Shown here in pieces: positions 1-64,000 of a stretch of 64,000 nt of DNA (its first letter is position 1; every line of letters begins with the position of its first letter). This stretch comes from Agrococcus sp. SL85 (GTDB lineage: Bacteria; Actinomycetota; Actinomycetes; Actinomycetales; Microbacteriaceae), in assembly GCF_026625845.1 (NCBI RefSeq), contig NZ_CP113066.1, forward strand, positions 372,001 through 436,000, written 5' to 3'. Both the position numbers and the translations under genes were made by a program. The notes under the pieces were generated by a model. It was not told the DNA's origin. It ran no database searches and was given only the letters and a program-made list of their open reading frames with translations.

Positions 1-710
1 GGCATCGCCTCGCAGTGGCGCATCACGCCGCAGAGCGTCGCCGCCGCGCTCGCCGACGGCGAGGGCGCTGACGGCGTGCTCGACTTCCTGCGCGAGGTCT
101 CGCTCACGGGCCTCCCCCAGCCCGTCGCCTACCTCGTGCGCGACACCGCGGCGCGCTTCGGCGCCGTGCGCGTGCGCGCGGTCGATCCGCTCGCCGAGGG
201 CGGCGCCCGCGCGCAGGCGCGCTCGGAGGACGCGCAGCTCATCCGCACCATCGCCGTCGACCGCGCGCTCGCGCCCGCGGGCGTGGAGGCCTCGGGCGCG
301 CATCGCGTCACCTTCCGCACGAGCGCGGAGGAGGCCCTCGAGGCGCTCCTCGAGGAGCGCTACCCGGCCGTGCTCGAGGACGAGGACGGCGCGCTCGTCG
401 TGCGCGACCGGGAGCGCGCGCCCCGCCGTGCCCCCGAGCCGCACCGGCTCGTCGCCCGGCTGCGCGACACGGGCTTCGACGTGTCGAGCAGGAGCGCGCC
501 TGGCTCGAGCGGCAGCTGCAGGCCGCGGTGCGCGAGCGCGTGCCCGTGCGCCTGACGGTCGTGCTCTCCGCGGAGCCGGTCGACGTGGAGCTCGTACCGC
601 TCGCGGTCGCCAACGGCAGGCTCCGCGCGCGCGACGCGCAGCGCGACGTCGAGCGCACCCTGCCCCTCAGCGCGATCACGCGCGTCGCGGGCCTCGGCCT
701 CGCCAGCTGA
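1..710 (+). CDS. Helicase-associated domain protein, C-terminal part, frameshifted
   Basis: Only the C-terminal ~236 residues lie in the window; the gene enters from the left edge in frame 1 (first residues GIASQWRIT). It resembles the actinobacterial helicase-associated proteins that stand just upstream of the XPB-like helicase; the role is not established and I assign it by context plus the C-terminal pattern (NGRLRARD, ERTLPLSAI). Frame 1 reads well to about base 480, then the homologous reading continues one frame earlier (VEQERAWLERQL...) to a stop at 708-710. One missing base, such as GTGGTCGAG read as GTGTCGAG at 481-488, would explain this. Without repair frame 1 stops at 555. The break differs from the eight AG losses elsewhere in the window. 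Confidence 0.6.
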
Positions 711-743
711 GCCGCCGCCCTGCCGTCGGGGGACGAGCGGGAG

Positions 744-749
744 TAGGCT
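744..749 (+). promoter_or_regulatory. -10-like hexamer before XPB helicase
   Basis: TAGGCT lies eight bases before the GTG start at 758, so transcription would begin very close to the start codon. There is no clear ribosome-binding site. Placement fits the leaderless pattern seen at many genes here. Confidence 0.4.
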
Positions 750-757
750 GGTCGGCT

Positions 758-2413
758 GTGACGCTCCCCGGCCCGCTCATCGTCCAGTCCGACCGGACGG
801 TGCTCCTCGAGGTCGCGCACCCGGAGGCCGCCGCCGCGCGGCAGGCGCTCCAGGTGTTCGCCGAGCTCGAGCGCGCCCCCGAGCACATCCACACCTACCG
901 CGTGACGCGGCTCGGGCTGTGGAACGCCCGCGCCGCCGGCCACTCGGCCGACGAGATCGTCGGCACGCTCGACCGCTACGCGAAGTTCCCGGTGCCGACG
1001 GGCGTCGCCCAGGACATCCGCGAGACGATCGGGCGCTACGGCCGCCTCACGATCGAGCGCGACGACGAGGGCCTCGTGCTGCGCAGCCAGGACCGCCCCG
1101 TGCTCGAGGAGGTGCGGCGCTCGAAGAAGGTGCAGCCGCTGCTCGCGGGCCCCGCGGGCGACGGCATCCGCGTCGTCGACTGGGCGCGCGGCGAGCTGAA
1201 GCAGGAGCTCGTGAAGATCGGCTGGCCGGCCGAGGACCTCGCGGGCTACACCCCCGGCACCCCGCTCGACATCGACCTCGTCGAGGACGGGTGGGAGCTG
1301 CGGCCCTACCAAGCGGACGCCGTGCACCACTTCGCCGAGGCGGGCTCGGGCGTCGTCGTGCTCCCCTGCGGCGCCGGCAAGACGATCGTGGGCGCGGGCG
1401 CGATGGCCGCGAACGACACGACGACGCTCATCCTGGTCACGAACACCGTGTCGGCGCGCCAGTGGCGCGCGGAGCTGCTGGCGCGCACGAGCCTCACCGA
1501 GGACGAGATCGGCGAGTACTCCGGCCAGAGCAAGGAGATCAAGCCGGTCACGATCGCGACCTACCAGATCCTGACGGTCAAGCGCGGCGGCGAGTACGCG
1601 CACCTGGGCGTGCTCGACGCGCTCGACTGGGGCCTCATCGTGTACGACGAGGTGCACCTGCTGCCCGCGCCGGTCTTCAAGCTCACGGCCGACCTGCAGG
1701 CGCGGCGGCGCCTCGGCCTCACCGCGACGCTCGTGCGCGAGGACGGCCGCGAGTCGGACGTGTTCAGCCTCATCGGCCCGAAGCGCTTCGACGCACCGTG
1801 GAAGGAGATCGAGGCCCAGGGCTTCATCGCGCCCGCGGAGTGCTACGAGGTGCGCATCGACCTCGACGAGGACGAGCGGCTCGAGTACGCGGCCGCGGGC
1901 GACCGCGACCGCTACCGGATCGCGGCCTCGAGCCCGCGCAAGATCCGCACGGTGCGGCGCGTGCTCGAGCAGCACCCCGACGAGCAGACGCTCGTCATCG
2001 GGCAGTACCTCGACCAGCTCGACGAGCTCGCGGAGGCCCTCGACGCGCCGCTCATCACGGGCGAGACGCCCGTCTCGGAGCGCGAGGAGCTCTTCCAAGC
2101 GTTCCGGACGGGGCAGGAGCGCGTGCTCGTGGTCTCGAAGGTCGCGAACTTCTCGGTCGACCTGCCCGACGCCTCGCTCGCCGTGCAGGTCTCTGGCTCC
2201 TTCGGCTCGCGCCAGGAGGAGGCCCAGCGCCTCGGCCGGCTGCTGCGCCCGAAGGGCGGCCGCACCGCGAGCTTCTACACCGTCGTCGCGCGCGACACGG
2301 TCGACCAGGAGTTCGCGCTCGGGCGCCAGCGCTTCCTCGCCGAGCAGGGCTACGCGTACACGATCCTCGACGAGCACGAGCTCGGCGCGGCCGACCGCGC
2401 CGGCGTCGCCTGA
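758..2413 (+). CDS. XPB/Ssl2-like DNA repair helicase
   Basis: 551-residue superfamily 2 helicase of the bacterial XPB type, an ATP-driven 3'-5' DNA helicase thought to act in DNA repair. Residues 1-180 form the XPB-type N-terminal region. Motif I (Walker A) is GAGKT with the lysine at about 208; motif II is DEVH at 297-300; motif III is LTATL; the C-terminal RecA-like domain carries QRLGRLLRPK (motif VI). The GTG at 758 is preferred over reading further upstream because it follows a TAGGCT hexamer and starts at the conserved N-terminus (TLPGPLIVQSDRTVLLE). The helicase-associated gene ends 47 bases upstream, a usual pairing in Actinobacteria. Family assignment is firm; the in-vivo role is from family knowledge. 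Confidence 0.93.
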   Translation: MTLPGPLIVQSDRTVLLEVAHPEAAAARQALQVFAELERAPEHIHTYRVTRLGLWNARAAGHSADEIVGTLDRYAKFPVPTGVAQDIRETIGRYGRLTIERDDEGLVLRSQDRPVLEEVRRSKKVQPLLAGPAGDGIRVVDWARGELKQELVKIGWPAEDLAGYTPGTPLDIDLVEDGWELRPYQADAVHHFAEAGSGVVVLPCGAGKTIVGAGAMAANDTTTLILVTNTVSARQWRAELLARTSLTEDEIGEYSGQSKEIKPVTIATYQILTVKRGGEYAHLGVLDALDWGLIVYDEVHLLPAPVFKLTADLQARRRLGLTATLVREDGRESDVFSLIGPKRFDAPWKEIEAQGFIAPAECYEVRIDLDEDERLEYAAAGDRDRYRIAASSPRKIRTVRRVLEQHPDEQTLVIGQYLDQLDELAEALDAPLITGETPVSEREELFQAFRTGQERVLVVSKVANFSVDLPDASLAVQVSGSFGSRQEEAQRLGRLLRPKGGRTASFYTVVARDTVDQEFALGRQRFLAEQGYAYTILDEHELGAADRAGVA

Positions 2414-2466
2414 GCGGGACCGCGGGTGTTCAGGAACATCACAGCCGACGATCAGAGACTGGGCGC

Positions 2467-3162
2467 ATGACGGAGCCCAGCGCCAAGATCCTCGTCGTCG
2501 ACGACGAACCCCACATCCGCGACCTGCTGACCACGAGCCTGCGCTTCGCCGGCTTCGACGTGCGCGCCGTCGGCGCGGGCGCCGCGGCCATCTCGGCCGT
2601 CCTCGAGGACGAGCCCGACCTCATCCTGCTCGACGTGATGCTGCCGGACATCAACGGCTTCGGCGTCACGAAGCGCCTGCGGGCCTCGGGCTTCACCTCC
2701 CCCATCCTCTTCCTCACGGCCAAGGACGACACCGACGACAAGATCACCGGCCTCACGGTCGGCGGCGACGACTACGTCACGAAGCCGTTCTCGCTCGACG
2801 AGATCATCGCCCGCATCAAGGCGATCCTCCGCCGCACGATGGCCGAGACCGATGACGCCACCATCCGCGTCGGCGAGCTCGCCATGAACCAGGACACGCA
2901 CGAGGTCACCGTCGCCGACGAGGAGGTCGAGCTCTCGCCCACCGAGTTCAAGCTCCTCCGCTACCTCATGCTCAACGCGAACCGGGTGCTCTCGAAGTCG
3001 CAGATCCTCGACCACGTCTGGGAGTACGACTTCAACGGCGACGTCGGCATCGTCGAGTCGTACATCTCCTACCTGCGACGCAAGATCGACGGCTCGACCT
3101 CCGAGCCGATGATCGTCACGAAGCGCGGCTTCGGCTACATGCTGAAGTCCCCGAAGGCGTAG
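2467..3162 (+). CDS. OmpR/PhoB-family response regulator
   Basis: 231 residues. Receiver domain 1-120 with acidic pocket D12/D13, phosphoacceptor D56 (ILLDVMLPD), conserved T at FLTAKDD and K at VTKPFS. Winged-helix DNA-binding domain ~135-228 (SPTEFKLLRYL; SYISYLRRKI; KRGFGYML). It is directly followed by its kinase: the TAG stop ends at 3162 and the kinase GTG begins at 3163, so the two are translationally coupled. The sequence is nearest to the TcrA/MprA-like group, but the stimulus and target genes cannot be read from the sequence. The promoter probably lies in the 53-base gap after the helicase gene. Confidence 0.92.
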   Translation: MTEPSAKILVVDDEPHIRDLLTTSLRFAGFDVRAVGAGAAAISAVLEDEPDLILLDVMLPDINGFGVTKRLRASGFTSPILFLTAKDDTDDKITGLTVGGDDYVTKPFSLDEIIARIKAILRRTMAETDDATIRVGELAMNQDTHEVTVADEEVELSPTEFKLLRYLMLNANRVLSKSQILDHVWEYDFNGDVGIVESYISYLRRKIDGSTSEPMIVTKRGFGYMLKSPKA

Positions 3163-4764
3163 GTGCTCGCCCGGCTCCGCGAGCTCATCGCCCGGACCTC
3201 GCTGGCCGGGCGCATCAGCGGACTCATCGTCGTCGTCATGGCGCTCGGGCTCGCGCTCGCGGGCGTCGGCACGCTCAGCATCATCCGCGACGCGATGATC
3301 GCCGACTCCGACCGCGAGCTCGAGCAGGCCATGCGCGCCTTCACGAGCGACCCCGTCACGCGCTCCGACCGGCCCGAGCAGTGCGACCTCGCGCAGCGCA
3401 TGCCCAACCGCTACTACCTGGGCATCGCCGACGCGAGCGGCACCGTGCTGTGCGACAACAAGCTGCCCGACCCCGCGAACCCCGACCTCGCCCGGGTCTC
3501 GATCGGCACGGTCGCGGAGCAGGACACCTCGTTCACGATCCTCTCGAGCGACGGCCTCACGCAGTACCGGATGCTCGTGGCCCCCACGACCGTCGAGGGC
3601 ACGGGCGAGCTGCTCGTCTCGATCGTCGCGGTCGACCTCGACGGGCTCGAGTCGACGACGGCGACCTTCACGCTCGTCTTCGTGGGCTTCTCGGCGCTCG
3701 CGATCATCCTGGGCGCGGCGCTCACGCGCATCCTCGCGGTCTCGACGCTGCGCGACCTGCGCGGCGTCGCGGCGCAGGCGCAGCGCTTCGCCGACGGCGA
3801 CTACGACGCCCGCATCTCCGGCGCGCACCCGCGCACCGAGGTCGGCACGCTGCAGCTCTCGCTCAACACGATGCTCGCCCGCATCGAGGCGGCCATCGAG
3901 CAGCGCGACGCCTCGGTCGCGCAGATGCGCCAGTTCGTCGGCGACGCCAGCCACGAGCTGCGCACGCCGCTCGTGTCGGTGCGCGGCTACGCCGAGCTCT
4001 ACCGGATGGGCGCGATCACGCGCCCGGAGGACGTCCAGAACGCGATGGAGCGCATCGAGGGCGAGGCCAAGCGGATGGCGCGGCTCGTCGAGGACCTGCT
4101 GCAGCTCGCGCGCCTCGACGAGCGCAGGCCGCTCGACCTGCAGCCGCTCGACCTCGTGCCGATCGTGAACGACGCGGCGAGCGACACCCGCGTGCAGGCG
4201 CCGGAGCGGCGGATCACCGTGCACCCGATCGAGCCGGACGCGATGGCCCCCGTCGACGAGGCGCCGGAGGACGCGGAGCCGGCGCTCTTCACCCCGCCGC
4301 CCCTCACGCCGCCCGCCGTCGTCCTCGGCGACGAGCACGCCCTGCGGCAGGTGGTCTCGAACCTCATCGGCAACGCCCTGCGCTACACCCCGGAGGGCAC
4401 CCCCCTCGAGCTCGGGGTGGGCGTGGCCGCACGCCGCCGCCAGGCCGTCGTGCACGTCGTCGACCACGGCGAGGGCGTGCCGAAGGAGCTGCGCCGCCGC
4501 ATCTTCCAGCGCTTCTTCCGCGCCGACACCTCCCGCGCGCGGGAGACGGGCGGCTCGGGCCTCGGCCTCGCGATCGTGCAGGGCATCGTGCGCGCGCACG
4601 AGGGCCGGATCGACGTCGTCGAGACCCCGGGCGGCGGCGCCACCTTCCGCATCGCGATCCCGCTCGCCGACGACGCCGCCGTGCTCGCGCTCAGCGAGCG
4701 GCTGCGCCGCGACCCGGGGGCCGCGACGGGCGATCCACAGGCCGCCGCCGCACCCCGGCGCTGA
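3163..4764 (+). CDS. Sensor histidine kinase, membrane-bound
   Basis: 533 residues, partner of the regulator immediately upstream. Transmembrane segment ~17-40, extracytoplasmic sensor domain ~41-165 containing two cysteines (EQCDLAQ and VLCDNK) that could pair, second transmembrane segment ~168-190, HAMP linker ~190-245, dimerisation domain with phosphoaccepting H264 (DASHELRTPL), and an ATPase domain with N box (NLIGNALRYT), G1 box (DHGEGV) and G2 box (GGSGLGLAI). The GTG start abuts the regulator's stop with no gap, so expression depends on coupling. A short proline- and acid-rich insert (~360-375, ending FTPPPLTPP) precedes the N box. The signal is unknown. Confidence 0.92.
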   Translation: MLARLRELIARTSLAGRISGLIVVVMALGLALAGVGTLSIIRDAMIADSDRELEQAMRAFTSDPVTRSDRPEQCDLAQRMPNRYYLGIADASGTVLCDNKLPDPANPDLARVSIGTVAEQDTSFTILSSDGLTQYRMLVAPTTVEGTGELLVSIVAVDLDGLESTTATFTLVFVGFSALAIILGAALTRILAVSTLRDLRGVAAQAQRFADGDYDARISGAHPRTEVGTLQLSLNTMLARIEAAIEQRDASVAQMRQFVGDASHELRTPLVSVRGYAELYRMGAITRPEDVQNAMERIEGEAKRMARLVEDLLQLARLDERRPLDLQPLDLVPIVNDAASDTRVQAPERRITVHPIEPDAMAPVDEAPEDAEPALFTPPPLTPPAVVLGDEHALRQVVSNLIGNALRYTPEGTPLELGVGVAARRRQAVVHVVDHGEGVPKELRRRIFQRFFRADTSRARETGGSGLGLAIVQGIVRAHEGRIDVVETPGGGATFRIAIPLADDAAVLALSERLRRDPGAATGDPQAAAAPRR

Positions 4765-4826
4765 GCGCGCCCCCTCCCCTACCGTCCTGCTCGAGCGCGG
4801 AGCCGCCGCGCAGGAAGCAGGGGATC

Positions 4827-5117
4827 ATGAGCAGGTTCGTCGTCGACGCCGACGCCATCCAGGGCGCCCACATCGCGGTGCGCGGCACCGCCTCGCGCGT
4901 GCAGTCGGAGGTCGCCGCGATGCACGCGCAGCTGCAGGCGCTGCAGGACACCTGGAGCGGCCAGGCATCGGTCGCCTTCCAGGGCGTGCTCGCCGACTGG
5001 CGCGCCACGCAGGTGCGCGTCGAGGAGTCGCTCGCGGCCATCACCGAGGCGCTCGCCGTCGCGGGCCGCCAGTACGACGAGGTCGAGTCGGGCAACACCC
5101 GGCTGTTCGCGGCCTAG
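4827..5117 (+). CDS. WXG100-family secreted protein
   Basis: 96-residue helical-hairpin protein of the WXG100/ESAT-6 type, normally a substrate or partner of a type VII secretion system. The turn motif is W43-S-G45 and a Y83xxxE87 export-type motif sits near the C-terminus. The start is supported by a purine-rich AGGAAGCAGGGG stretch just upstream. No other type VII gene (EccA-E, EspG, LXG toxin) is in the window, so this is a lone copy here. It lies 62 bases after the sensor kinase on the same strand and ends at a strong bidirectional hairpin. Export partners must be encoded elsewhere if the protein is secreted. Confidence 0.85.
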   Translation: MSRFVVDADAIQGAHIAVRGTASRVQSEVAAMHAQLQALQDTWSGQASVAFQGVLADWRATQVRVEESLAAITEALAVAGRQYDEVESGNTRLFAA

Positions 5118-5132
5118 CCGCGGGAACGGGAA

Positions 5133-5160
5133 GGGCCCCGGTGCTGACGCACCGGGGCCC
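5133..5160. terminator. Bidirectional terminator hairpin
   Basis: Perfect 12-bp stem (GGGCCCCGGTGC and its complement) with a 4-base loop TGAC, between the convergent ends of the WXG100 gene and groL. No U-tract follows, as is usual in GC-rich Actinobacteria. Confidence 0.85.
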
Positions 5161-5175
5161 GACTCGTGGGATGGA

Positions 5176-7183
<2,008 letters not shown>

Positions 7184-7336
7184 CGCGCCTCCCCCTCGAC
7201 GGTCACGCCGGGCGTGGGCCCGTCGAGTGCGGCGCTGCGCCGCGTCGATGTGTACCCCACGAATGTACCCCAATCGGGGGACAGCGCGGAATCGGGCGGG
7301 CCGCCTCGCGGGGCGGCTCGCACCGGGGCCGGCGGC

Positions 7337-7891
7337 CTATGGCGCGGGCGTGCCCGAGTGCTCGACGCCGCCGTCCTCGCGGGGCTCGACGCTCGGCACC
7401 GTGCCGGGGGCGTCCGCACCGAGCACGATCGTGATGGGCGAGCCCGAGATGCGGCCGTCGGAGAGCGCGGCCTCGCCGACGCCGAGGCCCTGCACGAGCC
7501 CGCGCGCGACGGCCGCGAGCTCCTCGCTGTCGTACCAGACGACCGTCTCCGCCTGCTCGTCGGTCGAGCCGCCCGTGGCCGTGACATCCCAGCCGAGGTC
7601 CTCGAGCGACTGCCCCACGCCGGCGGCGAGGCCGTCCTCCCCCGAGGCGTCGAGCACCGAGATCGAGGCATCGAGCGACGGATCGATCTCGCCGGGGTTC
7701 GTGACGACCTCGGGCGCTGCCGACTCGGAGGCCGCGGGCGCGGGCGCCTGCGGCCGCAGCAGGTCGAGCGCCACGATGCCGGCGCCCGTCAGCACGACGA
7801 CCGCGCAGACGGCGGCGAGCAGGATGCCCCACCAGGGCCACCCCGGCGCGTCCGCCGTGCGGTGCGCGCCCACGCGGTGCGTGCGGCTCAT
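7337..7891 (-). CDS. LytR C-terminal-domain membrane protein
   Basis: 184 residues: short cytoplasmic N-terminus, one transmembrane segment ~17-44 ([15 protein letters not shown]), a Pro/Ala/Ser linker, then a LytR_C-type domain ~75-165 ([16 protein letters not shown] ... ITIVLGAD). LytR_C domains occur alone or behind LytR-CpsA-Psr ligase domains; the stand-alone form has no assigned reaction. The start codon overlaps the stop of the DUF3263 gene (ATGA), so the two are translationally coupled. Likely an envelope protein; no catalytic residues can be named. Confidence 0.8.
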
Positions 7892-8220
7892 CGGCCCTCC
7901 CTCAGGCGCAGCAGCCGGCGCACGAGCATGGGGTCGTGGCGCACGGCCTCCGGCGTCGCGAGGAGGCCGTCGAGCACCTGGTAGTAGCGGGTGGTCGACC
8001 ACCCGAACTCCGCCCGGATGGCGCGCGCCTTCGCGCCCGCGTGGCTCGACCAGCGCCCCTCGAAGTCGAGGATGCGCCGCACGCGCGCCTCGCGCGCGGC
8101 GGCGACGTCGTCATCCGCCTGCGCGATCTGCGCGTCCTCGAGCGCTGCGCCCTCGGCGAAGGCCAGGGCGGCCGCCTCGTCGGCGGACCCCCCTCCATGC
8201 GCGCGGGGCTCGTTCGGCAT
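7888..8220 (-). CDS. DUF3263-domain protein
   Basis: 110 residues. The N-terminal 45 residues are low-complexity and Ala/Glu-rich; the C-terminal 60 match the DUF3263 pattern ([39 protein letters not shown]), which looks like a small helix-turn-helix DNA-binding domain (inference from the helical pattern). A TAGGAT hexamer lies six bases before the ATG, so the message is probably leaderless. Overlaps the downstream LytR_C gene by four bases. The pair recurs in related actinobacteria, which suggests a shared envelope-related job that has not been defined. Confidence 0.8.
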
Positions 8221-8226
8221 GCCTCG

Positions 8227-8232
8227 ATCCTA
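8227..8232 (-). promoter_or_regulatory. Leaderless-type promoter of DUF3263 gene
   Basis: TAGGAT on the minus strand, six bases (CGAGGC) before the ATG at 8220. Confidence 0.5.
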
Positions 8233-8280
8233 GATCGGCGCAGGCGCTTCGCCCGCCGCGAAACACGAGCCGCGCGGGCG

Positions 8281-8286
8281 TACGAT
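8281..8286 (+). promoter_or_regulatory. Leaderless-type promoter of msrB
   Basis: TACGAT six bases (CGAGGC) before the ATG at 8293; the same spacer sequence is used by the divergent DUF3263 promoter. Confidence 0.5.
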
Positions 8287-8292
8287 CGAGGC

Positions 8293-8691
8293 ATGACCGA
8301 CCGCATCGAACGCTCCGACTCCGAGTGGCGCGAGGCCCTCTCGCCCGACGCCTACCGCGTGCTGCGCGAGGCCGGCACCGAGCGCCCCTGGACGGGCGCC
8401 CTGCTGGACGAGCACCGCCAGGGCGTGTACGCCTGCGGCGCGTGCGGCAACGAGCTCTTCGACGACGAGACGAAGTTCGACTCCGGCTGCGGCTGGCCGT
8501 CGTTCTTCGACGCGCGCGAGGACGCCGTCGAGCTCATCGAGGACCGCTCGCTCGGCATGGTGCGCACCGAGGTGCGCTGCGCGAAGTGCGGCAGCCACCT
8601 CGGCCACGTCTTCAAGGACGCGCCGCAGACCCCGACGGGCGACCGGTTCTGCATGAACTCGCTCGCCATGACCTTCACGCCCGAGGACTGA
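8293..8691 (+). CDS. msrB: Peptide-methionine (R)-S-oxide reductase MsrB
   Basis: 132 residues. Reduces methionine-R-sulfoxide in damaged proteins, with thioredoxin (or mycothiol-linked reductants) as electron source. Zn is held by two CxxC pairs (CGACG at ~46-50 and CAKCG at ~96-100); the catalytic cysteine is C120 in [15 protein letters not shown] and [13 protein letters not shown] family motifs are present ([10 protein letters not shown]). The start follows a TACGAT hexamer by six bases. Monocistronic: the next gene runs on the other strand. Confidence 0.96.
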
Positions 8692-8727
8692 GGCCCGAGG
8701 GCTGAGCGCCCGGCTCGCAGCGCCGCC

Positions 8728-9669
8728 TCACGCGGCGCTGCGGCGCCGCGTCCTGATGGCCGAGACCGCGACGGCCGCGATCGTGAGCGCCGCGGCGCCG
8801 ACGGCCGCGGGCGTCACGCCGTGCGCGTGCACGGGCAGCACGACGTCGAGCAGCAGCGAGGCCAGCACCTGGCCGCAGATCGTCGCGAGGCCCAGGGTCA
8901 GCACGCCCAGGTGGTGCACCGCGACCGAGGCCGTGGCGATGAAGGCGACGCCGAGCGCGCCGCCGATGTAGAGGATCGGGTTCGCGGGCAGCGGCTGCGC
9001 CTCGACGCCTGCGAGCGCCTGCACGAGGACGACGAGCCCGAGCGCGAGCGTGCCGAGCAGGAAGTTCGACGTCGCCTGCGCGAGCGCCGAGCCGGAGCTG
9101 CGCTGCACGACGCCACCCATCGCCTGCTGCAGCGACTGCAGGAGCCCCGCGACGAAGGGCAGCACGAGCAGCCAGGAGGCCCCGGTCCCCTCGCCGCCGC
9201 CCTGGCCCGCGACCGCGAGCAGCACGGCGCCGAGCGCCATCGCCGCGCCGAGGAGCCGCGGCGCGGTGATGCGCTTGGGCGCGAGGCCGCCGAGGCCCAT
9301 GCGGTCGACGGCGAGCGACGAGATGGTCTGGCCCGCCACGACGCCGACGGTGAAGAGCGCGACGCCCGTGATGCCCGCGGTGAGTCCCTGCGCGGCGACG
9401 AAGAAGGCGCCGATGAGGCCCGTCGTCGCGTACCACCAGGGCATCTCGCCCGTGCGGATGACGGTGACGAGGCGACCGAGGCCGCGGCGGAGCGCGGGCG
9501 AGCAGAGCGCGATGACGCCCAGGAGCGCGAGCCCGATCGAGAACGAGATGAGCGCCGCGAGCATGCCCTGGTCGAGCTGGAGGCCGAGCTCGCCGTTGAC
9601 GCGCGACTGCACGGCCATGCCGGCGCCCGCGAGCACCGCCAACAGGGTCCAGACGATCTGCGTGCGCAC
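8728..9669 (-). CDS. DMT-superfamily transporter (DUF606/YdcZ type)
   Basis: 313-residue integral membrane protein with about ten transmembrane helices arranged as two similar halves, each opening with a DUF606-like signature (NGELGLQLDQGMLAALISF in the first; QRSSGSALAQATSNFL in the second). Such proteins belong to the drug/metabolite transporter superfamily; the substrate is unknown. The GTG start at 9669 sits six bases after TAGGCT. It ends convergently with msrB, 36 bases apart. Confidence 0.85.
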   Translation of the reverse strand: MRTQIVWTLLAVLAGAGMAVQSRVNGELGLQLDQGMLAALISFSIGLALLGVIALCSPALRRGLGRLVTVIRTGEMPWWYATTGLIGAFFVAAQGLTAGITGVALFTVGVVAGQTISSLAVDRMGLGGLAPKRITAPRLLGAAMALGAVLLAVAGQGGGEGTGASWLLVLPFVAGLLQSLQQAMGGVVQRSSGSALAQATSNFLLGTLALGLVVLVQALAGVEAQPLPANPILYIGGALGVAFIATASVAVHHLGVLTLGLATICGQVLASLLLDVVLPVHAHGVTPAAVGAAALTIAAVAVSAIRTRRRSAA

Positions 9670-9675
9670 CGGACA

Positions 9676-9681
9676 AGCCTA
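9676..9681 (-). promoter_or_regulatory. Leaderless-type promoter of DMT transporter
   Basis: TAGGCT six bases before the GTG at 9669. It abuts TAGAAT (9680-9685, plus strand), a possible -10 for the tRNA-Thr gene, so the two form a tight divergent promoter. Confidence 0.45.
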
Positions 9682-9707
9682 GAATGGCCGAGCGCCTGCG
9701 GGCGCAC

Positions 9708-9780
9708 GCCTCCTTAGCTCAGCTGGTAGAGCACTGCTCTTGTAAAGCAGGGGTCGTCGGTTCGAGCCCGACAGGGGGCT
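9708..9780 (+). tRNA. tRNA-Thr (anticodon TGT)
   Basis: 73-base class I cloverleaf: acceptor GCCTCCT/AGGGGGC (one T-G wobble), anticodon stem CTGCT/AGCAG around loop CTTGTAA, T arm GTCGG-TTCGAGC-CCGAC. CCA is not encoded. The discriminator is T. Decodes ACA. Confidence 0.95.
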
Positions 9781-9804
9781 CCGACGCCGCCCGGTGCCGC
9801 CGGC

Positions 9805-10788
9805 TCAGCCGACCGGCTGCTCGGCGACGAAGGCCGCGAGCGCCTCCGGATCGCCCACGTCGCCGCCGAAGGTCGCCCCGTCGACGATGATCGTGGGCAC
9901 GCCGCGCAGCGGCTCGACGCCCTGCAGCGGCTGCTCGATCGCCCGCACGGTCGCCTGCCGCACCCACCACGCGAAGCGCGCGGTGCCGATGCAGTCGCCG
10001 ACCTCGGCGCCCCGGCCCTCGGCGAGGGCCGTCACCTCGTCGGCGTCGAAGGCGTGCTCCTGCAGGTGCGCGAGCAGCGCGCCCTGGAAGCCGCGGTACG
10101 CCTCGGGCGCGGCGTCCGCGACGCACGCGAGGGCGTTCGCGCCGAGCGTCGAGGCGTAGCCGTTGCCGATCTGGTCGCCGAGCGAGACGGGCAGGTACGA
10201 CACCCGCGCCTCCCCCGCGTCGGCGAGCGCCTCGAGCGCGCCGCCGCTCGCGGCGAGCGCTCGGTCGCAGTACTCGCAGTCGGGGTCGATGACCACGAGG
10301 ATGTCGTGCACGCCCTCGGCGGGCGGGGGCGCGGCGGGCTCGCCCTCGGCGGGCACGGGCTCGGCCGGCACCACGCCCTCGGCGTCGAAGGCGATCGCGT
10401 CGGCCATGTTCGCGGGGCCGTCCGCGGGCGCGAGCGTGACGACCTCGCCGCCGAGCGCCTGCTGCAGCGCCTGCACCTCCGGGTCGCGGATCACCCAGCG
10501 GTCGTGCACGAGCACCGTCTGCTCCTGGAGCTGGCGCTGCGTCGCGATGCCGAGCGCCTCGTCGGCGTCGGCGGCGAGCACGAGCTCGGTCGCGTCGCCG
10601 CACGCGGCGACCACGGGCTCCTCCTCGGAGGCCCGGTACTGCTCGACGAGGTCGGTGCACTCGCCGCCGGCCGCGACGTAGGCCGCGCCCAGCTGGCCGA
10701 TCGTGGTGATCTGGGCCGGCGCGGGCGCCGGAGCGCACGCGGCCAGCGCCAGCACCGCGCACCCGGCCAGCCAGGCGCGCCCCCGCAT
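9805..10788 (-). CDS. DsbA-like thioredoxin-fold lipoprotein
   Basis: 327 residues. Lipoprotein signal with lipobox LALAAC (lipidated C18), a ~150-residue N-terminal part of unknown fold, then a thioredoxin_4/DsbA-like domain from ~160. The redox motif is C171-E-Y-C174 (DPDCEYCDR); the cis-Pro loop is GVPTIIVDG. The ATG at 10788 shares one base with the stop of the upstream DsbA-like gene (TGATG), so they form a coupled operon. Expected to act outside the membrane in thiol oxidation or isomerisation. The N-terminal half has a bacterial-helix-rich composition but no family I recognise. Confidence 0.82.
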   Translation of the reverse strand: MRGRAWLAGCAVLALAACAPAPAPAQITTIGQLGAAYVAAGGECTDLVEQYRASEEEPVVAACGDATELVLAADADEALGIATQRQLQEQTVLVHDRWVIRDPEVQALQQALGGEVVTLAPADGPANMADAIAFDAEGVVPAEPVPAEGEPAAPPPAEGVHDILVVIDPDCEYCDRALAASGGALEALADAGEARVSYLPVSLGDQIGNGYASTLGANALACVADAAPEAYRGFQGALLAHLQEHAFDADEVTALAEGRGAEVGDCIGTARFAWWVRQATVRAIEQPLQGVEPLRGVPTIIVDGATFGGDVGDPEALAAFVAEQPVG

Positions 10789-11681
10789 CAGCCCTCGCTC
10801 GGCGTGGGCTCGGGGGTCGCGGTCTCGCCGCCGCCGGTCAGCTGGCCGGCGGTCGCGGTCACGAAGGCCTGGAAGCCCGCGGCGTCGGAGGGCGAGCCGG
10901 GGTACTGCTGGCCGTTCACGATGACCGTGGGGGTGCGGTCGGCGACGACGCCGTCGGTGCCGGGCAGCGGCTGCGTGCCGGCCCGCACGGTGGCGTCCTC
11001 GGCCCACGAGCCGAAGCGGGTCTCGCGGATGCAGTCGGCGAGGCCGCCCGAGACGTCGATGCCGGCGGTCTCGGCGACGCCGACGATCTCGTCGTTCGAC
11101 AGGCCCGCGGTGTTCTCGGCCGGCTGCGCGTCGTACATGGCGCTGTTGAAGGCCCAGAACTGGTCGGGCGCGAACTCGCCGACGCACGCGGCGGCCGAGG
11201 CCGAGCGGGTCGAGTACTTCGTGCCGAGCGAGGCCCGGTCGAGGATCGAGATCGGGTGGATCTCGACCGTGGCGGCGCCGGTCGAGAGCAGCTGCTCGAG
11301 CGTCGCGCGGTTCGTCTCGTCGAACGCACCGCACACCGGGCACATGTAGTCCTGGTAGATCTCGATCTGGATGATGTCGTCGCGCGGCTCGGTGGGCGTC
11401 GGCTCGGCCTCGGGCGCCGTCGCGGCGGTGCGCTCGGCCACGAAGTCCTGGCCGATCACGATGCCGTTCGAGGCCATGTTCTCGGGGCCGGGGCCTGCGG
11501 GCCGGATGCTGTTGACGATCACGACCGCGACGATCGCGACGATCGCGACCGCCGCGACGACGATGCCGCCGATCGTGAGGCCCTTGCGGACGCGCTCCTT
11601 GCGGCGGCGCTGCTCCTGCATCTTCCGGGCCTGCTCGCGCGCCTGCGCGCGGCGCTCGTTCTTCGTCAGCTTCTCGCTCAT
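10788..11681 (-). CDS. Membrane-anchored DsbA-family thiol oxidoreductase
   Basis: 297 residues: basic cytoplasmic N-terminus, transmembrane helix ~29-53 (IGGIVVAAVAIVAIVAVVIV), then a DsbA/thioredoxin_4 domain with active site C114-P-V-C117 (YQDYMCPVCGAF) and cis-Pro loop RTPTVIVNG. Two further cysteines (AAACVGEF, LADCIRE) could pair as in actinobacterial DsbA homologues. C-terminal tail rich in Pro/Thr/Glu. The ATG at 11681 is preferred because the basic stretch MSEKLTKNERRAQAREQ is the usual family start. First gene of a two-gene redox operon. Confidence 0.88.
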   Translation of the reverse strand: MSEKLTKNERRAQAREQARKMQEQRRRKERVRKGLTIGGIVVAAVAIVAIVAVVIVNSIRPAGPGPENMASNGIVIGQDFVAERTAATAPEAEPTPTEPRDDIIQIEIYQDYMCPVCGAFDETNRATLEQLLSTGAATVEIHPISILDRASLGTKYSTRSASAAACVGEFAPDQFWAFNSAMYDAQPAENTAGLSNDEIVGVAETAGIDVSGGLADCIRETRFGSWAEDATVRAGTQPLPGTDGVVADRTPTVIVNGQQYPGSPSDAAGFQAFVTATAGQLTGGGETATPEPTPSEG

Positions 11682-11848
11682 GCGGTCCTGTCCTGGATCG
11701 GCTGTGGGCTCGTACGTGCGGCGCATCGGGGAATCGCGCCGAGCCCTAGGGTACCGGGCGCTCCTCGTGGCAGGATGTCGCCAGCGGGCTCCGCCCGCCT
11801 TTCACAACGGATCGTCCGGCACGTTCCTGCCGGTGAATGGAGCACACG

Positions 11849-12925
<1,077 letters not shown>

Positions 12926-12934
12926 GGCGCGCAG

Positions 12935-12969
12935 GACGGCGGCCGGGGCCTCGCGCCCCGGCCGCCGTC
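12935..12969. terminator. Terminator hairpin after sugar ABC ATPase
   Basis: Perfect 15-bp GC stem (GACGGCGGCCGGGGC and its complement) with a 5-base loop, ten bases after the stop. Confidence 0.85.
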
Positions 12970-12986
12970 GCGTCGGGGCGCGGGCC

Positions 12987-12992
12987 TACGAT
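12987..12992 (+). promoter_or_regulatory. Leaderless-type promoter of DUF4032 gene
   Basis: TACGAT six bases (GGCCGC) before the ATG at 12999. Confidence 0.5.
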
Positions 12993-12998
12993 GGCCGC

Positions 12999-14318
12999 AT
13001 GGCCTCGACCGACCTCCGCATCACCTCGGCGATGATGGACGCGACCCTGCTCGACCTGCCCTGGGACCTGCCGCTCGACGAGTGGTCGGACGACACGGTG
13101 GTGTCGCTCCCCAAGGGCATCTCGCGCCACCTCGTGCGCTTCGCGCGGCTCGGCGGCCGGGTGGTCGCCATCAAGGAGACCACCGAGGAGATGGCGACGG
13201 GCGAGTACCGCATGCTCCGCCGCCTGCAGCGCCTCGACGTGCCCTGCGTCGAGCCCGTCGCCGTGGTCGCGGGCCGACGCACCGTGCTCGGCGAGCCGCT
13301 GCCGACGGCGCTCGTCACGCGGCACCTGCGGTTCTCGCTCCCCTACCGGGCGCTCTACTCCTCGGCGCTCAAGCGCTCGACGGCGCAGCGCCTCGTCGAC
13401 GCGCTCGCGGGACTCCTCGTGCGCCTGCACCTCGTGGGCTTCTACTGGGGCGACGTGTCGCTCTCGAACACGCTCTTCCGCCGCGACGCGGGCGCCTTCG
13501 CCGCCTACCTCGTCGACGCCGAGACCGGCACGATCCCGCCGGGCGGGCTCTCCGACGGCCGGCGGGCCGACGACCTCGAGATCGCGCGCGTCAACATCGC
13601 GGGCGAGCTGCTCGACCTCGCCGCGGGCGGCCGCCTCGACGACTCCATCGACCCCGTCGCGGTCGCCGGCTCGATCGTCGAGCAGTACCGCGAGCTCTGG
13701 CACACCCTCACGAGCGACGAGATCGTGCCCTCGACGGAGCGCTGGCGCATCAACGCGCGGCTCGAGCGGCTCAACGCGCTCGGCTTCGACATCGAGGAGC
13801 TCTCGCTCTCGACCGGCGACGGCGGCACGACGGTGCGGATCCAGCCGAAGGTCGTCGACCCCGGCCACCACCACCGGCGGCTCTCGTCGCTCACGGGCAT
13901 CGACGCCGAGGAGAACCAGGCGCGGCGCATGCTCAACGACCTCGACCAGTACGTGGCGCACGAGCGCGAGGCGCGGCCGCGGATGGGCGACGAGGCGCTC
14001 GCGAACGAGTGGTTCGAGCGCGTCTACCTGCCCATCGTCGACGCGGTGCCGCGCGAGCTCGGCGGCAAGCTCGAGTCCCCCGAGGTCTTCCACGAGGTGC
14101 TCGAGCACCGCTGGTACCTCTCCGAGCGCGAGCGGCGCGAGATCCCCCTCGACGAGGCGGTCTCGAGCTACATCGAGACGCAGCTGCAGCACCGGCGCGA
14201 CGAGGCAGCGCTCCTGGGCGTGCCCGTGACGGTGACGATGCCCATCATCCCGCTCGAGACGGGCGAGATCGACCTGGCCGACGAGGACGACGACCCCGAT
14301 TGGCGCAGCAAGGTCTGA
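12999..14318 (+). CDS. DUF4032 protein with LPS-kinase-like fold
   Basis: 439 residues. The first ~230 residues look like an atypical small-molecule kinase of the Kdo/WaaP lipopolysaccharide-kinase type: VVAIKETT (ATP lysine), GFYWGDVSLSNTLFR (catalytic loop, with D-x-S-x-x-N) and YLVDAETG (metal-binding D). The C-terminal ~200 residues are the DUF4032 domain. Phosphate acceptor unknown; Actinobacteria lack LPS, so the kinase name is structural only. Start set by the TACGAT promoter and by the M-A-S-T-D N-terminus. Convergent with rlmB, separated by a repeat-bearing gap. Confidence 0.82.
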   Translation: MASTDLRITSAMMDATLLDLPWDLPLDEWSDDTVVSLPKGISRHLVRFARLGGRVVAIKETTEEMATGEYRMLRRLQRLDVPCVEPVAVVAGRRTVLGEPLPTALVTRHLRFSLPYRALYSSALKRSTAQRLVDALAGLLVRLHLVGFYWGDVSLSNTLFRRDAGAFAAYLVDAETGTIPPGGLSDGRRADDLEIARVNIAGELLDLAAGGRLDDSIDPVAVAGSIVEQYRELWHTLTSDEIVPSTERWRINARLERLNALGFDIEELSLSTGDGGTTVRIQPKVVDPGHHHRRLSSLTGIDAEENQARRMLNDLDQYVAHEREARPRMGDEALANEWFERVYLPIVDAVPRELGGKLESPEVFHEVLEHRWYLSERERREIPLDEAVSSYIETQLQHRRDEAALLGVPVTVTMPIIPLETGEIDLADEDDDPDWRSKV

Positions 14319-14328
14319 GGCCGCGCTC

Positions 14329-14446
14329 GAGGAGCGCGCCGCCGCAGCAGGGACCCCGCCGCTGGCCGAGGAGCGCGCCGCCGCAGGCGGGGCCCCACCG
14401 CCGGCCGAGGAGCGCGCCGCCGCCGGCGGCTCGCGTCACGAGGCCC
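14329..14446. repeat. 39-bp tandem repeat inside an intergenic repeat element
   Basis: GAGGAGCGCGCCGCCGC recurs at 14329, 14368 and 14407 (period 39) and the block closes with GGCTCGCGTCACGAGG. In reverse orientation this matches the elements at 31682 and 51400 (CTCGTGACGCG...GCGCGCTCC), so it looks like an internally expanded member of a dispersed intergenic family. It lies between convergent genes. Confidence 0.65.
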
Positions 14447-15427
14447 TCAGCGGCGCGAGCGGCGCTTCGCCACCTCGTAGAGCGTGACCGAGGCCGCGAT
14501 GCCGGCGTTCAGCGACTCCGCGGCGTCCGAGATCGGGATCGACACGATCGCGTCGCAGGTCTCGGCGACGAGCCGCGACAGCCCCTTGCCCTCGCTGCCG
14601 ACGACCACGACGAGCGGCCCGCTCGCGAGCTCGAGCTCGTGGAGCGGCACGTCGCCGTCGCCGTCGAGGCCGATGATGAAGACGCCCTGCTTCTTGAGCT
14701 CCTTGAGCGTGGCCGTGAGGTTCGAGGCCATGGCGACGGGCACGCGCGCCGCGGCGCCCGCGCTCGTCTTCCACGCGCTCGCCGTCACGCCCACCGAGCG
14801 GCGCTGCGGCACGATCACGCCGTGCGCGCCGAAGGCGGCGGCCGAGCGGATGATGGCGCCGAGGTTGCGCGGGTCGGTGACGCCGTCGAGCGCGACGAGG
14901 AGCGGCGTGCGGCCGCGGTCGACCGTCTGCTCCAGCAGGTCGATCGGGTGCGCGTACTGGTACGGCGGCACCTTGAGCGCGACGCCCTGGTGCACGGCGT
15001 CGTGGCCCGAGATGCGGTCGAGCTCCGGCCGCATGACCTCGAGCACGGGCACGCCGCGCTTGTTGGCGAGCGAGAGGATCTCCTTGACGCGGTCGTCCAT
15101 CTCGAGCCGCGCCGCGAGGATGAGCGAGGTCGCGGGGATCCTCGTGCGGAGCGCCTCGAGCACGGCGTTGCGGCCGGTCACGAGCTCCGACTCGTCCTTC
15201 GCGGAGGAGGGCTTGCGGTGGCGCGGCGGCTGCGCGGCACCGGGCTTGCCGGAGCGCGAGCGCGCGGCGTCGAGGCGCTCCTTGGCGGCCTTGCGCTTGC
15301 CGGCGACGTGCCAGGAGCGGTCCTCCGCCTTGGGCGTGGGGCCCTTGCCCTCGAGCGCCTTGCGGCCGTTGCCGCCGGTGCCCTTCGAGGGGCCCTTCTT
15401 GCGCGGCGAGCGACTCGGCTTGTTCAT
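14447..15427 (-). CDS. rlmB: 23S rRNA (guanosine-2'-O-)-methyltransferase RlmB
   Basis: 326 residues. SpoU-class SAM-dependent enzyme that 2'-O-methylates G2251 of 23S rRNA. A basic N-terminal extension (~1-80) precedes the substrate-binding domain ([11 protein letters not shown]) and the knotted SPOUT domain with motifs [27 protein letters not shown] and [16 protein letters not shown]. The ATG overlaps the cysS stop by four bases (ATGA), so cysS-rlmB form a coupled operon, a common actinobacterial arrangement. The catalytic arginine and asparagine of the SpoU family are present. Confidence 0.94.
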
Positions 15428-16833
15428 GCGATGCTCCAGGTGGTCGTGTCCTTGCCGTCCTCGACGGCGATGCCCGCGGCGGCGAGCGCGTCGCGGATGC
15501 GGTCGGATGCGGCGAAGTCCCGCGCGGCGCGCGCCTCGCGCCGCTCGGCGAGCAGCGACTCGACGAGGCTCTCGAGCGCCGCGGCTCCAGCCGACCCCTC
15601 AGGATGCCACACGGCGTCGGCCGGGTCGAGCCCGAGCACCCGCAGCATCGCGAGCGCCTCGCCCGCTCGGGCGAGGCCGGAGGCCGCGTCGCCCGCGTCG
15701 AGGGCGGCGTTCGCGGCCCTCGTGGTGTCGTGCAGCACGGCGACGGCCTGCGGCGTGGAGAGGTCGTCGTCCATCGCGGCCGCGAAGGCCTCCGGGACCG
15801 CGGCGTCGGGCAGCGCGCCGGCGCGTGCCGCGCGCTCGAGCATGCCCTCGATGCGGCCGAAGGCGGCCTCGGCCTCGGCGAGCGAGCCGCCCGCGAGCGA
15901 GCCCTCCGCCGTGCGCAGGTCGATCGTCGAGCGGTAGTGCGGCGCGACGAGGAAGTACCGGACGACGATCGGGCGCGTGGCAGCGAGCAGGTCGGCGGCG
16001 AAGATCGAGTTGCCGAGCGACTTCGACATCTTCTCGCCGTCGACGTGCACGAGCCCGTTGTGGCTCCAGACGCCCGCGAAGCCGAGGCCCGCGGCGCTCG
16101 ACTGCGCGAGCTCGTTCTCGTGGTGCGGGAAGCGCAGGTCGAGGCCGCCGCCGTGGATGTCGAAGGCGTCGCCGAGGTACCGCCGCGCCATGGCCGAGCA
16201 CTCGATGTGCCAGCCGGGGCGCCCCTCGCCCCAAGGAGAGGCCCAGGAGGCGTCGGCGGGCTCGTCGTCCTTGCGCGCCTTCCAGAGCGCGAAGTCGCGC
16301 GGATCGCGCTTGCCGCGCGGGTCGGCGTCCGCGGCCGGCTCCATCGCATCGATCGACTGGCGGGTGAGGGCGCCGTAGGCGGCGAAGGAGCGCACGTCGA
16401 AGTACACGTCGGCGGAGCCGTCGAGCGCGGGGTAGGCGTGGCCGCGCTCGATGAGGAGCGCGATGAGCGCGTGCATCTCGGGGATCGAGGCGGTCGCGCG
16501 CGGCTCGTAGGTGGGCGCGAGCACGCCGACGGCGCGGTACGCGGCGGCGAACTCCTGCTCGACGCGGTAGGCGAGCGCCCACCACGGCTCGTCGACGGCG
16601 TTGACGAGCACCTTGTCGTCGATGTCGGTGACGTTGCGCACGAAGGTGACGCGGTGGCCGCGGTGCTCGAGCCAGCGGCGCCACACGTCGTAGGCGACGG
16701 CGCTGCGCACGTGGCCGACGTGCGGCGACGACTGCACGGTGGGTCCGCAGACGTACATCGACACCGCGCCGTCGCGCAGGGGACGGAGGTCGACGACGGC
16801 CTGCTGCCTCGAGTCGTGGATGCGCACGGTCAC
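15424..16833 (-). CDS. cysS: Cysteinyl-tRNA synthetase
   Basis: 469 residues, class I aminoacyl-tRNA synthetase that charges tRNA-Cys. Motifs: the Zn-binding and HIGH-type region [18 protein letters not shown] (~23-40), [20 protein letters not shown], and KMSKSLGNS (~260). The C-terminal DALR-type domain ends in [11 protein letters not shown]. The GTG at 16833 is chosen because the protein family begins at [10 protein letters not shown] and a TTGGGG sequence precedes it; reading further upstream only adds low-complexity residues. The length fits CysS, not the shorter mycothiol ligase MshC. Coupled to rlmB. Confidence 0.96.
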
Positions 16834-16973
16834 GATCCCCAAGGCTACTGGCGCATCCGCTCTCGCAGGCCCAGCGGGGACCGGACGGGATCGTCGCGCC
16901 TGCTCGCCGCTGAGCCTGCGATGGTGGAGGGGCGGGTGGGATGCTGGAGGCCGGTGAGCGCGAAGGAGCACCC

Positions 16974-17264
16974 ATGTCGTTCCAGGCCTACCTCGACGCG
17001 ATCGAGGCCAAGACGGGGCTGACGCCCCGGCAGCTGCTGGAGCAGGCCCGCGAGCGCGGCTTCGACGCCGGCACGAGGGCGACGCCCATCCTCGAGTGGC
17101 TGCGCGACGAGCACGGCCTCGGCCGCGGCCACGGCATGGCGATGGTGCACGTGATCACGAAGGGGCCGCGCATCAGCGCGAAGCACGTCGGCTCGGGCGG
17201 CACGCACGCCGATGCCAGCGACGAGCTGTGGCTCGACGGGGCGGCCTCGAACCCGCACACCTGA
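16974..17264 (+). CDS. DUF4287-domain protein
   Basis: 96 residues. Matches the DUF4287 pattern: [16 protein letters not shown], then [23 protein letters not shown]. The family is small, soluble and of unknown function; the helical pattern with conserved G-x-G-H-G-M suggests ligand or DNA contact, but nothing catalytic can be named. GAAGGAG precedes the ATG by six bases. The gene stands alone between cysS (divergent) and ispDF (convergent, 35 bases away). Confidence 0.8.
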
Positions 17265-17299
17265 CGGCCGCGGGCGACCGCCGCCGGTCGACGCGGCCG

Positions 17300-18430
17300 C
17301 TACGCGCGCGCGACGAGGGCGGTCGCGATCGCCTGGAGGCCCTCGCCGCGGCCGAGCGCGCCCAGGCCGTCGGTCGTCGTGCCGGAGACGCTCACGGGCG
17401 CCCCGACCATCGCGGCGAGCACCGCCTGCGCCTCGTCGCGCCGCGCGCCGATGCGGGGCCGCACGCCGAGCACCTGGACGCTCACGCTCTGCGGCCGCCA
17501 GCCGTGCTCGGCGAGCCGCTCGACCGCGAGGCGCACGAAGGTCTCGCCCCTCGCGCCCGCGTGCTGCGGATCGTCGACGCCGACGAGGCCGCCGATGTCG
17601 CCGAGGCCCGCCGCCCCCAGCAGCGCGTCGACGATCGCGTGGCAGACGACGTCGCCGTCGGAGTGGCCCGCGAGGCCCTGCCCCTCCCACTCGAGCCCTG
17701 CGACGCGCAGCGGCCCGTCGCCGCCGAAGGCGTGGACGTCGACGCCGATCCCGACGCGCGTCGCGGGCCCGAGCAGCATCGCCGCGCGGTCGGCGTCGGC
17801 GGGCGTCGTGATCTTGAACGCGAGCTCGTCGCCCGGCACGGCCACGACCGGCTCGCCGAGCGCCTGCACGAGCTGCGCGTCGTCGGTCGAGGCGGCCCGA
17901 CCCTCCCCCGCCGCCGCGTAGGCGCGTCGCAGCAGCGCGGCCTCGAAGCCCTGCGGGGTCTGCATCGCCCGGAGCGCGGCCCGGTCGACGATCGCGCCGA
18001 GCGCCTCGCCCTCCGCAGCCCGGATCGTGTCGACGACGGGCAGCACCGGCACGACCGCGCCCGCGCCGGCGCGGAGCGCCGCGAGCACGCGCTCGACGAG
18101 CGCGCGCGGCGCGAGGGCGCGCGCGGCGTCGTGCACGAGCACGTGCTCGGCCCCCTCCGCGGCCTCGAGGCCCGCCGCGACCGAGTCGGCGCGCGTCGCG
18201 CCGCCCGCGACGACGTCGGCCTCGACGCCCGCGCGCGCGGCGATCGCCCGCGCCTCGGCCTCGCCGCCCGCGGGCGCGACGACGACGATCCGGGCGTCGA
18301 CGCCGGCGAGGCCGCGGAGCGCGTGCTCGAGCACAGGCGCGCCGGCGACCGTCGCGAAGGCCTTGGGCACGCCCCGGCCGAGGCGGGTGCCGGAGCCGGC
18401 GGCGACGACGATGAGGGCGGTGGCGGTCAC
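17300..18430 (-). CDS. ispDF: Bifunctional IspD/IspF of the MEP isoprenoid pathway
   Basis: 376 residues joining two enzymes of the methylerythritol phosphate route. Residues ~1-220 are IspD (CTP transfer to MEP): AAGSGTRLGRGVPKAF, LVHDAARAL, AMQTPQGFE, TDDAQLV. Residues ~225-376 are IspF (cyclisation to MEcPP): GIGVDVHAFG and LAGHSDGDVVCHAIVDALLG with the metal ligands D and H, GLGDIGGL, and the C-terminal TTTDGLGALGRGEG. The GTG start lies six bases after TAGGCT. Such fusions are common in several lineages and both halves keep their key residues here. Confidence 0.95.
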   Translation of the reverse strand: MTATALIVVAAGSGTRLGRGVPKAFATVAGAPVLEHALRGLAGVDARIVVVAPAGGEAEARAIAARAGVEADVVAGGATRADSVAAGLEAAEGAEHVLVHDAARALAPRALVERVLAALRAGAGAVVPVLPVVDTIRAAEGEALGAIVDRAALRAMQTPQGFEAALLRRAYAAAGEGRAASTDDAQLVQALGEPVVAVPGDELAFKITTPADADRAAMLLGPATRVGIGVDVHAFGGDGPLRVAGLEWEGQGLAGHSDGDVVCHAIVDALLGAAGLGDIGGLVGVDDPQHAGARGETFVRLAVERLAEHGWRPQSVSVQVLGVRPRIGARRDEAQAVLAAMVGAPVSVSGTTTDGLGALGRGEGLQAIATALVARA

Positions 18431-18436
18431 CCGCTC

Positions 18437-18442
18437 AGCCTA
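18437..18442 (-). promoter_or_regulatory. Leaderless-type promoter of ispDF
   Basis: TAGGCT six bases (GAGCGG) before the GTG at 18430. Confidence 0.5.
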
Positions 18443-18458
18443 GGCGGCGGGAACGGAA

Positions 18459-18489
18459 GAGGCGCCCTGCCTTGGGGACAGGGCGCCTC
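18459..18489. terminator. Terminator hairpin after carD
   Basis: 11-bp stem GAGGCGCCCTG and its complement, 9-base loop, just downstream of carD and upstream of ispDF on the same strand. It separates the two transcription units. Confidence 0.8.
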
Positions 18490-18536
18490 GGTCCGTGCGA
18501 TCCGGACCGCGCGGGGCGGCCCGTGGGATCGGGGTC

Positions 18537-19025
18537 TCAGCTCGCGGGCGCGAGGGCCTCGTCGAGGCGGACGGCGGCGGCGTCCTCGTCGGTGTGCTCG
18601 GCGAGGGCGAGCTCCGAGACGAGGATCTGGCGGGCCTTCGCGAGCATGCGCTTCTCACCGGCCGACAGGCCGCGGTCCTGGTCGCGGCGCGAGAGGTCGC
18701 GCACGACCTCGCTCACCTTGATGACGTCGCCCGAGGCGAGCTTCTCGACGTTGGCCTTGTAGCGGCGGGCCCAGTTCGTGGGCTCCTCGGTGAAGTCGGC
18801 GCGCAGCACCTCGAACACGCGGTCGAGGCCCTCCTCGCCGATGACGTCGCGGACGCCCACCATGTCGACGTTCTGCGCGGGGACCTCGATGGTCAGCCCG
18901 CCCTGCGCGACGTTCAGCTTGAGGTAGGTGGTCTCGACGCCCTTGATCTTGCGGACCTTCACCTCGGTGATGGTCGCTGCGCCGTGGTGGGGGTAGACGA
19001 CCGTCTCTCCGACCTCAAAGTTCAT
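18537..19025 (-). CDS. carD: CarD-family transcriptional regulator
   Basis: 162 residues. CarD binds the RNA polymerase beta subunit and stabilises the open promoter complex, notably at rRNA promoters. The N-terminal RNAP-interaction domain (~1-60) shows [17 protein letters not shown] and [19 protein letters not shown]; the C-terminal helical DNA-binding domain contains [17 protein letters not shown] (with the conserved Trp that inserts at the upstream edge of the bubble) and [19 protein letters not shown]. The ATG follows GAGGAGC. Its promoter contains an AT-rich GATAAAAT, unusual in this GC-rich region. Neighbour of ispDF, as in many actinobacteria. Confidence 0.96.
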
Positions 19026-19055
19026 CGAACGCTCCTCGTCGTAGCCAGAACCTTG

Positions 19056-19063
19056 ATTTTATC
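19056..19063 (-). promoter_or_regulatory. Probable -10 region of carD
   Basis: GATAAAAT on the minus strand, 31 bases before the carD ATG. It is one of the most AT-rich short stretches in the window; no convincing -35 hexamer is seen. Confidence 0.45.
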
Positions 19064-19270
19064 ACAGCGTGTCGTGTGCGGAGCCTGCACGAGGGGTGGT
19101 TGGATCGGCGCCCTGCGCCATCGCCGACGCCCTCCGCCACGGCTCCCCCGGGCCTCGCCCTCGCCGTCGCGCGGGCCCCGGCGCGCCCGTCTCGACGCCC
19201 GTACTAGACTCGTCGGAGACCGCGGGCGCGTCCGTCCTAGCGCCTCGCGGCCACCGTCGAAAGGGTCCCC

Positions 19271-19816
19271 GTGCAGGTTCGCACCGTCGCCGCAGCCGCC
19301 GCAGCCGTCGTCGTCGCGCTCGTCGCCACCGGCTGCAACATCTTCACGCCGCAGGCGACGACGATCCAGTACGACCCCTCGGACGGCATCTCCGGCACGA
19401 CGGGCCAGGTGCAGATCCACAACGCCGTGCTCGTGGGCGAGCCCGACGGCGACGCCCTGAGCCTCGCGGTCACGTTCACGAACCCGGGCGAGGCCACGTT
19501 CCTCGAGGTCCGCGTCGAGGACGAGGCGCAGGACGTGCGCATCCCCAGCGGCACGACCGTCTACGGCTTCCAGGACCAGCAGCTCGTCTTCGACGCCCCG
19601 GCGATCGACTTCGGCGGCCACCGCAGCGTCTCGTTCACGGCCGACGGCGCCGTGCCGACGGGCCTGCCCGTGCAGATGGTCTCCACCGAGTTCGTCGGCT
19701 ACGAGACGCTCGGCCCGACCGAGCCCGCCATGGAGGCGCCCTCCGCGACGCCCGCCCCCACCGAGGCCCCCGGCGCCACCGAGGCGCCTGCCCCCACGGA
19801 GACCGCGGCCCCGTAG
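19271..19816 (+). CDS. Lipoprotein of unknown function
   Basis: 181 residues. Signal peptide with lipobox LVATGC (lipidated C22). The mature part (~23-145) looks like an all-beta Ig- or cupredoxin-like domain (VQIHNAVLVGEPDG, LSLAVTFTNPGEA, VSFTADGAVPTGLPVQM) similar in layout to envelope lipoproteins of Actinobacteria, some of which resemble PCu(A)C copper chaperones, but no Met/His copper motif is visible. The C-terminus is a Pro/Thr/Glu-rich tail. GTG start. Ends at a strong hairpin 20 bases downstream. Confidence 0.75.
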   Translation: MQVRTVAAAAAAVVVALVATGCNIFTPQATTIQYDPSDGISGTTGQVQIHNAVLVGEPDGDALSLAVTFTNPGEATFLEVRVEDEAQDVRIPSGTTVYGFQDQQLVFDAPAIDFGGHRSVSFTADGAVPTGLPVQMVSTEFVGYETLGPTEPAMEAPSATPAPTEAPGATEAPAPTETAAP

Positions 19817-19834
19817 CCCGCTCCACCCGAGCTC

Positions 19835-19868
19835 GAGAGCCCCGCTGCCGGTCGGCAGCGGGGCTCTC
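19835..19868. terminator. Bidirectional terminator hairpin
   Basis: Perfect 15-bp stem (GAGAGCCCCGCTGCC and its complement) with loop GGTC, between the convergent lipoprotein gene and regX3. Note that GAGAGCCC is intact here, unlike GAGAGCCT elsewhere. Confidence 0.88.
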
Positions 19869-19912
19869 TCGTGCGGCGGGCGTCCCGTACGGCGGGTGCC
19901 GTGCCCGCCGCG

Positions 19913-20593
19913 TCAGCGCTCGAAGCGGTACCCGAGGCCCCGGCGCGTGACGACCGTGACCGGGTTCGAGGGGTCCTCCTCGATCTTCGCCCGCAGGCGC
20001 TTGATGTGCACGTCGAGCGTCTTGGTGTCGCCGAAGTAGTCGCTGCCCCAGACGCGGTCGATGAGCTGCCCGCGCGTGAGCACGCGGCCGGCGTTGCGCA
20101 TGAGGTACTCGAGCAGCTCGAACTCGCGCAGCGGCATCGGCACCTCGTCGCCGTCGACCGTGACGGTGTGGCTGTCGGCATCGAGGCGCACGCGGCCGAT
20201 CTCGACGACGGCGTCGTCCTCGTCCTCCTCCACCGCGCGGCGGCGCATGACGGCGCGGATGCGGGCGACGAGCTCGCGCGAGGAGTAGGGCTTCGTGACG
20301 TAGTCGTCGGCGCCGAGCTCGAGGCCGACGATCGTGTCGACCTCCGAGTCCTTCGCCGTCACCATGATGATCGGCACCTGCGACCTCGCGCGGATCGCGC
20401 GGCACACCTCGGTGCCCGGGCGGCCCGGCAGCATGAGGTCGAGCAGCACGAGGTCGGCGCCGTCCTCCTCGAACATGCGCACCGCCTCGTCGCCGTCCGG
20501 GGCGTGCGCGGTCTCGTAGCCCTCGAGCTCGAGCAGGTAGGCGAGCGGCTCGGCGAGCGCGGTCTCGTCCTCGACGATCAGGATGCGCGTCAT
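19913..20593 (-). CDS. regX3: Phosphate response regulator RegX3
   Basis: 226-residue OmpR-family regulator, the DNA-binding partner of SenX3 in phosphate-starvation control. Receiver domain with E8/D9, phosphoacceptor D52 (LVLLDLMLPG), T at MVTAKDS and K at VTKPYS. Winged helix ~135-225 with LREFELLEYLMRNAGRVLT and the recognition helix TKTLDVHIKRLRAKI, nearly the family consensus. The ATG overlaps the senX3 stop (ATGA). It is expected to bind the 11-bp repeats seen before phoU and pstS (inference). Confidence 0.93.
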   Translation of the reverse strand: MTRILIVEDETALAEPLAYLLELEGYETAHAPDGDEAVRMFEEDGADLVLLDLMLPGRPGTEVCRAIRARSQVPIIMVTAKDSEVDTIVGLELGADDYVTKPYSSRELVARIRAVMRRRAVEEDEDDAVVEIGRVRLDADSHTVTVDGDEVPMPLREFELLEYLMRNAGRVLTRGQLIDRVWGSDYFGDTKTLDVHIKRLRAKIEEDPSNPVTVVTRRGLGYRFER

Positions 20594-21738
20594 GCGTCCT
20601 CCTTGCGGGCGGGTGCGGCCGCGACCGGCAGCCGCAGCGTGAACGTGGAGCCCTGGCCGGGTCGCGACCACAGCGTGACCTCGCCCCCGTGGCTCGTGGC
20701 GACGTGCTTGACGATGCTGAGCCCGAGGCCCGTGCCGCCCGTCACGCGGCTGCGCGCGGGATCGACCCGGTAGAAGCGCTCGAAGACGCGATCGCGGTCC
20801 TCGGGCTCGATCCCGACGCCCTTGTCGGTGACGGCGACCTCCACGACGCCGCCCTCGAGCCGCACGCCGACGCCGACGTGCGTCGCCTCCGGCGAGTACT
20901 GCACGGCGTTGGCGACGAGGTTCTGCAGGGCCATCGTCAGCAGCTCCTCGGAGCCGAGCACCTCGACGTCGTCGAGCACGCGCGGGATGATCCGCATCCG
21001 CTTCGCGTCGGCGGCGACGCGATTGCGGTCGACCGCGACGTCGACGACGCGCGCGAGCGGCACGCGCGCCGCGTGCTCGAGCGGGTCGTCGGCCTGGATG
21101 CGCGAGAGGTCGATGAGCTCCTTGGTCATGCGCCCCAGCCGGTCCGCCTCGAGCTGCATGCGCTGCGCGAACGAGCGCACGCGGTCGGGATCGAGCGCGG
21201 CCGCCTCGATTGCCTCGGCGAGCACGGCGACGGCGCCGATGGGCGTCTTGAGCTCGTGCGAGACGTTGGCGACGAAGTCGCGGCGCACGCCCGCGAGCCG
21301 CACCTCCTCGGTGCGGTCGGCGGCGAGCACGAGCACGAAGCGGTTGCCGAGCGGCGTCACCCGCACCCGCAGCTGCAGCTCGGTGCCCGAGCCGATGCGG
21401 CCGCGCCGATGCACGAGGTCGACGGTCTCGGCCTCGCCCGTGCGCCACACGCGGCGCACGGCCTCGAGGATCGTCGCCTGGCGCAGGTGCCGGCCGTCGA
21501 CGAGGTCGAGGGCCTCGGCACCGGGCGAGGAGAGGATGACCTGGTTCGAGCCGTCGAGGACGATGCCCGCCGACTCCAGCACGCCGATCATCGCGGCGAT
21601 GCCGTCGGGCACGGGCTCGCTCGCGATCGCCATGACGCGACGGCCGCGCTGCGCGGCCACGCCGAGCAGATGCACCGAGAGCGCTCCGACGGCGAAGCCC
21701 AGCAGGAGCGCGAGGAGGACGTACCAGGCCGCATCCAC
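20590..21738 (-). CDS. senX3: Phosphate sensor histidine kinase SenX3
   Basis: 382 residues. Short N-terminus with one or two membrane helices (~3-28), a PAS-like domain (~40-140), then phosphoacceptor H161 (NVSHELKTPIGAVAVL), N box NLVANAVQYS, G1 box DKGVGI, F box FERFYRVD and G2 box GGTGLGLSI. This is the PhoR/SenX3 layout that senses phosphate through the Pst-PhoU complex rather than a ligand domain. The GTG at 21738 starts six bases after TACGCT. Divergent from phoU, sharing a 172-base intergenic region with PHO-box-like repeats. In operon with regX3. Confidence 0.93.
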   Translation of the reverse strand: MDAAWYVLLALLLGFAVGALSVHLLGVAAQRGRRVMAIASEPVPDGIAAMIGVLESAGIVLDGSNQVILSSPGAEALDLVDGRHLRQATILEAVRRVWRTGEAETVDLVHRRGRIGSGTELQLRVRVTPLGNRFVLVLAADRTEEVRLAGVRRDFVANVSHELKTPIGAVAVLAEAIEAAALDPDRVRSFAQRMQLEADRLGRMTKELIDLSRIQADDPLEHAARVPLARVVDVAVDRNRVAADAKRMRIIPRVLDDVEVLGSEELLTMALQNLVANAVQYSPEATHVGVGVRLEGGVVEVAVTDKGVGIEPEDRDRVFERFYRVDPARSRVTGGTGLGLSIVKHVATSHGGEVTLWSRPGQGSTFTLRLPVAAAPARKEDA

Positions 21739-21744
21739 GGCACC

Positions 21745-21750
21745 AGCGTA
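21745..21750 (-). promoter_or_regulatory. Leaderless-type promoter of senX3-regX3
   Basis: TACGCT six bases (GGTGCC) before the GTG at 21738. Confidence 0.5.
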
Positions 21751-21798
21751 GCCGGGCGGACCGCCGCGATCCTGCCGCCGGGGCCCTCGCGGGGCAGG

Positions 21799-21838
21799 CT
21801 TCCCCTGCGGTTCAGGCGCTCGTCACCCGGCGGTAACC
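21799..21838 (+). promoter_or_regulatory. Candidate PHO box before phoU
   Basis: Heptamers related to GTTCACC recur every 11 bp: CTTCCCC (21799), GTTCAGG (21810), CGTCACC (21821), GGTAACC (21832). The phasing matches the stronger box before pstS. It lies between senX3-regX3 and phoU and could serve both directions. Confidence 0.5.
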
Positions 21839-21910
21839 TTGCGGGGCAACACTCGGGGTCACAACCGTGCCCGCGCCCCCGCGGCGCAGGCAGCACAAGG
21901 AGCAGGAGCC

Positions 21911-22604
21911 ATGCGCGAAGTCTTCCAGCAGGAGCTCGCCGAGGTGCAGGAGCGCCTCGTCGACATCGCCGGCCACGTCGTCGTCTCGATCAGCACGGCC
22001 GTGCAGGCGTTCGGGGAGTCGAACGTGCAGCTGGCCGAGCAGGTCATCGCGACCGACCCGCTCATCGACGACAAGGCCGCTGCGCTCGACGAGCTCGCGA
22101 TCGACATCATCGCCCGCCAGTCGCCGGTCGCCCGCGACCTCCGCATCGTCGTCTCGGCCCTGCGGATCTCCGCGTCGCTCGAGCGCATGGGCGACCTCGC
22201 GCGCCACATCGCGATGCTGGCGCGCTACCGCTTCCCGCTGCAGGTGGTGCCGGAGTCGCTCCAGCCGACGTTCGCCGAGATGGGCCGCCACGACATCGAG
22301 GTCGCGAAGCCTGCTCAAGGAGCTGCTCGAGACGCAGGACCTCACGATCGCGGCGCGCATCGAGGCCGCCGACGAGCACGTCGACCGCCTGCACCGCGAG
22401 GTCTTCGCGCAGGTGCTCGGCACGAGCTGGGAGGGCGCCGCGCACGCGACGGTCGACGCCACGCTCGCGAGCCGCTACCACGAGCGCTTCGCCGACCACG
22501 CGGTCGGCATCGCCCGCAAGGTGCAGTACCTCGCGACGGGCGACTGGGTGGGCAACGACTCGCACGCCGATCCCGAGCTCGAGCCGGTGCAGCCGGAGTC
22601 CTGA
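21911..22604 (+). CDS. phoU: Phosphate signalling protein PhoU, frame broken by AG loss
   Basis: PhoU couples the Pst transporter to the phosphate sensor kinase. The protein begins MREVFQQELAEVQERL and carries the first three-helix bundle motif (LRISASLERMGDLARHIA). At 22307-22312 the sequence reads AAGCCT and the frame is lost; restoring AG (AAGAGCCT) gives VAKSLLKELLETQDL and continues to the second bundle and a stop at 22604, total 231 residues, the normal PhoU length. Unrepaired, translation runs in a wrong frame past 22604. An RBS (AGCAGGAGCC) precedes the ATG. Divergent from senX3, as usual in Actinobacteria. I think the break is not biological: see the finding on RAGAGCCT. Confidence 0.9.
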
Positions 22605-22622
22605 GCGCAGCACCCCGGACAT

Positions 22623-22656
22623 CGAGAGGGCCCCCGCCTCGGCGGGGGCCCTCTCG
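22623..22656. terminator. Bidirectional terminator hairpin
   Basis: 16-bp complementary arms (CGAGAGGGCCCCCGCC and complement) almost touching at the loop, between convergent phoU and gpmA. Confidence 0.88.
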
Positions 22657-22668
22657 CGCGGTCGTGGG

Positions 22669-23418
22669 CTAGTGCTTCGCGCCCTGCGCCGCCACCGCCG
22701 CCGCACCGGCCGCCGCGGCCTCCGGGTCGAGGTACTCGCCGGGGCCGAGCGGCATGTTGTCGTCGCCGAGGCGGTAGACGAGCGGGATGCCCGTGGGGAT
22801 GTTGAGGCCGGCGATGTCGTCATCGGAGATGCCGTCGAGGTGCTTCACGAGCGCGCGCAGCGAGTTGCCGTGGGCGGTGACGAGCACGGTGCGGCCGGCG
22901 TCGAGGTCCTTGGCGATCGTCGACTCCCAGTAGGGCAGGAAGCGGTCGATGACGTCCTTGAGGCACTCGGTCGCGGGCACCTCGCCGTCGATGCCGGCGT
23001 AGCGCGGGTCGCCGGCCTGCGAGAACTCGTTGTCGTCGGCGATGACGGGCGGCGGCACGTCGAACGAGCGGCGCCACAGCATGAACTGCTCCTCGCCGTA
23101 CTGCGCGAGCGTCTCGGCCTTGTCCTTGCCCTGCAGGTCGCCGTAGTGGCGCTCGTTGAGGCGCCACGAGCGGGTCACCGGGATCCACGCGCGGTCGGCG
23201 GCGTCGAGCGCGATGTTCGCCGTCTGGATCGCGCGGGTGAGGAGCGAGGTGTAGAGCACGTCGGGCAGCAGGCCGCGCTCGGCGAGCAGCTCGCCGCCGC
23301 GGCGGGCCTCCTGCTCGCCCTGGGGCGTGAGCCGCACGTCGACCCATCCCGTGAAGAGGTTCTTCTCGTTCCACGTCGACTGGCCGTGGCGGAGCAGGAT
23401 GAGGGTGCGCTCGGTCAT
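22669..23418 (-). CDS. gpmA: 2,3-bisphosphoglycerate-dependent phosphoglycerate mutase
   Basis: 249 residues. Interconverts 3- and 2-phosphoglycerate in glycolysis through a phosphohistidine. The catalytic histidine is in [18 protein letters not shown] (H11); other motifs are [17 protein letters not shown], and the second catalytic histidine in [11 protein letters not shown]. The C-terminal Ala-rich extension (~228-249) is longer than in E. coli GpmA. TAGGCT lies six bases before the ATG. Adjacency to phoU/senX3/regX3 is the standard actinobacterial order. Confidence 0.96.
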
Positions 23419-23424
23419 GCTGCA

Positions 23425-23430
23425 AGCCTA
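23425..23430 (-). promoter_or_regulatory. Leaderless-type promoter of gpmA
   Basis: TAGGCT six bases (TGCAGC) before the ATG at 23418. Confidence 0.5.
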
Positions 23431-23492
23431 GCCAGGAAGCCATCGCGCGAGCGGCCGGATCGATGATGGCCGACGCGTGCCAGGATGTGCGG

Positions 23493-23858
23493 ATGGCCTC
23501 CGACCACCCCGTCCAGGCGCGCATCGGCGCCGTGTTCGTGCCCGTCTCCGACATCGCGCGGTCCGCCGCCTGGTACGGCGCGCTGCTCGGGGTGCCAGTG
23601 GGCACCACGAGCCACGAGGATCGCATCCACGACGTGCCGCTGGCGGGCGAGGCCGCGCTGATCCTCGACGCCCACCGGCCGGTGGCGGTCTCGTCGCAGC
23701 CGCTGTGCTTCCTGTGGTCGGACGACCTGGAGCGCGCCGCGGCGCTCGTCGAGGACCTCGGCGGCCGCCCCTCCGCGATCGAGGACATCGGCAGCGTGCG
23801 CACGATGCGCCTCGAGGACCCGGACGGCAACCTCCTCATGCTCTGCCAGCGCACCTGA
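23493..23858 (+). CDS. VOC/glyoxalase-fold protein
   Basis: 121 residues with one full vicinal-oxygen-chelate domain built of two beta-alpha-beta-beta-beta halves (VFVPVSDIARSAAWYGALLGV; LCFLWSDDLERAAALVEDLGG; MRLEDPDGNLLMLCQ). Members include glyoxalase I, fosfomycin and bleomycin resistance proteins and many uncharacterised enzymes; the reaction here cannot be told. A final E/D-P-D-G-N motif is present but the first metal ligands are unclear. The ATG at 23493 follows CAGGAT by six bases; two in-frame ATGs upstream are judged less likely. Followed directly by a methyltransferase gene on the same strand. Confidence 0.75.
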   Translation: MASDHPVQARIGAVFVPVSDIARSAAWYGALLGVPVGTTSHEDRIHDVPLAGEAALILDAHRPVAVSSQPLCFLWSDDLERAAALVEDLGGRPSAIEDIGSVRTMRLEDPDGNLLMLCQRT

Positions 23859-23892
23859 GCCGGCGGGGCCGGCGATCCGCCAGGATGGAGGG

Positions 23893-24730
23893 GTGGCGAA
23901 GCCGGTGGGTCGCATCACGCGAGGGACGACGGGCATCAACCGCCTGCGCCGCGTCGACCGCTGGATCGCCGCGCAGCCGGCCGCGCGCGCACCTGGCGCG
24001 CTCGTCGTCGACCTCGGCTACGGCGCGAGCGCCACGACGAGCCTCGAGCTCCACGAGCGGCTCTCGCGCCGCGCGCCGGGCGTCGAGGTGCTGGGCCTCG
24101 AGATCGACCCGGAGCGCGTCGCGCGCGCGACGGCAGAGCTCGCGGCCGCGCGCGAGGCGGGGCCCGAGCGCTACGGGCGGGCGATCGCGGCCGACGCGCG
24201 CGTCTCGTTCGCGCTCGGCGGCTTCGAGGTGCCCGCGCCCCGCCGCCCGCACGTGATCCGCGCCATGAACGTGCTGCGGCAGTACGACGAGCACGAGGTC
24301 GCCGGCCATTGGGCGACGATGCTCGGCCGACTCGCGCCCGGCGGCCTGCTCGTCGAGGGCACCTCGAACGAGGTCGGCCGCGTGTGCGCGTGGGTCGCGC
24401 TCGATGCCGACGGCCCCCGATCCCTCACGATCGCCCTCAAGGTCGACGAGCTCGGCACCGGGCCCTCCCCCGCGCCCTCGGTGGTGGCGGAGCGGCTGCC
24501 GAAGGCGCTCATCCACCGGAACGTGCCGGGCGAGCGCATCCACGCCCTGCTCGTCGACCTCGACCGCGCGTGGGCGAGCAACGCGCCGCTCGCCGACTTC
24601 GGCGCGACGCAGCGCTGGGTGGCGACGGCGCGGGCGCTCCGCGAGGGCGGCTGGCCGGTCGCCGACGGGCCGGCGCGCTGGCGGCTCGGCGAGCCTCACC
24701 GTGGCGTGGCCGGCGGTCGCGCCCGCCTGA
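23893..24730 (+). CDS. SAM-dependent methyltransferase-like protein, frame broken near 3' end
   Basis: Restored length 279 residues. Contains a Rossmann-type motif VVDLGYGASATTSLELHERL (~36-55) with ELH and GLEIDP after strand two, and RAMNVLRQYDEHEV in the motif IV region, so it looks like a class I methyltransferase; the substrate is unknown. At 24691-24696 GAGCCT interrupts the frame; restoring AG (GAGAGCCT) yields RWRLGESLTVAWPAVAPA and a stop at 24730. Without repair the frame reads on to 24984, 221 bases into the opposite-strand ygfZ-like gene, which is not credible. GTG start six bases after CAGGAT. Confidence 0.75.
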
Positions 24731-24763
24731 CGCGGCTCCCGCCGCTCGAGGGCGCCGCGGCCC

Positions 24764-25816
24764 TCAGGCCGTGGGCGCGCTCGGGCGGCGCACGGCGCCG
24801 AGCCGCGGGAGGCGCGGCGGGCGGTGCGCGTGGCCCGCGCTCGGCGGCACGAGCACCTGCTGCGCCGCGGCGACGTCGACGCCCTCCGCGGTGCGCACGA
24901 CGAGGTCGGCCTCCGCCGGGGCGCCGCGCTTCACGACGGCGAGCGCGATGGGCCCGAGCTCGTCGTGGATGGCGGCGGAGGTGATGCGGCCCACGAGTGC
25001 GCCCTCGTGCAGCACCTCGTCGCCCGCGGCGAGCTGCGCGCCCTCCGAGCCGTCGACGTGCAGCAGCACGATGCGGCGCGGCGGCGCCCCGAGGTTGTGC
25101 ACCTTCGCGACCGTCTCCTGGCCGCGGTAGCAGCCCTTCGACAGGTGCACGGCGGTCGTGAGCCAGTCGAGCTCGTGCGGGATGGTGCGCTCGTCGACCT
25201 CGGCGAGCGAGGGCCGCCCCGCCGCGATCCGCAGCGCGTCGACCGCGAGCGTGCCGACGAGCGAGGCGGGGTCGATCGCGGTCGCCTCCTCGGGGGCGAG
25301 CACCGCCTCCGACCACCGCCACGGCTCGCCCGTGGGCTCCCCGTAGCGCACGCCGCCCGGCGCGACCTCGGGCCAGCCGTCGACCCACGCGACCGGGCCC
25401 GCGGGCTCGGCGGCGCTGCCGACGACGACGACCTCGGGCCGCTCGATCTCGACCTGCTTGAAGAAGCGCATCCGCGTGAGCCACGCCTCGAGCGCATCGC
25501 CCGTGCCCGCGTCGACCAGGATCCAGAGCGCGCCCTCGGCGTCGCGGTGCAGGCGCATGGCGTGCTCGACGCGGCCCTCGGGCGAGAGCACGAGCGACTC
25601 GGCGGAGGCGCCGGGCGCGAGGCCCGCGATCGCCTGCGAGGTGATGGAGTCGAGCCACGGCAGCGCGTCGGGCCCCGTGAGCCGCAGCACGTCCCGCGGC
25701 AGCAGCACGGGCGCGCCCGCGCGGAGGCGCCGCTGCTCGGCGATGGGGCTGCCGACGTGCAGGGGCAGGCCGTCGGGCCCGACCACGGCGCCCGGGATGG
25801 CGGGCAGCGCGATCAC
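24764..25816 (-). CDS. Folate-binding YgfZ/GcvT-like protein
   Basis: 350 residues. Three-domain protein of the YgfZ/CAF17 family, which binds tetrahydrofolate and supports assembly or repair of certain Fe-S enzymes. The family signature K-G-C-Y-x-G-Q-E is present as SKGCYRGQETV (~234-241), and the N-terminal GcvT-like fold includes LTGPDALPWLDSITSQ. The C-terminus is Arg/Pro-rich. GTG start at 25816 overlaps the stop of the nitrobindin-like gene by four bases (GTGA), so both are one operon. Confidence 0.88.
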   Translation of the reverse strand: MIALPAIPGAVVGPDGLPLHVGSPIAEQRRLRAGAPVLLPRDVLRLTGPDALPWLDSITSQAIAGLAPGASAESLVLSPEGRVEHAMRLHRDAEGALWILVDAGTGDALEAWLTRMRFFKQVEIERPEVVVVGSAAEPAGPVAWVDGWPEVAPGGVRYGEPTGEPWRWSEAVLAPEEATAIDPASLVGTLAVDALRIAAGRPSLAEVDERTIPHELDWLTTAVHLSKGCYRGQETVAKVHNLGAPPRRIVLLHVDGSEGAQLAAGDEVLHEGALVGRITSAAIHDELGPIALAVVKRGAPAEADLVVRTAEGVDVAAAQQVLVPPSAGHAHRPPRLPRLGAVRRPSAPTA

Positions 25817-26430
25817 GCCTCGCCCGCCTCGTTCCGCGTGACGCGGGCCAGCCGCGCGGAGGCGTGGCTCTCGAGGCCCTGGCCGAGCGCGGCGAGGTCC
25901 CACGCCCACAGCAGGTGGTCGTCGACGAGGCCGAGCATGCGCGTGGAGGCCGCGTGGTCCTTCGCGCCCGCTCCCCGGAGCACCGCGTCGGTCGCGAGGT
26001 CGATGCGCGGGCCGGCGATCGTGCCGAGGTAGAGCTCGGCGACCCCCGCGGGGTGGGCGATGAGCGCCTGCAGGTCGAACGCGCCGTCGGGGCGGCGCAG
26101 CGTCTCGACGGCCTCCGCGGTGCCGTAGGCCGGCTCGCCCTCGGGCGGCAGCATGCCGGGGCCCGCGTCGCTCGGGCGCGACTCGCGCGCGAGGCGCCAG
26201 AAGCCCGTCTCGGCGGCGAGCGGCGTGAGCTCGTCGTCGAGCAGCCACGCGTAGGCCTCGTAGGTCAGGTACGGGTGCCCGTGGTGCGCGAATGCCACCC
26301 GCTGGGCGAACTCGTGCTCGATCGTGCGCCCGTGCACCGGGAACGAGAGCACGCCGGTGCCCTCCCAGTCGCCGATGAGCCACTGGAGCGGACCCAGCTC
26401 CGCGGGGAGCGTCGGGTCGATCTCGAGCAT
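25813..26430 (-). CDS. Nitrobindin/FABP-like heme-binding beta-barrel protein
   Basis: 205 residues. Ten-stranded beta-barrel of the THAP4/nitrobindin type, marked by the N-terminal GDWEGTG (consensus GxWxGxG), then EHEFAQRVAFAHHGHPYLTYEAYAW. Homologues bind ferric heme and can scavenge or isomerise peroxynitrite; the histidine that coordinates heme usually lies near the C-terminus (candidates in KDHAASTRML). Role here is by family only. Coupled to the downstream ygfZ-like gene, a pairing that hints at Fe-S or redox protection. Confidence 0.85.
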   Translation of the reverse strand: MLEIDPTLPAELGPLQWLIGDWEGTGVLSFPVHGRTIEHEFAQRVAFAHHGHPYLTYEAYAWLLDDELTPLAAETGFWRLARESRPSDAGPGMLPPEGEPAYGTAEAVETLRRPDGAFDLQALIAHPAGVAELYLGTIAGPRIDLATDAVLRGAGAKDHAASTRMLGLVDDHLLWAWDLAALGQGLESHASARLARVTRNEAGEA

Positions 26431-26433
26431 GGG

Positions 26434-26556
26434 CTAGCGCTGGCCGCGGAAGAGGTTGCGCAGCACGACGAACGAGACGCCGGCGATCGCCACCATCGCG
26501 AGGCCCAGGAGGCCGAGGAAGAAGATCTCGAGCGCGAGCAGGGGGATACCAGCCAT
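26434..26556 (-). CDS. Small membrane protein, 40 residues
   Basis: Forty codons: MAGIPLLALEIFFLGLLGLA, then a hydrophobic stretch to VSFVVL and a basic tail RNLFRGQR. One transmembrane helix with a positive cytoplasmic end is evident. Support for expression: a TAGGAT hexamer six bases before the ATG and a stop only three bases upstream of the nitrobindin-like start codon, so it is likely the first gene of the small-membrane-protein/nitrobindin/ygfZ operon. No family recognised. Too short for most gene callers. Confidence 0.65.
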   Translation of the reverse strand: MAGIPLLALEIFFLGLLGLAMVAIAGVSFVVLRNLFRGQR

Positions 26557-26562
26557 GCTCCG

Positions 26563-26568
26563 ATCCTA
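26563..26568 (-). promoter_or_regulatory. Leaderless-type promoter of 40-residue protein operon
   Basis: TAGGAT six bases (CGGAGC) before the ATG at 26556. Confidence 0.5.
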
Positions 26569-26606
26569 TCCCCCGCCGCCTGCGCGCCGCGCGGGACGGC
26601 GCGCGC

Positions 26607-26879
26607 TCACAGGTGCGTGAGCGGCACGAGGATCGCGGTCGCGAGCGCGAGGACCACGACCGAGCCGAGCACGGCCGCCGCGAGGCGGTCGACGAGCCCC
26701 GGCTCCGTCGGTCCGCCCAGCTGCACGGCGAACGCCGTGAGCGTGCAGACGCCCAGGACGATCGGCAGCCACACGATGCCGTCGGCGGGCTGCGCGATCC
26801 CGACGACGACCGCGCCGATGAGCGCGATCAGCCAGATCGGCCACACGCTCGCCCACTGCCACGACACGCGCACCATCAT
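26607..26879 (-). CDS. Small integral membrane protein
   Basis: 90 residues with three predicted transmembrane helices (~9-30 WPIWLIALIGAVVVG; ~36-55 WLPIVLGVCTLTAFAV; ~66-86 LAAAVLGSVVVLALATAI). No family recognised; unknown function. Two ATG codons stand in tandem at 26879 and 26876 and either may be used; the ribosome-binding site is weak. Divergent from glnR, which starts 85 bases away, so the two share a promoter region. Confidence 0.65.
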   Translation of the reverse strand: MMVRVSWQWASVWPIWLIALIGAVVVGIAQPADGIVWLPIVLGVCTLTAFAVQLGGPTEPGLVDRLAAAVLGSVVVLALATAILVPLTHL

Positions 26880-26938
26880 GGCGCATGCCGGCGCCCGCCG
26901 CCCGAGCGCGCGGTGTCAGACCTCTTCGCGCCTCCCCG

Positions 26939-26944
26939 TAGGAT
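26939..26944 (+). promoter_or_regulatory. Probable -10 of glnR-mshD
   Basis: TAGGAT, 19 bases before the glnR ATG; here a GGCAGGAGGG ribosome-binding site fits between, so this message has a short leader. Confidence 0.4.
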
Positions 26945-26963
26945 GTGCGGGGCAGGAGGGCGC

Positions 26964-27605
26964 ATGTCGCACATCGTGATCTTCACGCGCCGCGATCGCG
27001 GCGTCCTGCCGAGCCTGGAGCTGCTGGAGCACCGCGTGACCACGCTGCCGGGCACGGCAGAGGCGGTCGCGCACGCCCCCGACGCCGACATCATCGTCGT
27101 CGACGGCGCCGCCGAGCTCGCCGCGGCGAAGGCCATCTGCCGCCTGCTCGAGCACGACCCGACGCCCGTGGTGCTCGTGCTCGCCGAGGGCGGCTTCACG
27201 GCCGTCACGCCCGAGTGGGGCGTCACCGACATCGTGCTCGACGCGGCCGGGCCCGCCGAGCTCGAGGCGCGCCTCCGGCTCGCGGCGGCCGACGCCCGCG
27301 GCCGCGGCCCCATCGTCGCGAGCGGGCTCTCGATCGACGAGGCCAGCTACCAGGCGAAGGTCGACGGCAAGCCCATCGACCTCACCTTCAAGGAGTTCGA
27401 GCTGCTGCGCTTCCTCGCCTCGCACCCGGCGCGCGTCTTCACGCGCGAGCAGCTGCTCAGCGAGGTGTGGGGCTACGACTACTTCGGCGGCACCCGCACG
27501 GTCGACGTGCACGTGCGGCGCCTGCGCGCGAAGCTCGGCGACCTGGAGTCCGTGATCGGCACCGTGCGCGGCGTCGGCTACCGCTTCGAGCTGGTCGAGG
27601 CATGA
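26964..27605 (+). CDS. glnR: GlnR-type nitrogen response regulator
   Basis: 213 residues. Global nitrogen regulator of the OmpR fold that, in Streptomyces and mycobacteria, works without a cognate kinase. The receiver-like part is atypical ([18 protein letters not shown] instead of a full acidic pocket) and the winged helix is near the GlnR consensus ([51 protein letters not shown]). RBS GGAGGG is six bases before the ATG. The TGA stop overlaps the ATG of mshD (ATGA), so nitrogen regulator and mycothiol synthase are translationally coupled. Confidence 0.9.
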
Positions 27606-28406
27606 TCGACGCCGCCCGCGCCCTCGCCGCCGCCTGCCGGGCGGCGGACGGCACGCCGCCGTTCTCGGACCAGGCCCTCGTCGAGGCTCGCGCGCGGCGA
27701 TCGCCGCGCGGTCGGCGACGCGACGGCCCTCGCCGTGGTCGCCGACGGCGAGCGGGAGGCGGAGCTCGCCGTGCACCCGGACGCCCGCGGCCGCGGCCTC
27801 GGCCTCGCGCTCGCGCGCCGGCTGCTCGACGAGGCGCAGGGCCCCCTCGACCTCTGGGCGCACGGCGACCTGCCCGCCGCGACGGCGATCGCGGAGCGGC
27901 TCGGCTTGGCGCGGGTGCGCACCCTCCTGCAGCTGCGCGCCCCCGTGCCCGCCGCGCCGCACGGGCACGACGGCCCGCCCGCCGGGACGCGCGCCTTCGA
28001 GCCCGCGGACGCCGAGGCGCTGCTGGCCCTCAACGCCGCCGCCTTCGCGGACCACCCCGAGCAGGGCCGCATGAGCGCCGACGACCTCGCCGCCCGCCGC
28101 GCCGAGCCCTGGCACGACGACGCGAACCTCCTGGTGCTGCCGGGCGCCGACGGCCTCGACGCCTTCGCATGGGTGAAGCCCGACGACGCTGTCGCCGAGC
28201 TCTACGTGCTCGGCGTGCGGCCCGGCGCGCAGGGCGGCGGCATCGGCCGCCGGATGCTCGACGCCGCCCTCTGGCGCATGCGCGCCCTCGGGCACGGCAC
28301 CGCGCACCTGTACGTCGAGGGCGACAACGCGCCCGCGCTCGCGCTCTACGAGCGCACGGGCTTCGAGCGGTGGGCGATCGACGTGCGCTGGCGCCACGAG
28401 GGCTGA
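27602..28406 (+). CDS. mshD: Mycothiol synthase MshD, frame broken by AG/CT loss
   Basis: MshD transfers acetyl from acetyl-CoA to Cys-GlcN-Ins, the last step of mycothiol synthesis. Restored length 268 residues with two GNAT domains: the first with [20 protein letters not shown], the second with [23 protein letters not shown] and [19 protein letters not shown]. The frame breaks at 27683-27689 (GAGGCTC); restoring CT (GAGGCTCTC, reverse of GAGAGCCTC) gives [25 protein letters not shown] without other changes. Starts inside the glnR stop codon. The N-terminus is shorter than in mycobacterial MshD. Confidence 0.85.
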
Positions 28407-28471
28407 GCACCACGGAGGCTCGCGGCCGCCCGCGTCACGCGCCGTTCATCGTCGAGGGCCATGATGGGTGC

Positions 28472-30724
28472 ATGACCGACTCCCCCTCCTCGGCAGCCTC
28501 CCCCGTCGACGAGCTGCGCCGCGAGCAGCGCGAGCGCACGATCGAGGAGGAGCGGAGCCTGCAGGACGCCGCCGTCGCCGACCTCGCGGAGGACGACGAC
28601 GACGAGCCCGGCTGGAGCGCGGAGGAGCAGGGCGGCGAGACCGACGACGGCCTCCCCGCCGACCGCTTCGTCGACCGCGAGCTGTCGTGGCTCGCGTTCA
28701 ACCAGCGCGTGCTCGAGCTCGCCGAGGACGAGACGGTGCCGCTCCTGGAGCGCGCCAACTTCCTCGCGATCTTCGCCTCCAACCTCGACGAGTTCTTCAT
28801 GGTGCGCGTCGCGGGGCTGAAGCGCCGCATCGTCACGGGCCTCGCGGTGCCGACGAACGTCGGCACGGGCCCCGTCGACCTGCTCGACCAGATCGTCGAG
28901 CGCGCCCACGAGCTCCAGGAGCGGCACGCGCACGTCGCGATCGACTCCCTCGCCCCCGGCCTCGCGGCGACCGGCATCGCCGTCGTGCGCTGGCAGGACC
29001 TCTCGGAGGCCGAGTGCGAGGCCATGTCGGCGCGCTTCGAGGCCGAGGTCTTCCCCGTGCTCATGCCGCTCGCGGTCGACCCCGCGCACCCCTTCCCCTA
29101 CATCTCCGGCCTCTCGCTCAACCTCGCGGTGCGCGTGCGCGTGCCCGACGAGGAGGAGGAGCAGTTCGCGCGCCTCAAGGTGCCGGCGGTGCTCCCCCGC
29201 TTCATCGCGCTCGGCGCCGAGGGCGGCGACCAGCGCTTCCTGCCGCTCGAGGAGCTCATCGCCAACAACCTCGACGAGGTCTTCCCCGGCATGGAGATCG
29301 TCGACCACCACGTCTTCCGGGTGACCCGCAACGAGGACGTCACGATCGACGAGGACGAGACCGAGAACCTCATCCAGGCGCTCGAGCAGGAGCTCTCGCG
29401 CCGCAAGTTCGGCCCGCCCATCCGCCTCGAGGTCGCCGACGACATCGACGACGACACCCTCGAGCTGCTCGTCGACGAGCTCGGCATCACCGAGCGCGAG
29501 GTGTACCGCCTGCCGGGCCTGCTCGACCTCACGTGCCTGTTCCAGGTGGCCGGCCTCGACCGGCCCGACCTGCGCTACACGAAGCGCGTGCCCGTGACGG
29601 CCTCCGCCTTCCTGCCGAACGACCAGAACGAGCAGGACGACCTGTTCCAGTCGATCACCCGCAAGGACGTGCTCGTCCACCACCCCTACGAGTCGTTCGC
29701 GACGAGCGTGCAGGCCCTGCTCGAGCAGGCCGCCGACGACCCCGACGTGCTGGCCATCAAGCAGACGCTCTACCGCACCTCCGGCGACTCCCCGGTGGTG
29801 GCGGCGCTCATCCGCGCCGCGGCCGCCGGCAAGCAGGTGCTGGCGCTCGTGGAGGTGAAGGCCCGCTTCGACGAGCAGGCGAACATCCGCTGGGCGCGCC
29901 AGCTCGAGCGCGCCGGCGTGCACGTCGTCTACGGCATGGTGGGCCTCAAGACCCACTGCAAGCTGCTCATGGTCGTGCGGCGCGAGAACGGCCGCCTGCG
30001 CCACTACTGCCACATCGGCACGGGCAACTACAACCCGAAGACGAGCCGCATCTACGAGGACTTCGGCCTCTTCACCGACAACGACCAGGTCGGGCGCGAC
30101 ATCACGCGCCTGTTCAACGAGCTCTCGGGCTTCGCGATCGAGAAGTCGTTCCAACGCCTGCTCGTCGCGCCGCGCCACCTGCGGAAGGGCCTGCTCTCGC
30201 GCATCGAGCGCGAGACGGCCGCGGCTCGGGCCGGGCGGCGCGCGCGCATCCGCCTGAAGATGAACTCCATCGTCGACGAGCAGATCATCGACGCCCTCTA
30301 CCGCGCGAGCCGCGCGGGCGTCGAGGTGCAGCTGTGGGTGCGCGGCATCTCCTCCGTGAGGGCGGGCGTGCCCGGGCTCTCGGAGCACATCGCGATGCGC
30401 TCGATCGTGGGCCGCTACCTCGAGCACTCCCGGGTGTTCGCGTTCTGGAACGACGGCGACGAGGAGGTGTTCATCGGCTCTGCCGACATGATGCACCGCA
30501 ACCTCGACCGCCGCGTCGAGACGCTCATCCAGCTCACCTCCACCGAGCACATGCGCGACATCTCCGCGCACTTCGACAAGGCGATGGCCGACACCACCGC
30601 CTCCTGGTGGGCGGAGCCCGACGGCACCTGGACGCGCCACGCGTTCGCCGAGGACGGCTCGCCGCTCGACGACCTGCACCGCGACCGCATGCTGCAGATC
30701 CAGCGCAGGAAGCGCCAGCGATGA
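28472..30724 (+). CDS. ppk: Polyphosphate kinase 1
   Basis: 750 residues. Membrane-associated enzyme that polymerises ATP gamma-phosphate into polyphosphate. An acidic ~60-residue N-terminal extension precedes the N domain ([17 protein letters not shown]), the head domain, and two C-terminal phospholipase-D-like domains. The autophosphorylated histidine is H514 in [12 protein letters not shown]; other motifs are [26 protein letters not shown], and [23 protein letters not shown] stands six bases before the ATG. The stop overlaps the next start (ATGA). Polyphosphate is the phosphate reserve, so position next to pst and near phoU fits. Confidence 0.96.
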
Positions 30725-31674
30725 GCCAGGCGACGACGGCCACGGGCACCGTGCTCGCCGCCGGCGCGCTCGTGTGGCGGCGGGTGCGGGGCGAGGTGGA
30801 GGTGCTGCTCGTCGAGCGCACGCAGCATCGCGACATCTCCCTGCCCAAGGGCAAGCTCGACCCGGGCGAGACACTGCCCGAGTGCGCCGTGCGCGAGCTC
30901 GAGGAGGAGACGGGCCTCGCGATCGTGCTGGGCGCGCCGCTCGGCCACAGCGAGTACCGGCTGCCCGACGGCCGCGACAAGGTCGTCTACTACTGGCAGG
31001 CGGAGGCGACGCCGGGGGCGCTCGAAGCCGCGGCGTTCTCGCCGAACGACGAGATCCTCGCGCTCCACTGGGCCCCGCTGGACCGCGCGAAGGCCGCATG
31101 CTCCTACCGCCACGACGTCGCGATCGTCGAGCGCTTCGAGGAGCGCCTCGCCGCCGGCCACGAGGCGACCTTCCCCATCGTGGCGCTGCGGCACGCGAAG
31201 GCGGCGAACCCGTTCTCGTGGGAGGGCGACGACGCCTCGCGGACGCTCACGGAGCGCGGGCGCTCGCAGGCGCACGCGGTCGCGCCCGGCATCGCCGCCT
31301 ACGCGCCGCGGCGCGTGGCCACCTCCGACGCCGTGCGGTGCCGCGAGACCGTCGCGCCGCTCGAGGCGGCGCTCGGCGTCGCGGCGAAGGCGACGGCGGA
31401 GCTGAGCCAGGAGTCGCCCGTCGACCCGCGCGCGGCGATCGAGGCGCGCGTCGCGAAGGCGATCGGCAAGCGCCAGGGCGTCGTGCTCTGCAGCCACGCG
31501 CCCGTGATCCCCGAGATCGTCACCGCCGTCGTGCACGCCACCGGTGCCGCCGAGACCGAGCGGACGCACCGCGCCTCGATGCTGCACACGGCGGAGTTCA
31601 CGGTGCTGCACGTGAGCGCGGGCGAAGAGCCGGCGCTCGTCGCGCTCGAGACGCACGGGCCCACCGAGCGCTGA
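30721..31674 (+). CDS. Nudix hydrolase fused to histidine phosphatase (MutT1-like)
   Basis: 317 residues. Nudix domain ~10-140 with box [20 protein letters not shown] (GX5EX7REUXEEXGU consensus), then a histidine-phosphatase-like domain from ~155 whose RHG motif appears as LRHAKA and whose second histidine is in [10 protein letters not shown]. The same two-domain layout and the position beside ppk are found in mycobacterial MutT1, which degrades 8-oxo-GTP/8-oxo-dGTP and diadenosine polyphosphates. Starts within the ppk stop codon, so both form an operon. Assignment to MutT1 is by layout and context. Confidence 0.88.
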
Positions 31675-31681
31675 CCGGGCT

Positions 31682-31719
31682 CGTGACGCGTGCGGCTGCG
31701 CCGCGCGCTCCTCGACCAG
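31682..31719. repeat. Dispersed intergenic repeat element
   Basis: CTCGTGACGCGTGCGGCTGC through GCGCGCTCCTCGACC, close to the elements at 51400-51438 and (inverted) 14329-14446. Lies just after the Nudix gene. Confidence 0.6.
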
Positions 31720-31771
31720 CGGCAGGCTCGGCCCTCGGTCGTCGGTCAGGAGGCCGCGGCCGCAGGGCGCT

Positions 31772-31834
31772 GCCGGCACGAGGCCCGAGCACGGCGAAGG
31801 GCCCCGCTCGCGCGGGGCCCTTCCTCGTGCCGGC
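31772..31834. terminator. Two-tier terminator hairpin between Nudix gene and pstB
   Basis: Inner 12-bp stem GAAGGGCCCCGC (31796-31807) with its complement at 31812-31823, and an outer 12-base arm GCCGGCACGAGG (31772-31783) complementary to 31823-31834, leaving a 12-base bulge on the 5' side. Serves convergent genes. Confidence 0.8.
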
Positions 31835-31837
31835 GGC

Positions 31838-32617
31838 TCAGCCGAAGCGGCCCGAGACGTAGTCCTCGGTCGCCTGCACCTTCGGCGTCGAGAACATCGT
31901 CGCCGTGTCGTCATACTCGATGAGCTTGCCCGGCTTGCCCGTGCCCGCGATGTTGAAGAAGGCCGTCCTGTCGCTCACGCGCGAGGCCTGCTGCATGTTG
32001 TGCGTCACGATCACGATCGTGTACTCGGTCTTCAGCTCCTCGATGAGGTCCTCGATCGCGAGCGTCGAGATCGGGTCGAGGGCCGAGCAGGGCTCGTCCA
32101 TGAGGAGCACCTCGGGGCTGACGGCGATCGCGCGCGCGATGCAGAGGCGCTGCTGCTGGCCGCCCGAGAGGCCGGAGCCCGGCAGGTTCAGGCGGTCCTT
32201 GACCTCGTTCCAGAGGTTGGCGCCGCGCAGCGAGCGCTCGACGAGGTCGTCCTGGTCGGAGCGCGACATGCGGCGGTTGTTGAGCAGCACGCCCGCGAGC
32301 ACGTTCTCGCGGATCGACATCGTCGGGAAGGGGTTGGGGCGCTGGAAGACCATGCCGATCTGGCGGCGCACGTTCACGGGGTCGACGCCCGGGGCGTAGA
32401 GGTTGGCGCCGTCGAGCAGCACCTCGCCGTCGACCCACGCGCCGCTGATCACCTCGTGCATGCGGTTGAGCGTGCGCAGCACGGTCGACTTGCCGCAGCC
32501 CGAGGGGCCGATGAAGGCCGTGACCGAGCGGGGCTCGATGTCGATGGAGACGCCCTCGACGGCCTTGAAGTCGCCGTAGTAGACGTCGAGGTCGTTGGTC
32601 TCGATGCGCTTGGACAT
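31838..32617 (-). CDS. pstB: Phosphate ABC transporter ATPase PstB
   Basis: 259 residues, ATP-binding subunit of the high-affinity phosphate importer. Walker [10 protein letters not shown] (~38-46), PstB-type insertion [20 protein letters not shown]-loop [12 protein letters not shown], signature [14 protein letters not shown], Walker [17 protein letters not shown]-loop VTHNMQQA. Last gene of pstS-pstC-pstA-pstB; six bases after pstA. Length and motifs are standard. Ends at a strong hairpin. Confidence 0.97.
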
Positions 32618-32622
32618 GTGGG

Positions 32623-33711
32623 TTACCTCCCGGCCTTCGGCGCGAAGACCTTGGCGATGATGCGAGCGATGACGTTGAGGAGCATGACGATGAGGATCAG
32701 CACGAGCGCGGCCGTCCAGGCGCGGTCGAAGTAGGCCTGCTCCTGCACGCCCGGGCTGACGTACTGGTTGTAGGCGAAGACCGGCAGCGTCATCATGCGG
32801 CCGTCGAACACGTTGTAGTTCATGTTCGTCGTGAAGCCGGCGATGATGAGCAGCGGCGCGGTCTCACCGATGACGCGGGCGATCGCGAGCGTGACGCCCG
32901 TGACGATGCCGGCGAGCGCCGTCGGCAGCACGACCTTCGCGATCGTAAGCCACTTGGGCACGCCGAGCGCGTAGGACGCCTCGCGGAGGTCGTTCGGCAC
33001 GAGCTTCAGCATCTCCTCCGTCGAGCGGACGACGGTGGGGATCATGAGCAGGCTGAGCGCCACGGCGCCGCCGATGCCCGAGCGCACGCCCTCGCCCGCG
33101 AAGAGCGCGAAGAGCGCGTAGGCGAACAGGCCCGCGACGATCGAGGGGATGCCCGTCATGACGTCGACGAAGAACGTGATCGCCTTCGAGAGGCGGCCGC
33201 GGCCGTACTCGACGAGGTAGATGGCCGTGAAGATGCCGACGGGCACCGAGATGATGGCCGCCCACAGCGTGACGAGCAGCGTGCCGACGATCGCGTGCAG
33301 CACGCCGCCGCCCTCGCCCACGACGCTGCGCATCGAGTACGTGAAGAACTCGATGTCGAAGCGCGCCATGCCGTTGATGACGACGGTGGAGACGAGCGAG
33401 ACGAGCGGGACGAGCGCGAGCGCGAAGGCGCCCACGACGACGCCCGTGACGAGGCGGTCGACGGCCTTGCGGCCTCCCTCGATCTGCTGGCTCACGACCG
33501 TGATCGCGACGAGGTAGAGCACGAAGCCGAGGACGGCCGTCGCGACGATGCTGAAGCCGGAGCCGGAGGCGCCCGCGACGAGCGCGGAGACCGCGGCGCC
33601 GATGGCGATCGCGACGCCGAGGAGCACCCAGGGGCCCCAGGCGGGCAGCTGGCCGGCCGTGAGCGGGTTCGTCGCGTCGCGGCGGGCGGGAGCGGTGGTC
33701 GTGGCGGTCAT
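32623..33711 (-). CDS. pstA: Phosphate ABC transporter permease PstA
   Basis: 362 residues with six core transmembrane helices of the binding-protein-dependent permease fold plus two extra N-terminal helices (~28-75). The EAA loop that contacts PstB appears as [22 protein letters not shown]. It sits three bases after pstC. The N-terminal extension ([20 protein letters not shown]) is hydrophilic and typical of actinobacterial PstA. Works with PstC to form the membrane channel. Confidence 0.95.
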
Positions 33712-33714
33712 GGC

Positions 33715-34638
33715 TCAGCGGCCTCCCTGCACGGTGGTGCGCGCGATGATCCAGCGCGAGACGCCGTTGACGAGCAGCGTGATCGCGAACAGCACGAGGC
33801 CGGAGCCGATGAGCATGTTCACGGTGATGCCGTGCGCCTCCGGGAAGCGCAGCGCGATGTTGGCGGCGATCGTCGACGGGTTCTGCTGCGCGGTGAGCGC
33901 GAACGAGATGATGCCCGAGGAGCTCAGCACCATGGCGACGGCCATGGTCTCGCCGAGGGCGCGGCCGAGGCCGAGGATCGACGAGGCGATGATGCCCGAG
34001 CGGCCGTGCGGCAGCACCGCCATCTGGATCATCTCCCAGCGGGTCGCGCCGAGCGCGAGGGCGGCCTCCTCGTTGAGCCGCGGCGTCTGCAGGAAGATCT
34101 CGCGGCAGAGCGCGGTGATGATCGGCAGCACCATGACGGCGAGCACGATGGAGGCGGTGAGGATGGTGCGGCCCGTGCCCGAGGCGGGCGGGGCGAAGAG
34201 CGGCAGCCAGCCGAGGTTCGTCGTCAGCCAGGTGTAGGCCGGCTGCATGAACGGCGCGAGCACCGTGATGCCCCAGAGGCCGTAGATGACCGAGGGGATG
34301 GCGGCGAGCAGGTCGACGACGTAGCCGAGCCCCTGCGCGAGGCGGCGCGGGGCGAAGTGCGTGATGAAGAGCGCGATGCCGATCGCGACCGGCACGGCCA
34401 TGAGCATCGCGAGGAGCGCCGACCAGATGGTGCCGAAGGTCAGCGGCCACACCCATGCGAGGAACCCGGCGTCGGCGCCCGGCAGCGGGCCGATGAGCGC
34501 CGGCACGGCCTGCGCGACGAGGAAGATCGCGACCCCGGCGAGGGCGAGCAGGATCAGCACGCCCGCGGTCGTCGAGATCGACCGGAAGACGACGTCGGCC
34601 AGGCGCTGCTTGGCGACGGGCTGGACTGCGGTGGTCAT
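33715..34638 (-). CDS. pstC: Phosphate ABC transporter permease PstC
   Basis: 307 residues, six transmembrane helices, EAA loop LNEEAALALGATRWEMIQMAVLP and the conserved GLGRALGETMAVAMV that lines the phosphate path. Separated from pstS by an 85-base gap holding a 14-bp hairpin, so most transcripts may stop before it. ATG start with purine-rich AGGGGAGCTCC-like bases upstream (CCTGGGAGCTCC). Partner of PstA. Confidence 0.95.
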   Translation of the reverse strand: MTTAVQPVAKQRLADVVFRSISTTAGVLILLALAGVAIFLVAQAVPALIGPLPGADAGFLAWVWPLTFGTIWSALLAMLMAVPVAIGIALFITHFAPRRLAQGLGYVVDLLAAIPSVIYGLWGITVLAPFMQPAYTWLTTNLGWLPLFAPPASGTGRTILTASIVLAVMVLPIITALCREIFLQTPRLNEEAALALGATRWEMIQMAVLPHGRSGIIASSILGLGRALGETMAVAMVLSSSGIISFALTAQQNPSTIAANIALRFPEAHGITVNMLIGSGLVLFAITLLVNGVSRWIIARTTVQGGR

Positions 34639-34674
34639 GGAGCTCCCAGGGGCGAGGCGGTGGGGATGACGTGC

Positions 34675-34706
34675 GTCTGCCGGGGCGGGAATCCGCCCCG
34701 GCAGAC
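34675..34706 (-). terminator. Attenuator hairpin between pstS and pstC
   Basis: Perfect 14-bp stem (GTCTGCCGGGGCGG and complement) with loop GAAT, 18 bases after the pstS stop. It can lower read-through into pstCAB or protect the pstS message 3' end, giving excess binding protein. Confidence 0.75.
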
Positions 34707-34723
34707 GGTATCAGTCGGTCGGC

Positions 34724-35827
34724 TCAGCCGATCATCTCGAGCGAGGCGGTGATCTGCGCGCGCAGGTCTTCCGAGATCGGGGCGGAGCCCGCGTTGTCGG
34801 CCGCGGCCTGCTGGCCCTCCGCCGAGACGACGTACTCGAGGTAGGCCTTCACGAGCGCGCCCTGCTCGGCGTCGGCGTACTCGGTGCACGCGATCGCGTA
34901 GGAGATGAGCACGAGCGGGTAGGCGCCCGCCTCGGTCGTCGTGCGGTCGAGCTCGATCGCGAGGTCGCCCTCGTGGCGGCCCTCGACGGGCGCCGAGGCG
35001 TCGACGGCGGCCGCGGCGGCCTCCGCCGAGAACGGCACGTACTCGTCGCCGACCATGAGCGCGACGGTGCCGAGGTCGCCGGCGCGCGAGGCGTCGGCGT
35101 AGCCGATCGTGTTCGTGCCGTTCGTCACCGCGTCGACGACGCCCGAGGTGCCCTGGGCGCCCTCGCCGCCGTACGCGGCGGGCCACGTCTCGAACTCGCC
35201 CTCGGTCCACGCGTCTGCCGCGTTGGCCGCGAGGTACTGCGTGAAGTTCTCGGTGGTGCCCGAGTCGTCGGAGCGGTGCACGGCCGTGATGGTCGCGTCG
35301 GGGAGGGTGACGCCCTCGTTCTGCGAGGCGATCGCCTCGTCGCTCCAGTTCGTGATCTCGCCCGAGAAGATGCCGGCGATGGTCGCGGCGTCGAGGTTGA
35401 GCGAGTCGACGCCCTCGACGTTGAAGATCACAGCGATCGGCGAGATGTAGACGGGGAGGTCGACGGGCAGCGAGTCGGCGACGCACGCGCCGAAGGTGCC
35501 CTCGAGCTCCTCGTCCTTCAGGTACGCGTCGGAGCCGGCGAAGCCGACGCCGCCCGCGATGAACTGCTCGCGGCCCGCGCCCGAGCCGGCGGGGTCGTAG
35601 GTGACGTTGACGTCGGGGTTGTTCGTCTGGAAGCCCGCGATCCAGGCCTCCTGCGCAGCACCCATCGACGAGGCGCCGGCGCCGGCGAGGTCGCCGGAGA
35701 GCGACGACTCGGGGGCCTCGGAGCCGCCTGCGGCGGGAGCGGTGCCCTCGTTGGCGGCGCACGAACTGAGGAGGAGCGCGCCGGCGACGGCGACGACCGC
35801 GGTGCGGCCGAGCTTCGTGAACTTCAC
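34724..35827 (-). CDS. pstS: Phosphate-binding lipoprotein PstS
   Basis: 367 residues. Lipobox LLSSC (lipidated C23) and a PBP-like fold with phosphate ligands in AGASSMGAAQ, DPAGSGAGREQF, VGFAGSDAYL and HRSDDSGTTENFTQYL. GTG start at 35827 is supported by GAAGGGAA upstream and by the signal peptide starting MKFTKLGRT. First gene of the pst operon; delivers phosphate to PstCA. A phased PHO box lies about 100 bases upstream, so induction by RegX3 under phosphate limitation is expected. Confidence 0.96.
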   Translation of the reverse strand: MKFTKLGRTAVVAVAGALLLSSCAANEGTAPAAGGSEAPESSLSGDLAGAGASSMGAAQEAWIAGFQTNNPDVNVTYDPAGSGAGREQFIAGGVGFAGSDAYLKDEELEGTFGACVADSLPVDLPVYISPIAVIFNVEGVDSLNLDAATIAGIFSGEITNWSDEAIASQNEGVTLPDATITAVHRSDDSGTTENFTQYLAANAADAWTEGEFETWPAAYGGEGAQGTSGVVDAVTNGTNTIGYADASRAGDLGTVALMVGDEYVPFSAEAAAAAVDASAPVEGRHEGDLAIELDRTTTEAGAYPLVLISYAIACTEYADAEQGALVKAYLEYVVSAEGQQAAADNAGSAPISEDLRAQITASLEMIG

Positions 35828-35919
35828 GGTGTTCCCTTCGGGATGTGTGTGGTGCAGGGGCGGCTGGACGCCCCGCGGGCGGCCCGACGAGCAGGCCGTG
35901 ACACACGGTAGGGAGCGCG

Positions 35920-35959
35920 GGTGACCGCGAGGATCCGCGAAGGTGAACGAGAGGTGAAC
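35920..35959 (-). promoter_or_regulatory. PHO box of the pst operon
   Basis: On the plus strand GGTGACC (35920), GGTGAAC (35942) and GGTGAAC (35953) lie in an 11-bp register; a weak unit fills 35931. Read from the minus strand they are GTTCACC direct repeats, the layout bound by PhoP/RegX3-type regulators. Confidence 0.75.
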
Positions 35960-36256
35960 GGCGGCGAGGCGGAGGCTCAGGAAGCGCCCCGCGCGGCATG
36001 GCGCGGCATGCCGCGGGATGCGCGGCATGCCGCGGGATGTGCGGCGTGGCGCGAGCGCTGCGGCCACGGGGCGAGCGCCGCGGACGTGGAAGAGCCGGGC
36101 CGCGAGACGCCTCTCGGCGGAAGGCCGCTCGAAGCGGCGAATATTGGAGCCCGGGGTTTCGCGGCCCGGCCCCATCAGCGTAGCGAGGTCGGCGGCCCGG
36201 CGCAGGCCGGTGCGCTCCGGGCGAACGGCGGCGCCGCCCGGGCGCGTCGGCGCGGC
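35960..36256. repeat. Intergenic region with tandem repeat and long hairpin
   Basis: No gene is supported in these 297 bases. A 19-bp unit (GCGCGGCATGCCGCGGGAT) occurs at 36001 and 36020, with partial copies on both sides. At 36094-36105 and 36159-36170 lie 12-base complementary arms (GCCGGGCCGCGA) enclosing a small hairpin (GCCGCT-cga-AGCGGC, 36124-36138) and an AT-rich AATATT. Purpose unknown. Confidence 0.6.
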
Positions 36257-36847
36257 CTAGCCTTCGACGTCGAGCACGGTGTCGGGCACGTCAGGGTGCC
36301 CGTACGTCGAGCGCAGGATCACCTGCGTCGGCGCGACGCCCTCCGGCAGCTGCACGACCGCGCGCGCCCCCTCGAAGGTGTCCTCGACGTAGTAGATGTC
36401 GTCCTCCGCGGTGACCGCGACGGTGTCGGCCCAGTCGTAGGTCTGGCCGTCGCTGCCCACGACGAAGACGTCGAAGCAGCCCATGAAGCTCGTGGTGCCC
36501 TCGTCGTGGTTGCCGTCGATGCGCACCGCCGTGAAGTAGGTGCCGTCGGCCGGCTCGCCCGACTCCATCGGGGGGTTGTCGTCGATGCTCGTGACGCTGA
36601 ACGACCAGATGTCGCCGAGGCCGTCGTCGACCGTGTAGGCGTACTCCCCCGCCGACGGCGGCGTCGTGGGCTCCTCGGTCGGATCGGCGGCCTCGGTGCT
36701 CGTCGTCGGGTCCTCGGGCGCCGGCATCGTGGGCGCTGCCGTCGGCACGGCGGGCGGCATGGGGATGCAGCCCGTGAGCGCGAGCGAGGCTCCGCCGAGC
36801 ACGAGGGCGGCGGCGAGCAGTCGGCGGGGGGGCGTGCGGTGCGTCAA
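36257..36847 (-). CDS. Lipoprotein with DUF4352-like beta domain
   Basis: 196 residues. TTG start at 36847 preceded by GGAGG at six bases; lipobox LALTGC (lipidated C27). A Pro/Thr/Glu linker (~30-65) leads to an Ig-like beta domain (~68-190) with a layout like DUF4352 domains (WSFSVTSIDDNPP, YFTAVRIDGNHD, VVQLPEGVAPTQVIL). One cysteine (MGCFDVF) is left in the mature domain besides the lipidated one. Function unknown; likely surface-exposed. Monocistronic by appearance. Confidence 0.72.
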   Translation of the reverse strand: MTHRTPPRRLLAAALVLGGASLALTGCIPMPPAVPTAAPTMPAPEDPTTSTEAADPTEEPTTPPSAGEYAYTVDDGLGDIWSFSVTSIDDNPPMESGEPADGTYFTAVRIDGNHDEGTTSFMGCFDVFVVGSDGQTYDWADTVAVTAEDDIYYVEDTFEGARAVVQLPEGVAPTQVILRSTYGHPDVPDTVLDVEG

Positions 36848-36950
36848 GACGGCCTCCGGGTGCGGCGGGGTGCGGGATCCGGCGCCGAGGGACGCGGTGC
36901 CGACGCTCGAAGCGTACGCCGCCGCGGCGCGCTCGGCGATCAGCCCGCGC

Positions 36951-37583
36951 TCAGGCGAGGCTGTCCGCGCGCCAGAGACGCGCGCAGATCCGCAGGTCGC
37001 CCGCGATGTCGGTGAGGGAGGCCGCGAGCGCCGTGCGGGCGCTCGCGCGCTCCGGGTGCGCGGCGTCGTCGTCGTGCGCGGCGCGCACCGCGCCGTGCGC
37101 GGTGACTGCCGCGAACGCGGCGGCGCGCTCGAGCGCGAGCGCGAAGTCGCCCGCGAACACGCCCCGCAGGATCTCGTCCGAGAGCGAGCGCAGCTCGCCG
37201 GGGGTCGCCGGGGCCGGGACGCCCGCGATCACGGGGGCCGCGGTCGGCAGCGCGTCGGCGCCCGCCTGGTAGAGCCGCGCCGACTCCTCGGCGCGCTGCG
37301 TCACGAGCGCGTGCAGCAGGTGCACCCGCCACAGCGTGCCGGGCAGCGAGTGCGGCCGAGCCCGCGACCAGAGCTCCGCGACCGTGTCGATGCCGTCCTC
37401 GCGCGCGACCGCGAGGATCCGCTCCACCACCTCCGGGTCCGCGCCGCCGCGCACGCGCGCGAGCAGCGCGTGCGCCGTCTCGCTCGCGAGCTGCAGGCGC
37501 ACGGCGGGGTCGACGTCGCCCTCCACGCGGTCGAACCAGTCGTTGGAGAAGCGGGTGGGCTTGATGGAGCGGTCGTCTGCCAT
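36951..37583 (-). CDS. Conserved hypothetical protein, helical
   Basis: 210 residues. Predicted soluble and mostly helical; motifs include TRFSNDWFDRVEGDVDPAVRL, the repeated helical segment SLPGTLWRVHLLHALV, and LRSLSDEILRGVFAGDF. Homologous-looking proteins in related actinobacteria carry misleading names such as RNA polymerase beta subunit, but no polymerase motif is present and I give no function. The ATG at 37583 is preferred over one nine bases upstream, because GGGAGG would otherwise touch the start codon. Confidence 0.7.
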   Translation of the reverse strand: MADDRSIKPTRFSNDWFDRVEGDVDPAVRLQLASETAHALLARVRGGADPEVVERILAVAREDGIDTVAELWSRARPHSLPGTLWRVHLLHALVTQRAEESARLYQAGADALPTAAPVIAGVPAPATPGELRSLSDEILRGVFAGDFALALERAAAFAAVTAHGAVRAAHDDDAAHPERASARTALAASLTDIAGDLRICARLWRADSLA

Positions 37584-37707
37584 TGCCCCCATCCTCCCAC
37601 CGCGGCGGCCGGGCGCCGAGGGGTGCCCCGGCGGCCGACGGGTGCCGGTGCACCGGCACCGCCCATCCGGCCGAGCACCGCTCGCCGCGCGACTACCCTG
37701 GGAGCGC

Positions 37708-37780
37708 GGGCCTCTAGCTCAGTCGGTAGAGCATCGGACTTTTAATCCGCTGGTCGTGGGTTCGAGCCCCACGGGGCCCA
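37708..37780 (+). tRNA. tRNA-Lys (anticodon TTT)
   Basis: 73-base cloverleaf: acceptor GGGCCTC/GGGGCCC with a T-G pair, anticodon loop CTTTTAA, T arm GTGGG-TTCGAGC-CCCAC, discriminator A. TACCCT at 37694 is a possible -10. No CCA encoded. An atypical gene-poor stretch follows. Confidence 0.95.
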
Positions 37781-37991
37781 CTTCGTGCACGCGCGGAACC
37801 CCGCCCCGACCTCGGGCTCGGACGACCACCTCGGGCTGACTTCGGGCACCAGCCGCCGCGTGCGCGACTCGAAGCGATGGAGCACGGGCTCGCATGCGCT
37901 CCGCTGACGCTCGATGTCGGCTGGGTTGCGGCTCGATGAACAGTGCCTGAAGGCGCTGGACCGCCCGCCGCTGGTGCTCCATCATCAGGCC

Positions 37992-38279
37992 ATGAAGCCG
38001 CACGAGCGGTCGAAGCGACTGCCAGAGCCCATCGGCACCGTGCACCCCACTGAGCAAGAAGCCGTCGAGCACCTCTACGGGGTACTCGCCGCGCTCGACC
38101 CGAACCACACCGTCGCCTGGAGCCGGCTGCAGCGCCTCACGATCTACCAGGACGAGCGCACGCCCCTCATCTGGCACGTCATCGCCGCCGAGGAGATCCA
38201 GACCTTCATCGAGCTGCTCCGCCTCGACAAGGCAGCGCGCGACGAGCAAGCGAGGCCGTCTTCGACCGCTTCTCCGTAG
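37992..38279 (+). CDS. Hypothetical protein downstream of tRNA-Lys
   Basis: 95 residues, MKPHERSKRLPEPIGTVHPT followed by a helical segment with YGVLAALDPNHTVAWSRLQRL and LIWHVIAAEEIQTFIELLRLD. No family recognised. Codon use is less GC-biased than in core genes. Its last 74 bases overlap the opposite-strand ORF 38206-38447, so one of the two 3' ends may be secondary. It is the first ORF of an atypical segment next to the tRNA gene, a usual site for acquired DNA. Confidence 0.5.
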   Translation: MKPHERSKRLPEPIGTVHPTEQEAVEHLYGVLAALDPNHTVAWSRLQRLTIYQDERTPLIWHVIAAEEIQTFIELLRLDKAARDEQARPSSTASP

Positions 38280-38447
38280 CCCGCTCGGTCAGCACCAGCA
38301 GGAAGTCCTGCACGGGACTGCCGACGATCGTGTTCGGCTCCTCCGTCGCCATGCGCTCGACCTCGGCGGCGTCCCAGTCCGGGTTCCGGTGATCAGCCGA
38401 TGCGTGACCTGGGCGAGGATCTCGTCGCGGTCGATGTTCGCCGCCAT
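38206..38447 (-). pseudogene. Three-helix-bundle-domain protein, frameshifted
   Basis: Reads MAANIDRDEILAQVTHRLIT from 38447, then continues one frame away as NPDWDAAEVERMATEEPN and FLLVLTERATEKR to a stop at 38206. One base added near 38388 (ACCGGAACC to ACCGGNAACC) joins both parts into 80 residues. The pattern (V..RL...P.....VE.....E......V.DF..VL.ERA) resembles short three-helix-bundle dimerisation domain proteins of Actinobacteria. May be a decayed gene or a one-base assembly error; the surrounding stretch looks decayed. Confidence 0.45.
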
Positions 38448-39315
38448 GCGCCCAGCAGGCACCGTCACGAGCCGCCGCGGGCAAAGCGCCTTCGTCTGCC
38501 TTGCCACATGACAAGTGCAGATCGACTGCGGCACCTTCCAGACCGCCTGGAAGGTCGGCACCTCGTGGGCCCTCGGCCGCGCCGAGATCGAGCGCCACGC
38601 TGACCCGCGCCGCGACGACTTCGCTCGCGCCGGCGGCGAGGAGTCCGCGGACACGACGCAACGCCCCTCCCCGCTGTGAGGCAGTCGAGGAGGGGCGATG
38701 TCCACGCTTCCGGATCGAGTCCAGAAGAGCGCCGACTGGCTCGTTGCTCCGCTCGGTCGCGATGAGCATCGGGGCAGCCCGGAGCCGACATGCAAGGCGA
38801 GTCCTCGGTATCCCAGTCGAGCGTGCTCTCCTGACCAGATGGCAAGGGTGGTTCGCGCCCCCGCTGCAGCCGTTCCCTACGGACGGGCTCTCGACGAGCT
38901 TGCTGGGCAACGTGCCGAGTCGGTCCGTCGTGCCGACTCCTGAGCAGCGGGACACGTTCTTCCTCTACGGCGGCACCTGGTGCTGGCTCTCCGAGAGCGA
39001 GTTCGAGAACCTGCCTCGGCAGTTGCCACGTGTTCTGACGAGCGCTCGCAGCCGAGCGACAAGGCCGAAACCGCGCGCCCCTCGGCCGTCGGAGCTCGAT
39101 GGCGACGGTGACGCGCGTCTCGTGGCCTGGGTCGAGCGAGGTTGCTGCCCCAGCCGCCCGACGCAGCACCCGGACGATGGGCGAACCGCGGCGCCGGGGC
39201 GCGGCCCTGCCAGACGGCTCGCAGGCGGGTGCGAGACGATGGCCTGTCGGCCGAGAGGCCGCTTCCGAGCCTTCGACGTGTGGGGCGATCACCACGAGCG
39301 CGATTGGCGCGACCG
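38448..39315. other. Gene-poor atypical segment
   Basis: 868 bases without a gene I can support. Pieces with protein-like codon use exist: plus-strand 38515-38679 (IDCGTFQTAWKVGTSWALG, 54 codons, closed by TGA) and plus-strand 38762 to about 39045 (starting MSIGAARSRHARRVLGIP and including DTFFLYGGTWCWLSESEFEN). Neither has a convincing start, ribosome-binding site or known family, and the second loses coding character after 39045. They look like remnants of older genes. Confidence 0.5.
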
Positions 39316-39507
39316 ATGCAGCCAGCCCACGAAGCACCATCCGAACCGGACCGACGAGCGCGAGGGCCCGCGCACCGGCCCGGGAACGCACTCCCGCTGC
39401 TGCGCGTCGGCCTGCGCGCCGTCTACGCCGCGCTCGACGCGCAGGCGCGCGAGGCACCCGCGCGACGCGCGGCCTGGCTCGCCCGCGGTGCGCGAGGCCG
39501 ACGATGA
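39316..39507 (+). CDS. Small hypothetical protein 1 of a coupled trio
   Basis: 63 residues. The N-terminal half is Pro/Arg-rich, the C-terminal half a helix (LLRVGLRAVYAALDAQAREA). The start is uncertain: an open frame extends upstream to 39142. The TGA overlaps the ATG of the next ORF (ATGA), which argues that the 3' part is translated. No family recognised. Confidence 0.4.
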   Translation: MQPAHEAPSEPDRRARGPAHRPGNALPLLRVGLRAVYAALDAQAREAPARRAAWLARGARGRR

Positions 39508-39707
39508 GCCGCCACGGCACCCGCAGCGCCGCCGTGCTCGAGCTCGCACGCATGCTCCGCAGCCGCGATGCGACGAGCGAGGTCCCCTTGGAGCGCGTCG
39601 CGGCGAGCGCAGTGGTCTTCGACCCCGCGTCCGATCCCTTCCGGCCCTGGTGGGTGTGCGGCCCGTTCGAGCTCGAGCAGCTGCTCTGGTGGATGCGAGC
39701 CCGGTGA
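39504..39707 (+). CDS. Small hypothetical protein 2 of a coupled trio
   Basis: 67 residues: MSRHGTRSAAVLELARMLRS, then VAASAVVFDPASDPFRPWWV and an aromatic C-terminus (FELEQLLWWMRAR). Starts inside the stop codon of the preceding ORF and ends four bases before the next start. Third-position GC is high, supporting a real gene. No family recognised; size and coupling are reminiscent of mobile-element or phage accessory genes (inference). Confidence 0.5.
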   Translation: MSRHGTRSAAVLELARMLRSRDATSEVPLERVAASAVVFDPASDPFRPWWVCGPFELEQLLWWMRAR

Positions 39708-39711
39708 CGCG

Positions 39712-39987
39712 ATGGCCGACCGCTACGAGGTGCACGTGCGCATCAGCGTGCTCGTCACCGACGCCACCGCGCTCTGCGCGGCGTGGGCGACGGTCGACTC
39801 GACGGACGGCGACATCACCTCCCTGATCACGCACTCGAGCGAGCACGACCTCGCGCGCGACGCGCATCGGATGCTCGCCATGGGTCGTGCGAAGCTCGGC
39901 GAGCGGGGCTACGAGATCCTCGGGATCACCGCAGCGGCGACGCGCTCGGAGGGTGCACAGGACCCCGCGGGGATCGAGGAGCCGTGA
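39712..39987 (+). CDS. Small hypothetical protein 3 of a coupled trio
   Basis: 91 residues. Looks like a small alpha/beta protein: YEVHVRISVLVTDATALCAA, an acidic SSEHDLARDAHRMLAM helix, and YEILGITAAAT. No family recognised. Four bases after the preceding stop, so probably part of the same message. Followed by a 31-codon membrane protein on the opposite strand. Confidence 0.5.
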   Translation: MADRYEVHVRISVLVTDATALCAAWATVDSTDGDITSLITHSSEHDLARDAHRMLAMGRAKLGERGYEILGITAAATRSEGAQDPAGIEEP

Positions 39988-40007
39988 CCCGGTGGGGTCC
40001 GTCCGGG

Positions 40008-40103
40008 TCAGCGGCGCTCGCGGCGGCGGCGCTCGAAGCGCCAGCCGCGGAAGGCGACCGCGGCGAGCGCGACGCCGGCGAGCATCCACCAGATGATGTC
40101 CAT
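40008..40103 (-). CDS. Very small membrane protein, 31 residues
   Basis: Thirty-one codons: MDIIWWMLAGVALAAVAFRG, then WRFERRRRERR. One transmembrane helix followed by a strongly basic cytoplasmic tail. Too short for most gene callers; function unknown. Evidence is composition and a clean ATG-TGA frame only; no clear ribosome-binding site. Confidence 0.45.
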   Translation of the reverse strand: MDIIWWMLAGVALAAVAFRGWRFERRRRERR

Positions 40104-40157
40104 GCGGACACGCTACCCGCGACCGAGGGCGGGACGGCCCCTCGCGTCGCAGCCCCA

Positions 40158-40205
40158 CCGGTCAGGCGCTGGTCGCGGATCCCGGTCAGGCGCTGATCGC
40201 GGATC
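40158..40205. repeat. 24-bp tandem duplication at the end of the sigma-factor gene
   Basis: CCGGTCAGGCGCTGNTCGCG-type unit occurs twice in a row (40158 and 40182) with one mismatch. The second copy holds the last codons and stop of the sigma gene; the first lies just past the stop. The length is in phase (8 codons). Confidence 0.75.
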
Positions 40206-40758
40206 CCGGGTCGGCGTCGACGTCGAACGCCTCACGGAGGCGCCGCATGCCGTCGCGGAGCCGCGTCTTGACGGTGCCGAGCGGCACGCCGAGGCGGCGC
40301 GCGATCTGCGCGTGCGAGAGCCCGTCGAAGTGCGCGAGCACGATGGCCTCGCGCTGCACGGCGCTCAGCAGCCGGAGCGCCGCGCGCACCCGCTCGCCGT
40401 CGAGCGCTCGCTCGACGAGCTCGTGCACCGACGCCACGGGTGTCGCCCGCGACAGCCGCGCGTCGGCGAGGTCGCGCTCGCGATGCGCGACGCTGCTGCG
40501 CACGCGATCGACCGCCTTGCTGTGGGCGATCCGCAGCAGCCAGCCCGTGCCGGAGCCACGGGCGCGGTCGAAGCGCGCGGCCGTCCGCCAGGCGTGCAGG
40601 TAGACCTCCTGCACCACCTCCTCCGCCTGCGCCCGATCGACGACCACGCGGACCGCGAGCGCGAGCACGCGCGGCCTCGTCGCGTCGTGGACCGCCATGA
40701 AGGCGCGGGCGTCACCCGAGGCAGCTCGCTCGAGCTCGTCCTCCACCGTCCCCCGCAC
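40186..40758 (-). CDS. ECF-family RNA polymerase sigma factor (SigK-like)
   Basis: 190 residues. Sigma region 2 (~20-90) with VVQEVYLHAWRTAARFD (-10 recognition and core binding) and region 4 (~125-180) with the helix-turn-helix GLSHAQIARRLGVPLGTVKTR. Sequence resembles the SigK/ECF19 group. In that group an anti-sigma factor normally follows; none does here: downstream is only the 31-residue membrane protein, which is too small to be one of the known types. GTG start at 40758. Target promoters unknown. Confidence 0.88.
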   Translation of the reverse strand: MRGTVEDELERAASGDARAFMAVHDATRPRVLALAVRVVVDRAQAEEVVQEVYLHAWRTAARFDRARGSGTGWLLRIAHSKAVDRVRSSVAHRERDLADARLSRATPVASVHELVERALDGERVRAALRLLSAVQREAIVLAHFDGLSHAQIARRLGVPLGTVKTRLRDGMRRLREAFDVDADPGSAISA

Positions 40759-40860
40759 GTGCCCGATCGTCGCACGGCGAGCGGCCAGGAGCCTGGAACG
40801 TGATGCAAGCGTGATGCGCCGACGAGCGCTCGCCTCGAGAGCAGCGCAGGGGCCCCTGCC

Positions 40861-41793
40861 TCAGAGGCCGACCGGCGAGATCCCCCACTGGCCGCGCCAC
40901 GTCTCGCCGGCCTCGAGCCACACGAGGCCCTGCCCGGAGTTCAGGGCGTTGGCGGGCGCGCTCATGGGCTCGACCGCGGCCACGTGCCGCGGGCCGTCGG
41001 CGGCCGGGAAGTCGCTCGGCGTGAAGACGACGACGTACGGGAAGGCGGCGTCCTGCCAGAGCGCCGCGCCGCGCCCCTCGCGATCCAGCAGCGTCGAGGT
41101 CGCGATGCCGCCGTGGAACTCCACGCCGCCGTAGTTGTGGTCGACGTCGAGCTCGGTGAGCGCGCGGCCGCCGCGCAGGTCGGGCGCCGAGGCGGGCATC
41201 TCGTCGACGAGCACCTCCTCGACGGGGATGAGGTCGACGGCGGTGAAGACCGTCGCCGCCGGCACCGTGAGGGTGAGCTGCTCGGCCGGCACGTCGCCGA
41301 CCGCGAGGTACGGATGCGCGCCCATCGCCCACGGTGCCTTGGCGGTGCCGGCGTTGATCGCCTCGTGCGTGACGACGAGGCCGTCGTCGGTGAGCTCGTA
41401 GGTGACGAACGTGTCGACGAGGAACGGCCAGCCCGTCTGCGGGTGGATCGTCGCCTGCAGCATGACCTTCGACTCGTCGTGCTCGAGCATCCGGTACGCC
41501 GTGTAGCGGAGGAGGCCGTGGCTCGCGTTGCCGAGGTCGCGCTCGCTGATCGCGAGCCGCTGCACCTCGCCGTCGAGGGTCCAGTCGCCGCCCGCGACGC
41601 GGCCGCCCCACGGGGCGAGCACGATGCCCTGGCCTTTCGCGGGCCGCTTGTCCTCCGGGAACGGCTCGACGAGGTCGATGTCGTCGACCAGGTACTCGCG
41701 GAGCGCCGCCGCCACCTCGGTGATCGTCGCACGCAGCCGACGGCCGTCGACCGTGCGGGTGATGGTGAACTGCTGACCGGTGGGCGGGCGCAT
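40861..41793 (-). CDS. Aldose 1-epimerase family protein
   Basis: 310 residues, beta-sandwich galactose-mutarotase fold. Motifs: GIVLAPWGGRVAGGDW (substrate arginine), NASHGLLRYTAY (catalytic histidine region N-x-x-H-G), MGAHPYLAVGD (second catalytic histidine, HPY), and a C-terminal glutamate in HVAAVEPMSAP. Interconverts alpha and beta anomers of aldoses, or acts on a related sugar phosphate. ATG six bases after TAGGCT. Monocistronic; next to a tRNA gene on the same strand. Confidence 0.88.
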   Translation of the reverse strand: MRPPTGQQFTITRTVDGRRLRATITEVAAALREYLVDDIDLVEPFPEDKRPAKGQGIVLAPWGGRVAGGDWTLDGEVQRLAISERDLGNASHGLLRYTAYRMLEHDESKVMLQATIHPQTGWPFLVDTFVTYELTDDGLVVTHEAINAGTAKAPWAMGAHPYLAVGDVPAEQLTLTVPAATVFTAVDLIPVEEVLVDEMPASAPDLRGGRALTELDVDHNYGGVEFHGGIATSTLLDREGRGAALWQDAAFPYVVVFTPSDFPAADGPRHVAAVEPMSAPANALNSGQGLVWLEAGETWRGQWGISPVGL

Positions 41794-41799
41794 GCGCCG

Positions 41800-41805
41800 A
41801 GCCTA
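41800..41805 (-). promoter_or_regulatory. Leaderless-type promoter of aldose epimerase
   Basis: TAGGCT six bases (CGGCGC) before the ATG at 41793; it lies just past the 3' end of the upstream tRNA. Confidence 0.5.
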
Positions 41806-41810
41806 CGGCG

Positions 41811-41884
41811 TGCCCCCGCTGGGGTTCGAACCCAGACTGGGCGGAGTTTAAGTCCGCTGCCTCTGCCAGTTGGGCTACAGGGGC
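41811..41884 (-). tRNA. Class I tRNA with anticodon TAA (nominal Leu)
   Basis: 74 bases on the minus strand. Acceptor GCCCCTG/CGGGGGC (one T-G), 3-bp D stem, anticodon stem GCGGA/TCCGC around loop CTTAAAC, a 5-base variable loop (CCAGT), T arm CTGGG-TTCGAAC-CCCAG, discriminator A. The anticodon TAA reads UUA, but ordinary bacterial leucine tRNAs carry a long variable arm and this one does not. All helices are intact, so it does not look decayed. True charging identity is uncertain. Confidence 0.8.
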
Positions 41885-41905
41885 CCGGATCCCACGGTAC
41901 GACCC

Positions 41906-42280
41906 TCAGGCATCGAGGATCGCGCGGAAGCGCGCAGGCAGCAGCACGTTCTCGCCCGCGTCCGCGAGCAGCGGCGCGATCTCGGACGGCTCGTGGCCGG
42001 CGATGCCGCAGCCGAGCTCGGTGACGAGGAAGTCGGTGCCGGGATGCGCGGCCGCGAAGGCGAGGAAGGCCGCGACCTCGCGCTCGATCGTCGGGAGCCC
42101 GCTCATCGTGTCGATCGCGTACGACTGCCCGTGGAGGCCGTGCCCCTCCCCCGGCACGGCGCCGAAGCGCTCCTGCGCGAGCCGCGCGGCGCCCCCGCCG
42201 TGCGCGCCCGAGGCGTTGGAGCCGAACACGAAGACCTCGTGCGGGGCGAGCTGCTCGATCCGGTCCGGGGAGGTGCGCAT
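41906..42280 (-). CDS. A1S_2505-type phage-related protein
   Basis: 124 residues. Matches the pattern of small proteins named A1S_2505 family (phage non-structural type): EVFVFGSNASGAHGGGAARL, GLHGQSYAIDT, FLVTELGCGIAGHEPSEIAPL. The glycine-rich N-SNxxGxHGxGAA loop and the FxVTxxGCGxAG strand recall macro-domain nucleotide-binding proteins (inference). No phage genes surround it. ATG at 42280; the stop lies 21 bases from the odd tRNA gene. Divergent from the carbonic anhydrase gene. Confidence 0.7.
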   Translation of the reverse strand: MRTSPDRIEQLAPHEVFVFGSNASGAHGGGAARLAQERFGAVPGEGHGLHGQSYAIDTMSGLPTIEREVAAFLAFAAAHPGTDFLVTELGCGIAGHEPSEIAPLLADAGENVLLPARFRAILDA

Positions 42281-42373
42281 GCGGCCTGCCTGCCACCGGC
42301 CGCCCACCCGGAGCCGCCGGTCGCATCCGCGCCAGGGGTCGCATCCACCCGGATCGCGCCGCGGCGCCCGGCG

Positions 42374-42379
42374 TACGCT
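42374..42379 (+). promoter_or_regulatory. Leaderless-type promoter of gamma-carbonic anhydrase
   Basis: TACGCT six bases (GGCGCC) before the ATG at 42386. Confidence 0.5.
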
Positions 42380-42385
42380 GGCGCC

Positions 42386-42922
42386 ATGACCGTCCACGAG
42401 CGCGCCACCGTCGTCCCGCTGCCGGGCCACGTGCCCCACCTGCCGAAGTCCGCGCTCGTCATGCCTGGGGCCGTGATCGCGGGGCAGGTGTCGCTCGGCG
42501 AGCGCGTGAGCGTGTGGCCCGGCGCGAGCCTCCGCGCCGAGGAGGAACCCATCGCCATCGGCGACGACAGCAACGTGCAGGACTCCTGCTCGCTGCACGT
42601 CGACGCCGGCTCGCCGCTCACGATCGGCGCGCGCGTCTCGATCGGCCACAACGCCGTCGTGCACGGCTGCACCGTCGAGGACGACGTGCTCATCGGCATG
42701 CACGCGACCGTCATGAACGGCGCCGTGATCGGCTCCGGCACGATCGTCGCGGCCGGCGCGCTCGTCACCGAGGGCACGGTGGTGCCTCCGAACTCGCTCG
42801 TGGCCGGCGTGCCCGGCAGGGTGCGGCGCGAGACGACCGACGCCGAGCGCGACGGCATCGCCCGCAACGCGAGCGTCTACAGCGAGCGCATCGCGACCTA
42901 CGTCGAGGCCTTCGGCCGCTGA
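42386..42922 (+). CDS. Gamma-carbonic anhydrase family protein
   Basis: 178 residues of left-handed beta-helix built from hexapeptide repeats. Metal-ligand pattern of the family is present: NVQDSCSLHVD (first His), TIGARVSIGHNAVVHGCTV (second and third His). Trimeric zinc or iron enzyme hydrating CO2, or a related acyltransferase-like protein such as PaaY; catalytic acid loop of archaeal Cam is absent, as in most CaiE/PaaY types. ATG six bases after TACGCT. Divergent from the A1S_2505-type gene. Confidence 0.88.
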   Translation: MTVHERATVVPLPGHVPHLPKSALVMPGAVIAGQVSLGERVSVWPGASLRAEEEPIAIGDDSNVQDSCSLHVDAGSPLTIGARVSIGHNAVVHGCTVEDDVLIGMHATVMNGAVIGSGTIVAAGALVTEGTVVPPNSLVAGVPGRVRRETTDAERDGIARNASVYSERIATYVEAFGR

Positions 42923-42987
42923 CCGGCACGGCACCCTGGCGGCGCCCGGCCCGCATGCGTAGGCTCGGCGGCACCGGAGGGAGCTGC

Positions 42988-43482
42988 ATGCCCGAGACGC
43001 CGACCGGCACGGTCACACCCCACGGCGAGGCCGCGGAGCTCACGCTCGAGCGCCGCGTCGACGCCGACGCGATCGCCGTCTGGCCCTTCCTCACCGAGTC
43101 GCGCGAGCTCGGCCGCTGGTTCGGCGTGTACGTCGGCGACCCCGACTCGGGCGAGGTCGTGCTCTCGATGACGGCCGAGGAGGGCGACGCCACGAGCGCG
43201 ATCGAGATCCTCGACTGCTCCGCCCCCGAGCATCTCGCGGTGCTCTCCACCGACGAGACCGGGTCGTGGAGCCTCGAGGTGGAGGTCGTCGACGGCGGCC
43301 CCGAGCGCGGCAGCGGCTCGACCATCCGCTTCACGCAGCACGACCTGCCGCTCACGCAGCTGCCCGACATCGCCACGGGCTGGGAGTGGTACCTCGACCG
43401 GCTCGTCGCCGCGATCGCGGGCCGACCGATGCCCGACTGGGACGACTACTACCCCGCCCTCCGCGACGCCTACGCCGCCTGA
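42988..43482 (+). CDS. SRPBCC (AHSA1-like) domain protein
   Basis: 164 residues with the START-like/SRPBCC fold: LERRVDADAIAVWPFLTESRELGRWFGVYVGD, a beta-sheet core, and the C-terminal helix GWEWYLDRLVAAIAG. Members bind hydrophobic ligands or act with partner regulators; no ligand can be named. RBS GGAGGGAGC stands five bases before the ATG. Ends before a block of inverted repeats facing folD. Confidence 0.8.
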   Translation: MPETPTGTVTPHGEAAELTLERRVDADAIAVWPFLTESRELGRWFGVYVGDPDSGEVVLSMTAEEGDATSAIEILDCSAPEHLAVLSTDETGSWSLEVEVVDGGPERGSGSTIRFTQHDLPLTQLPDIATGWEWYLDRLVAAIAGRPMPDWDDYYPALRDAYAA

Positions 43483-43529
43483 CGGGCGCCCGACCGGCGT
43501 CGGAGCGCCGCAGCCCCGTCCGACGTGGT

Positions 43530-43643
43530 CGCTGTGGTCACTCGGCGCCCTCGCTGTGGTCGCTTCGCGCCCACCGGCAGGCCTGGGCGGGGCGCGAAGC
43601 GACCACAGCGCACCGGCCGGGTGGGCGCGAAGCGACCGCAGCA
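43530..43643. repeat. Four copies of a 21-bp element forming a long hairpin
   Basis: The 21-base element CGCTGTGGTCGCTTCGCGCC(C) occurs at 43552-43572; a perfect inverted copy is at 43590-43610 (17-base loop), an inverted copy with one change at 43623-43643, and a degenerate direct copy at 43530-43550. It lies between convergent genes, so it can act as a terminator, but the copy number suggests a repeat element. Confidence 0.75.
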
Positions 43644-43714
43644 CGCGGGCCGGGGCGGGCGCGGGCGGGCGCAGCACGCCGTCGGGCGCGGGCGCACGCG
43701 GGATCGGCGCGAGG

Positions 43715-44602
43715 TCAGGCGGGCAGGGCCGCCTCGGCCATCCGCACGACGTTCGCGAGCAGCATGACGCGCGTCATGGGGCCCACGCCGCCCGGCACGG
43801 GCGAGAGCCAGCCCGCGACCTCGGCGACGCCCGGATCGACGTCGCCCAGGAGGTGCGCGCGCGAGGAGCCGGGCAGCGGCTCGCCGCGCGTGATGCCGAC
43901 GTCGAGCACCGCGGCGCCCGGCCGCACCCAGGAGGGCTCGATGAGCCCGGGCCTGCCGACGGCCGCGACCACGACGTCCGCCTCCCGCACCCGCGCCGCG
44001 AGGTCGGGCGTGTGCGAGTGGCAGAGCGTTACGGTCGCGTCGATGCCGCGGCGCGTCAGCAGCAGGCCGAGCGGCCTGCCCACGGTGAGGCCCCGGCCCA
44101 CGACCACGACGTGCGCACCCGCGAGCGGCACGCCGTGCCGCGCGAGCAGCTCGACGATCCCGGCGGGCGTGCACGGCAGCGGCGAGGCGATCGTGCCGTC
44201 GACGCCGAGCACGAGGCGGCCGAGGTTCACCGGATGCAGGCCGTCGGCGTCCTTCGCGGGGTCGACCGCCTCGAGCACCTCCCTCGGGTCGAGGCCCGCG
44301 GGCAGCGGCAGCTGGACGAGGAAGCCGGTGACGCGCGGGTCGGCGTTCAGCGCCGCGACGGCCGCGAGCACCTCCGCCTCGGTCGCGCCTGCCGGCAGCG
44401 TCGCCTCGATCGAGGCGATGCCGACCTCGGCGCAGTCGCGATGCTTGCCGCGCACGTACGACGCGCTCGCGGGGTCGTCGCCCACGAGCAGCGTGCCGAG
44501 GCCGGGGACGACGCCGCGCTCGCGCAGCGCCGCCACCCGGCCTCGCAGCTCGTCCTTGACGGCGGTCGCGGTCGCGACGCCGTCGAGGACGCGCGCGGTC
44601 AC
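43715..44602 (-). CDS. folD: Methylene-THF dehydrogenase/cyclohydrolase FolD
   Basis: 295 residues, bifunctional enzyme linking 5,10-methylene-, methenyl- and 10-formyl-tetrahydrofolate. Motifs: [14 protein letters not shown] (catalytic lysine in the Y-x-x-x-K region), [51 protein letters not shown] (NADP site), and the C-terminal [18 protein letters not shown] start at 44602 overlaps the glyA stop (GTGA). Operon glyA-folD is under the ZTP riboswitch, consistent with 10-formyl-THF supply for purine synthesis. Confidence 0.95.
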
Positions 44603-45930
44603 GCGTGGATGCTCGAGGGGAGCTCGTGCTCGAGCGCCGGCTGCCCCGACGGGCCGACGCCCGGGTAGAGCGGGAAGGCGCCCGCGAGCGCCGCGACGCG
44701 ATCGCGCAGCGCGGGCAGGTCGGCACCCGGCTGCAGCGCGAGCGCGATGACGTCGGCCACCTCCGTGAACTCCTCGTCGCCGAAGCCGCGCGTCGCGAGC
44801 GCGGGGGTGCCGATGCGGAGGCCCGAGGTCACCATGGGCGGGCGCGGGTCGTTCGGCACCGCGTTGCGGTTGACGGTGATGCGGATCTCGTGCAGGAGGT
44901 CCTCGGCCTGCTTGCCGTCGATCGCGGCGTCGCGCAGGTCGACGAGCACGAGGTGCACGTCGGTGCCGCCCGAGCGCACCGAGATGCCGGCGGCCGCGAC
45001 GTCGTCCTGCTGCAGGCGCTCGGCGAGGATCTGCGCACCGCGGATGGTGCGCTCCTGGCGCTCCTTGAACTCGTCGGTCGCGGCGAGCTTGAAGGCGGTG
45101 GCCTTCGCGGCGATGACGTGCATGAGCGGGCCGCCCTGCTGGCCCGGGAAGACCGCCGAGTTCAGCTTCTTGGCGATGTCGTCGTCGTTCGTGAGGATGA
45201 AGCCCGATCGGGGGCCGCCGATGGTCTTGTGCACCGTCGACGAGACGACGTGCGCGTGCGGCACGGGGCTCGGGTGCAGGCCCGCGGCGACGAGGCCCGC
45301 GAAGTGCGCCATGTCGACCCAGAGCAGCGCGCCGACCTCGTCGGCGATCGCGCGGAACGCGGCGAAGTCGAGCTGGCGCGGGTAGGCCGACCAGCCGGCG
45401 ATGATGACCTTCGGCCGGTGCTCGACCGCGAGGCGACGCACCTCGTCCATGTCGACGCGGCTCGTCTCGGCGTCGACGCCGTAGGCGACGATGTCGTAGA
45501 GGCGGCCGGAGAAGTTGATCTTCATGCCGTGGGTCAGGTGGCCGCCGTGGTCGAGCGAGAGGCCGAGGATCGTGTCGCCGGGGCGGGCGATCGCGTGCAG
45601 CACGGCCGCGTTCGCCGAGGCGCCCGAGTGCGGCTGCACGTTGGCGTGCTTCGCGCCGAAGAGCGCCTTCGCGCGCTCGATCGCGAGCGACTCGGCGACG
45701 TCGACGTGCTCGCAGCCGCCGTAGTAGCGGCGGCCGGGATAGCCCTCGGCGTACTTGTTCGTGAGCACCGAGCCGGCCGACTCGAGGACGGCGACGGGCA
45801 CGAAGTTCTCGCTCGCGATCATCTCGAGGTAGTCGCGCTGGCGGTCGAGCTCCTGCTGGAGGACCGCGGCGATCTCGGGATCGACCTCGGCGAGCGGGGC
45901 GTTGAACGTGCTGGGCAGGCGGTCGGTCAC
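44599..45930 (-). CDS. glyA: Serine hydroxymethyltransferase
   Basis: 443 residues, PLP enzyme converting serine and THF to glycine and methylene-THF. Motifs: [37 protein letters not shown] N-terminal region (seen as [15 protein letters not shown]), [18 protein letters not shown], and the PLP lysine K235 in [17 protein letters not shown] start at 45930 with AAGGAG seven bases upstream; reading further upstream runs into the riboswitch. First gene of glyA-folD. Ribosome access is probably controlled by the upstream ZTP riboswitch. Confidence 0.96.
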
Positions 45931-45989
45931 GGGTGCTCCTTCGCTTCGCGCACTGGCGGCGCGCTGTCGGGATGGACACTGCGATGCGG

Positions 45990-46065
45990 TGTCGCCCAGG
46001 CGCGCGGCTCGTGGTCGGCCGCTCCCCGGTGGTGCTCCACCAATGCGCCAGTCACGGCCGAGGCC
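45990..46065 (-). ncRNA. ZTP riboswitch (pfl motif) of glyA-folD
   Basis: On the minus strand the conserved pieces occur in order: CCGTGACTGGCG, a short stem-loop, CACCACCGGGGAGCGGCC, and GCGCCTGGGC. These match the pfl/ZTP consensus, which senses ZMP/ZTP when 10-formyl-THF is short. The ~60 bases to the GTG include GACAC/GTGTC arms and the AAGGAG site, a plausible expression platform. Confidence 0.85.
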
Positions 46066-46113
46066 ATCGTAGCCGCCGGCGGCGCCGACGCGCGGGATGC
46101 GCGTCATCGGGCG

Positions 46114-47337
46114 TCAGGCGGCCGCGCGCCTCCGGCCGGCGAGCACGTCGCCGCCGACGAGCACGAGCGCGACGACGAGGCCCGCGCACAGCACCCAGGG
46201 CATCGCGCCGACGCCGACGCCGTCGAGCACGAGCGCGCCGAGCAGCGCGCCGCCGCCGATGCCGACGTTGAAGCCCGTCGTGTACCAGGCGGTCGCGGGC
46301 TGCAGCAGCCGCTCCGGCGTCGCCTGCAGCTGCCGCGTCTGCAGCAGCGCGGGCAGCGCGCCGAGGGCGAAGCCCCACACGAGCACCGCGGCCACCGTGG
46401 GCACGAGGCCGCCCGTGGTGCCGAGCACGACCATGGCGACGATGCCGGCCGCCATCATCGCGAGCGTCGAGGCCGTGGGGCGGCGGCCGAGCCACAGCGC
46501 GATCGCGAGCACGGCCGCGGCGCCGACCGCGCCGTAGGCGAACAGCGCGGGCGAGAGCCACGCCTCCGGCAGGCCCGCGTGCTGCACGAGGAACGGGGAG
46601 ACGTACGTGTACATCGCGTACTGCCCGAGCATGACGACGGTCGTGGAGACGATCGCGATCGCCACGCCCCGCACGCTCTTGCCCGGCTCCGGCGTGGGCA
46701 GCGCGACGGAGCCCGTGGAGGTCGTGGCCTGGTCCTTGAGGTGGTCGACGGCCGGCAGCAGCCGCCAGACGGCGACGGCGACCGCGAGGCAGACGAACCC
46801 GAGCAGCGCGAACGACCACCGCCAGCCCACGAGCTGGCCGAGGAGCGTCGCGAGCGGCAGGCCGAGCACGTACGCGAACGAGCCGCCCGCCGAGGTGATG
46901 GCGACCGCGCGCGCGAGCTGCTGCGGCGGCACGAGGTAGGCGGCGTAGGCGCCCACGACCGTCCAGAACACCCCGTGCGCGAGGCCGCCGAGCACGCGGA
47001 ACGCCACCGACCACCCGTAGTCGGGCGCGAGCGCCGAGCCGAAGACCGAGACGGCGAAGACCAGGAGCACCGCGATCACCAGGCGGTGCCGCGGCACGCG
47101 GCGCGTGAGCCGGATGAGGGAGGTGCTCGAGGCGACGACCGTGAAGGCGAAGATCGTCACGAGCAGGCCGACGGCGCTCTGGCCGACGCCCAGCTCGCGG
47201 CTCATCGGCAGCAGCAGCCCCATGGGCAGCATCTCGACCGTGATGTTCGTGAAGATCGCGAGCGCCAGCACGAGCAGCGCGGGCATCGGGAAGCGCGCCG
47301 GGGATGCCCCCTGCTGCGTCGTCGCCCGCGTGCTCAC
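46114..47337 (-). CDS. MFS transporter (drug-exporter-like)
   Basis: 407 residues, twelve predicted transmembrane helices in two halves with a central cytoplasmic loop (~205-225). Motif A-like sequences appear after helix 2 (LTRRVPRHRL) and in the second half (WLGRRPTASTL). Resembles the DHA1-type exporters of the YdhP/AraJ group; substrate unknown. GTG start. Its 5' end faces the DivIVA-domain gene 80 bases away. Confidence 0.85.
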   Translation of the reverse strand: MSTRATTQQGASPARFPMPALLVLALAIFTNITVEMLPMGLLLPMSRELGVGQSAVGLLVTIFAFTVVASSTSLIRLTRRVPRHRLVIAVLLVFAVSVFGSALAPDYGWSVAFRVLGGLAHGVFWTVVGAYAAYLVPPQQLARAVAITSAGGSFAYVLGLPLATLLGQLVGWRWSFALLGFVCLAVAVAVWRLLPAVDHLKDQATTSTGSVALPTPEPGKSVRGVAIAIVSTTVVMLGQYAMYTYVSPFLVQHAGLPEAWLSPALFAYGAVGAAAVLAIALWLGRRPTASTLAMMAAGIVAMVVLGTTGGLVPTVAAVLVWGFALGALPALLQTRQLQATPERLLQPATAWYTTGFNVGIGGGALLGALVLDGVGVGAMPWVLCAGLVVALVLVGGDVLAGRRRAAA

Positions 47338-47405
47338 GAGGGGACAGCCTAGCCGCGGGACGGCGCGGCCGCCGACGCCCTCGGGGCGCGTGCAGGGAGC
47401 GGCCG

Positions 47406-47411
47406 TAGCCT
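47406..47411 (+). promoter_or_regulatory. Leaderless-type promoter of DivIVA-domain gene
   Basis: TAGCCT six bases (CGCCGC) before the ATG at 47418. Confidence 0.45.
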
Positions 47412-47417
47412 CGCCGC

Positions 47418-47717
47418 ATGCTGACTCCGGAGGACGTGCTGCAGCGGCGCTTCGACGAGGTCAACCTGCGCTCGGGCTACGACCCCGACGAGGTCGACGA
47501 CTTCCTCGACACCGCCGCCCAGGCGCTGCGCGAGCTCGCGACGCCGGGTCCGACCGAGCCGCTCCTCACCGCCGACCGCGTCGCCCTGATCCGCTTCACC
47601 GGGACGCGCTTCCGCAGGGGCTACGAGCCCGCCCAGGTCGACGCCCTCCTCGCGGAGCTCGCCGAGGCGCTGCGCGCGCACGAGGCGCGGACGGCCGGGG
47701 GATCCCCCGCCTCGTAG
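47418..47717 (+). CDS. Small DivIVA-domain protein
   Basis: 99 residues. Two copies of the DivIVA membrane-binding half-motif: LQRRFDEVNLRSGYDPDEVDDFLD (~8-31) and RFTGTRFRRGYEPAQVDALLAEL (~59-81). Full-length Wag31/DivIVA has a long coiled coil, absent here, so this is one of the short actinobacterial proteins that may adapt DivIVA-type interactions. Function unknown. Ten bases before purU, but purU has its own TAGGAT promoter. Confidence 0.78.
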   Translation: MLTPEDVLQRRFDEVNLRSGYDPDEVDDFLDTAAQALRELATPGPTEPLLTADRVALIRFTGTRFRRGYEPAQVDALLAELAEALRAHEARTAGGSPAS

Positions 47718-47720
47718 GAT
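47715..47720 (+). promoter_or_regulatory. Leaderless-type promoter of purU
   Basis: TAGGAT overlapping the stop of the DivIVA-domain gene, six bases (CGTGTG) before the GTG at 47727; this spacing decides that GTG over the one at 47724. Confidence 0.45.
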
Positions 47721-47726
47721 CGTGTG

Positions 47727-48578
47727 GTGAGCGCCAACCACTGGATCCTCTCCTTCGTGTGCGACGACCAGCCCGGCATCGTGCACGCCATCTCGGGCGC
47801 GATCGTCGACTGCGGCGGCAACATCACCGAGTCGCAGCAGTTCTCCTCCGTCGACACCGACCGCTTCTTCATGCGCCTGCAGGTGGAGGCCGAGGGCGCG
47901 CGCGACGACTTCGAGGCGCGCCTGGCGCCCGTGGTCGAGCGGTACGGGATGCAGTGGCAGCTCGATGACGTCGGCCGGCCGCTCAAGACGCTCGTGCTCG
48001 TGTCGAAGGCGGCGCACTGCCTCAACGACATGCTCTTCCGCCAGCGCGCAGGGCAGCTCTCGGTCGACATCCCCCTCGTGATGTCGAACCACCCCGACCT
48101 CGGCTCGCTCGCGGCGTTCTACGACGTGCCGTTCGAGCACCAGCCGGTCACGGACGCGGCGTCGAAGGCCGCGTTCGAGCGCCGCGTGCTCGAGGTGGTC
48201 GAGGCCGAGGGCATCGAGCTCGTCGTGCTCGCCCGCTACATGCAGGTGCTCTCGCCCGAGCTCTGCGCCGCGCTCGAGGGCCGCATCATCAACATTCACC
48301 ACTCCTTCCTGCCGGGGTTCAAGGGCGCGAACCCCTACCGGCAGGCGCACGCGCGGGGCGTGAAGCTCATCGGCGCGACCGCCCACTTCGTCACCGCCGA
48401 CCTCGACGAGGGGCCGATCATCGAGCAGGAGGTCGTGCGCGTCGATCACGCGCAGAGCCCCGCGCAGCTCGTGGCGATCGGCCAGGACGAGGAGTCGCGC
48501 ACGCTCTCGCGGGCCGTGCAGTGGTTCGCGGAGGACCGCGTGCTGCTCGACGGGCACCGCACGATCATCTTCCGCTGA
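47727..48578 (+). CDS. purU: Formyltetrahydrofolate deformylase
   Basis: 283 residues. Hydrolyses 10-formyl-THF to formate and THF, balancing the one-carbon pool and feeding formate to PurT-type reactions. N-terminal ACT domain (LSFVCDDQPGIVHAISGAIVDCGGNI) and C-terminal formyltransferase fold with NIHHSFLPGFKGANPYRQAHARGVKLIGATAHFVT-type active site (visible as HHSFLPGFKGANPY, then the catalytic D in LDEGPIIEQ). Genes for the same pool (glyA, folD) lie two genes away. Confidence 0.95.
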   Translation: MSANHWILSFVCDDQPGIVHAISGAIVDCGGNITESQQFSSVDTDRFFMRLQVEAEGARDDFEARLAPVVERYGMQWQLDDVGRPLKTLVLVSKAAHCLNDMLFRQRAGQLSVDIPLVMSNHPDLGSLAAFYDVPFEHQPVTDAASKAAFERRVLEVVEAEGIELVVLARYMQVLSPELCAALEGRIINIHHSFLPGFKGANPYRQAHARGVKLIGATAHFVTADLDEGPIIEQEVVRVDHAQSPAQLVAIGQDEESRTLSRAVQWFAEDRVLLDGHRTIIFR

Positions 48579-48622
48579 GGCCGGCCGCGGGGGCGGAGCG
48601 GAGATCCGCTCCGACACGCGCT

Positions 48623-48651
48623 GTTCACCGACACGCCGGGCGCGCGTCACA
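48623..48651 (+). promoter_or_regulatory. Candidate PHO half-sites before the nuclease gene
   Basis: GTTCACC (48623) and CGTCACA (48645) are 22 bp apart, two 11-bp steps, the register seen before pstS and phoU; the middle unit is not recognisable. Confidence 0.35.
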
Positions 48652-48681
48652 GGGGGTCGCTAGGTTGGCGAACGACCCCCT
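48651..48681 (+). promoter_or_regulatory. Inverted repeat before the nuclease gene
   Basis: 9-base arms AGGGGGTCG and CGACCCCCT, 13 bases apart, enclosing a TAGGTT that could be a -10. It may be an operator or a 5' leader hairpin. Confidence 0.4.
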
Positions 48682-48702
48682 TGTCCCCGACGGAGCGGAA
48701 CC

Positions 48703-51330
48703 ATGCACGCACGCACCACGCTCGGCGCCTCGGCGGCCGTCGCGATCGCCCTGACCGGGCTCGTCGCGACACCCGCCGCCGCAGCAGAGCATCCGGTCAT
48801 CAACGAGTTCAACGCGGACATCGCCGGCACCGACGCCGGCGAGTTCGTCGAGGTGCTCGCGGCGCCCGGCACCGACCTCAGCGGCCTCTCGATCGCGATC
48901 GTCGAGGGCGACCTCAACGCGCGCCAGGGCACGATCCTGCGCGTCGACGCGGTGCCCGCCGCCGACGACGAGGGGCTTGCGCTCCTCGAGTACCCGGTGA
49001 ACGGCATCCAGAACGGCTCGGCCTCGTTCCTGCTCGTCGAGGGCACGGTCTCCAGCGGCCAGCTGGTCGACGCCGACCTCGACGGCACGATCGACGACGG
49101 CCTCGGCTTCACGGTGCTCGACGCGGTCGGCGTGCACGACGGCGGCGCCGACGATCTCGCGTGGGGCACGGTCCTCACCACCGCACACCCGGGCGGCACC
49201 GGCGTCGTCGGCGGCGCGAGCCGCATCCCCAACGGCACCGGAACGGATGCGGCAGCCGACTGGGTGCGGAACGACTACGACGGCGCGGGCCTGCCCGGTC
49301 GCGCCGGGAGCCCCGAGGTCGGCGAGGCGATCCACACCCCCGGTGCCCCCAACCGGCTGGTCGAGGAGGGCGGCGAGGAGCCGCCTGCGCCCAGCAGCTG
49401 CGAGGCGACGCCCACCGCGATCGGCGCGGCGCAGGGCTCGGGCGCCTCGACCCCGATCCTCGGCCAGGCCGTGACGATCGAGGGCGTCGTGACCGGCGAC
49501 TGGCAGGCGGGCGGCTTCGGCGGCATCACCGTGCAGGACGCCGGCGACGGCGACCCCGCCACGAGCGACGGCATATTCGTGTACGCCCCGGGCGCCCCCG
49601 CGGTCGCGCAGGGCGACGTGGTGCAGGTCACCGGCATTGCCGCCGAGCACTTCGGCATGACGCAGCTCTCGAGCGCCACGATCGTCGACTGCGGCGAGGA
49701 CGCGGCGCTGCCCGCGCCCGTCGCGCTCGAGCTGCCGATCGCCGACCACGAGCCCTTCGAGGGCATGCTCGTCACGCTCCCGCAGGAGCTGTCGATCCTC
49801 GAGCACTACGACTACGGCCGCTACGGGCAGGTGGTGGTGGGCACCGGCCCCGACGGCACGGGCCGCCAGTTCCAGCCGACCGCGGTCGCCGCGCCCGGCT
49901 CGGCCGAGGCCCAGGCGGTGCGCGAGGCCAACGCCGCGAACCGCATCACGATCGACGACGGCCGCTCGTCGCAGAACTCCGACCCCGCGATCCACCCGGG
50001 CAACCTGCAGCCCTTCACGCTCGAGAACGGCTTCCGCGGCGGCGACACGATCACCGGCATCACGGGCGTGCTCGACTGGCGCTTCGACACGTGGGCGGTG
50101 CAGCCGACCTCGGCGGGCACCTACACGGCCGCCAACGAGCGCCCGGCCGCGCCGTCCATCGAGGGCGCCACGCTCGAGGTCGCGTCGTTCAACGTGCTCA
50201 ACTACTTCACGACGCTCGGCAGCCGAGGCGCCGCCACGGCCGAGGAGCTCGAGCGCCAGGAGTCGAAGATCGTCGCCGCCATCACCGAGCTCGACTCGGC
50301 CGTGGTCGGCCTGCTCGAGATCGAGAACAACGACGGCGTCGCCCTCGACACCCTGGTCGCAGCGCTCAACGAGGCGGCCCCGACCGGCGACGGCAGCCTC
50401 CGCTGGGCGGGCATCGACACCGGTGTGCTCGGCACCGACGAGATCACGACCGCGATCGTCTACCAGCCGGCGCTCGTCGCCCCCGAGGGCGCCTTCGCGG
50501 TGCTCGACGAGAGCGTCGACCCGCGCTTCGACACCTCGCGCAACCGCCCCGCGCTCGCGCAGTCCTTCGAGGACCTCGCGACCGGCCGGGTGCTCACCGT
50601 CGCCGTCAACCACCTGAAGTCCAAGGGCTCCGCGTGCGAGGGCGACACCGGCAGCCCCGAGCAGGGCAACTGCAACGCGGTGCGCACGCAGGCCGCGGCC
50701 GCCCTCGCCGACTGGCTCGCGACCGACCCGACGGGCGCGGAGGCCGACGGCTCGCTCATCATCGGCGACCTCAACTCCTACGACCACGAGGACCCGATCA
50801 CGACGCTCGAGGCGGCCGGCTGGACCGACCTGCTCGAGGCGCACCAGGGCGAGGAGGCCTACACCTACGTCTTCGACGGCATGCTCGGCTACCTCGACTA
50901 CGGCCTCGCCGACGCGGCGCTCGCGCCGAGCGTCGTGGGCGCGGCGGCCTGGCACGCGAACTCGGACGAGGCGAGCCTCATCGACTACACGATGGCGTTC
51001 AAGCAGCCCGCCCAGGACGCGCTCTTCGCGCCCGACCCGTACCGCGCGAGCGACCACGACGCCGTCGTGATCGGCATCGCGTTCGAGGCGGAGGAGCCGG
51101 GCGACGGCGACGGCGACCCGGGCGATGGCGGCCCTGGTGACGGCGACGGCGACCCGGGTGACGGCGGCCCCGGTGACGGCGGCCCCGGTGACGGCGGCCC
51201 CGGTGACGGCGACCCCGGCGACGGCGACGGCGACCCGGGCCAGCCCGGCAACCCGTTCGACGGGCTGCTGTCGGCGCTCCTCTTCCTGCTCGCCCTCTTC
51301 GGGCGCTGGTTCGGCGGCCTCTGGCGCTGA
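48703..51330 (+). CDS. Secreted ExeM/NucH-type endonuclease
   Basis: 875 residues. Signal peptide with cleavage after ATPAAA, an LTD domain (~28-170; VINEFNADIAG...GEFVEVLA), an OB-like domain (~230-400), then an endonuclease/exonuclease/phosphatase domain (~480-805) with LEVASFNVLNYF, VVGLLEIENNDG, VNHLKSKGSACEGD, LIIGDLNSYDHEDP and the final SDHDAVVIGI, the metal and catalytic residues of the DNase I fold. A Gly/Asp/Pro-rich linker and a hydrophobic C-terminal helix (DGLLSALLFLLALFGRWFG) suggest membrane anchoring without LPXTG. Likely frees phosphate or nucleotides from extracellular DNA. Confidence 0.9.
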   Translation: MHARTTLGASAAVAIALTGLVATPAAAAEHPVINEFNADIAGTDAGEFVEVLAAPGTDLSGLSIAIVEGDLNARQGTILRVDAVPAADDEGLALLEYPVNGIQNGSASFLLVEGTVSSGQLVDADLDGTIDDGLGFTVLDAVGVHDGGADDLAWGTVLTTAHPGGTGVVGGASRIPNGTGTDAAADWVRNDYDGAGLPGRAGSPEVGEAIHTPGAPNRLVEEGGEEPPAPSSCEATPTAIGAAQGSGASTPILGQAVTIEGVVTGDWQAGGFGGITVQDAGDGDPATSDGIFVYAPGAPAVAQGDVVQVTGIAAEHFGMTQLSSATIVDCGEDAALPAPVALELPIADHEPFEGMLVTLPQELSILEHYDYGRYGQVVVGTGPDGTGRQFQPTAVAAPGSAEAQAVREANAANRITIDDGRSSQNSDPAIHPGNLQPFTLENGFRGGDTITGITGVLDWRFDTWAVQPTSAGTYTAANERPAAPSIEGATLEVASFNVLNYFTTLGSRGAATAEELERQESKIVAAITELDSAVVGLLEIENNDGVALDTLVAALNEAAPTGDGSLRWAGIDTGVLGTDEITTAIVYQPALVAPEGAFAVLDESVDPRFDTSRNRPALAQSFEDLATGRVLTVAVNHLKSKGSACEGDTGSPEQGNCNAVRTQAAAALADWLATDPTGAEADGSLIIGDLNSYDHEDPITTLEAAGWTDLLEAHQGEEAYTYVFDGMLGYLDYGLADAALAPSVVGAAAWHANSDEASLIDYTMAFKQPAQDALFAPDPYRASDHDAVVIGIAFEAEEPGDGDGDPGDGGPGDGDGDPGDGGPGDGGPGDGGPGDGDPGDGDGDPGQPGNPFDGLLSALLFLLALFGRWFGGLWR

Positions 51331-51354
51331 GGCGCGACGACCGCTGATCGATCC

Positions 51355-51388
51355 GCGATGGGCCCGGCCGCGAGGCCGGGCCCATCGC
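51355..51388. terminator. Terminator hairpin after nuclease gene
   Basis: 15-bp stem (GCGATGGGCCCGGCC and complement) with a 4-base loop, between the convergent nuclease gene and dnaE2. Confidence 0.85.
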
Positions 51389-51399
51389 CGTCGAGGGTC

Positions 51400-51438
51400 T
51401 CGTGACGCGAGCGGCTGCGCCCCGCGCTCCCCGACCGA
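51400..51438. repeat. Dispersed intergenic repeat element
   Basis: CTCGTGACGCGAGCGGCTGC then GCCCCGCGCTCCCCGACC; close relative of 31682-31719 and of the inverted, expanded copy at 14329-14446. Confidence 0.6.
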
Positions 51439-51447
51439 CGGGCGGGC

Positions 51448-54400
51448 CTAGGCGAAGTCGCGCGAGCGCGGGCTCGGCACGTCGAAGCGCTCGAGCTTGT
51501 CGGCGAGCACCGCGATGACCCCCTCGGGCGTGCGCTGCAGCATCCCCCGCACCACGAGCGCCGGCGAGTGCCGCGCCACCTGCCGCGCGTGCGCCCACAG
51601 GCCCTTCGAGACGATGACGTTGAGCATCCCCGTCTCGTCCTCGAGGTTGAGGAAGGTCACGCCCATCGCCGTGCGCGGCCGCTGCCGGTGCGTCACGATG
51701 CCGGCCGCCTGGATGCGCCTGCCGGGCTCGGCCTCCGCGAGCGCCGCGATCGGCAGCACGCCGCGCCCCTCGAGCATCGCCCGCGCATGCCGCACCGGAT
51801 GGTCGTCGGTCGCGACGCCCGTCGACCACACGTCGAGCGCCACCTGCTCCTCGGCCGTGAGCATCGGCAGCAGCGGCACCTCGAGCGTCACCTGCGTGCC
51901 CTCCAGCTGATCCTCGCGCTCGGTCGAGGCGGGGCCCGCGAGCCACAGCCCCTCGCGGCGGCCGACGCCGAGGCCGTCGAGCGCGCCCGCGGTCGCGAGC
52001 GCCTCGAGCTCGCCGCGATCGAGCCTCCGCGCGGCGCGCGAGGTCGTGGATGTCGCGCAGCGGCCGCGCCTCGCGCGCCGCCACGATCCGCTCCGCCGCC
52101 GGGCGGCCGAGCCCGGCGATGCCCGAGAGCCCCTGCCGCACCGCGAGCCCCGCGTCGCGGCGGTGCCGGTCGCGCGCCCGCCGCGACTCGCGCGCCTCCT
52201 TCGGCACGGGCGGCTGCACGCGCTCGAGGCACGCGAGCGCGCCCGCACGGCGCTCGCCGTGCGGCTCGAGCCCCGCCTCGACGCCCGAGCGCACGACATC
52301 GGGCCGCAGCGTCTCGACCCCGTGCCGCGCGGCGTCGGCCACGAGCGAGGCGGGGCTCCAGAAGCCCATCGGCTGGCTGCGCAGCAGCCCGGCGAGGAAC
52401 GCCGCCGGGTAGTGCAGCTTCAGCCACGAGGAGGCGTACACGAGCTTCGCGAAGGCGAGCGAGTGCGACTCCGCGAAGCCGAAGCCCGCGAAGGCCTCGA
52501 TCTTGCGGTAGATCGACTCGCCCACGTCGGGGGCGATGCCGTTGGCCGCCATGCCCTCGAAGAGCTTCGCCTTGAGCGCCTCGATGCGCTCCTTCGAGCG
52601 CTTCGAGCCGATCGCGCGCCGCAGCTGGTCGGCCTCCCCCGCGTCGAAGCCGCCCACGGCGACCGACATCTGCATGAGCTGCTCCTGGAACAGCGGCACG
52701 CCGAGCGTGCGCTCGAGCACGGGCACGAGCAGCGGGTGCGCGTACGTGATCGGCTCGGTGCCCGCGCGCCGGCGCAGGTACGGGTGCACGGCGTCGCCCT
52801 GGATGGGGCCGGGGCGGATGAGCGCGATCTCGACCACGAGGTCGTAGAAGCAGCGCGGCTTGAGCCGCGGCAGCGTCGCCATCTGCGCCCGCGACTCCAC
52901 CTGGAAGACGCCCACGGCATCCCCCTCGCAGAGCATGTCGTAGACCCCGGCCTCCTCGGCCGGCATCGTCGCGAGGCTCCACCGCTCCCCCGTGTGCTCG
53001 GCCGCGAGGTCGAGCGTGTGCGAGAGCGCGCCGAGCATGCCGAGGCCCAGCAGGTCGAACTTCACGAGCCCCATCCACTCGCAGTCGTCCTTGTCCCACT
53101 GCAGCACCGTGCGCCCCTCCATGCGAGCGGGCTCGATGGGGCAGACGCTGCCGACGGGCTCCTCGGTGAGCACCATGCCGCCCGAGTGGATGCCGAGGTG
53201 CCGCGGCGCGTGCAGCAGCTCGCCCGCGAGCTCGGTCACCGCCTCCGGGATGCCGGCGACGTCGGGCCGCGAGTACGACTCCACCGACTTCGACCACGCG
53301 TTCTGCTGGCCGACCGCGTAGCCGAGCGCCTTCGCGGCATCGCGCACCGCCGACTTCGGCCGGTAGGTGATGACGTTGGCCACCTGCGCCGCGTTCCGGC
53401 GGCCGTAGCGCTCGTAGACGTGCTGGATGACCTCCTCGCGCCGGCCCGCGTCGAAGTCGATGTCGATGTCGGGCTCCTCCTCGCGCATCATCGAGATGAA
53501 GCGCTCGAACGGCAGCCGGTAGAGGATCGGGTCGACGGCGGTGATGCCGAGGATGAAGCAGACGGCGCTCGCCACGGCGCTGCCGCGGCCCTGGCAGAGG
53601 ATGCCGCGCGAGTGCGCGAACTCGGCGATCTCGAACACGATGAGGAAGTAGCCGGCGAAGCCCTTCTGCTCGATGAGGCCGAGCTCGTGGTCGAGGCGGG
53701 CGCGCACGTGGTCCGGGGCGCGGCCGTCGGGCGTCGGGTAGGCGCGCGGCAGCCGCTCGGCGACGAGCGAGCGCAGCCACGACATCTGCGTGTGCCCCTC
53801 CGGCACCTCGGTGGCGGGCAGCCGCGGGGAGGCGGCGCGGAGGTCGAAGGCGAGGCTCGCGGCCGAGCGCGGCCGCGGTGGCGACGGCGCCGGGGAAGGC
53901 GGCGAAGCGGCGCGCCATGACGGCGCCGGAGCGCAGCGACGGCACGCCGCCCGCGGGCAGCCAGGCGTCGAGGCTCGTCGATGGAGCGGCGCGCGCGCAC
54001 CGCTGCGACGGCGTCGCCGAGGTGCTGGCGGCGGGGCGATGCGATGTGCGCGTTCGTCGTGGCGATCACGGGCAGCCGGAGGTCGGCGCCGAGCCCGGCG
54101 AGGGCGCGGTTGCGCTCGTGATCGCGCGGGTCGCCGACGTCGCTGAGCTCGACGACGACGCGGTCTCGGCCGAAGAGCGCGCAGAGGCGGTCGAGGCTCG
54201 GTGCGCGCGGCCTCGGCGCCGCCCTGCTCGAGCGCCTGCCGCACGCCGCCCTTCCGGCAGCCCGAGAGCACCATCCACTCGCCGCGCGCCGTCTCGGCGA
54301 GCCGCTCGAGCTCGAAGACGGGGCGGCCCTTCTCGCCCGGGGCGCCGAGGCGGTCGGTGGTGAGGTAGCCGTCGGTGAGCGCGGTGGCGAGGTTCGTGTA

Positions 54401-54826
54401 GCCCGCGGGCCCGGTCGCGAGCGCGACGAGGTGGCTGCCCTCCGGGTCGGGCACGCCGTTCTGCGGCGCGCTGAGGCCGAGCGAGAGCTCGGCGCCGAAG
54501 ACCGTCGGCAGCCCGGCCTCCGCCGCCGCCTCGGCGAAGCGGACCGCGCCGTAGAGGCCGTCGTGGTCGACGAGCGCGAGCGCCTCGAGGCCGAGGGCGC
54601 GCGCCTCGTTCACGAGCTCGGCGGGGCTCGAGGCGCCGTCGAGGAAGGAGTAGTGCGAGTGCGCGTGCAGCTCGGCGTAGGGCGTCGCGGCGCCCGCCGC
54701 GGGCACGCGGATGCGCGGGCGGCGCGGGTCGTCGGGATCCGTCTCGTGCTTCGTCCCGACGTCGCGGTCGCTCAGGATGCCCTCGAGCTCGCGCCACGGC
54801 ATCGCGGGGTTGTTCCAGCCGGCCAT
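51448..54826 (-). CDS. dnaE2: Error-prone DNA polymerase DnaE2, four AG/CT losses
   Basis: C-family polymerase of the SOS mutasome, partner of ImuA' and ImuB. Restored length 1128 residues: PHP domain at the N-terminus (YAELHAHSHYSFLDGASSPAEL), polymerase core with EEPDIDIDFDAGRREEVIQHVYERYG and GRGSAVASAVCFILGI, helix-hairpin-helix and OB fold at the C-terminus. The frame is lost at 54194-54198, 53971-53975, 53853-53857 and 52022-52026; at each, restoring AG in GAGCCT (or CT in AGGCTC) rejoins homologous sequence: TESLDRLCALF, DESLDAWLPAG, GRESLAFDLRA and RAEALDRGELEAL. Co-transcribed with imuB (44-base gap) from a LexA-controlled promoter. Confidence 0.92.
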
Positions 54827-54870
54827 CGCCCCTCCTCTCGTCTGCTCCTGCTCCTGGCCTCAGCGGGCGG

Positions 54871-56433
54871 TCACGTGTAGCAGCCCTCGGCGAGCCAGGC
54901 GCCGTCGGCGTGCAGCAGCACCCAGGCATCGCCCTCGCCGTCGAGCAGCTGGATGCGGTGCACGACGTCGCCGAGGTCGCGGCGCCGGATGGGCCACGGC
55001 CCCGCCCACGCCACCACGCGGCGGCGGCCCGCCGCGGGCGGCACGAACCAGGCGGGCGCGCCCTCGCGCACGTCGAGCGCCTCGGCCTCCACCTGCGCGC
55101 CCGCCCCGTCGACGAGCCGCACCGCGAGCGGCGGCCGGAACACGGTCGTCGGCCTCGGGGCGGGCAGCGCGCCCGGCCACGGCCCCTGCTGCACGGCGGG
55201 CGCGGCGTCGCCCCAGGGCGTGAGCACGCCGCGCTCGGCGAGCAGCCGCCCGCCGCCGGGCGCGGCCGTGAGCACCGCCTCGCGCCCGAGCATGCCCTGC
55301 AGCCGCTCGAGCGCGTGCTTCGCGCGGTCGTCGATGCCGCCCCCGCCCCACAGGCCCGGCATGTGCTCGGCGTCGGGGTCGAGCCGCTCGGGCAGCGCCT
55401 GCACCTCGACGAGCGCCGAGCCGAGGTCGCTCTCGGCCAGCTGCCACCGCATCCGGTCGACGATGTCGGGAGCGCGCAGGAACCCCGGCTGCCGCCAGAG
55501 CCGCTCGCTCACGCGCCCCTCCTCGGCGCGCAGCACGATGCGGATCTCGCTGCACACGAGCCGCTGCTCGGCCAGCTGCCGCACGAAGCGCTCCACGGGC
55601 TCGCGCACCGCGAGCGCCAGCTCGGCCGTGCCCTCGAGCCCGGGCTCGAACGCGAGGCGCAGCACGCGCTCCTCGCCGAGCCCCGGATCCTCCACCCGAC
55701 GGTCGTCGTCGCCGCGCGCGCGGGCGAGCGCGACGAGCCCGGCCTCGCCGAAGCGGTCGCGCACGCTGTCGTCGGGGAGGCGCGCGAAGCCGCCGAGGGT
55801 GTGCACGCCGAGGCGGTGGAGCATGCCCGCGAGCTCGCCCTCGCCCAGCACCCCCACGGGCAGGGCGGCGAGGAACGCGGCACTGCCGCCCGTCGGCACG
55901 ATCGCGCCCGCCTCGGCGGCGAGTTCTGCGGCGAAGCGGTCGTCGGCCACGCCCACGACCGCCGTCAGACCCATGGGCGCGAGCGCGCCGCGCACGGCGG
56001 CGATCGCGCCGGCCTCGGAGCCGTAGAAGCGGCTCGCGCCGCGCATGCGGAAGGCGAGGCCGCCCTCGCCGATGGGCTGCGCGGCCGGCACGACGGCGTG
56101 CACGGCGCGCAGCACCCGCTCGAAGGCGAGCGACTCCCCCACAGGATCCGCGGGCGCGAGCGCGAGCATGGGCGCGGCCGCCTGCGCGTCGCGGATGCGC
56201 ATGCCGGGACGCACGCCCTCGGCTCGAGCGCCCTCGTCGCACGCGACGATGCGCATGGCGTGCACGACGGCCCCGGGCGAGCCCTGCTCGCCCCCGGCGG
56301 GGAGGGCGCCGGTCTGGCGCGCCACGACGACGGGCCAGTCGGGCACGCGGAGCACGCCGATGCGGCCACGGACGCGGCTCGGCGCGCGCTGCGCCGCCTG
56401 CCCGTCCGGGCCTCCGGTCTGCTCGATCCCCAC
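54871..56433 (-). CDS. imuB: ImuB, inactive Y-family polymerase-like protein
   Basis: 520 residues. ImuB has a Y-family polymerase fold but lacks the catalytic acidic residues; it bridges DnaE2 to the beta clamp. Here the palm region that would hold the first catalytic Asp reads IGVLRVPDWPVVVA, and the fold continues with RPGMRIRDAQAAAP, GIDDRAKHAL. GTG start at 56433, ten bases from a perfect LexA box. Upstream gene of the imuB-dnaE2 operon. imuA' is not beside it as usual, but 4 kb away behind its own LexA box. Confidence 0.9.
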   Translation of the reverse strand: MGIEQTGGPDGQAAQRAPSRVRGRIGVLRVPDWPVVVARQTGALPAGGEQGSPGAVVHAMRIVACDEGARAEGVRPGMRIRDAQAAAPMLALAPADPVGESLAFERVLRAVHAVVPAAQPIGEGGLAFRMRGASRFYGSEAGAIAAVRGALAPMGLTAVVGVADDRFAAELAAEAGAIVPTGGSAAFLAALPVGVLGEGELAGMLHRLGVHTLGGFARLPDDSVRDRFGEAGLVALARARGDDDRRVEDPGLGEERVLRLAFEPGLEGTAELALAVREPVERFVRQLAEQRLVCSEIRIVLRAEEGRVSERLWRQPGFLRAPDIVDRMRWQLAESDLGSALVEVQALPERLDPDAEHMPGLWGGGGIDDRAKHALERLQGMLGREAVLTAAPGGGRLLAERGVLTPWGDAAPAVQQGPWPGALPAPRPTTVFRPPLAVRLVDGAGAQVEAEALDVREGAPAWFVPPAAGRRRVVAWAGPWPIRRRDLGDVVHRIQLLDGEGDAWVLLHADGAWLAEGCYT

Positions 56434-56442
56434 GGTCCATGA

Positions 56443-56458
56443 TCGAACATACGTTCGA
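56443..56458 (-). promoter_or_regulatory. LexA box of imuB-dnaE2
   Basis: TCGAACATACGTTCGA, a perfect match to the actinobacterial SOS box TCGAACNNNNGTTCGA. Confidence 0.92.
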
Positions 56459-56503
56459 ACGCCGTCAAGCCGCGTCGGCGCGTCGCGGCGTCGCCGGGCA
56501 TGC

Positions 56504-56540
56504 GGAGGTGCGGGACGCGGCTCGCGCGCCCCGCACCTCC
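56504..56540 (-). terminator. Terminator hairpin after chaplin-like gene
   Basis: 11-bp stem (GGAGGTGCGGG and complement) with a 15-base loop. It separates the surface-protein gene from the imuB promoter. Confidence 0.75.
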
Positions 56541-56547
56541 CGATCCG

Positions 56548-59094
56548 TCACCGCGTCATGCGAGCGCGGCCTCCCACGAGCAGCAGGACCGCGCCGAGCA
56601 GGAGCAGGGCGAGCGCAGGCAGCGCGAGCCCCGTCACCGAGGCGCCGGTCTGCGGGAGCATGCCGGCAGCCTCCTCCTGCACCGACAGGTCGGTCTTGCC
56701 GCTGTCACCGGGCTGGCCCGGGTCACCGGGCACCATCGGGTCCGTCGGGTCCGTCGGGTCCGTCGGGTCCGTCGGGTCCGTCGGGTCCGTCGGGTCCGTC
56801 GGGTCCGTCGGGTCCGTCGGGTCCGTCGGGTCGACCGGGTCCGTCGGGTCCGTCGGGTCGACCGGGTCCGTCGGGTCCGTCGGGTCGACCGGGTCCGTCG
56901 GGCCGACCGGGTCCGTCGGGTCCGTCGGGTCGACCGGGTCCGTCGGGTCCGTCGGGTCGACCGGGTCCGTCGGGTCCGTCGGGCCGGCGGCCGTGGCGCA
57001 GTCGCCCGTCGAGGCGTCGCCGAGCACGCCGAGCGCGTTGCAGCCGATCGCCACGGGGAGCTCGACGCCGATGCCGCCGATGATCCCGCCGAGGAGGCCG
57101 TCGCCGACCTCGCCCGCGGTGCCGTCACCGGCGCCGGGAGCGGAGGCCGACGTGTCCGACCCCTCGGTCGTGGCGTCGCCGCCCACGGCCACGGCGTTGC
57201 CGCCGACGGCCACGGGGAGCGCAGCGCCGACCTCGGCCACGATGCCGCCGAGCAGCCCGTCGTCGCCCGAGGCCGAACCGGCCTCGCCAGCGGTCGAGCC
57301 CGAGCCCGTCATGGCACCCTCGCTCACAGCGTCGCCACCGACCGCAACGGCGTTGCCGCCGACCGCGACCGGAGCCGCAGCCTCGACATCCGCCAGCACG
57401 CCACCGAGCAGGCCGTCATCGCCCGAGGCCGAACCGGCCTCGCCGGCCGTCGAGCCCGAGCCCGTCGTGGCACCCTCGCTCGACGCGTCACCCAGCACGC
57501 CCACGGCGTTGCCGCCGACCGCCACCGGAGCAGCAGCCTCGACATCCGCCAGCACGCCACCGAGCAGGCCCTCGTCGCCCGAGGCCGAACCGGCCTCGCC
57601 AGCGGTCGAGCCCGAGCCCGTCATGGCACCCTCGCTCACAGCGTCGCCACCGACCGCAACGGCGTTGCCGCCGACCGCGACCGGAGCCGCAGCCTCGACA
57701 TCCGCCAGCACGCCACCGAGCAGGCCGTCATCGCCCGAGGCCGAACCGGCCTCGCCGGCCGTCGAGCCCGAGCCCGTCGTGGCACCCTCGCTCGACGCGT
57801 CACCCAGCACGCCCACGGCGTTGCCGCCGACCGCCACCGGAGCAGCAGCCTCGACATCCGCCAGCACGCCACCGAGCAGGCCCTCGTCGCCCGAGGCCGA
57901 ACCGGCCTCGCCAGCGGTCGAGCCCGAGCCCGTCATGGCACCCTCGCTCACAGCGTCGCCACCGACCGCAACGGCGTTGCCGCCGACCGCGACCGGAGCC
58001 GCAGCCTCGACATCCGCCAGCACGCCACCGAGCAGGCCGTCATCGCCCGAGGCCGAACCGGCCTCGCCGGCCGTCGAGCCCGAGCCCGTCGTGGCACCCT
58101 CGCTCGACGCGTCACCCAGCACGCCCACGGCGTTGCCGCCGACCGCCACCGGAGCAGCAGCCTCGACATCCGCCAGCACGCCACCGAGCAGGCCCTCGTC
58201 GCCCGAGGCCGAACCGGCCTCGCCAGCGGTCGAGCCCGAGCCCGTCATGGCACCCTCGCTCACAGCGTCGCCACCGACCGCAACGGCGTTGCCGCCGACC
58301 GCGACCGGAGCAGCAGCCGAAGCGTCCGCGACGGTGCCGGACAGCACGCCGTCGTCACCGGAGGTCGACGCGCCCGATCCCGCGCCAGTCGTCGCCGAGC
58401 CCGTCGTGGCACCCTCGCTCGACGCGTCACCCAGCACGCCCACGGCGTTGCCGCCGACCGCCACCGGAGCCGCGACGTCGCCGAGCACCTGACCGCCCGA
58501 GCGCAGCCCGTCATCGCCCGACGTCGAGGTCGCCGCCTCGCCCGAGTCGCTCGAGGCCGTGGCCTCCGAGCCCTCCGACGACGCGTCGCCGGCGACGCCG
58601 ATCGCGTTGCCGGACACCGTCACCGGTGCCGCGACGTCGACGACGCCCAGGATGCCCGAGGCGATGCCGTCGTCGCCCGAGGCCGTCGAGCCGGAGCCCG
58701 ACGAGCCGGTCGACGCCGACGACGCCGACGAGCCCTCGCTCGTCGCGTCGCCGAGCACGCCCAGCGAGTTGCCCGAGACGGTCACCGGAGCGGCGACCGA
58801 GACGAGCGCGGTGCTGCCCGAGAGCAGGCCGCCGATGCCGGACGTCGAGACGTCGGCCGACGGCTGCTGCGCCGAGCTGTTCGATGCGGCATCGGTCGAC
58901 TCGGCGTCGCCGGCGATCCCGATGGCGTTGCCGCCGATCGTCACCGGCGCCGAGATCGACACCACCGCCTGGTTGCCCGACACGAGGCCTTCCGCGCCAT
59001 CGGTGTCGGCTGCACTGGCGATCCCAGTGCCTGCGGCCCAGAGGCCGCCGGCGAGCGCTGTCGTGCACAGCACTCGCATCGCGAGCTTTCGCAT
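56548..59094 (-). CDS. LPXTG surface protein with chaplin-like repeats
   Basis: 848 residues. Signal peptide (MRKLAMRVLCTTALAGGLWA, cleaved near ASA-AD), then about twelve modules of ~52 residues, each with a chaplin-like core such as APVAVGGNAVGVLGDASSEG, a long D-P-T/D-P-V repeat stalk, and a sortase signal LPQTG followed by a hydrophobic helix and RARMTR. Chaplins of Streptomyces form amyloid surface layers, but their paired cysteines are missing here. Most modules come from a near-identical 312-bp DNA repeat. Good RBS (AAGGAGAG) before the ATG. Probable adhesin or surface-coat protein anchored by sortase. Confidence 0.85.
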   Translation of the reverse strand: MRKLAMRVLCTTALAGGLWAAGTGIASAADTDGAEGLVSGNQAVVSISAPVTIGGNAIGIAGDAESTDAASNSSAQQPSADVSTSGIGGLLSGSTALVSVAAPVTVSGNSLGVLGDATSEGSSASSASTGSSGSGSTASGDDGIASGILGVVDVAAPVTVSGNAIGVAGDASSEGSEATASSDSGEAATSTSGDDGLRSGGQVLGDVAAPVAVGGNAVGVLGDASSEGATTGSATTGAGSGASTSGDDGVLSGTVADASAAAPVAVGGNAVAVGGDAVSEGAMTGSGSTAGEAGSASGDEGLLGGVLADVEAAAPVAVGGNAVGVLGDASSEGATTGSGSTAGEAGSASGDDGLLGGVLADVEAAAPVAVGGNAVAVGGDAVSEGAMTGSGSTAGEAGSASGDEGLLGGVLADVEAAAPVAVGGNAVGVLGDASSEGATTGSGSTAGEAGSASGDDGLLGGVLADVEAAAPVAVGGNAVAVGGDAVSEGAMTGSGSTAGEAGSASGDEGLLGGVLADVEAAAPVAVGGNAVGVLGDASSEGATTGSGSTAGEAGSASGDDGLLGGVLADVEAAAPVAVGGNAVAVGGDAVSEGAMTGSGSTAGEAGSASGDDGLLGGIVAEVGAALPVAVGGNAVAVGGDATTEGSDTSASAPGAGDGTAGEVGDGLLGGIIGGIGVELPVAIGCNALGVLGDASTGDCATAAGPTDPTDPVDPTDPTDPVDPTDPTDPVGPTDPVDPTDPTDPVDPTDPTDPVDPTDPTDPTDPTDPTDPTDPTDPTDPTDPTDPMVPGDPGQPGDSGKTDLSVQEEAAGMLPQTGASVTGLALPALALLLLGAVLLLVGGRARMTR
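56738..56985 (-). repeat. 9-bp repeat array encoding the D-P-T/V stalk
   Basis: About 27 tandem GTCGGGTCC-type units (plus-strand reading), with regular GACCGG variants that give Val for Thr. Copy number is likely to vary. Confidence 0.9.
57265..58316 (-). repeat. 312-bp near-identical tandem repeats in the surface-protein gene
   Basis: About 3.4 copies of a 312-bp unit (104 codons, two alternating modules). Starts near 57265, 57577, 57889 and 58201. Several hundred bases are identical between copies, so recombination or assembly collapse is possible. Confidence 0.9.
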
Positions 59095-59118
59095 CGCTCT
59101 CTCCTTCTGATCGATCCA

Positions 59119-59139
59119 GCCGCCCCGCTCCGGGGCGGC
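59119..59139 (-). terminator. Small hairpin between the two surface-protein genes
   Basis: 9-bp stem GCCGCCCCG and complement with loop CTC, after the Pro/Val-rich gene; a possible terminator. Confidence 0.6.
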
Positions 59140-59173
59140 GAAGCATGCTGCGCCGAGCGCAGCCGCGGATCGG

Positions 59174-60292
59174 TCAGTCGGGGCTGGAGTCGTGCTCCTG
59201 GATCGCGGAGTCGGGGGTGCGCTCGTGCTCGATCGCACCGGTCGCGCCGCCCGCGAGCGCGGGCAGGACAACGGTCTGGGTGTCGGCCGGGGTCGTCGCC
59301 GAGGCGGCGCCCGTCGCACCGGCGGAGCCGGACGGCGCCGCGGGCGAGGCGCCGCGGTCGAGGGACAGGAGCCCGGAGATCGTGGGGGCTGCCGACGTCG
59401 CCGCATCGCCGTCGACGGTCGAGGCGGGCGCGCGATCGGTCATCGCGGCGGCGGCCGGCGCGGCAGCGACGGCGTCGCCCGCGTCAGCGGCTCCGCCATC
59501 CTTCGCGCCCTGCACATCGCTCTGCGCATCGTCCGTCGCGTCCGCAGCACCGGGCTCGTCGGCGACGGGCGGCGCGGCGATCGGCGCACCGGGGATGGGC
59601 GCCTCGGGCAGCGGCACCTCGGGCAGCGGGAGCTGCGGCACGCTGCCCGATCCCGGCGGCACGACGGCGTCCACCACGGGGTCGACGACCTCCTCGACCA
59701 CCGGGTCGACAATGCCCGCCACCGGCGCCTCGCCCAGCACGTCGTCGACGACCGGGAGCGCGCCGACCGCGTCGTCCACCACGTCGACCACGGGATCGAC
59801 GACGTCGACGACCAGGTCGCGCACGGGCGTCACGACGGGCTCGAGCGGCGCTGCGACGGGCCGGACGACCTCGACGACGGGCGTCACGATCGGCGCCGCC
59901 ACGGGCTCGACGACGGGCCGCAAGGCCTCCACCGCGGCGACGGGCGCCTCCACGGCGCGCTCGACCACGGGAGCGATCGGCTCGACCACGGGAGCGGCGA
60001 CGGGCTCGACGATCGCGTCGACCGCGCGGGTCGCGGGCGCGAGGGCGTCGGTGATCGACGACGCCTGCGTCGCGACCTCCTGGACGGGCGCCGCGAGGGG
60101 CTCGGTCACGTCGCCGACGAGGCCGCCGACCTCCTGCACCACGCCGCCGAGCAGGCCGCGGCCGTCGTCCTCCGCCGCGGTGGCGGCACCGCCGCCCACG
60201 AGGAGCGAGAGCCCGACGGCGCCGATCGAGGCGGCGCCGGCGACCACGGCGAGGCGGAGCATGCGGGCTCGCACGCCTGCGCGCTGCTCCAT
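59174..60292 (-). CDS. Secreted Pro/Val-rich surface protein
   Basis: 372 residues from ATG 60292 (an in-frame ATG at 60310 also has a fair ribosome-binding site). Signal peptide ending GGGAATAAE, then a region dominated by repeated P-V-V/V-V-D-P patterns (EPVAAPVVEPIAPVVE, VVDVVDPVVDVVDD, VVEEVVDPVVDAVV), then a Pro-rich linker (PLPEVPLPEAPIPGAPI) and an Ala/Thr/Gly-rich tail with no LPXTG or helix. No family recognised. Same strand and next to the chaplin-like gene, so possibly part of the same surface layer. Unrelated in function to the flanking SOS genes as far as the sequence shows. Confidence 0.7.
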   Translation of the reverse strand: MEQRAGVRARMLRLAVVAGAASIGAVGLSLLVGGGAATAAEDDGRGLLGGVVQEVGGLVGDVTEPLAAPVQEVATQASSITDALAPATRAVDAIVEPVAAPVVEPIAPVVERAVEAPVAAVEALRPVVEPVAAPIVTPVVEVVRPVAAPLEPVVTPVRDLVVDVVDPVVDVVDDAVGALPVVDDVLGEAPVAGIVDPVVEEVVDPVVDAVVPPGSGSVPQLPLPEVPLPEAPIPGAPIAAPPVADEPGAADATDDAQSDVQGAKDGGAADAGDAVAAAPAAAAMTDRAPASTVDGDAATSAAPTISGLLSLDRGASPAAPSGSAGATGAASATTPADTQTVVLPALAGGATGAIEHERTPDSAIQEHDSSPD

Positions 60293-60416
60293 GGCTCTCA
60301 CCCCCGTCATCGTGACCTGCCGGTTCGTACCCAGGACTGTACGGACGTCCAAGACGGACGACAAGTGGACTCAGCGTCCTGCCAGCGGCTTCGGATGGCG
60401 CGCCCGGCGTCGCGCG

Positions 60417-61082
60417 TCAGGCGACGAGCTCCTGCGCCGCGCCCGGCAACGGCTCGATGCCCGTGATCGGGATGCGCGCCAGCCGCGGCGCGCCGCCCGT
60501 CGCGGCCTCCACGACGAGGCTGCCCGCGGCGATGCGCCCGTCGCCCGCCGCGAGCCCCTCCCACTCGGCGCGCACGCTGCGCACGACGGTCGCGGCGCCC
60601 TGCCAGGGGCCCGCGACGAGCAGGGTCGACGACGCCTGCCGCAGCCGAGCGGCGAGCCTCGCCGCGTCGGTCGGGGCGACCCTGCCGGGCGAGGCGGCGA
60701 GCACCACGGGCATCGCCTCGGCGAGGCTCGCCACGACGTCGAGCCACGCCCGACCGGGGTGGGGCACGAGCGCGACCCGCTCGATCGGCACCCCGAGGTC
60801 GCGCGCCGCCTCGATGCCGAGGTCGGGCATGCCCACGATCGCGCCCCACGCACCCCCGGGGAGCGCGGCCCCCATGCACGCGAGGGCGAGGCTGCGCGAC
60901 TCGATGCTGTGCACGGCGCCTGCGCGGAGGCTCTGCACGACATCGCCGAGGCCGGCGGGCACGGGCGCCGCGCGCTCGGGCACCGCCTGCGCCTGCTGCA
61001 TGCCGCGCAGGCGCTCGCGCAGCGCCTCGACCGTCGCCGTGCGGTCGTCGCCCGTGCGTCGCTCGAGCCTCGTCGCAGCCAT
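60417..61082 (-). CDS. ImuA'-like SOS mutagenesis protein
   Basis: 221 residues. RecA-like fold without a good Walker A, as expected for actinobacterial ImuA', which pairs with ImuB and DnaE2 in induced mutagenesis. Recognisable parts: SIESRSLALACMGAALPGGAWGAIVGMPDLGIEAARDLG (seen as VGMPDLGIEAARDLG and the following LERVALVPHPG-like strand), and LLVAGPWQGAATVVRS. A perfect LexA box lies 16 bases before the ATG. Normally first in imuA'-imuB-dnaE2; here separated from imuB by two surface-protein genes. Confidence 0.78.
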   Translation of the reverse strand: MAATRLERRTGDDRTATVEALRERLRGMQQAQAVPERAAPVPAGLGDVVQSLRAGAVHSIESRSLALACMGAALPGGAWGAIVGMPDLGIEAARDLGVPIERVALVPHPGRAWLDVVASLAEAMPVVLAASPGRVAPTDAARLAARLRQASSTLLVAGPWQGAATVVRSVRAEWEGLAAGDGRIAAGSLVVEAATGGAPRLARIPITGIEPLPGAAQELVA

Positions 61083-61098
61083 CCTCACCCCTTCATCT

Positions 61099-61114
61099 TC
61101 GAACGTGTGTTCGA
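61099..61114 (-). promoter_or_regulatory. LexA box of imuA'
   Basis: TCGAACGTGTGTTCGA, perfect match to TCGAACNNNNGTTCGA, 17 bases before the imuA' start codon. Confidence 0.92.
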
Positions 61115-61195
61115 ACGCGTCAACAGCCTGCGGCGTGTCCGCATCGTCCCCGCGTGGGAGGATGAGCCGTCCCGCGCAGCGACGAGGAGGCCCCG

Positions 61196-62192
61196 ATGGC
61201 GACGACCGCCGACGACGCGAGCGTCGCACGAGCCGCTGACGCGGCGTCCGCGCCCGACCCCCGCCAGGAGGCCGTCCGCGGCCCGGTCCTCTGCGTGACC
61301 ACGAACCCCGCGATCGACATCACGTACACGATCGACGAGCTGCGGCCCGGCACGAGCCACCGAGTGCCCACGGGGCTCGCACGCGCGGGCGGCAAGGGCG
61401 TGAACGTCGCGCGGGTGCTGCACCAGCGCGGCGAGGAGGCGCTCGTCGTCGCCCCCGTCGGCGGTCCCGTGCGCGACATCTTCGTGCACGACCTCGACCG
61501 CTCCCGGATCCCCCATCGACTCGTCGAGGTCGACGCGCCCACGCGCCGCACGACCGCGATCGTCACGCCCGCGGGCACCACGAACCTCAACGAGCGCGGC
61601 CAGGCGATCGGCGCGGACGAGTGGTCGCGCGTGCTCGACGCGCTGCGCGAGGAGGCCGGCCGCGCGCGCCTCGTGATCTGCTCCGGCTCGCTCCCCCCGC
61701 AGACCCCGGAGGGCCTGTGCACGTCGATCGTGCGCATCGCCGCCGAGGCCGGCGCCCACGTCATCGTCGACGTCGGCGGCGAGCAGCTGCGGCAGGCGGT
61801 CGCCTCGGGCGCGCGCGCCGCGAAGCCCAACCGCCACGAGCTGCTCGAGGCCATGGGCGGCAGCGATCCGCTCGACGCCGCGCGCCGCCTCGCGGCCTCC
61901 GGGACCGGCACCGTGTTCGCCTCCCTCGACGTCGAGGGCATGCTCGCGGTGCTGCCCGACGGCCGCGCCTGGCACGCGATGCTCGACGGCGTGCTCGAGG
62001 GCAACCCGACCGGCGCCGGCGACGCCGCGGTCGCCGCGCTCGCGCAGGCGCTGTGCGAGGGCGTGCCGCTCGAGGAGCAGGCTCGCGCGCGCGACGGCGT
62101 GGTCGGCGGCGGCCGTGCTGGCGCCGCAGGCGGGCTCGATCGGCGATCCCGAGGAGCTGCGCGGGCGCATCCGCATCCGCCCGATCGGCTGA
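61196..62192 (+). CDS. 1-Phosphofructokinase (PfkB family), frame broken by AG/CT loss
   Basis: PfkB-type sugar kinase, best match 1-phosphofructokinase or the related tagatose-6-phosphate kinase. Restored length 332 residues. N-terminal signature GGKGVNVARVLHQRG, DVGGEQLRQA, AKPNRHELLE, and the catalytic D276 in NPTGAGDAAVAAL. At 62079-62083 (CAGGCTC) the frame is lost; restoring CT (AGGCTCTC) gives EEQALARATAWSAAAVLAPQAG and a stop at 62192. Unrepaired, it reads to 62266, four bases from the next gene. RBS GAGGAGG precedes the ATG. A ~25-residue N-terminal extension is unusual. No PTS fructose genes adjoin in the window. Confidence 0.85.
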
Positions 62193-62258
62193 TGCGGGAC
62201 CGCGCCGGAGCCCTCCGACCCCCAGCCTTCCGGGAGGCGCCGGGCAGCGGCGCGCTGG

Positions 62259-62264
62259 TACGGT
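62259..62264 (+). promoter_or_regulatory. Leaderless-type promoter of GNAT gene
   Basis: TACGGT six bases (GACGGC) before the ATG at 62271. Confidence 0.45.
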
Positions 62265-62270
62265 GACGGC

Positions 62271-62717
62271 ATGGACACCCTGCGCCTCGAAGAGCTCTCG
62301 GCCGGCAACGTCGTCGCGGCCAACGGCATGACGCTGAAGCGTGGCCAGGAGGCGTTCCTCGCCGCGAACGCGCGGCTCGACGAGTTCGTGAACGTGCAGA
62401 GCGCGTGGCAGCGGGTCGTCTTCGACGGTGACGAGCCCGTCGCCTTCGTCATGGCCTACTTCGACCCCGAGGTCGACCGCGAGGAGTACCGCTCGAGCGT
62501 GCTGCGGATGTACGTGGCCGGCAACGCCCAGCGCAAGGGCGTCGGCACCTACACCGTCGAGCAGGTCGCCGAGGAGGCGCGCCGCCAGGGCTTCGACAGC
62601 CTCTACGCCGTCTGGGAGGACGGCGACCAGGGGCCCGGCCGCTTCTTCCAGGCGGTCGGCTTCGAGGTCGTCGGCGAGTCGGAGTACGGCGAGGTCATCG
62701 GCCGCAAGGCCCTCTAG
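62271..62717 (+). CDS. GNAT-family acetyltransferase
   Basis: 148 residues, one GNAT domain. Acetyl-CoA-binding strand and loop SSVLRMYVAGNAQRKGVGTYTVEQ (motif A, R/Q-x-x-G-x-G/A seen as QRKGVG), then the motif B helix RFFQAVGFEVVGE. The target is unknown. The same fold as MshD, but single-domain. TACGGT lies six bases before the ATG; convergent with the ABC transporter gene beyond a strong hairpin. Confidence 0.78.
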   Translation: MDTLRLEELSAGNVVAANGMTLKRGQEAFLAANARLDEFVNVQSAWQRVVFDGDEPVAFVMAYFDPEVDREEYRSSVLRMYVAGNAQRKGVGTYTVEQVAEEARRQGFDSLYAVWEDGDQGPGRFFQAVGFEVVGESEYGEVIGRKAL

Positions 62718-62728
62718 CCCCAGCATCG

Positions 62729-62762
62729 CGGAGGCCCCCGAGCAGCAGCTCGGGGGCCTCCG
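62729..62762. terminator. Bidirectional terminator hairpin
   Basis: 15-bp stem (CGGAGGCCCCCGAGC and complement) with loop AGCA, between the convergent GNAT and ABC genes. Confidence 0.85.
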
Positions 62763-62777
62763 TCGTGCGAGCGCGGC

Positions 62778-64000
62778 TCAGACGAGCGAGTCGCGCCAGG
62801 CCCGGTGCAGCGAGGCGAACTTGCCGCCCTGCTCGATGAGCTCGGCAGGGCTGCCGTCCTCGATGATCCGGCCGTGCTCCATCACGAGCACGCGATCCGC
62901 GATCGCCACCGTCGAGAGCCGGTGGGCGATGATGATCGCCGTGCGGTCGGCCAGGAGGGTCGTGAGGCCCTCCTGCACGAGCCGCTCGGAGGGGATGTCG
63001 AGCGAGGCCGTGGCCTCGTCGAGGATGAGCACCCGCGGGTCGGCGAGGAACGCGCGCGCGAACGACAGCAGCTGCCGCTGGCCTGCGCTCACGCGCCCGC
63101 CGCGCTTGTTCACGTCGGTGTCGTAGCCGTCCGGCAGCGCCTCGATGAAGGTGTGCGCGCCCACCGCGCGTGCGGCGGCCTCGATCTCCTCGTCGCTGGC
63201 CCCGGGCCTGCCGAGCGCGATGTTGTCGGCGACGGAGCCGGAGAAGAGGTACGCCTCCTGCGTCACCATGACGACCGCGCGGCGGAGGTCCTCGTCGGCG
63301 AGCTCGCGCAGGTCGACCCCGTCGAGGCGCACCGCGCCCGCCGAGGGGTCGTAGAAGCGCGAGACGAGCTTCGCGAGGGTCGACTTGCCGGCGCCCGTCG
63401 TGCCGACGAGCGCGATCGTCTGCCCGGCCGGGATGTCGAGGTCGAAGCCCGGCAGCACGACCTTGCCCTCGCCGTACGCGAACTCGACGCCGTCGAAGTC
63501 GATCGCGCCGCGAGCCTGCGGCAGCGCGCGCGGGCGCTGCGGCTCGGGCACCGTGGGCCGCTCCTCGAGCACGCCCGAGATCTTCTCGAGGGCCGCGGCC
63601 GCCGACTGGTAGCCGTTGAAGAACATGCCGATGCCCTGGATGGGCTGGAAGAAGGTGCGCGCGTAGAGCGCGACCGCCAGCAGCGAGCCGACCGCGAGCT
63701 CGCCCTCGAGCACGCGGAACGCGCCGACCGTCACGACCGAGGCGATCGTGAGCGCGCCGATCGACATGATGCCCGGCTCGTAGATGCCGAAGATCTGGAT
63801 GGTGCGGAAGTTCGCGTCGCGGTACGCCTCGACCTTGCCGCCGAAGTCGCGCTCGTTCTCGGGCTCGGTGCGGAACGCCTTGACGGCGCGGATGCCCGTC
63901 ATCGTCTCGACGAACTTCACGATCATCTGCGCGCTCGTCGTGCGGGTCTCGCGGAACAGCACCGTGGAGCGCGATTGGAACCAGCGGGTGAGCAGCGTCG
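62778..64000 (-). CDS. ABC exporter (fused membrane and ATPase domains), partial
   Basis: The C-terminal ~407 residues are present; the N-terminus lies beyond the right edge, and the frame stays open to base 64000. The end of the ABC membrane domain ([22 protein letters not shown]) is followed by an ATPase domain with Walker [12 protein letters not shown]-loop [12 protein letters not shown], signature [14 protein letters not shown] (VSAGQ in place of LSGGQ), Walker [13 protein letters not shown] and H-loop IAHRLSTV. This is the MsbA/LmrA-like half-transporter type; such proteins often pair with a second half-transporter upstream. Substrate unknown. Confidence 0.9.

What the first reader, a model, noticed from the sequence alone, without database searches (positions are those of the whole stretch)
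22307..62083. Eight frame breaks share one cause: RAGAGCCT reads as RAGCCT
phoU (22307), methyltransferase (24691), mshD (27684), dnaE2 (54194, 53971, 53853, 52022) and 1-phosphofructokinase (62079) each lose frame at GAGCCT/AAGCCT or the reverse AGGCTY. At all eight, putting AG (or CT) back so the site reads RAGAGCCT restores a continuous protein of normal length. Near relatives are intact: GAGAGCC followed by A, C or G (for example 43803, 46555, 52123, 62933) and CAGAGCCT (opposite strand at 60928). I found no intact RAGAGCCT in 64 kb. The most economical reading is a motif-specific 2-base loss in base calling, as happens in long-read data at a modified motif. It would mean the strain has a DNA modification recognising this motif, otherwise unrecorded. 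A biological process that deletes AG from this motif is the exciting but less likely alternative.
Basis: partly seen in the sequence, partly recalled or inferred. Interest (0 to 1): 0.85.

Follow-up and report, generated by a model that had tools for sequence, protein, structure and literature searches.

The report
AGCT sequencing errors mimic broken genes
The eight apparently broken genes are most likely not broken: this genome's assembled sequence carries a spurious extra letter at about two percent of its AGCT sites, perhaps because that motif is chemically marked and was misread by the sequencer.

Summary
The eight frame breaks are in the assembled sequence and share one cause, but not the one proposed. 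At all eight, at least one Agrococcus congener reads AGCT where the window has one extra base (AGCCT or AGGCT). AG has not been lost from RAGAGCCT: one intact copy lies in the window and 92 in the genome, within the range of seven congeners. In a 444-kb stretch, 22 distinct sites carry an extra base inside a congener's AGCT against 1045 intact; the added letter is C or G in 22 of 22. The reverse test gave 0 against all eight congeners compared. No wider motif was found. Affected genes otherwise stay conserved. This is best read as a motif-specific base-calling artefact. Modification is inferred only: the genome has two C5-cytosine methyltransferase loci of unknown specificity, and such genes are common in the genus. 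No reads or sequencing records were available.

The parts
22307..22312 (+). frame break in phoU; one base longer than congeners here
   Evidence: (+1 against G008, G006, G002), (G017 reads AGCT here; G008 reads ACGCT; pieces 98.6% and 84.7% identical to G008 in two frames); G008 ORF is PhoU
   Evidence: G001, G006, G008, G014, G017 read AGCT; only the part before the break recovered; no family
27684..27689 (-). frame break in mshD; AGGCT on the + strand where congeners read AGCT
   Evidence: G001, G008, G014, G017; TIGR03448 on the G008 ORF
52021..52026 (+). fourth frame break in dnaE2 (gene on the - strand, about 54826 to 51447 by the frames)
   Evidence: AGCT in G008 only; an unbroken piece of the gene matches error-prone DNA polymerase NF004225, 876.5 bits, below the full-length cut-off of 939
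53853..53858 (-). third frame break in dnaE2
   Evidence: +1 against all five congeners; AGCT in G002, G008, G012, G017
53971..53976 (-). second frame break in dnaE2
   Evidence: +1 against all five congeners; AGCT in all eight congeners
54194..54199 (-). first frame break in dnaE2
   Evidence: AGCT in G008 only
62079..62084 (-). frame break in a pfkB-family hexose kinase (1-phosphofructokinase type); AGGCT on the + strand where congeners read AGCT
   Evidence: G001, G002, G006, G008, G014, G017; TIGR03168 above its cut-off, 1-PFK equivalog TIGR03828 below its own, PF00294

Best explanation
The breaks are assembly errors. In this Agrococcus genome about 2% of AGCT sites were written with one base too many (AGCCT or AGGCT). 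Shown: the extra base, its concentration at AGCT, its absence in the tested stretches of eight congeners, and its occurrence inside conserved genes. Inferred: that the assembly rests on long reads without adequate short-read correction, that a resident enzyme modifies AGCT, and that the base-caller or polisher sometimes reads the modified site as one base longer.
For: 8 of 8 window sites are isolated +1 against G008, and at each of the 8 at least one congener reads AGCT. In the 444-kb stretch (307,295 bases of it aligned to G008), 22 of 40 isolated +1 events lie at AGCCT/AGGCT, 18 of those 22 with AGCT in the G008 letters printed beside them. Extra base inside G008's AGCT: 22 of 1004 aligned instances, reverse 0 of 982, Fisher P 4e-7; other 4-mers 82 of 172,617, reverse 55 of 172,589 (a site in overlapping stretches can count twice). 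Against the others: G001 11/630, G009 1/255, G017 9/598, G012 2/57, G002 3/129, G006 3/136, G014 5/142, and 0 in every reverse test; G008, G001 and G009 among themselves and G008 with the other five also gave 0. Pooled over all eight: 22 distinct sites against 1045 intact; 12 read AGCCT and 10 AGGCT, none with A or T added, as a palindromic cause predicts. Pieces of the broken genes tested remain 64-99% identical to G008. Published passages: in Neisseria nanopore assemblies 77 of 103 wrong indels lay at or beside methylated positions (PMC12506013); motif-specific errors tied to modification (PMC10687267).
Against: No reads or sequencing records were available. Documented modification errors are mostly mismatches (PMC10687267), and in PMC12506013 all indels but one were missing bases; here a base is gained. 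Only about 2% of AGCT sites are hit and no context within 12 bases separates them. Three breaks lie within 342 bp of dnaE2 with one intact AGCT between them, denser than a uniform rate predicts. Neither methyltransferase's specificity is known, PF00145 also matches in 7 of 11 congeners, and one of the two genes here appears broken in the same way. With looser matching, one search found the motif as a gain in the reverse direction twice, both outside coding sequence and not at an AGCT of this genome. It also classed 15 other frame-changing indels and 6 other gains as coding. The CGAGCCTC to CGAGCTC ratio is high here (0.099; 9 of 11 congeners 0.058-0.074) but G003 (0.106) and G009 (0.096) are about as high.
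Confidence: 0.75

Rival explanations
1. Same artefact, but not caused by modification: a quirk of the base-caller or polisher at AGCT whatever its methylation state.
For: Low rate (about 2%) and no proof of an AGCT enzyme.
Against: None of eight congeners shows it, among them the single-contig assemblies G001, G002, G006, G012 and G017; how these were sequenced is unknown.
Confidence: 0.18
2. Real mutations: a process such as cutting at AGCT followed by inaccurate joining adds one base.
For: The pattern is motif-specific and strand-symmetric.
Against: Only C or G is added (22 of 22), and genes hit show no decay beside the break. A living cell with a hundred or more such breaks (extrapolated) is hard to credit.
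Confidence: 0.04
3. One reading: AG lost from RAGAGCCT, by base calling or biology.
For: It restores the same frame arithmetically.
Against: 92 intact RAGAGCCT in the genome, within the congeners' range; congeners are one base shorter at the sites, not two longer.
Confidence: 0.01
4. Programmed frameshifting at AGCCT.
For: All eight breaks share a short sequence.
Against: dnaE2 would need four shifts; congeners have no break at these sites; unrelated genes are hit.
Confidence: 0.01

Closest known systems
Modification-mediated nanopore errors in Listeria (PMC10687267, abstract start and passages seen)
   Same: Strain-specific errors at a short motif, linked there to modification and removed by amplifying the DNA
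   Different: There mismatches at GCAGC or GCTGG; here one-base gains at AGCT, and no reads to test
Methylation-related indels in nanopore assemblies of Neisseria (PMC12506013, abstract start and passages seen)
   Same: Indels at or next to methylated positions, strongly strain-dependent
   Different: There a missing base in all but one indel; here an extra one
AGCT methylation, for example m4C at AGCT in a thaumarchaeal genome (PMC6329791, passages seen); AluI-type systems (recalled)
   Same: Same recognition sequence
   Different: No AGCT enzyme identified here; the candidates are of the C5-cytosine family

Membership tests
Modification-mediated long-read error | Errors concentrated at a short motif | tested here: met
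   AGCT 22 of 1004 against 82 of 172,617 for other 4-mers
Modification-mediated long-read error | Specific to this genome among relatives | tested here: met
   0 in the reverse test against all eight congeners, in the stretches fetched
Modification-mediated long-read error | Vanishes in amplified DNA or short reads | not testable with these tools
   no reads held
Modification-mediated long-read error | Genome encodes an enzyme that modifies the motif | tested here: inconclusive
   two PF00145 loci, no PF01555 or PF02384 match; other methyltransferase families not searched; specificity unknown; PF00145 also in 7 of 11 congeners
Modification-mediated long-read error | Assembly made from nanopore reads | not testable with these tools
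   single 2,705,363-base contig, unnamed
   92 copies; seven congeners have 83-167; somewhat scarcer than in those against the reversed-pattern control
   8 of 8 are one base longer than G008

The most novel reading that the evidence does not exclude
The strain modifies AGCT throughout its chromosome with an unrecorded C5-cytosine (or other) mark, and that mark produces one-base gains rather than the usual mismatches or missing bases; the assembly is then indirect evidence of an uncharacterised AGCT methyltransferase in Agrococcus.
Probability: 0.5. Interest if true: 0.35.

Novelty: not a real feature. Interest (0 to 1): 0.25.

Why it matters
Genes in this record, among them dnaE2, mshD, phoU and radA, would be annotated as broken although the organism very probably has them whole. 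By extrapolation a hundred to two hundred or so sites in the genome are affected. The comparison used here (how often a relative's AGCT holds one extra base, and the reverse) is a simple way to spot such assemblies, and may hint at a modified motif from an assembly alone.

Tried and rejected
Rejected: RAGAGCCT deletion; a longer motif around AGCT (best two-position rule gives a rate of 0.029, random draws 0.021-0.033; GAGCT slightly over-represented, P 0.05). Uninformative: GAGCCTG counts and the CGAGCCTC to CGAGCTC ratio. G009, which has the closest relative of one methyltransferase, was tested for the same extra base and showed none (0 of 254 and 0 of 250). Led nowhere: a first query in a frame that is not dnaE2; a tblastn census that timed out; a plasmid search for the methyltransferase, which gave generic names in the 15 of 4342 records listed. 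Of the neighbours of one methyltransferase scanned none hit a nuclease family. Strain identity: the genome is 2,705,363 bp, unlike nanopore-sequenced Agrococcus sp. SCSIO 52902 (2,693,362 bp; PMC9323897, passages). The nanopore R10.4.1 genome of A. phoenicis 1P02AA (PMC12067966, passages) could be it, but its size was not seen. PMC11898673 (passages) reports methylation-related typing errors in a GC-rich species and did not mention indels. Paper searches aimed at AGCT, nanopore errors or methylation motifs listed no report of this error: 0 papers; 1 each; 12 of 13 listed; 12 of 121 listed. They cover only the open library.

They show that phoU also has a congener reading AGCT (G017), that the added letter is always C or G, and the distinct-site count. 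One search's 22 sites and one search's 22 sites share 19 (25 together): 315958, 469180 and 496983 (the alr-tsaE break) have no congener reading AGCT, and 323245, 451653 and 616097 are new.

Full report
What was checked. The window is G000:C1:372001-436000 of a single 2,705,363-base contig. The five best named relatives of its dnaE2 piece are Agrococcus (78-88% identical), environmental actinobacteria (recalled). The piece matches error-prone DNA polymerase. All eight coordinates carry RAGCCT, among 38 in the window. One intact RAGAGCCT is present. The genome has 92 and seven congeners have 83 to 167, so the motif is not missing, though against the reversed pattern it is somewhat scarcer here than in those congeners.

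What the breaks are. In dnaE2 the reading frame steps 2, 0, 1, 2 at the first three breaks: each is a gain of one base or a loss of two. Alignment to relatives separates these. Under a strict filter, 26 site-by-congener comparisons with five congeners all show the window one base longer, 16 of them by my count with AGCT in the congener. Under the filter all 8 of 8 sites are single-base gains against G008, which reads AGCT at 7 of the 8; at phoU it reads ACGCT. Over eight congeners every one of the eight sites has at least one that reads AGCT.

How widespread. I compared 444 kb of the genome around the window with the matching part of G008 (307,295 bases aligned). There were 82 isolated frame-changing indels; 40 were single-base gains, and 22 of the 40 lie at AGCCT or AGGCT. 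By substitution periodicity, 43 of the 82 fall in coding sequence: 28 gains, 22 of them at these motifs, and 15 other indels (whose looser matching counts 24 motif gains in all). The non-motif events were not classified one by one. A direct test asked how often G008's AGCT holds an extra base in this genome: 19 of 992 or 22 of 1004 with looser filters. The reverse was 0 of 982. Other 4-mers gave 82 of 172,617, which includes 4-mers overlapping the same sites, and 55 of 172,589 in reverse. Against seven further congeners the genome again showed the extra base (G001 11/630, G009 1/255, G017 9/598, G012 2/57, G002 3/129, G006 3/136, G014 5/142) and the reverse was always 0. These comparisons overlap; pooled, they give 22 distinct sites with the extra base and 1045 without. 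The congener pairings that were run gave 0.

Context. The added letter is always C or G: 12 AGCCT and 10 AGGCT. No base within 12 positions separates hit from intact sites beyond chance. 1759 intact AGCT lie in the 444 kb, about 10,700 in the genome by extrapolation, so at 1-2% some 130 to 220 sites are affected.

Why an artefact. Of 20 G008 reading frames taken at the sites (frames chosen by codon-position composition), 17 matched a family: phoU, mshD, pfkB type, prpD, radA, hutG-like, alr-tsaE, glycosyltransferases and others. In eight genes tested, matches above 55% identity were kept; six show pieces in two frames meeting near the break, 64-99% identical to G008; hutG and the 24691 gene gave one piece only. 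One is an alr-tsaE frame split near residue 270, though there no congener compared reads AGCT. That alr and tsaE are usually essential is general knowledge, and a second copy was not sought. Selection would hardly tolerate so many fresh breaks.

Why perhaps modification. Nanopore base-callers misread unfamiliar modified bases at strain-specific motifs (PMC10687267, passages). In Neisseria 77 of 103 wrong indels lay at or next to methylated positions, and almost all methylation-related mismatches there were put down to 5mC (PMC12506013, passages); those indels were missing bases in all but one case, unlike here. This genome holds two C5-methyltransferase loci. One, at 1,131,159-1,132,416, has a PD-Lambda-5_A-like neighbour; its two halves lie in different frames with AGGCT between them, while relatives in four congeners and two genomes of the same order match both halves. 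The other is a 642-residue frame at 1,437,740-1,439,449. G008 has none, but 7 of 11 congeners have a PF00145 match, so presence alone says little. No PF01555 or PF02384 match was found in this genome. AGCT methylation exists elsewhere, for example m4C in a thaumarchaeal genome (PMC6329791, passages). That either enzyme recognises AGCT is a guess.

Verdict. The breaks should not be read as biology.

Noticed in passing
L175 (G000:C1:1126001-1138000), gene at 1131159-1132416 on the minus strand: A C5-cytosine methyltransferase (PF00145) whose match is split over two frames with an AGGCT at 1131536, near a PD-Lambda-5_A-like gene; 43-54% identical to enzymes of four congeners and two genomes of the same order.
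   Followed up: partly
L176 (G000:C1:1437740-1439449): A second C5-methyltransferase in a 642-residue frame; no match among the ten other methyltransferase loci compared.
   Followed up: no
window 53853-54199: Three of the breaks within 342 bp of dnaE2 with one intact AGCT between them; possibly locally poor coverage.
   Followed up: no
L150 (G008) 17948-19999 and G000:C1 near 496985: Alanine racemase and TsaE lie in one open frame in G008; the same frame is broken in the window's genome at AGGCT.
   Followed up: partly
L039: A contig of a record named Vibrio cholerae 35D encodes an actinobacterial-type dnaE2 (65% identical), so the record looks mislabelled or contaminated.
   Followed up: no
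window 41806: A 16-base stretch present in G002 is absent here.
   Followed up: no
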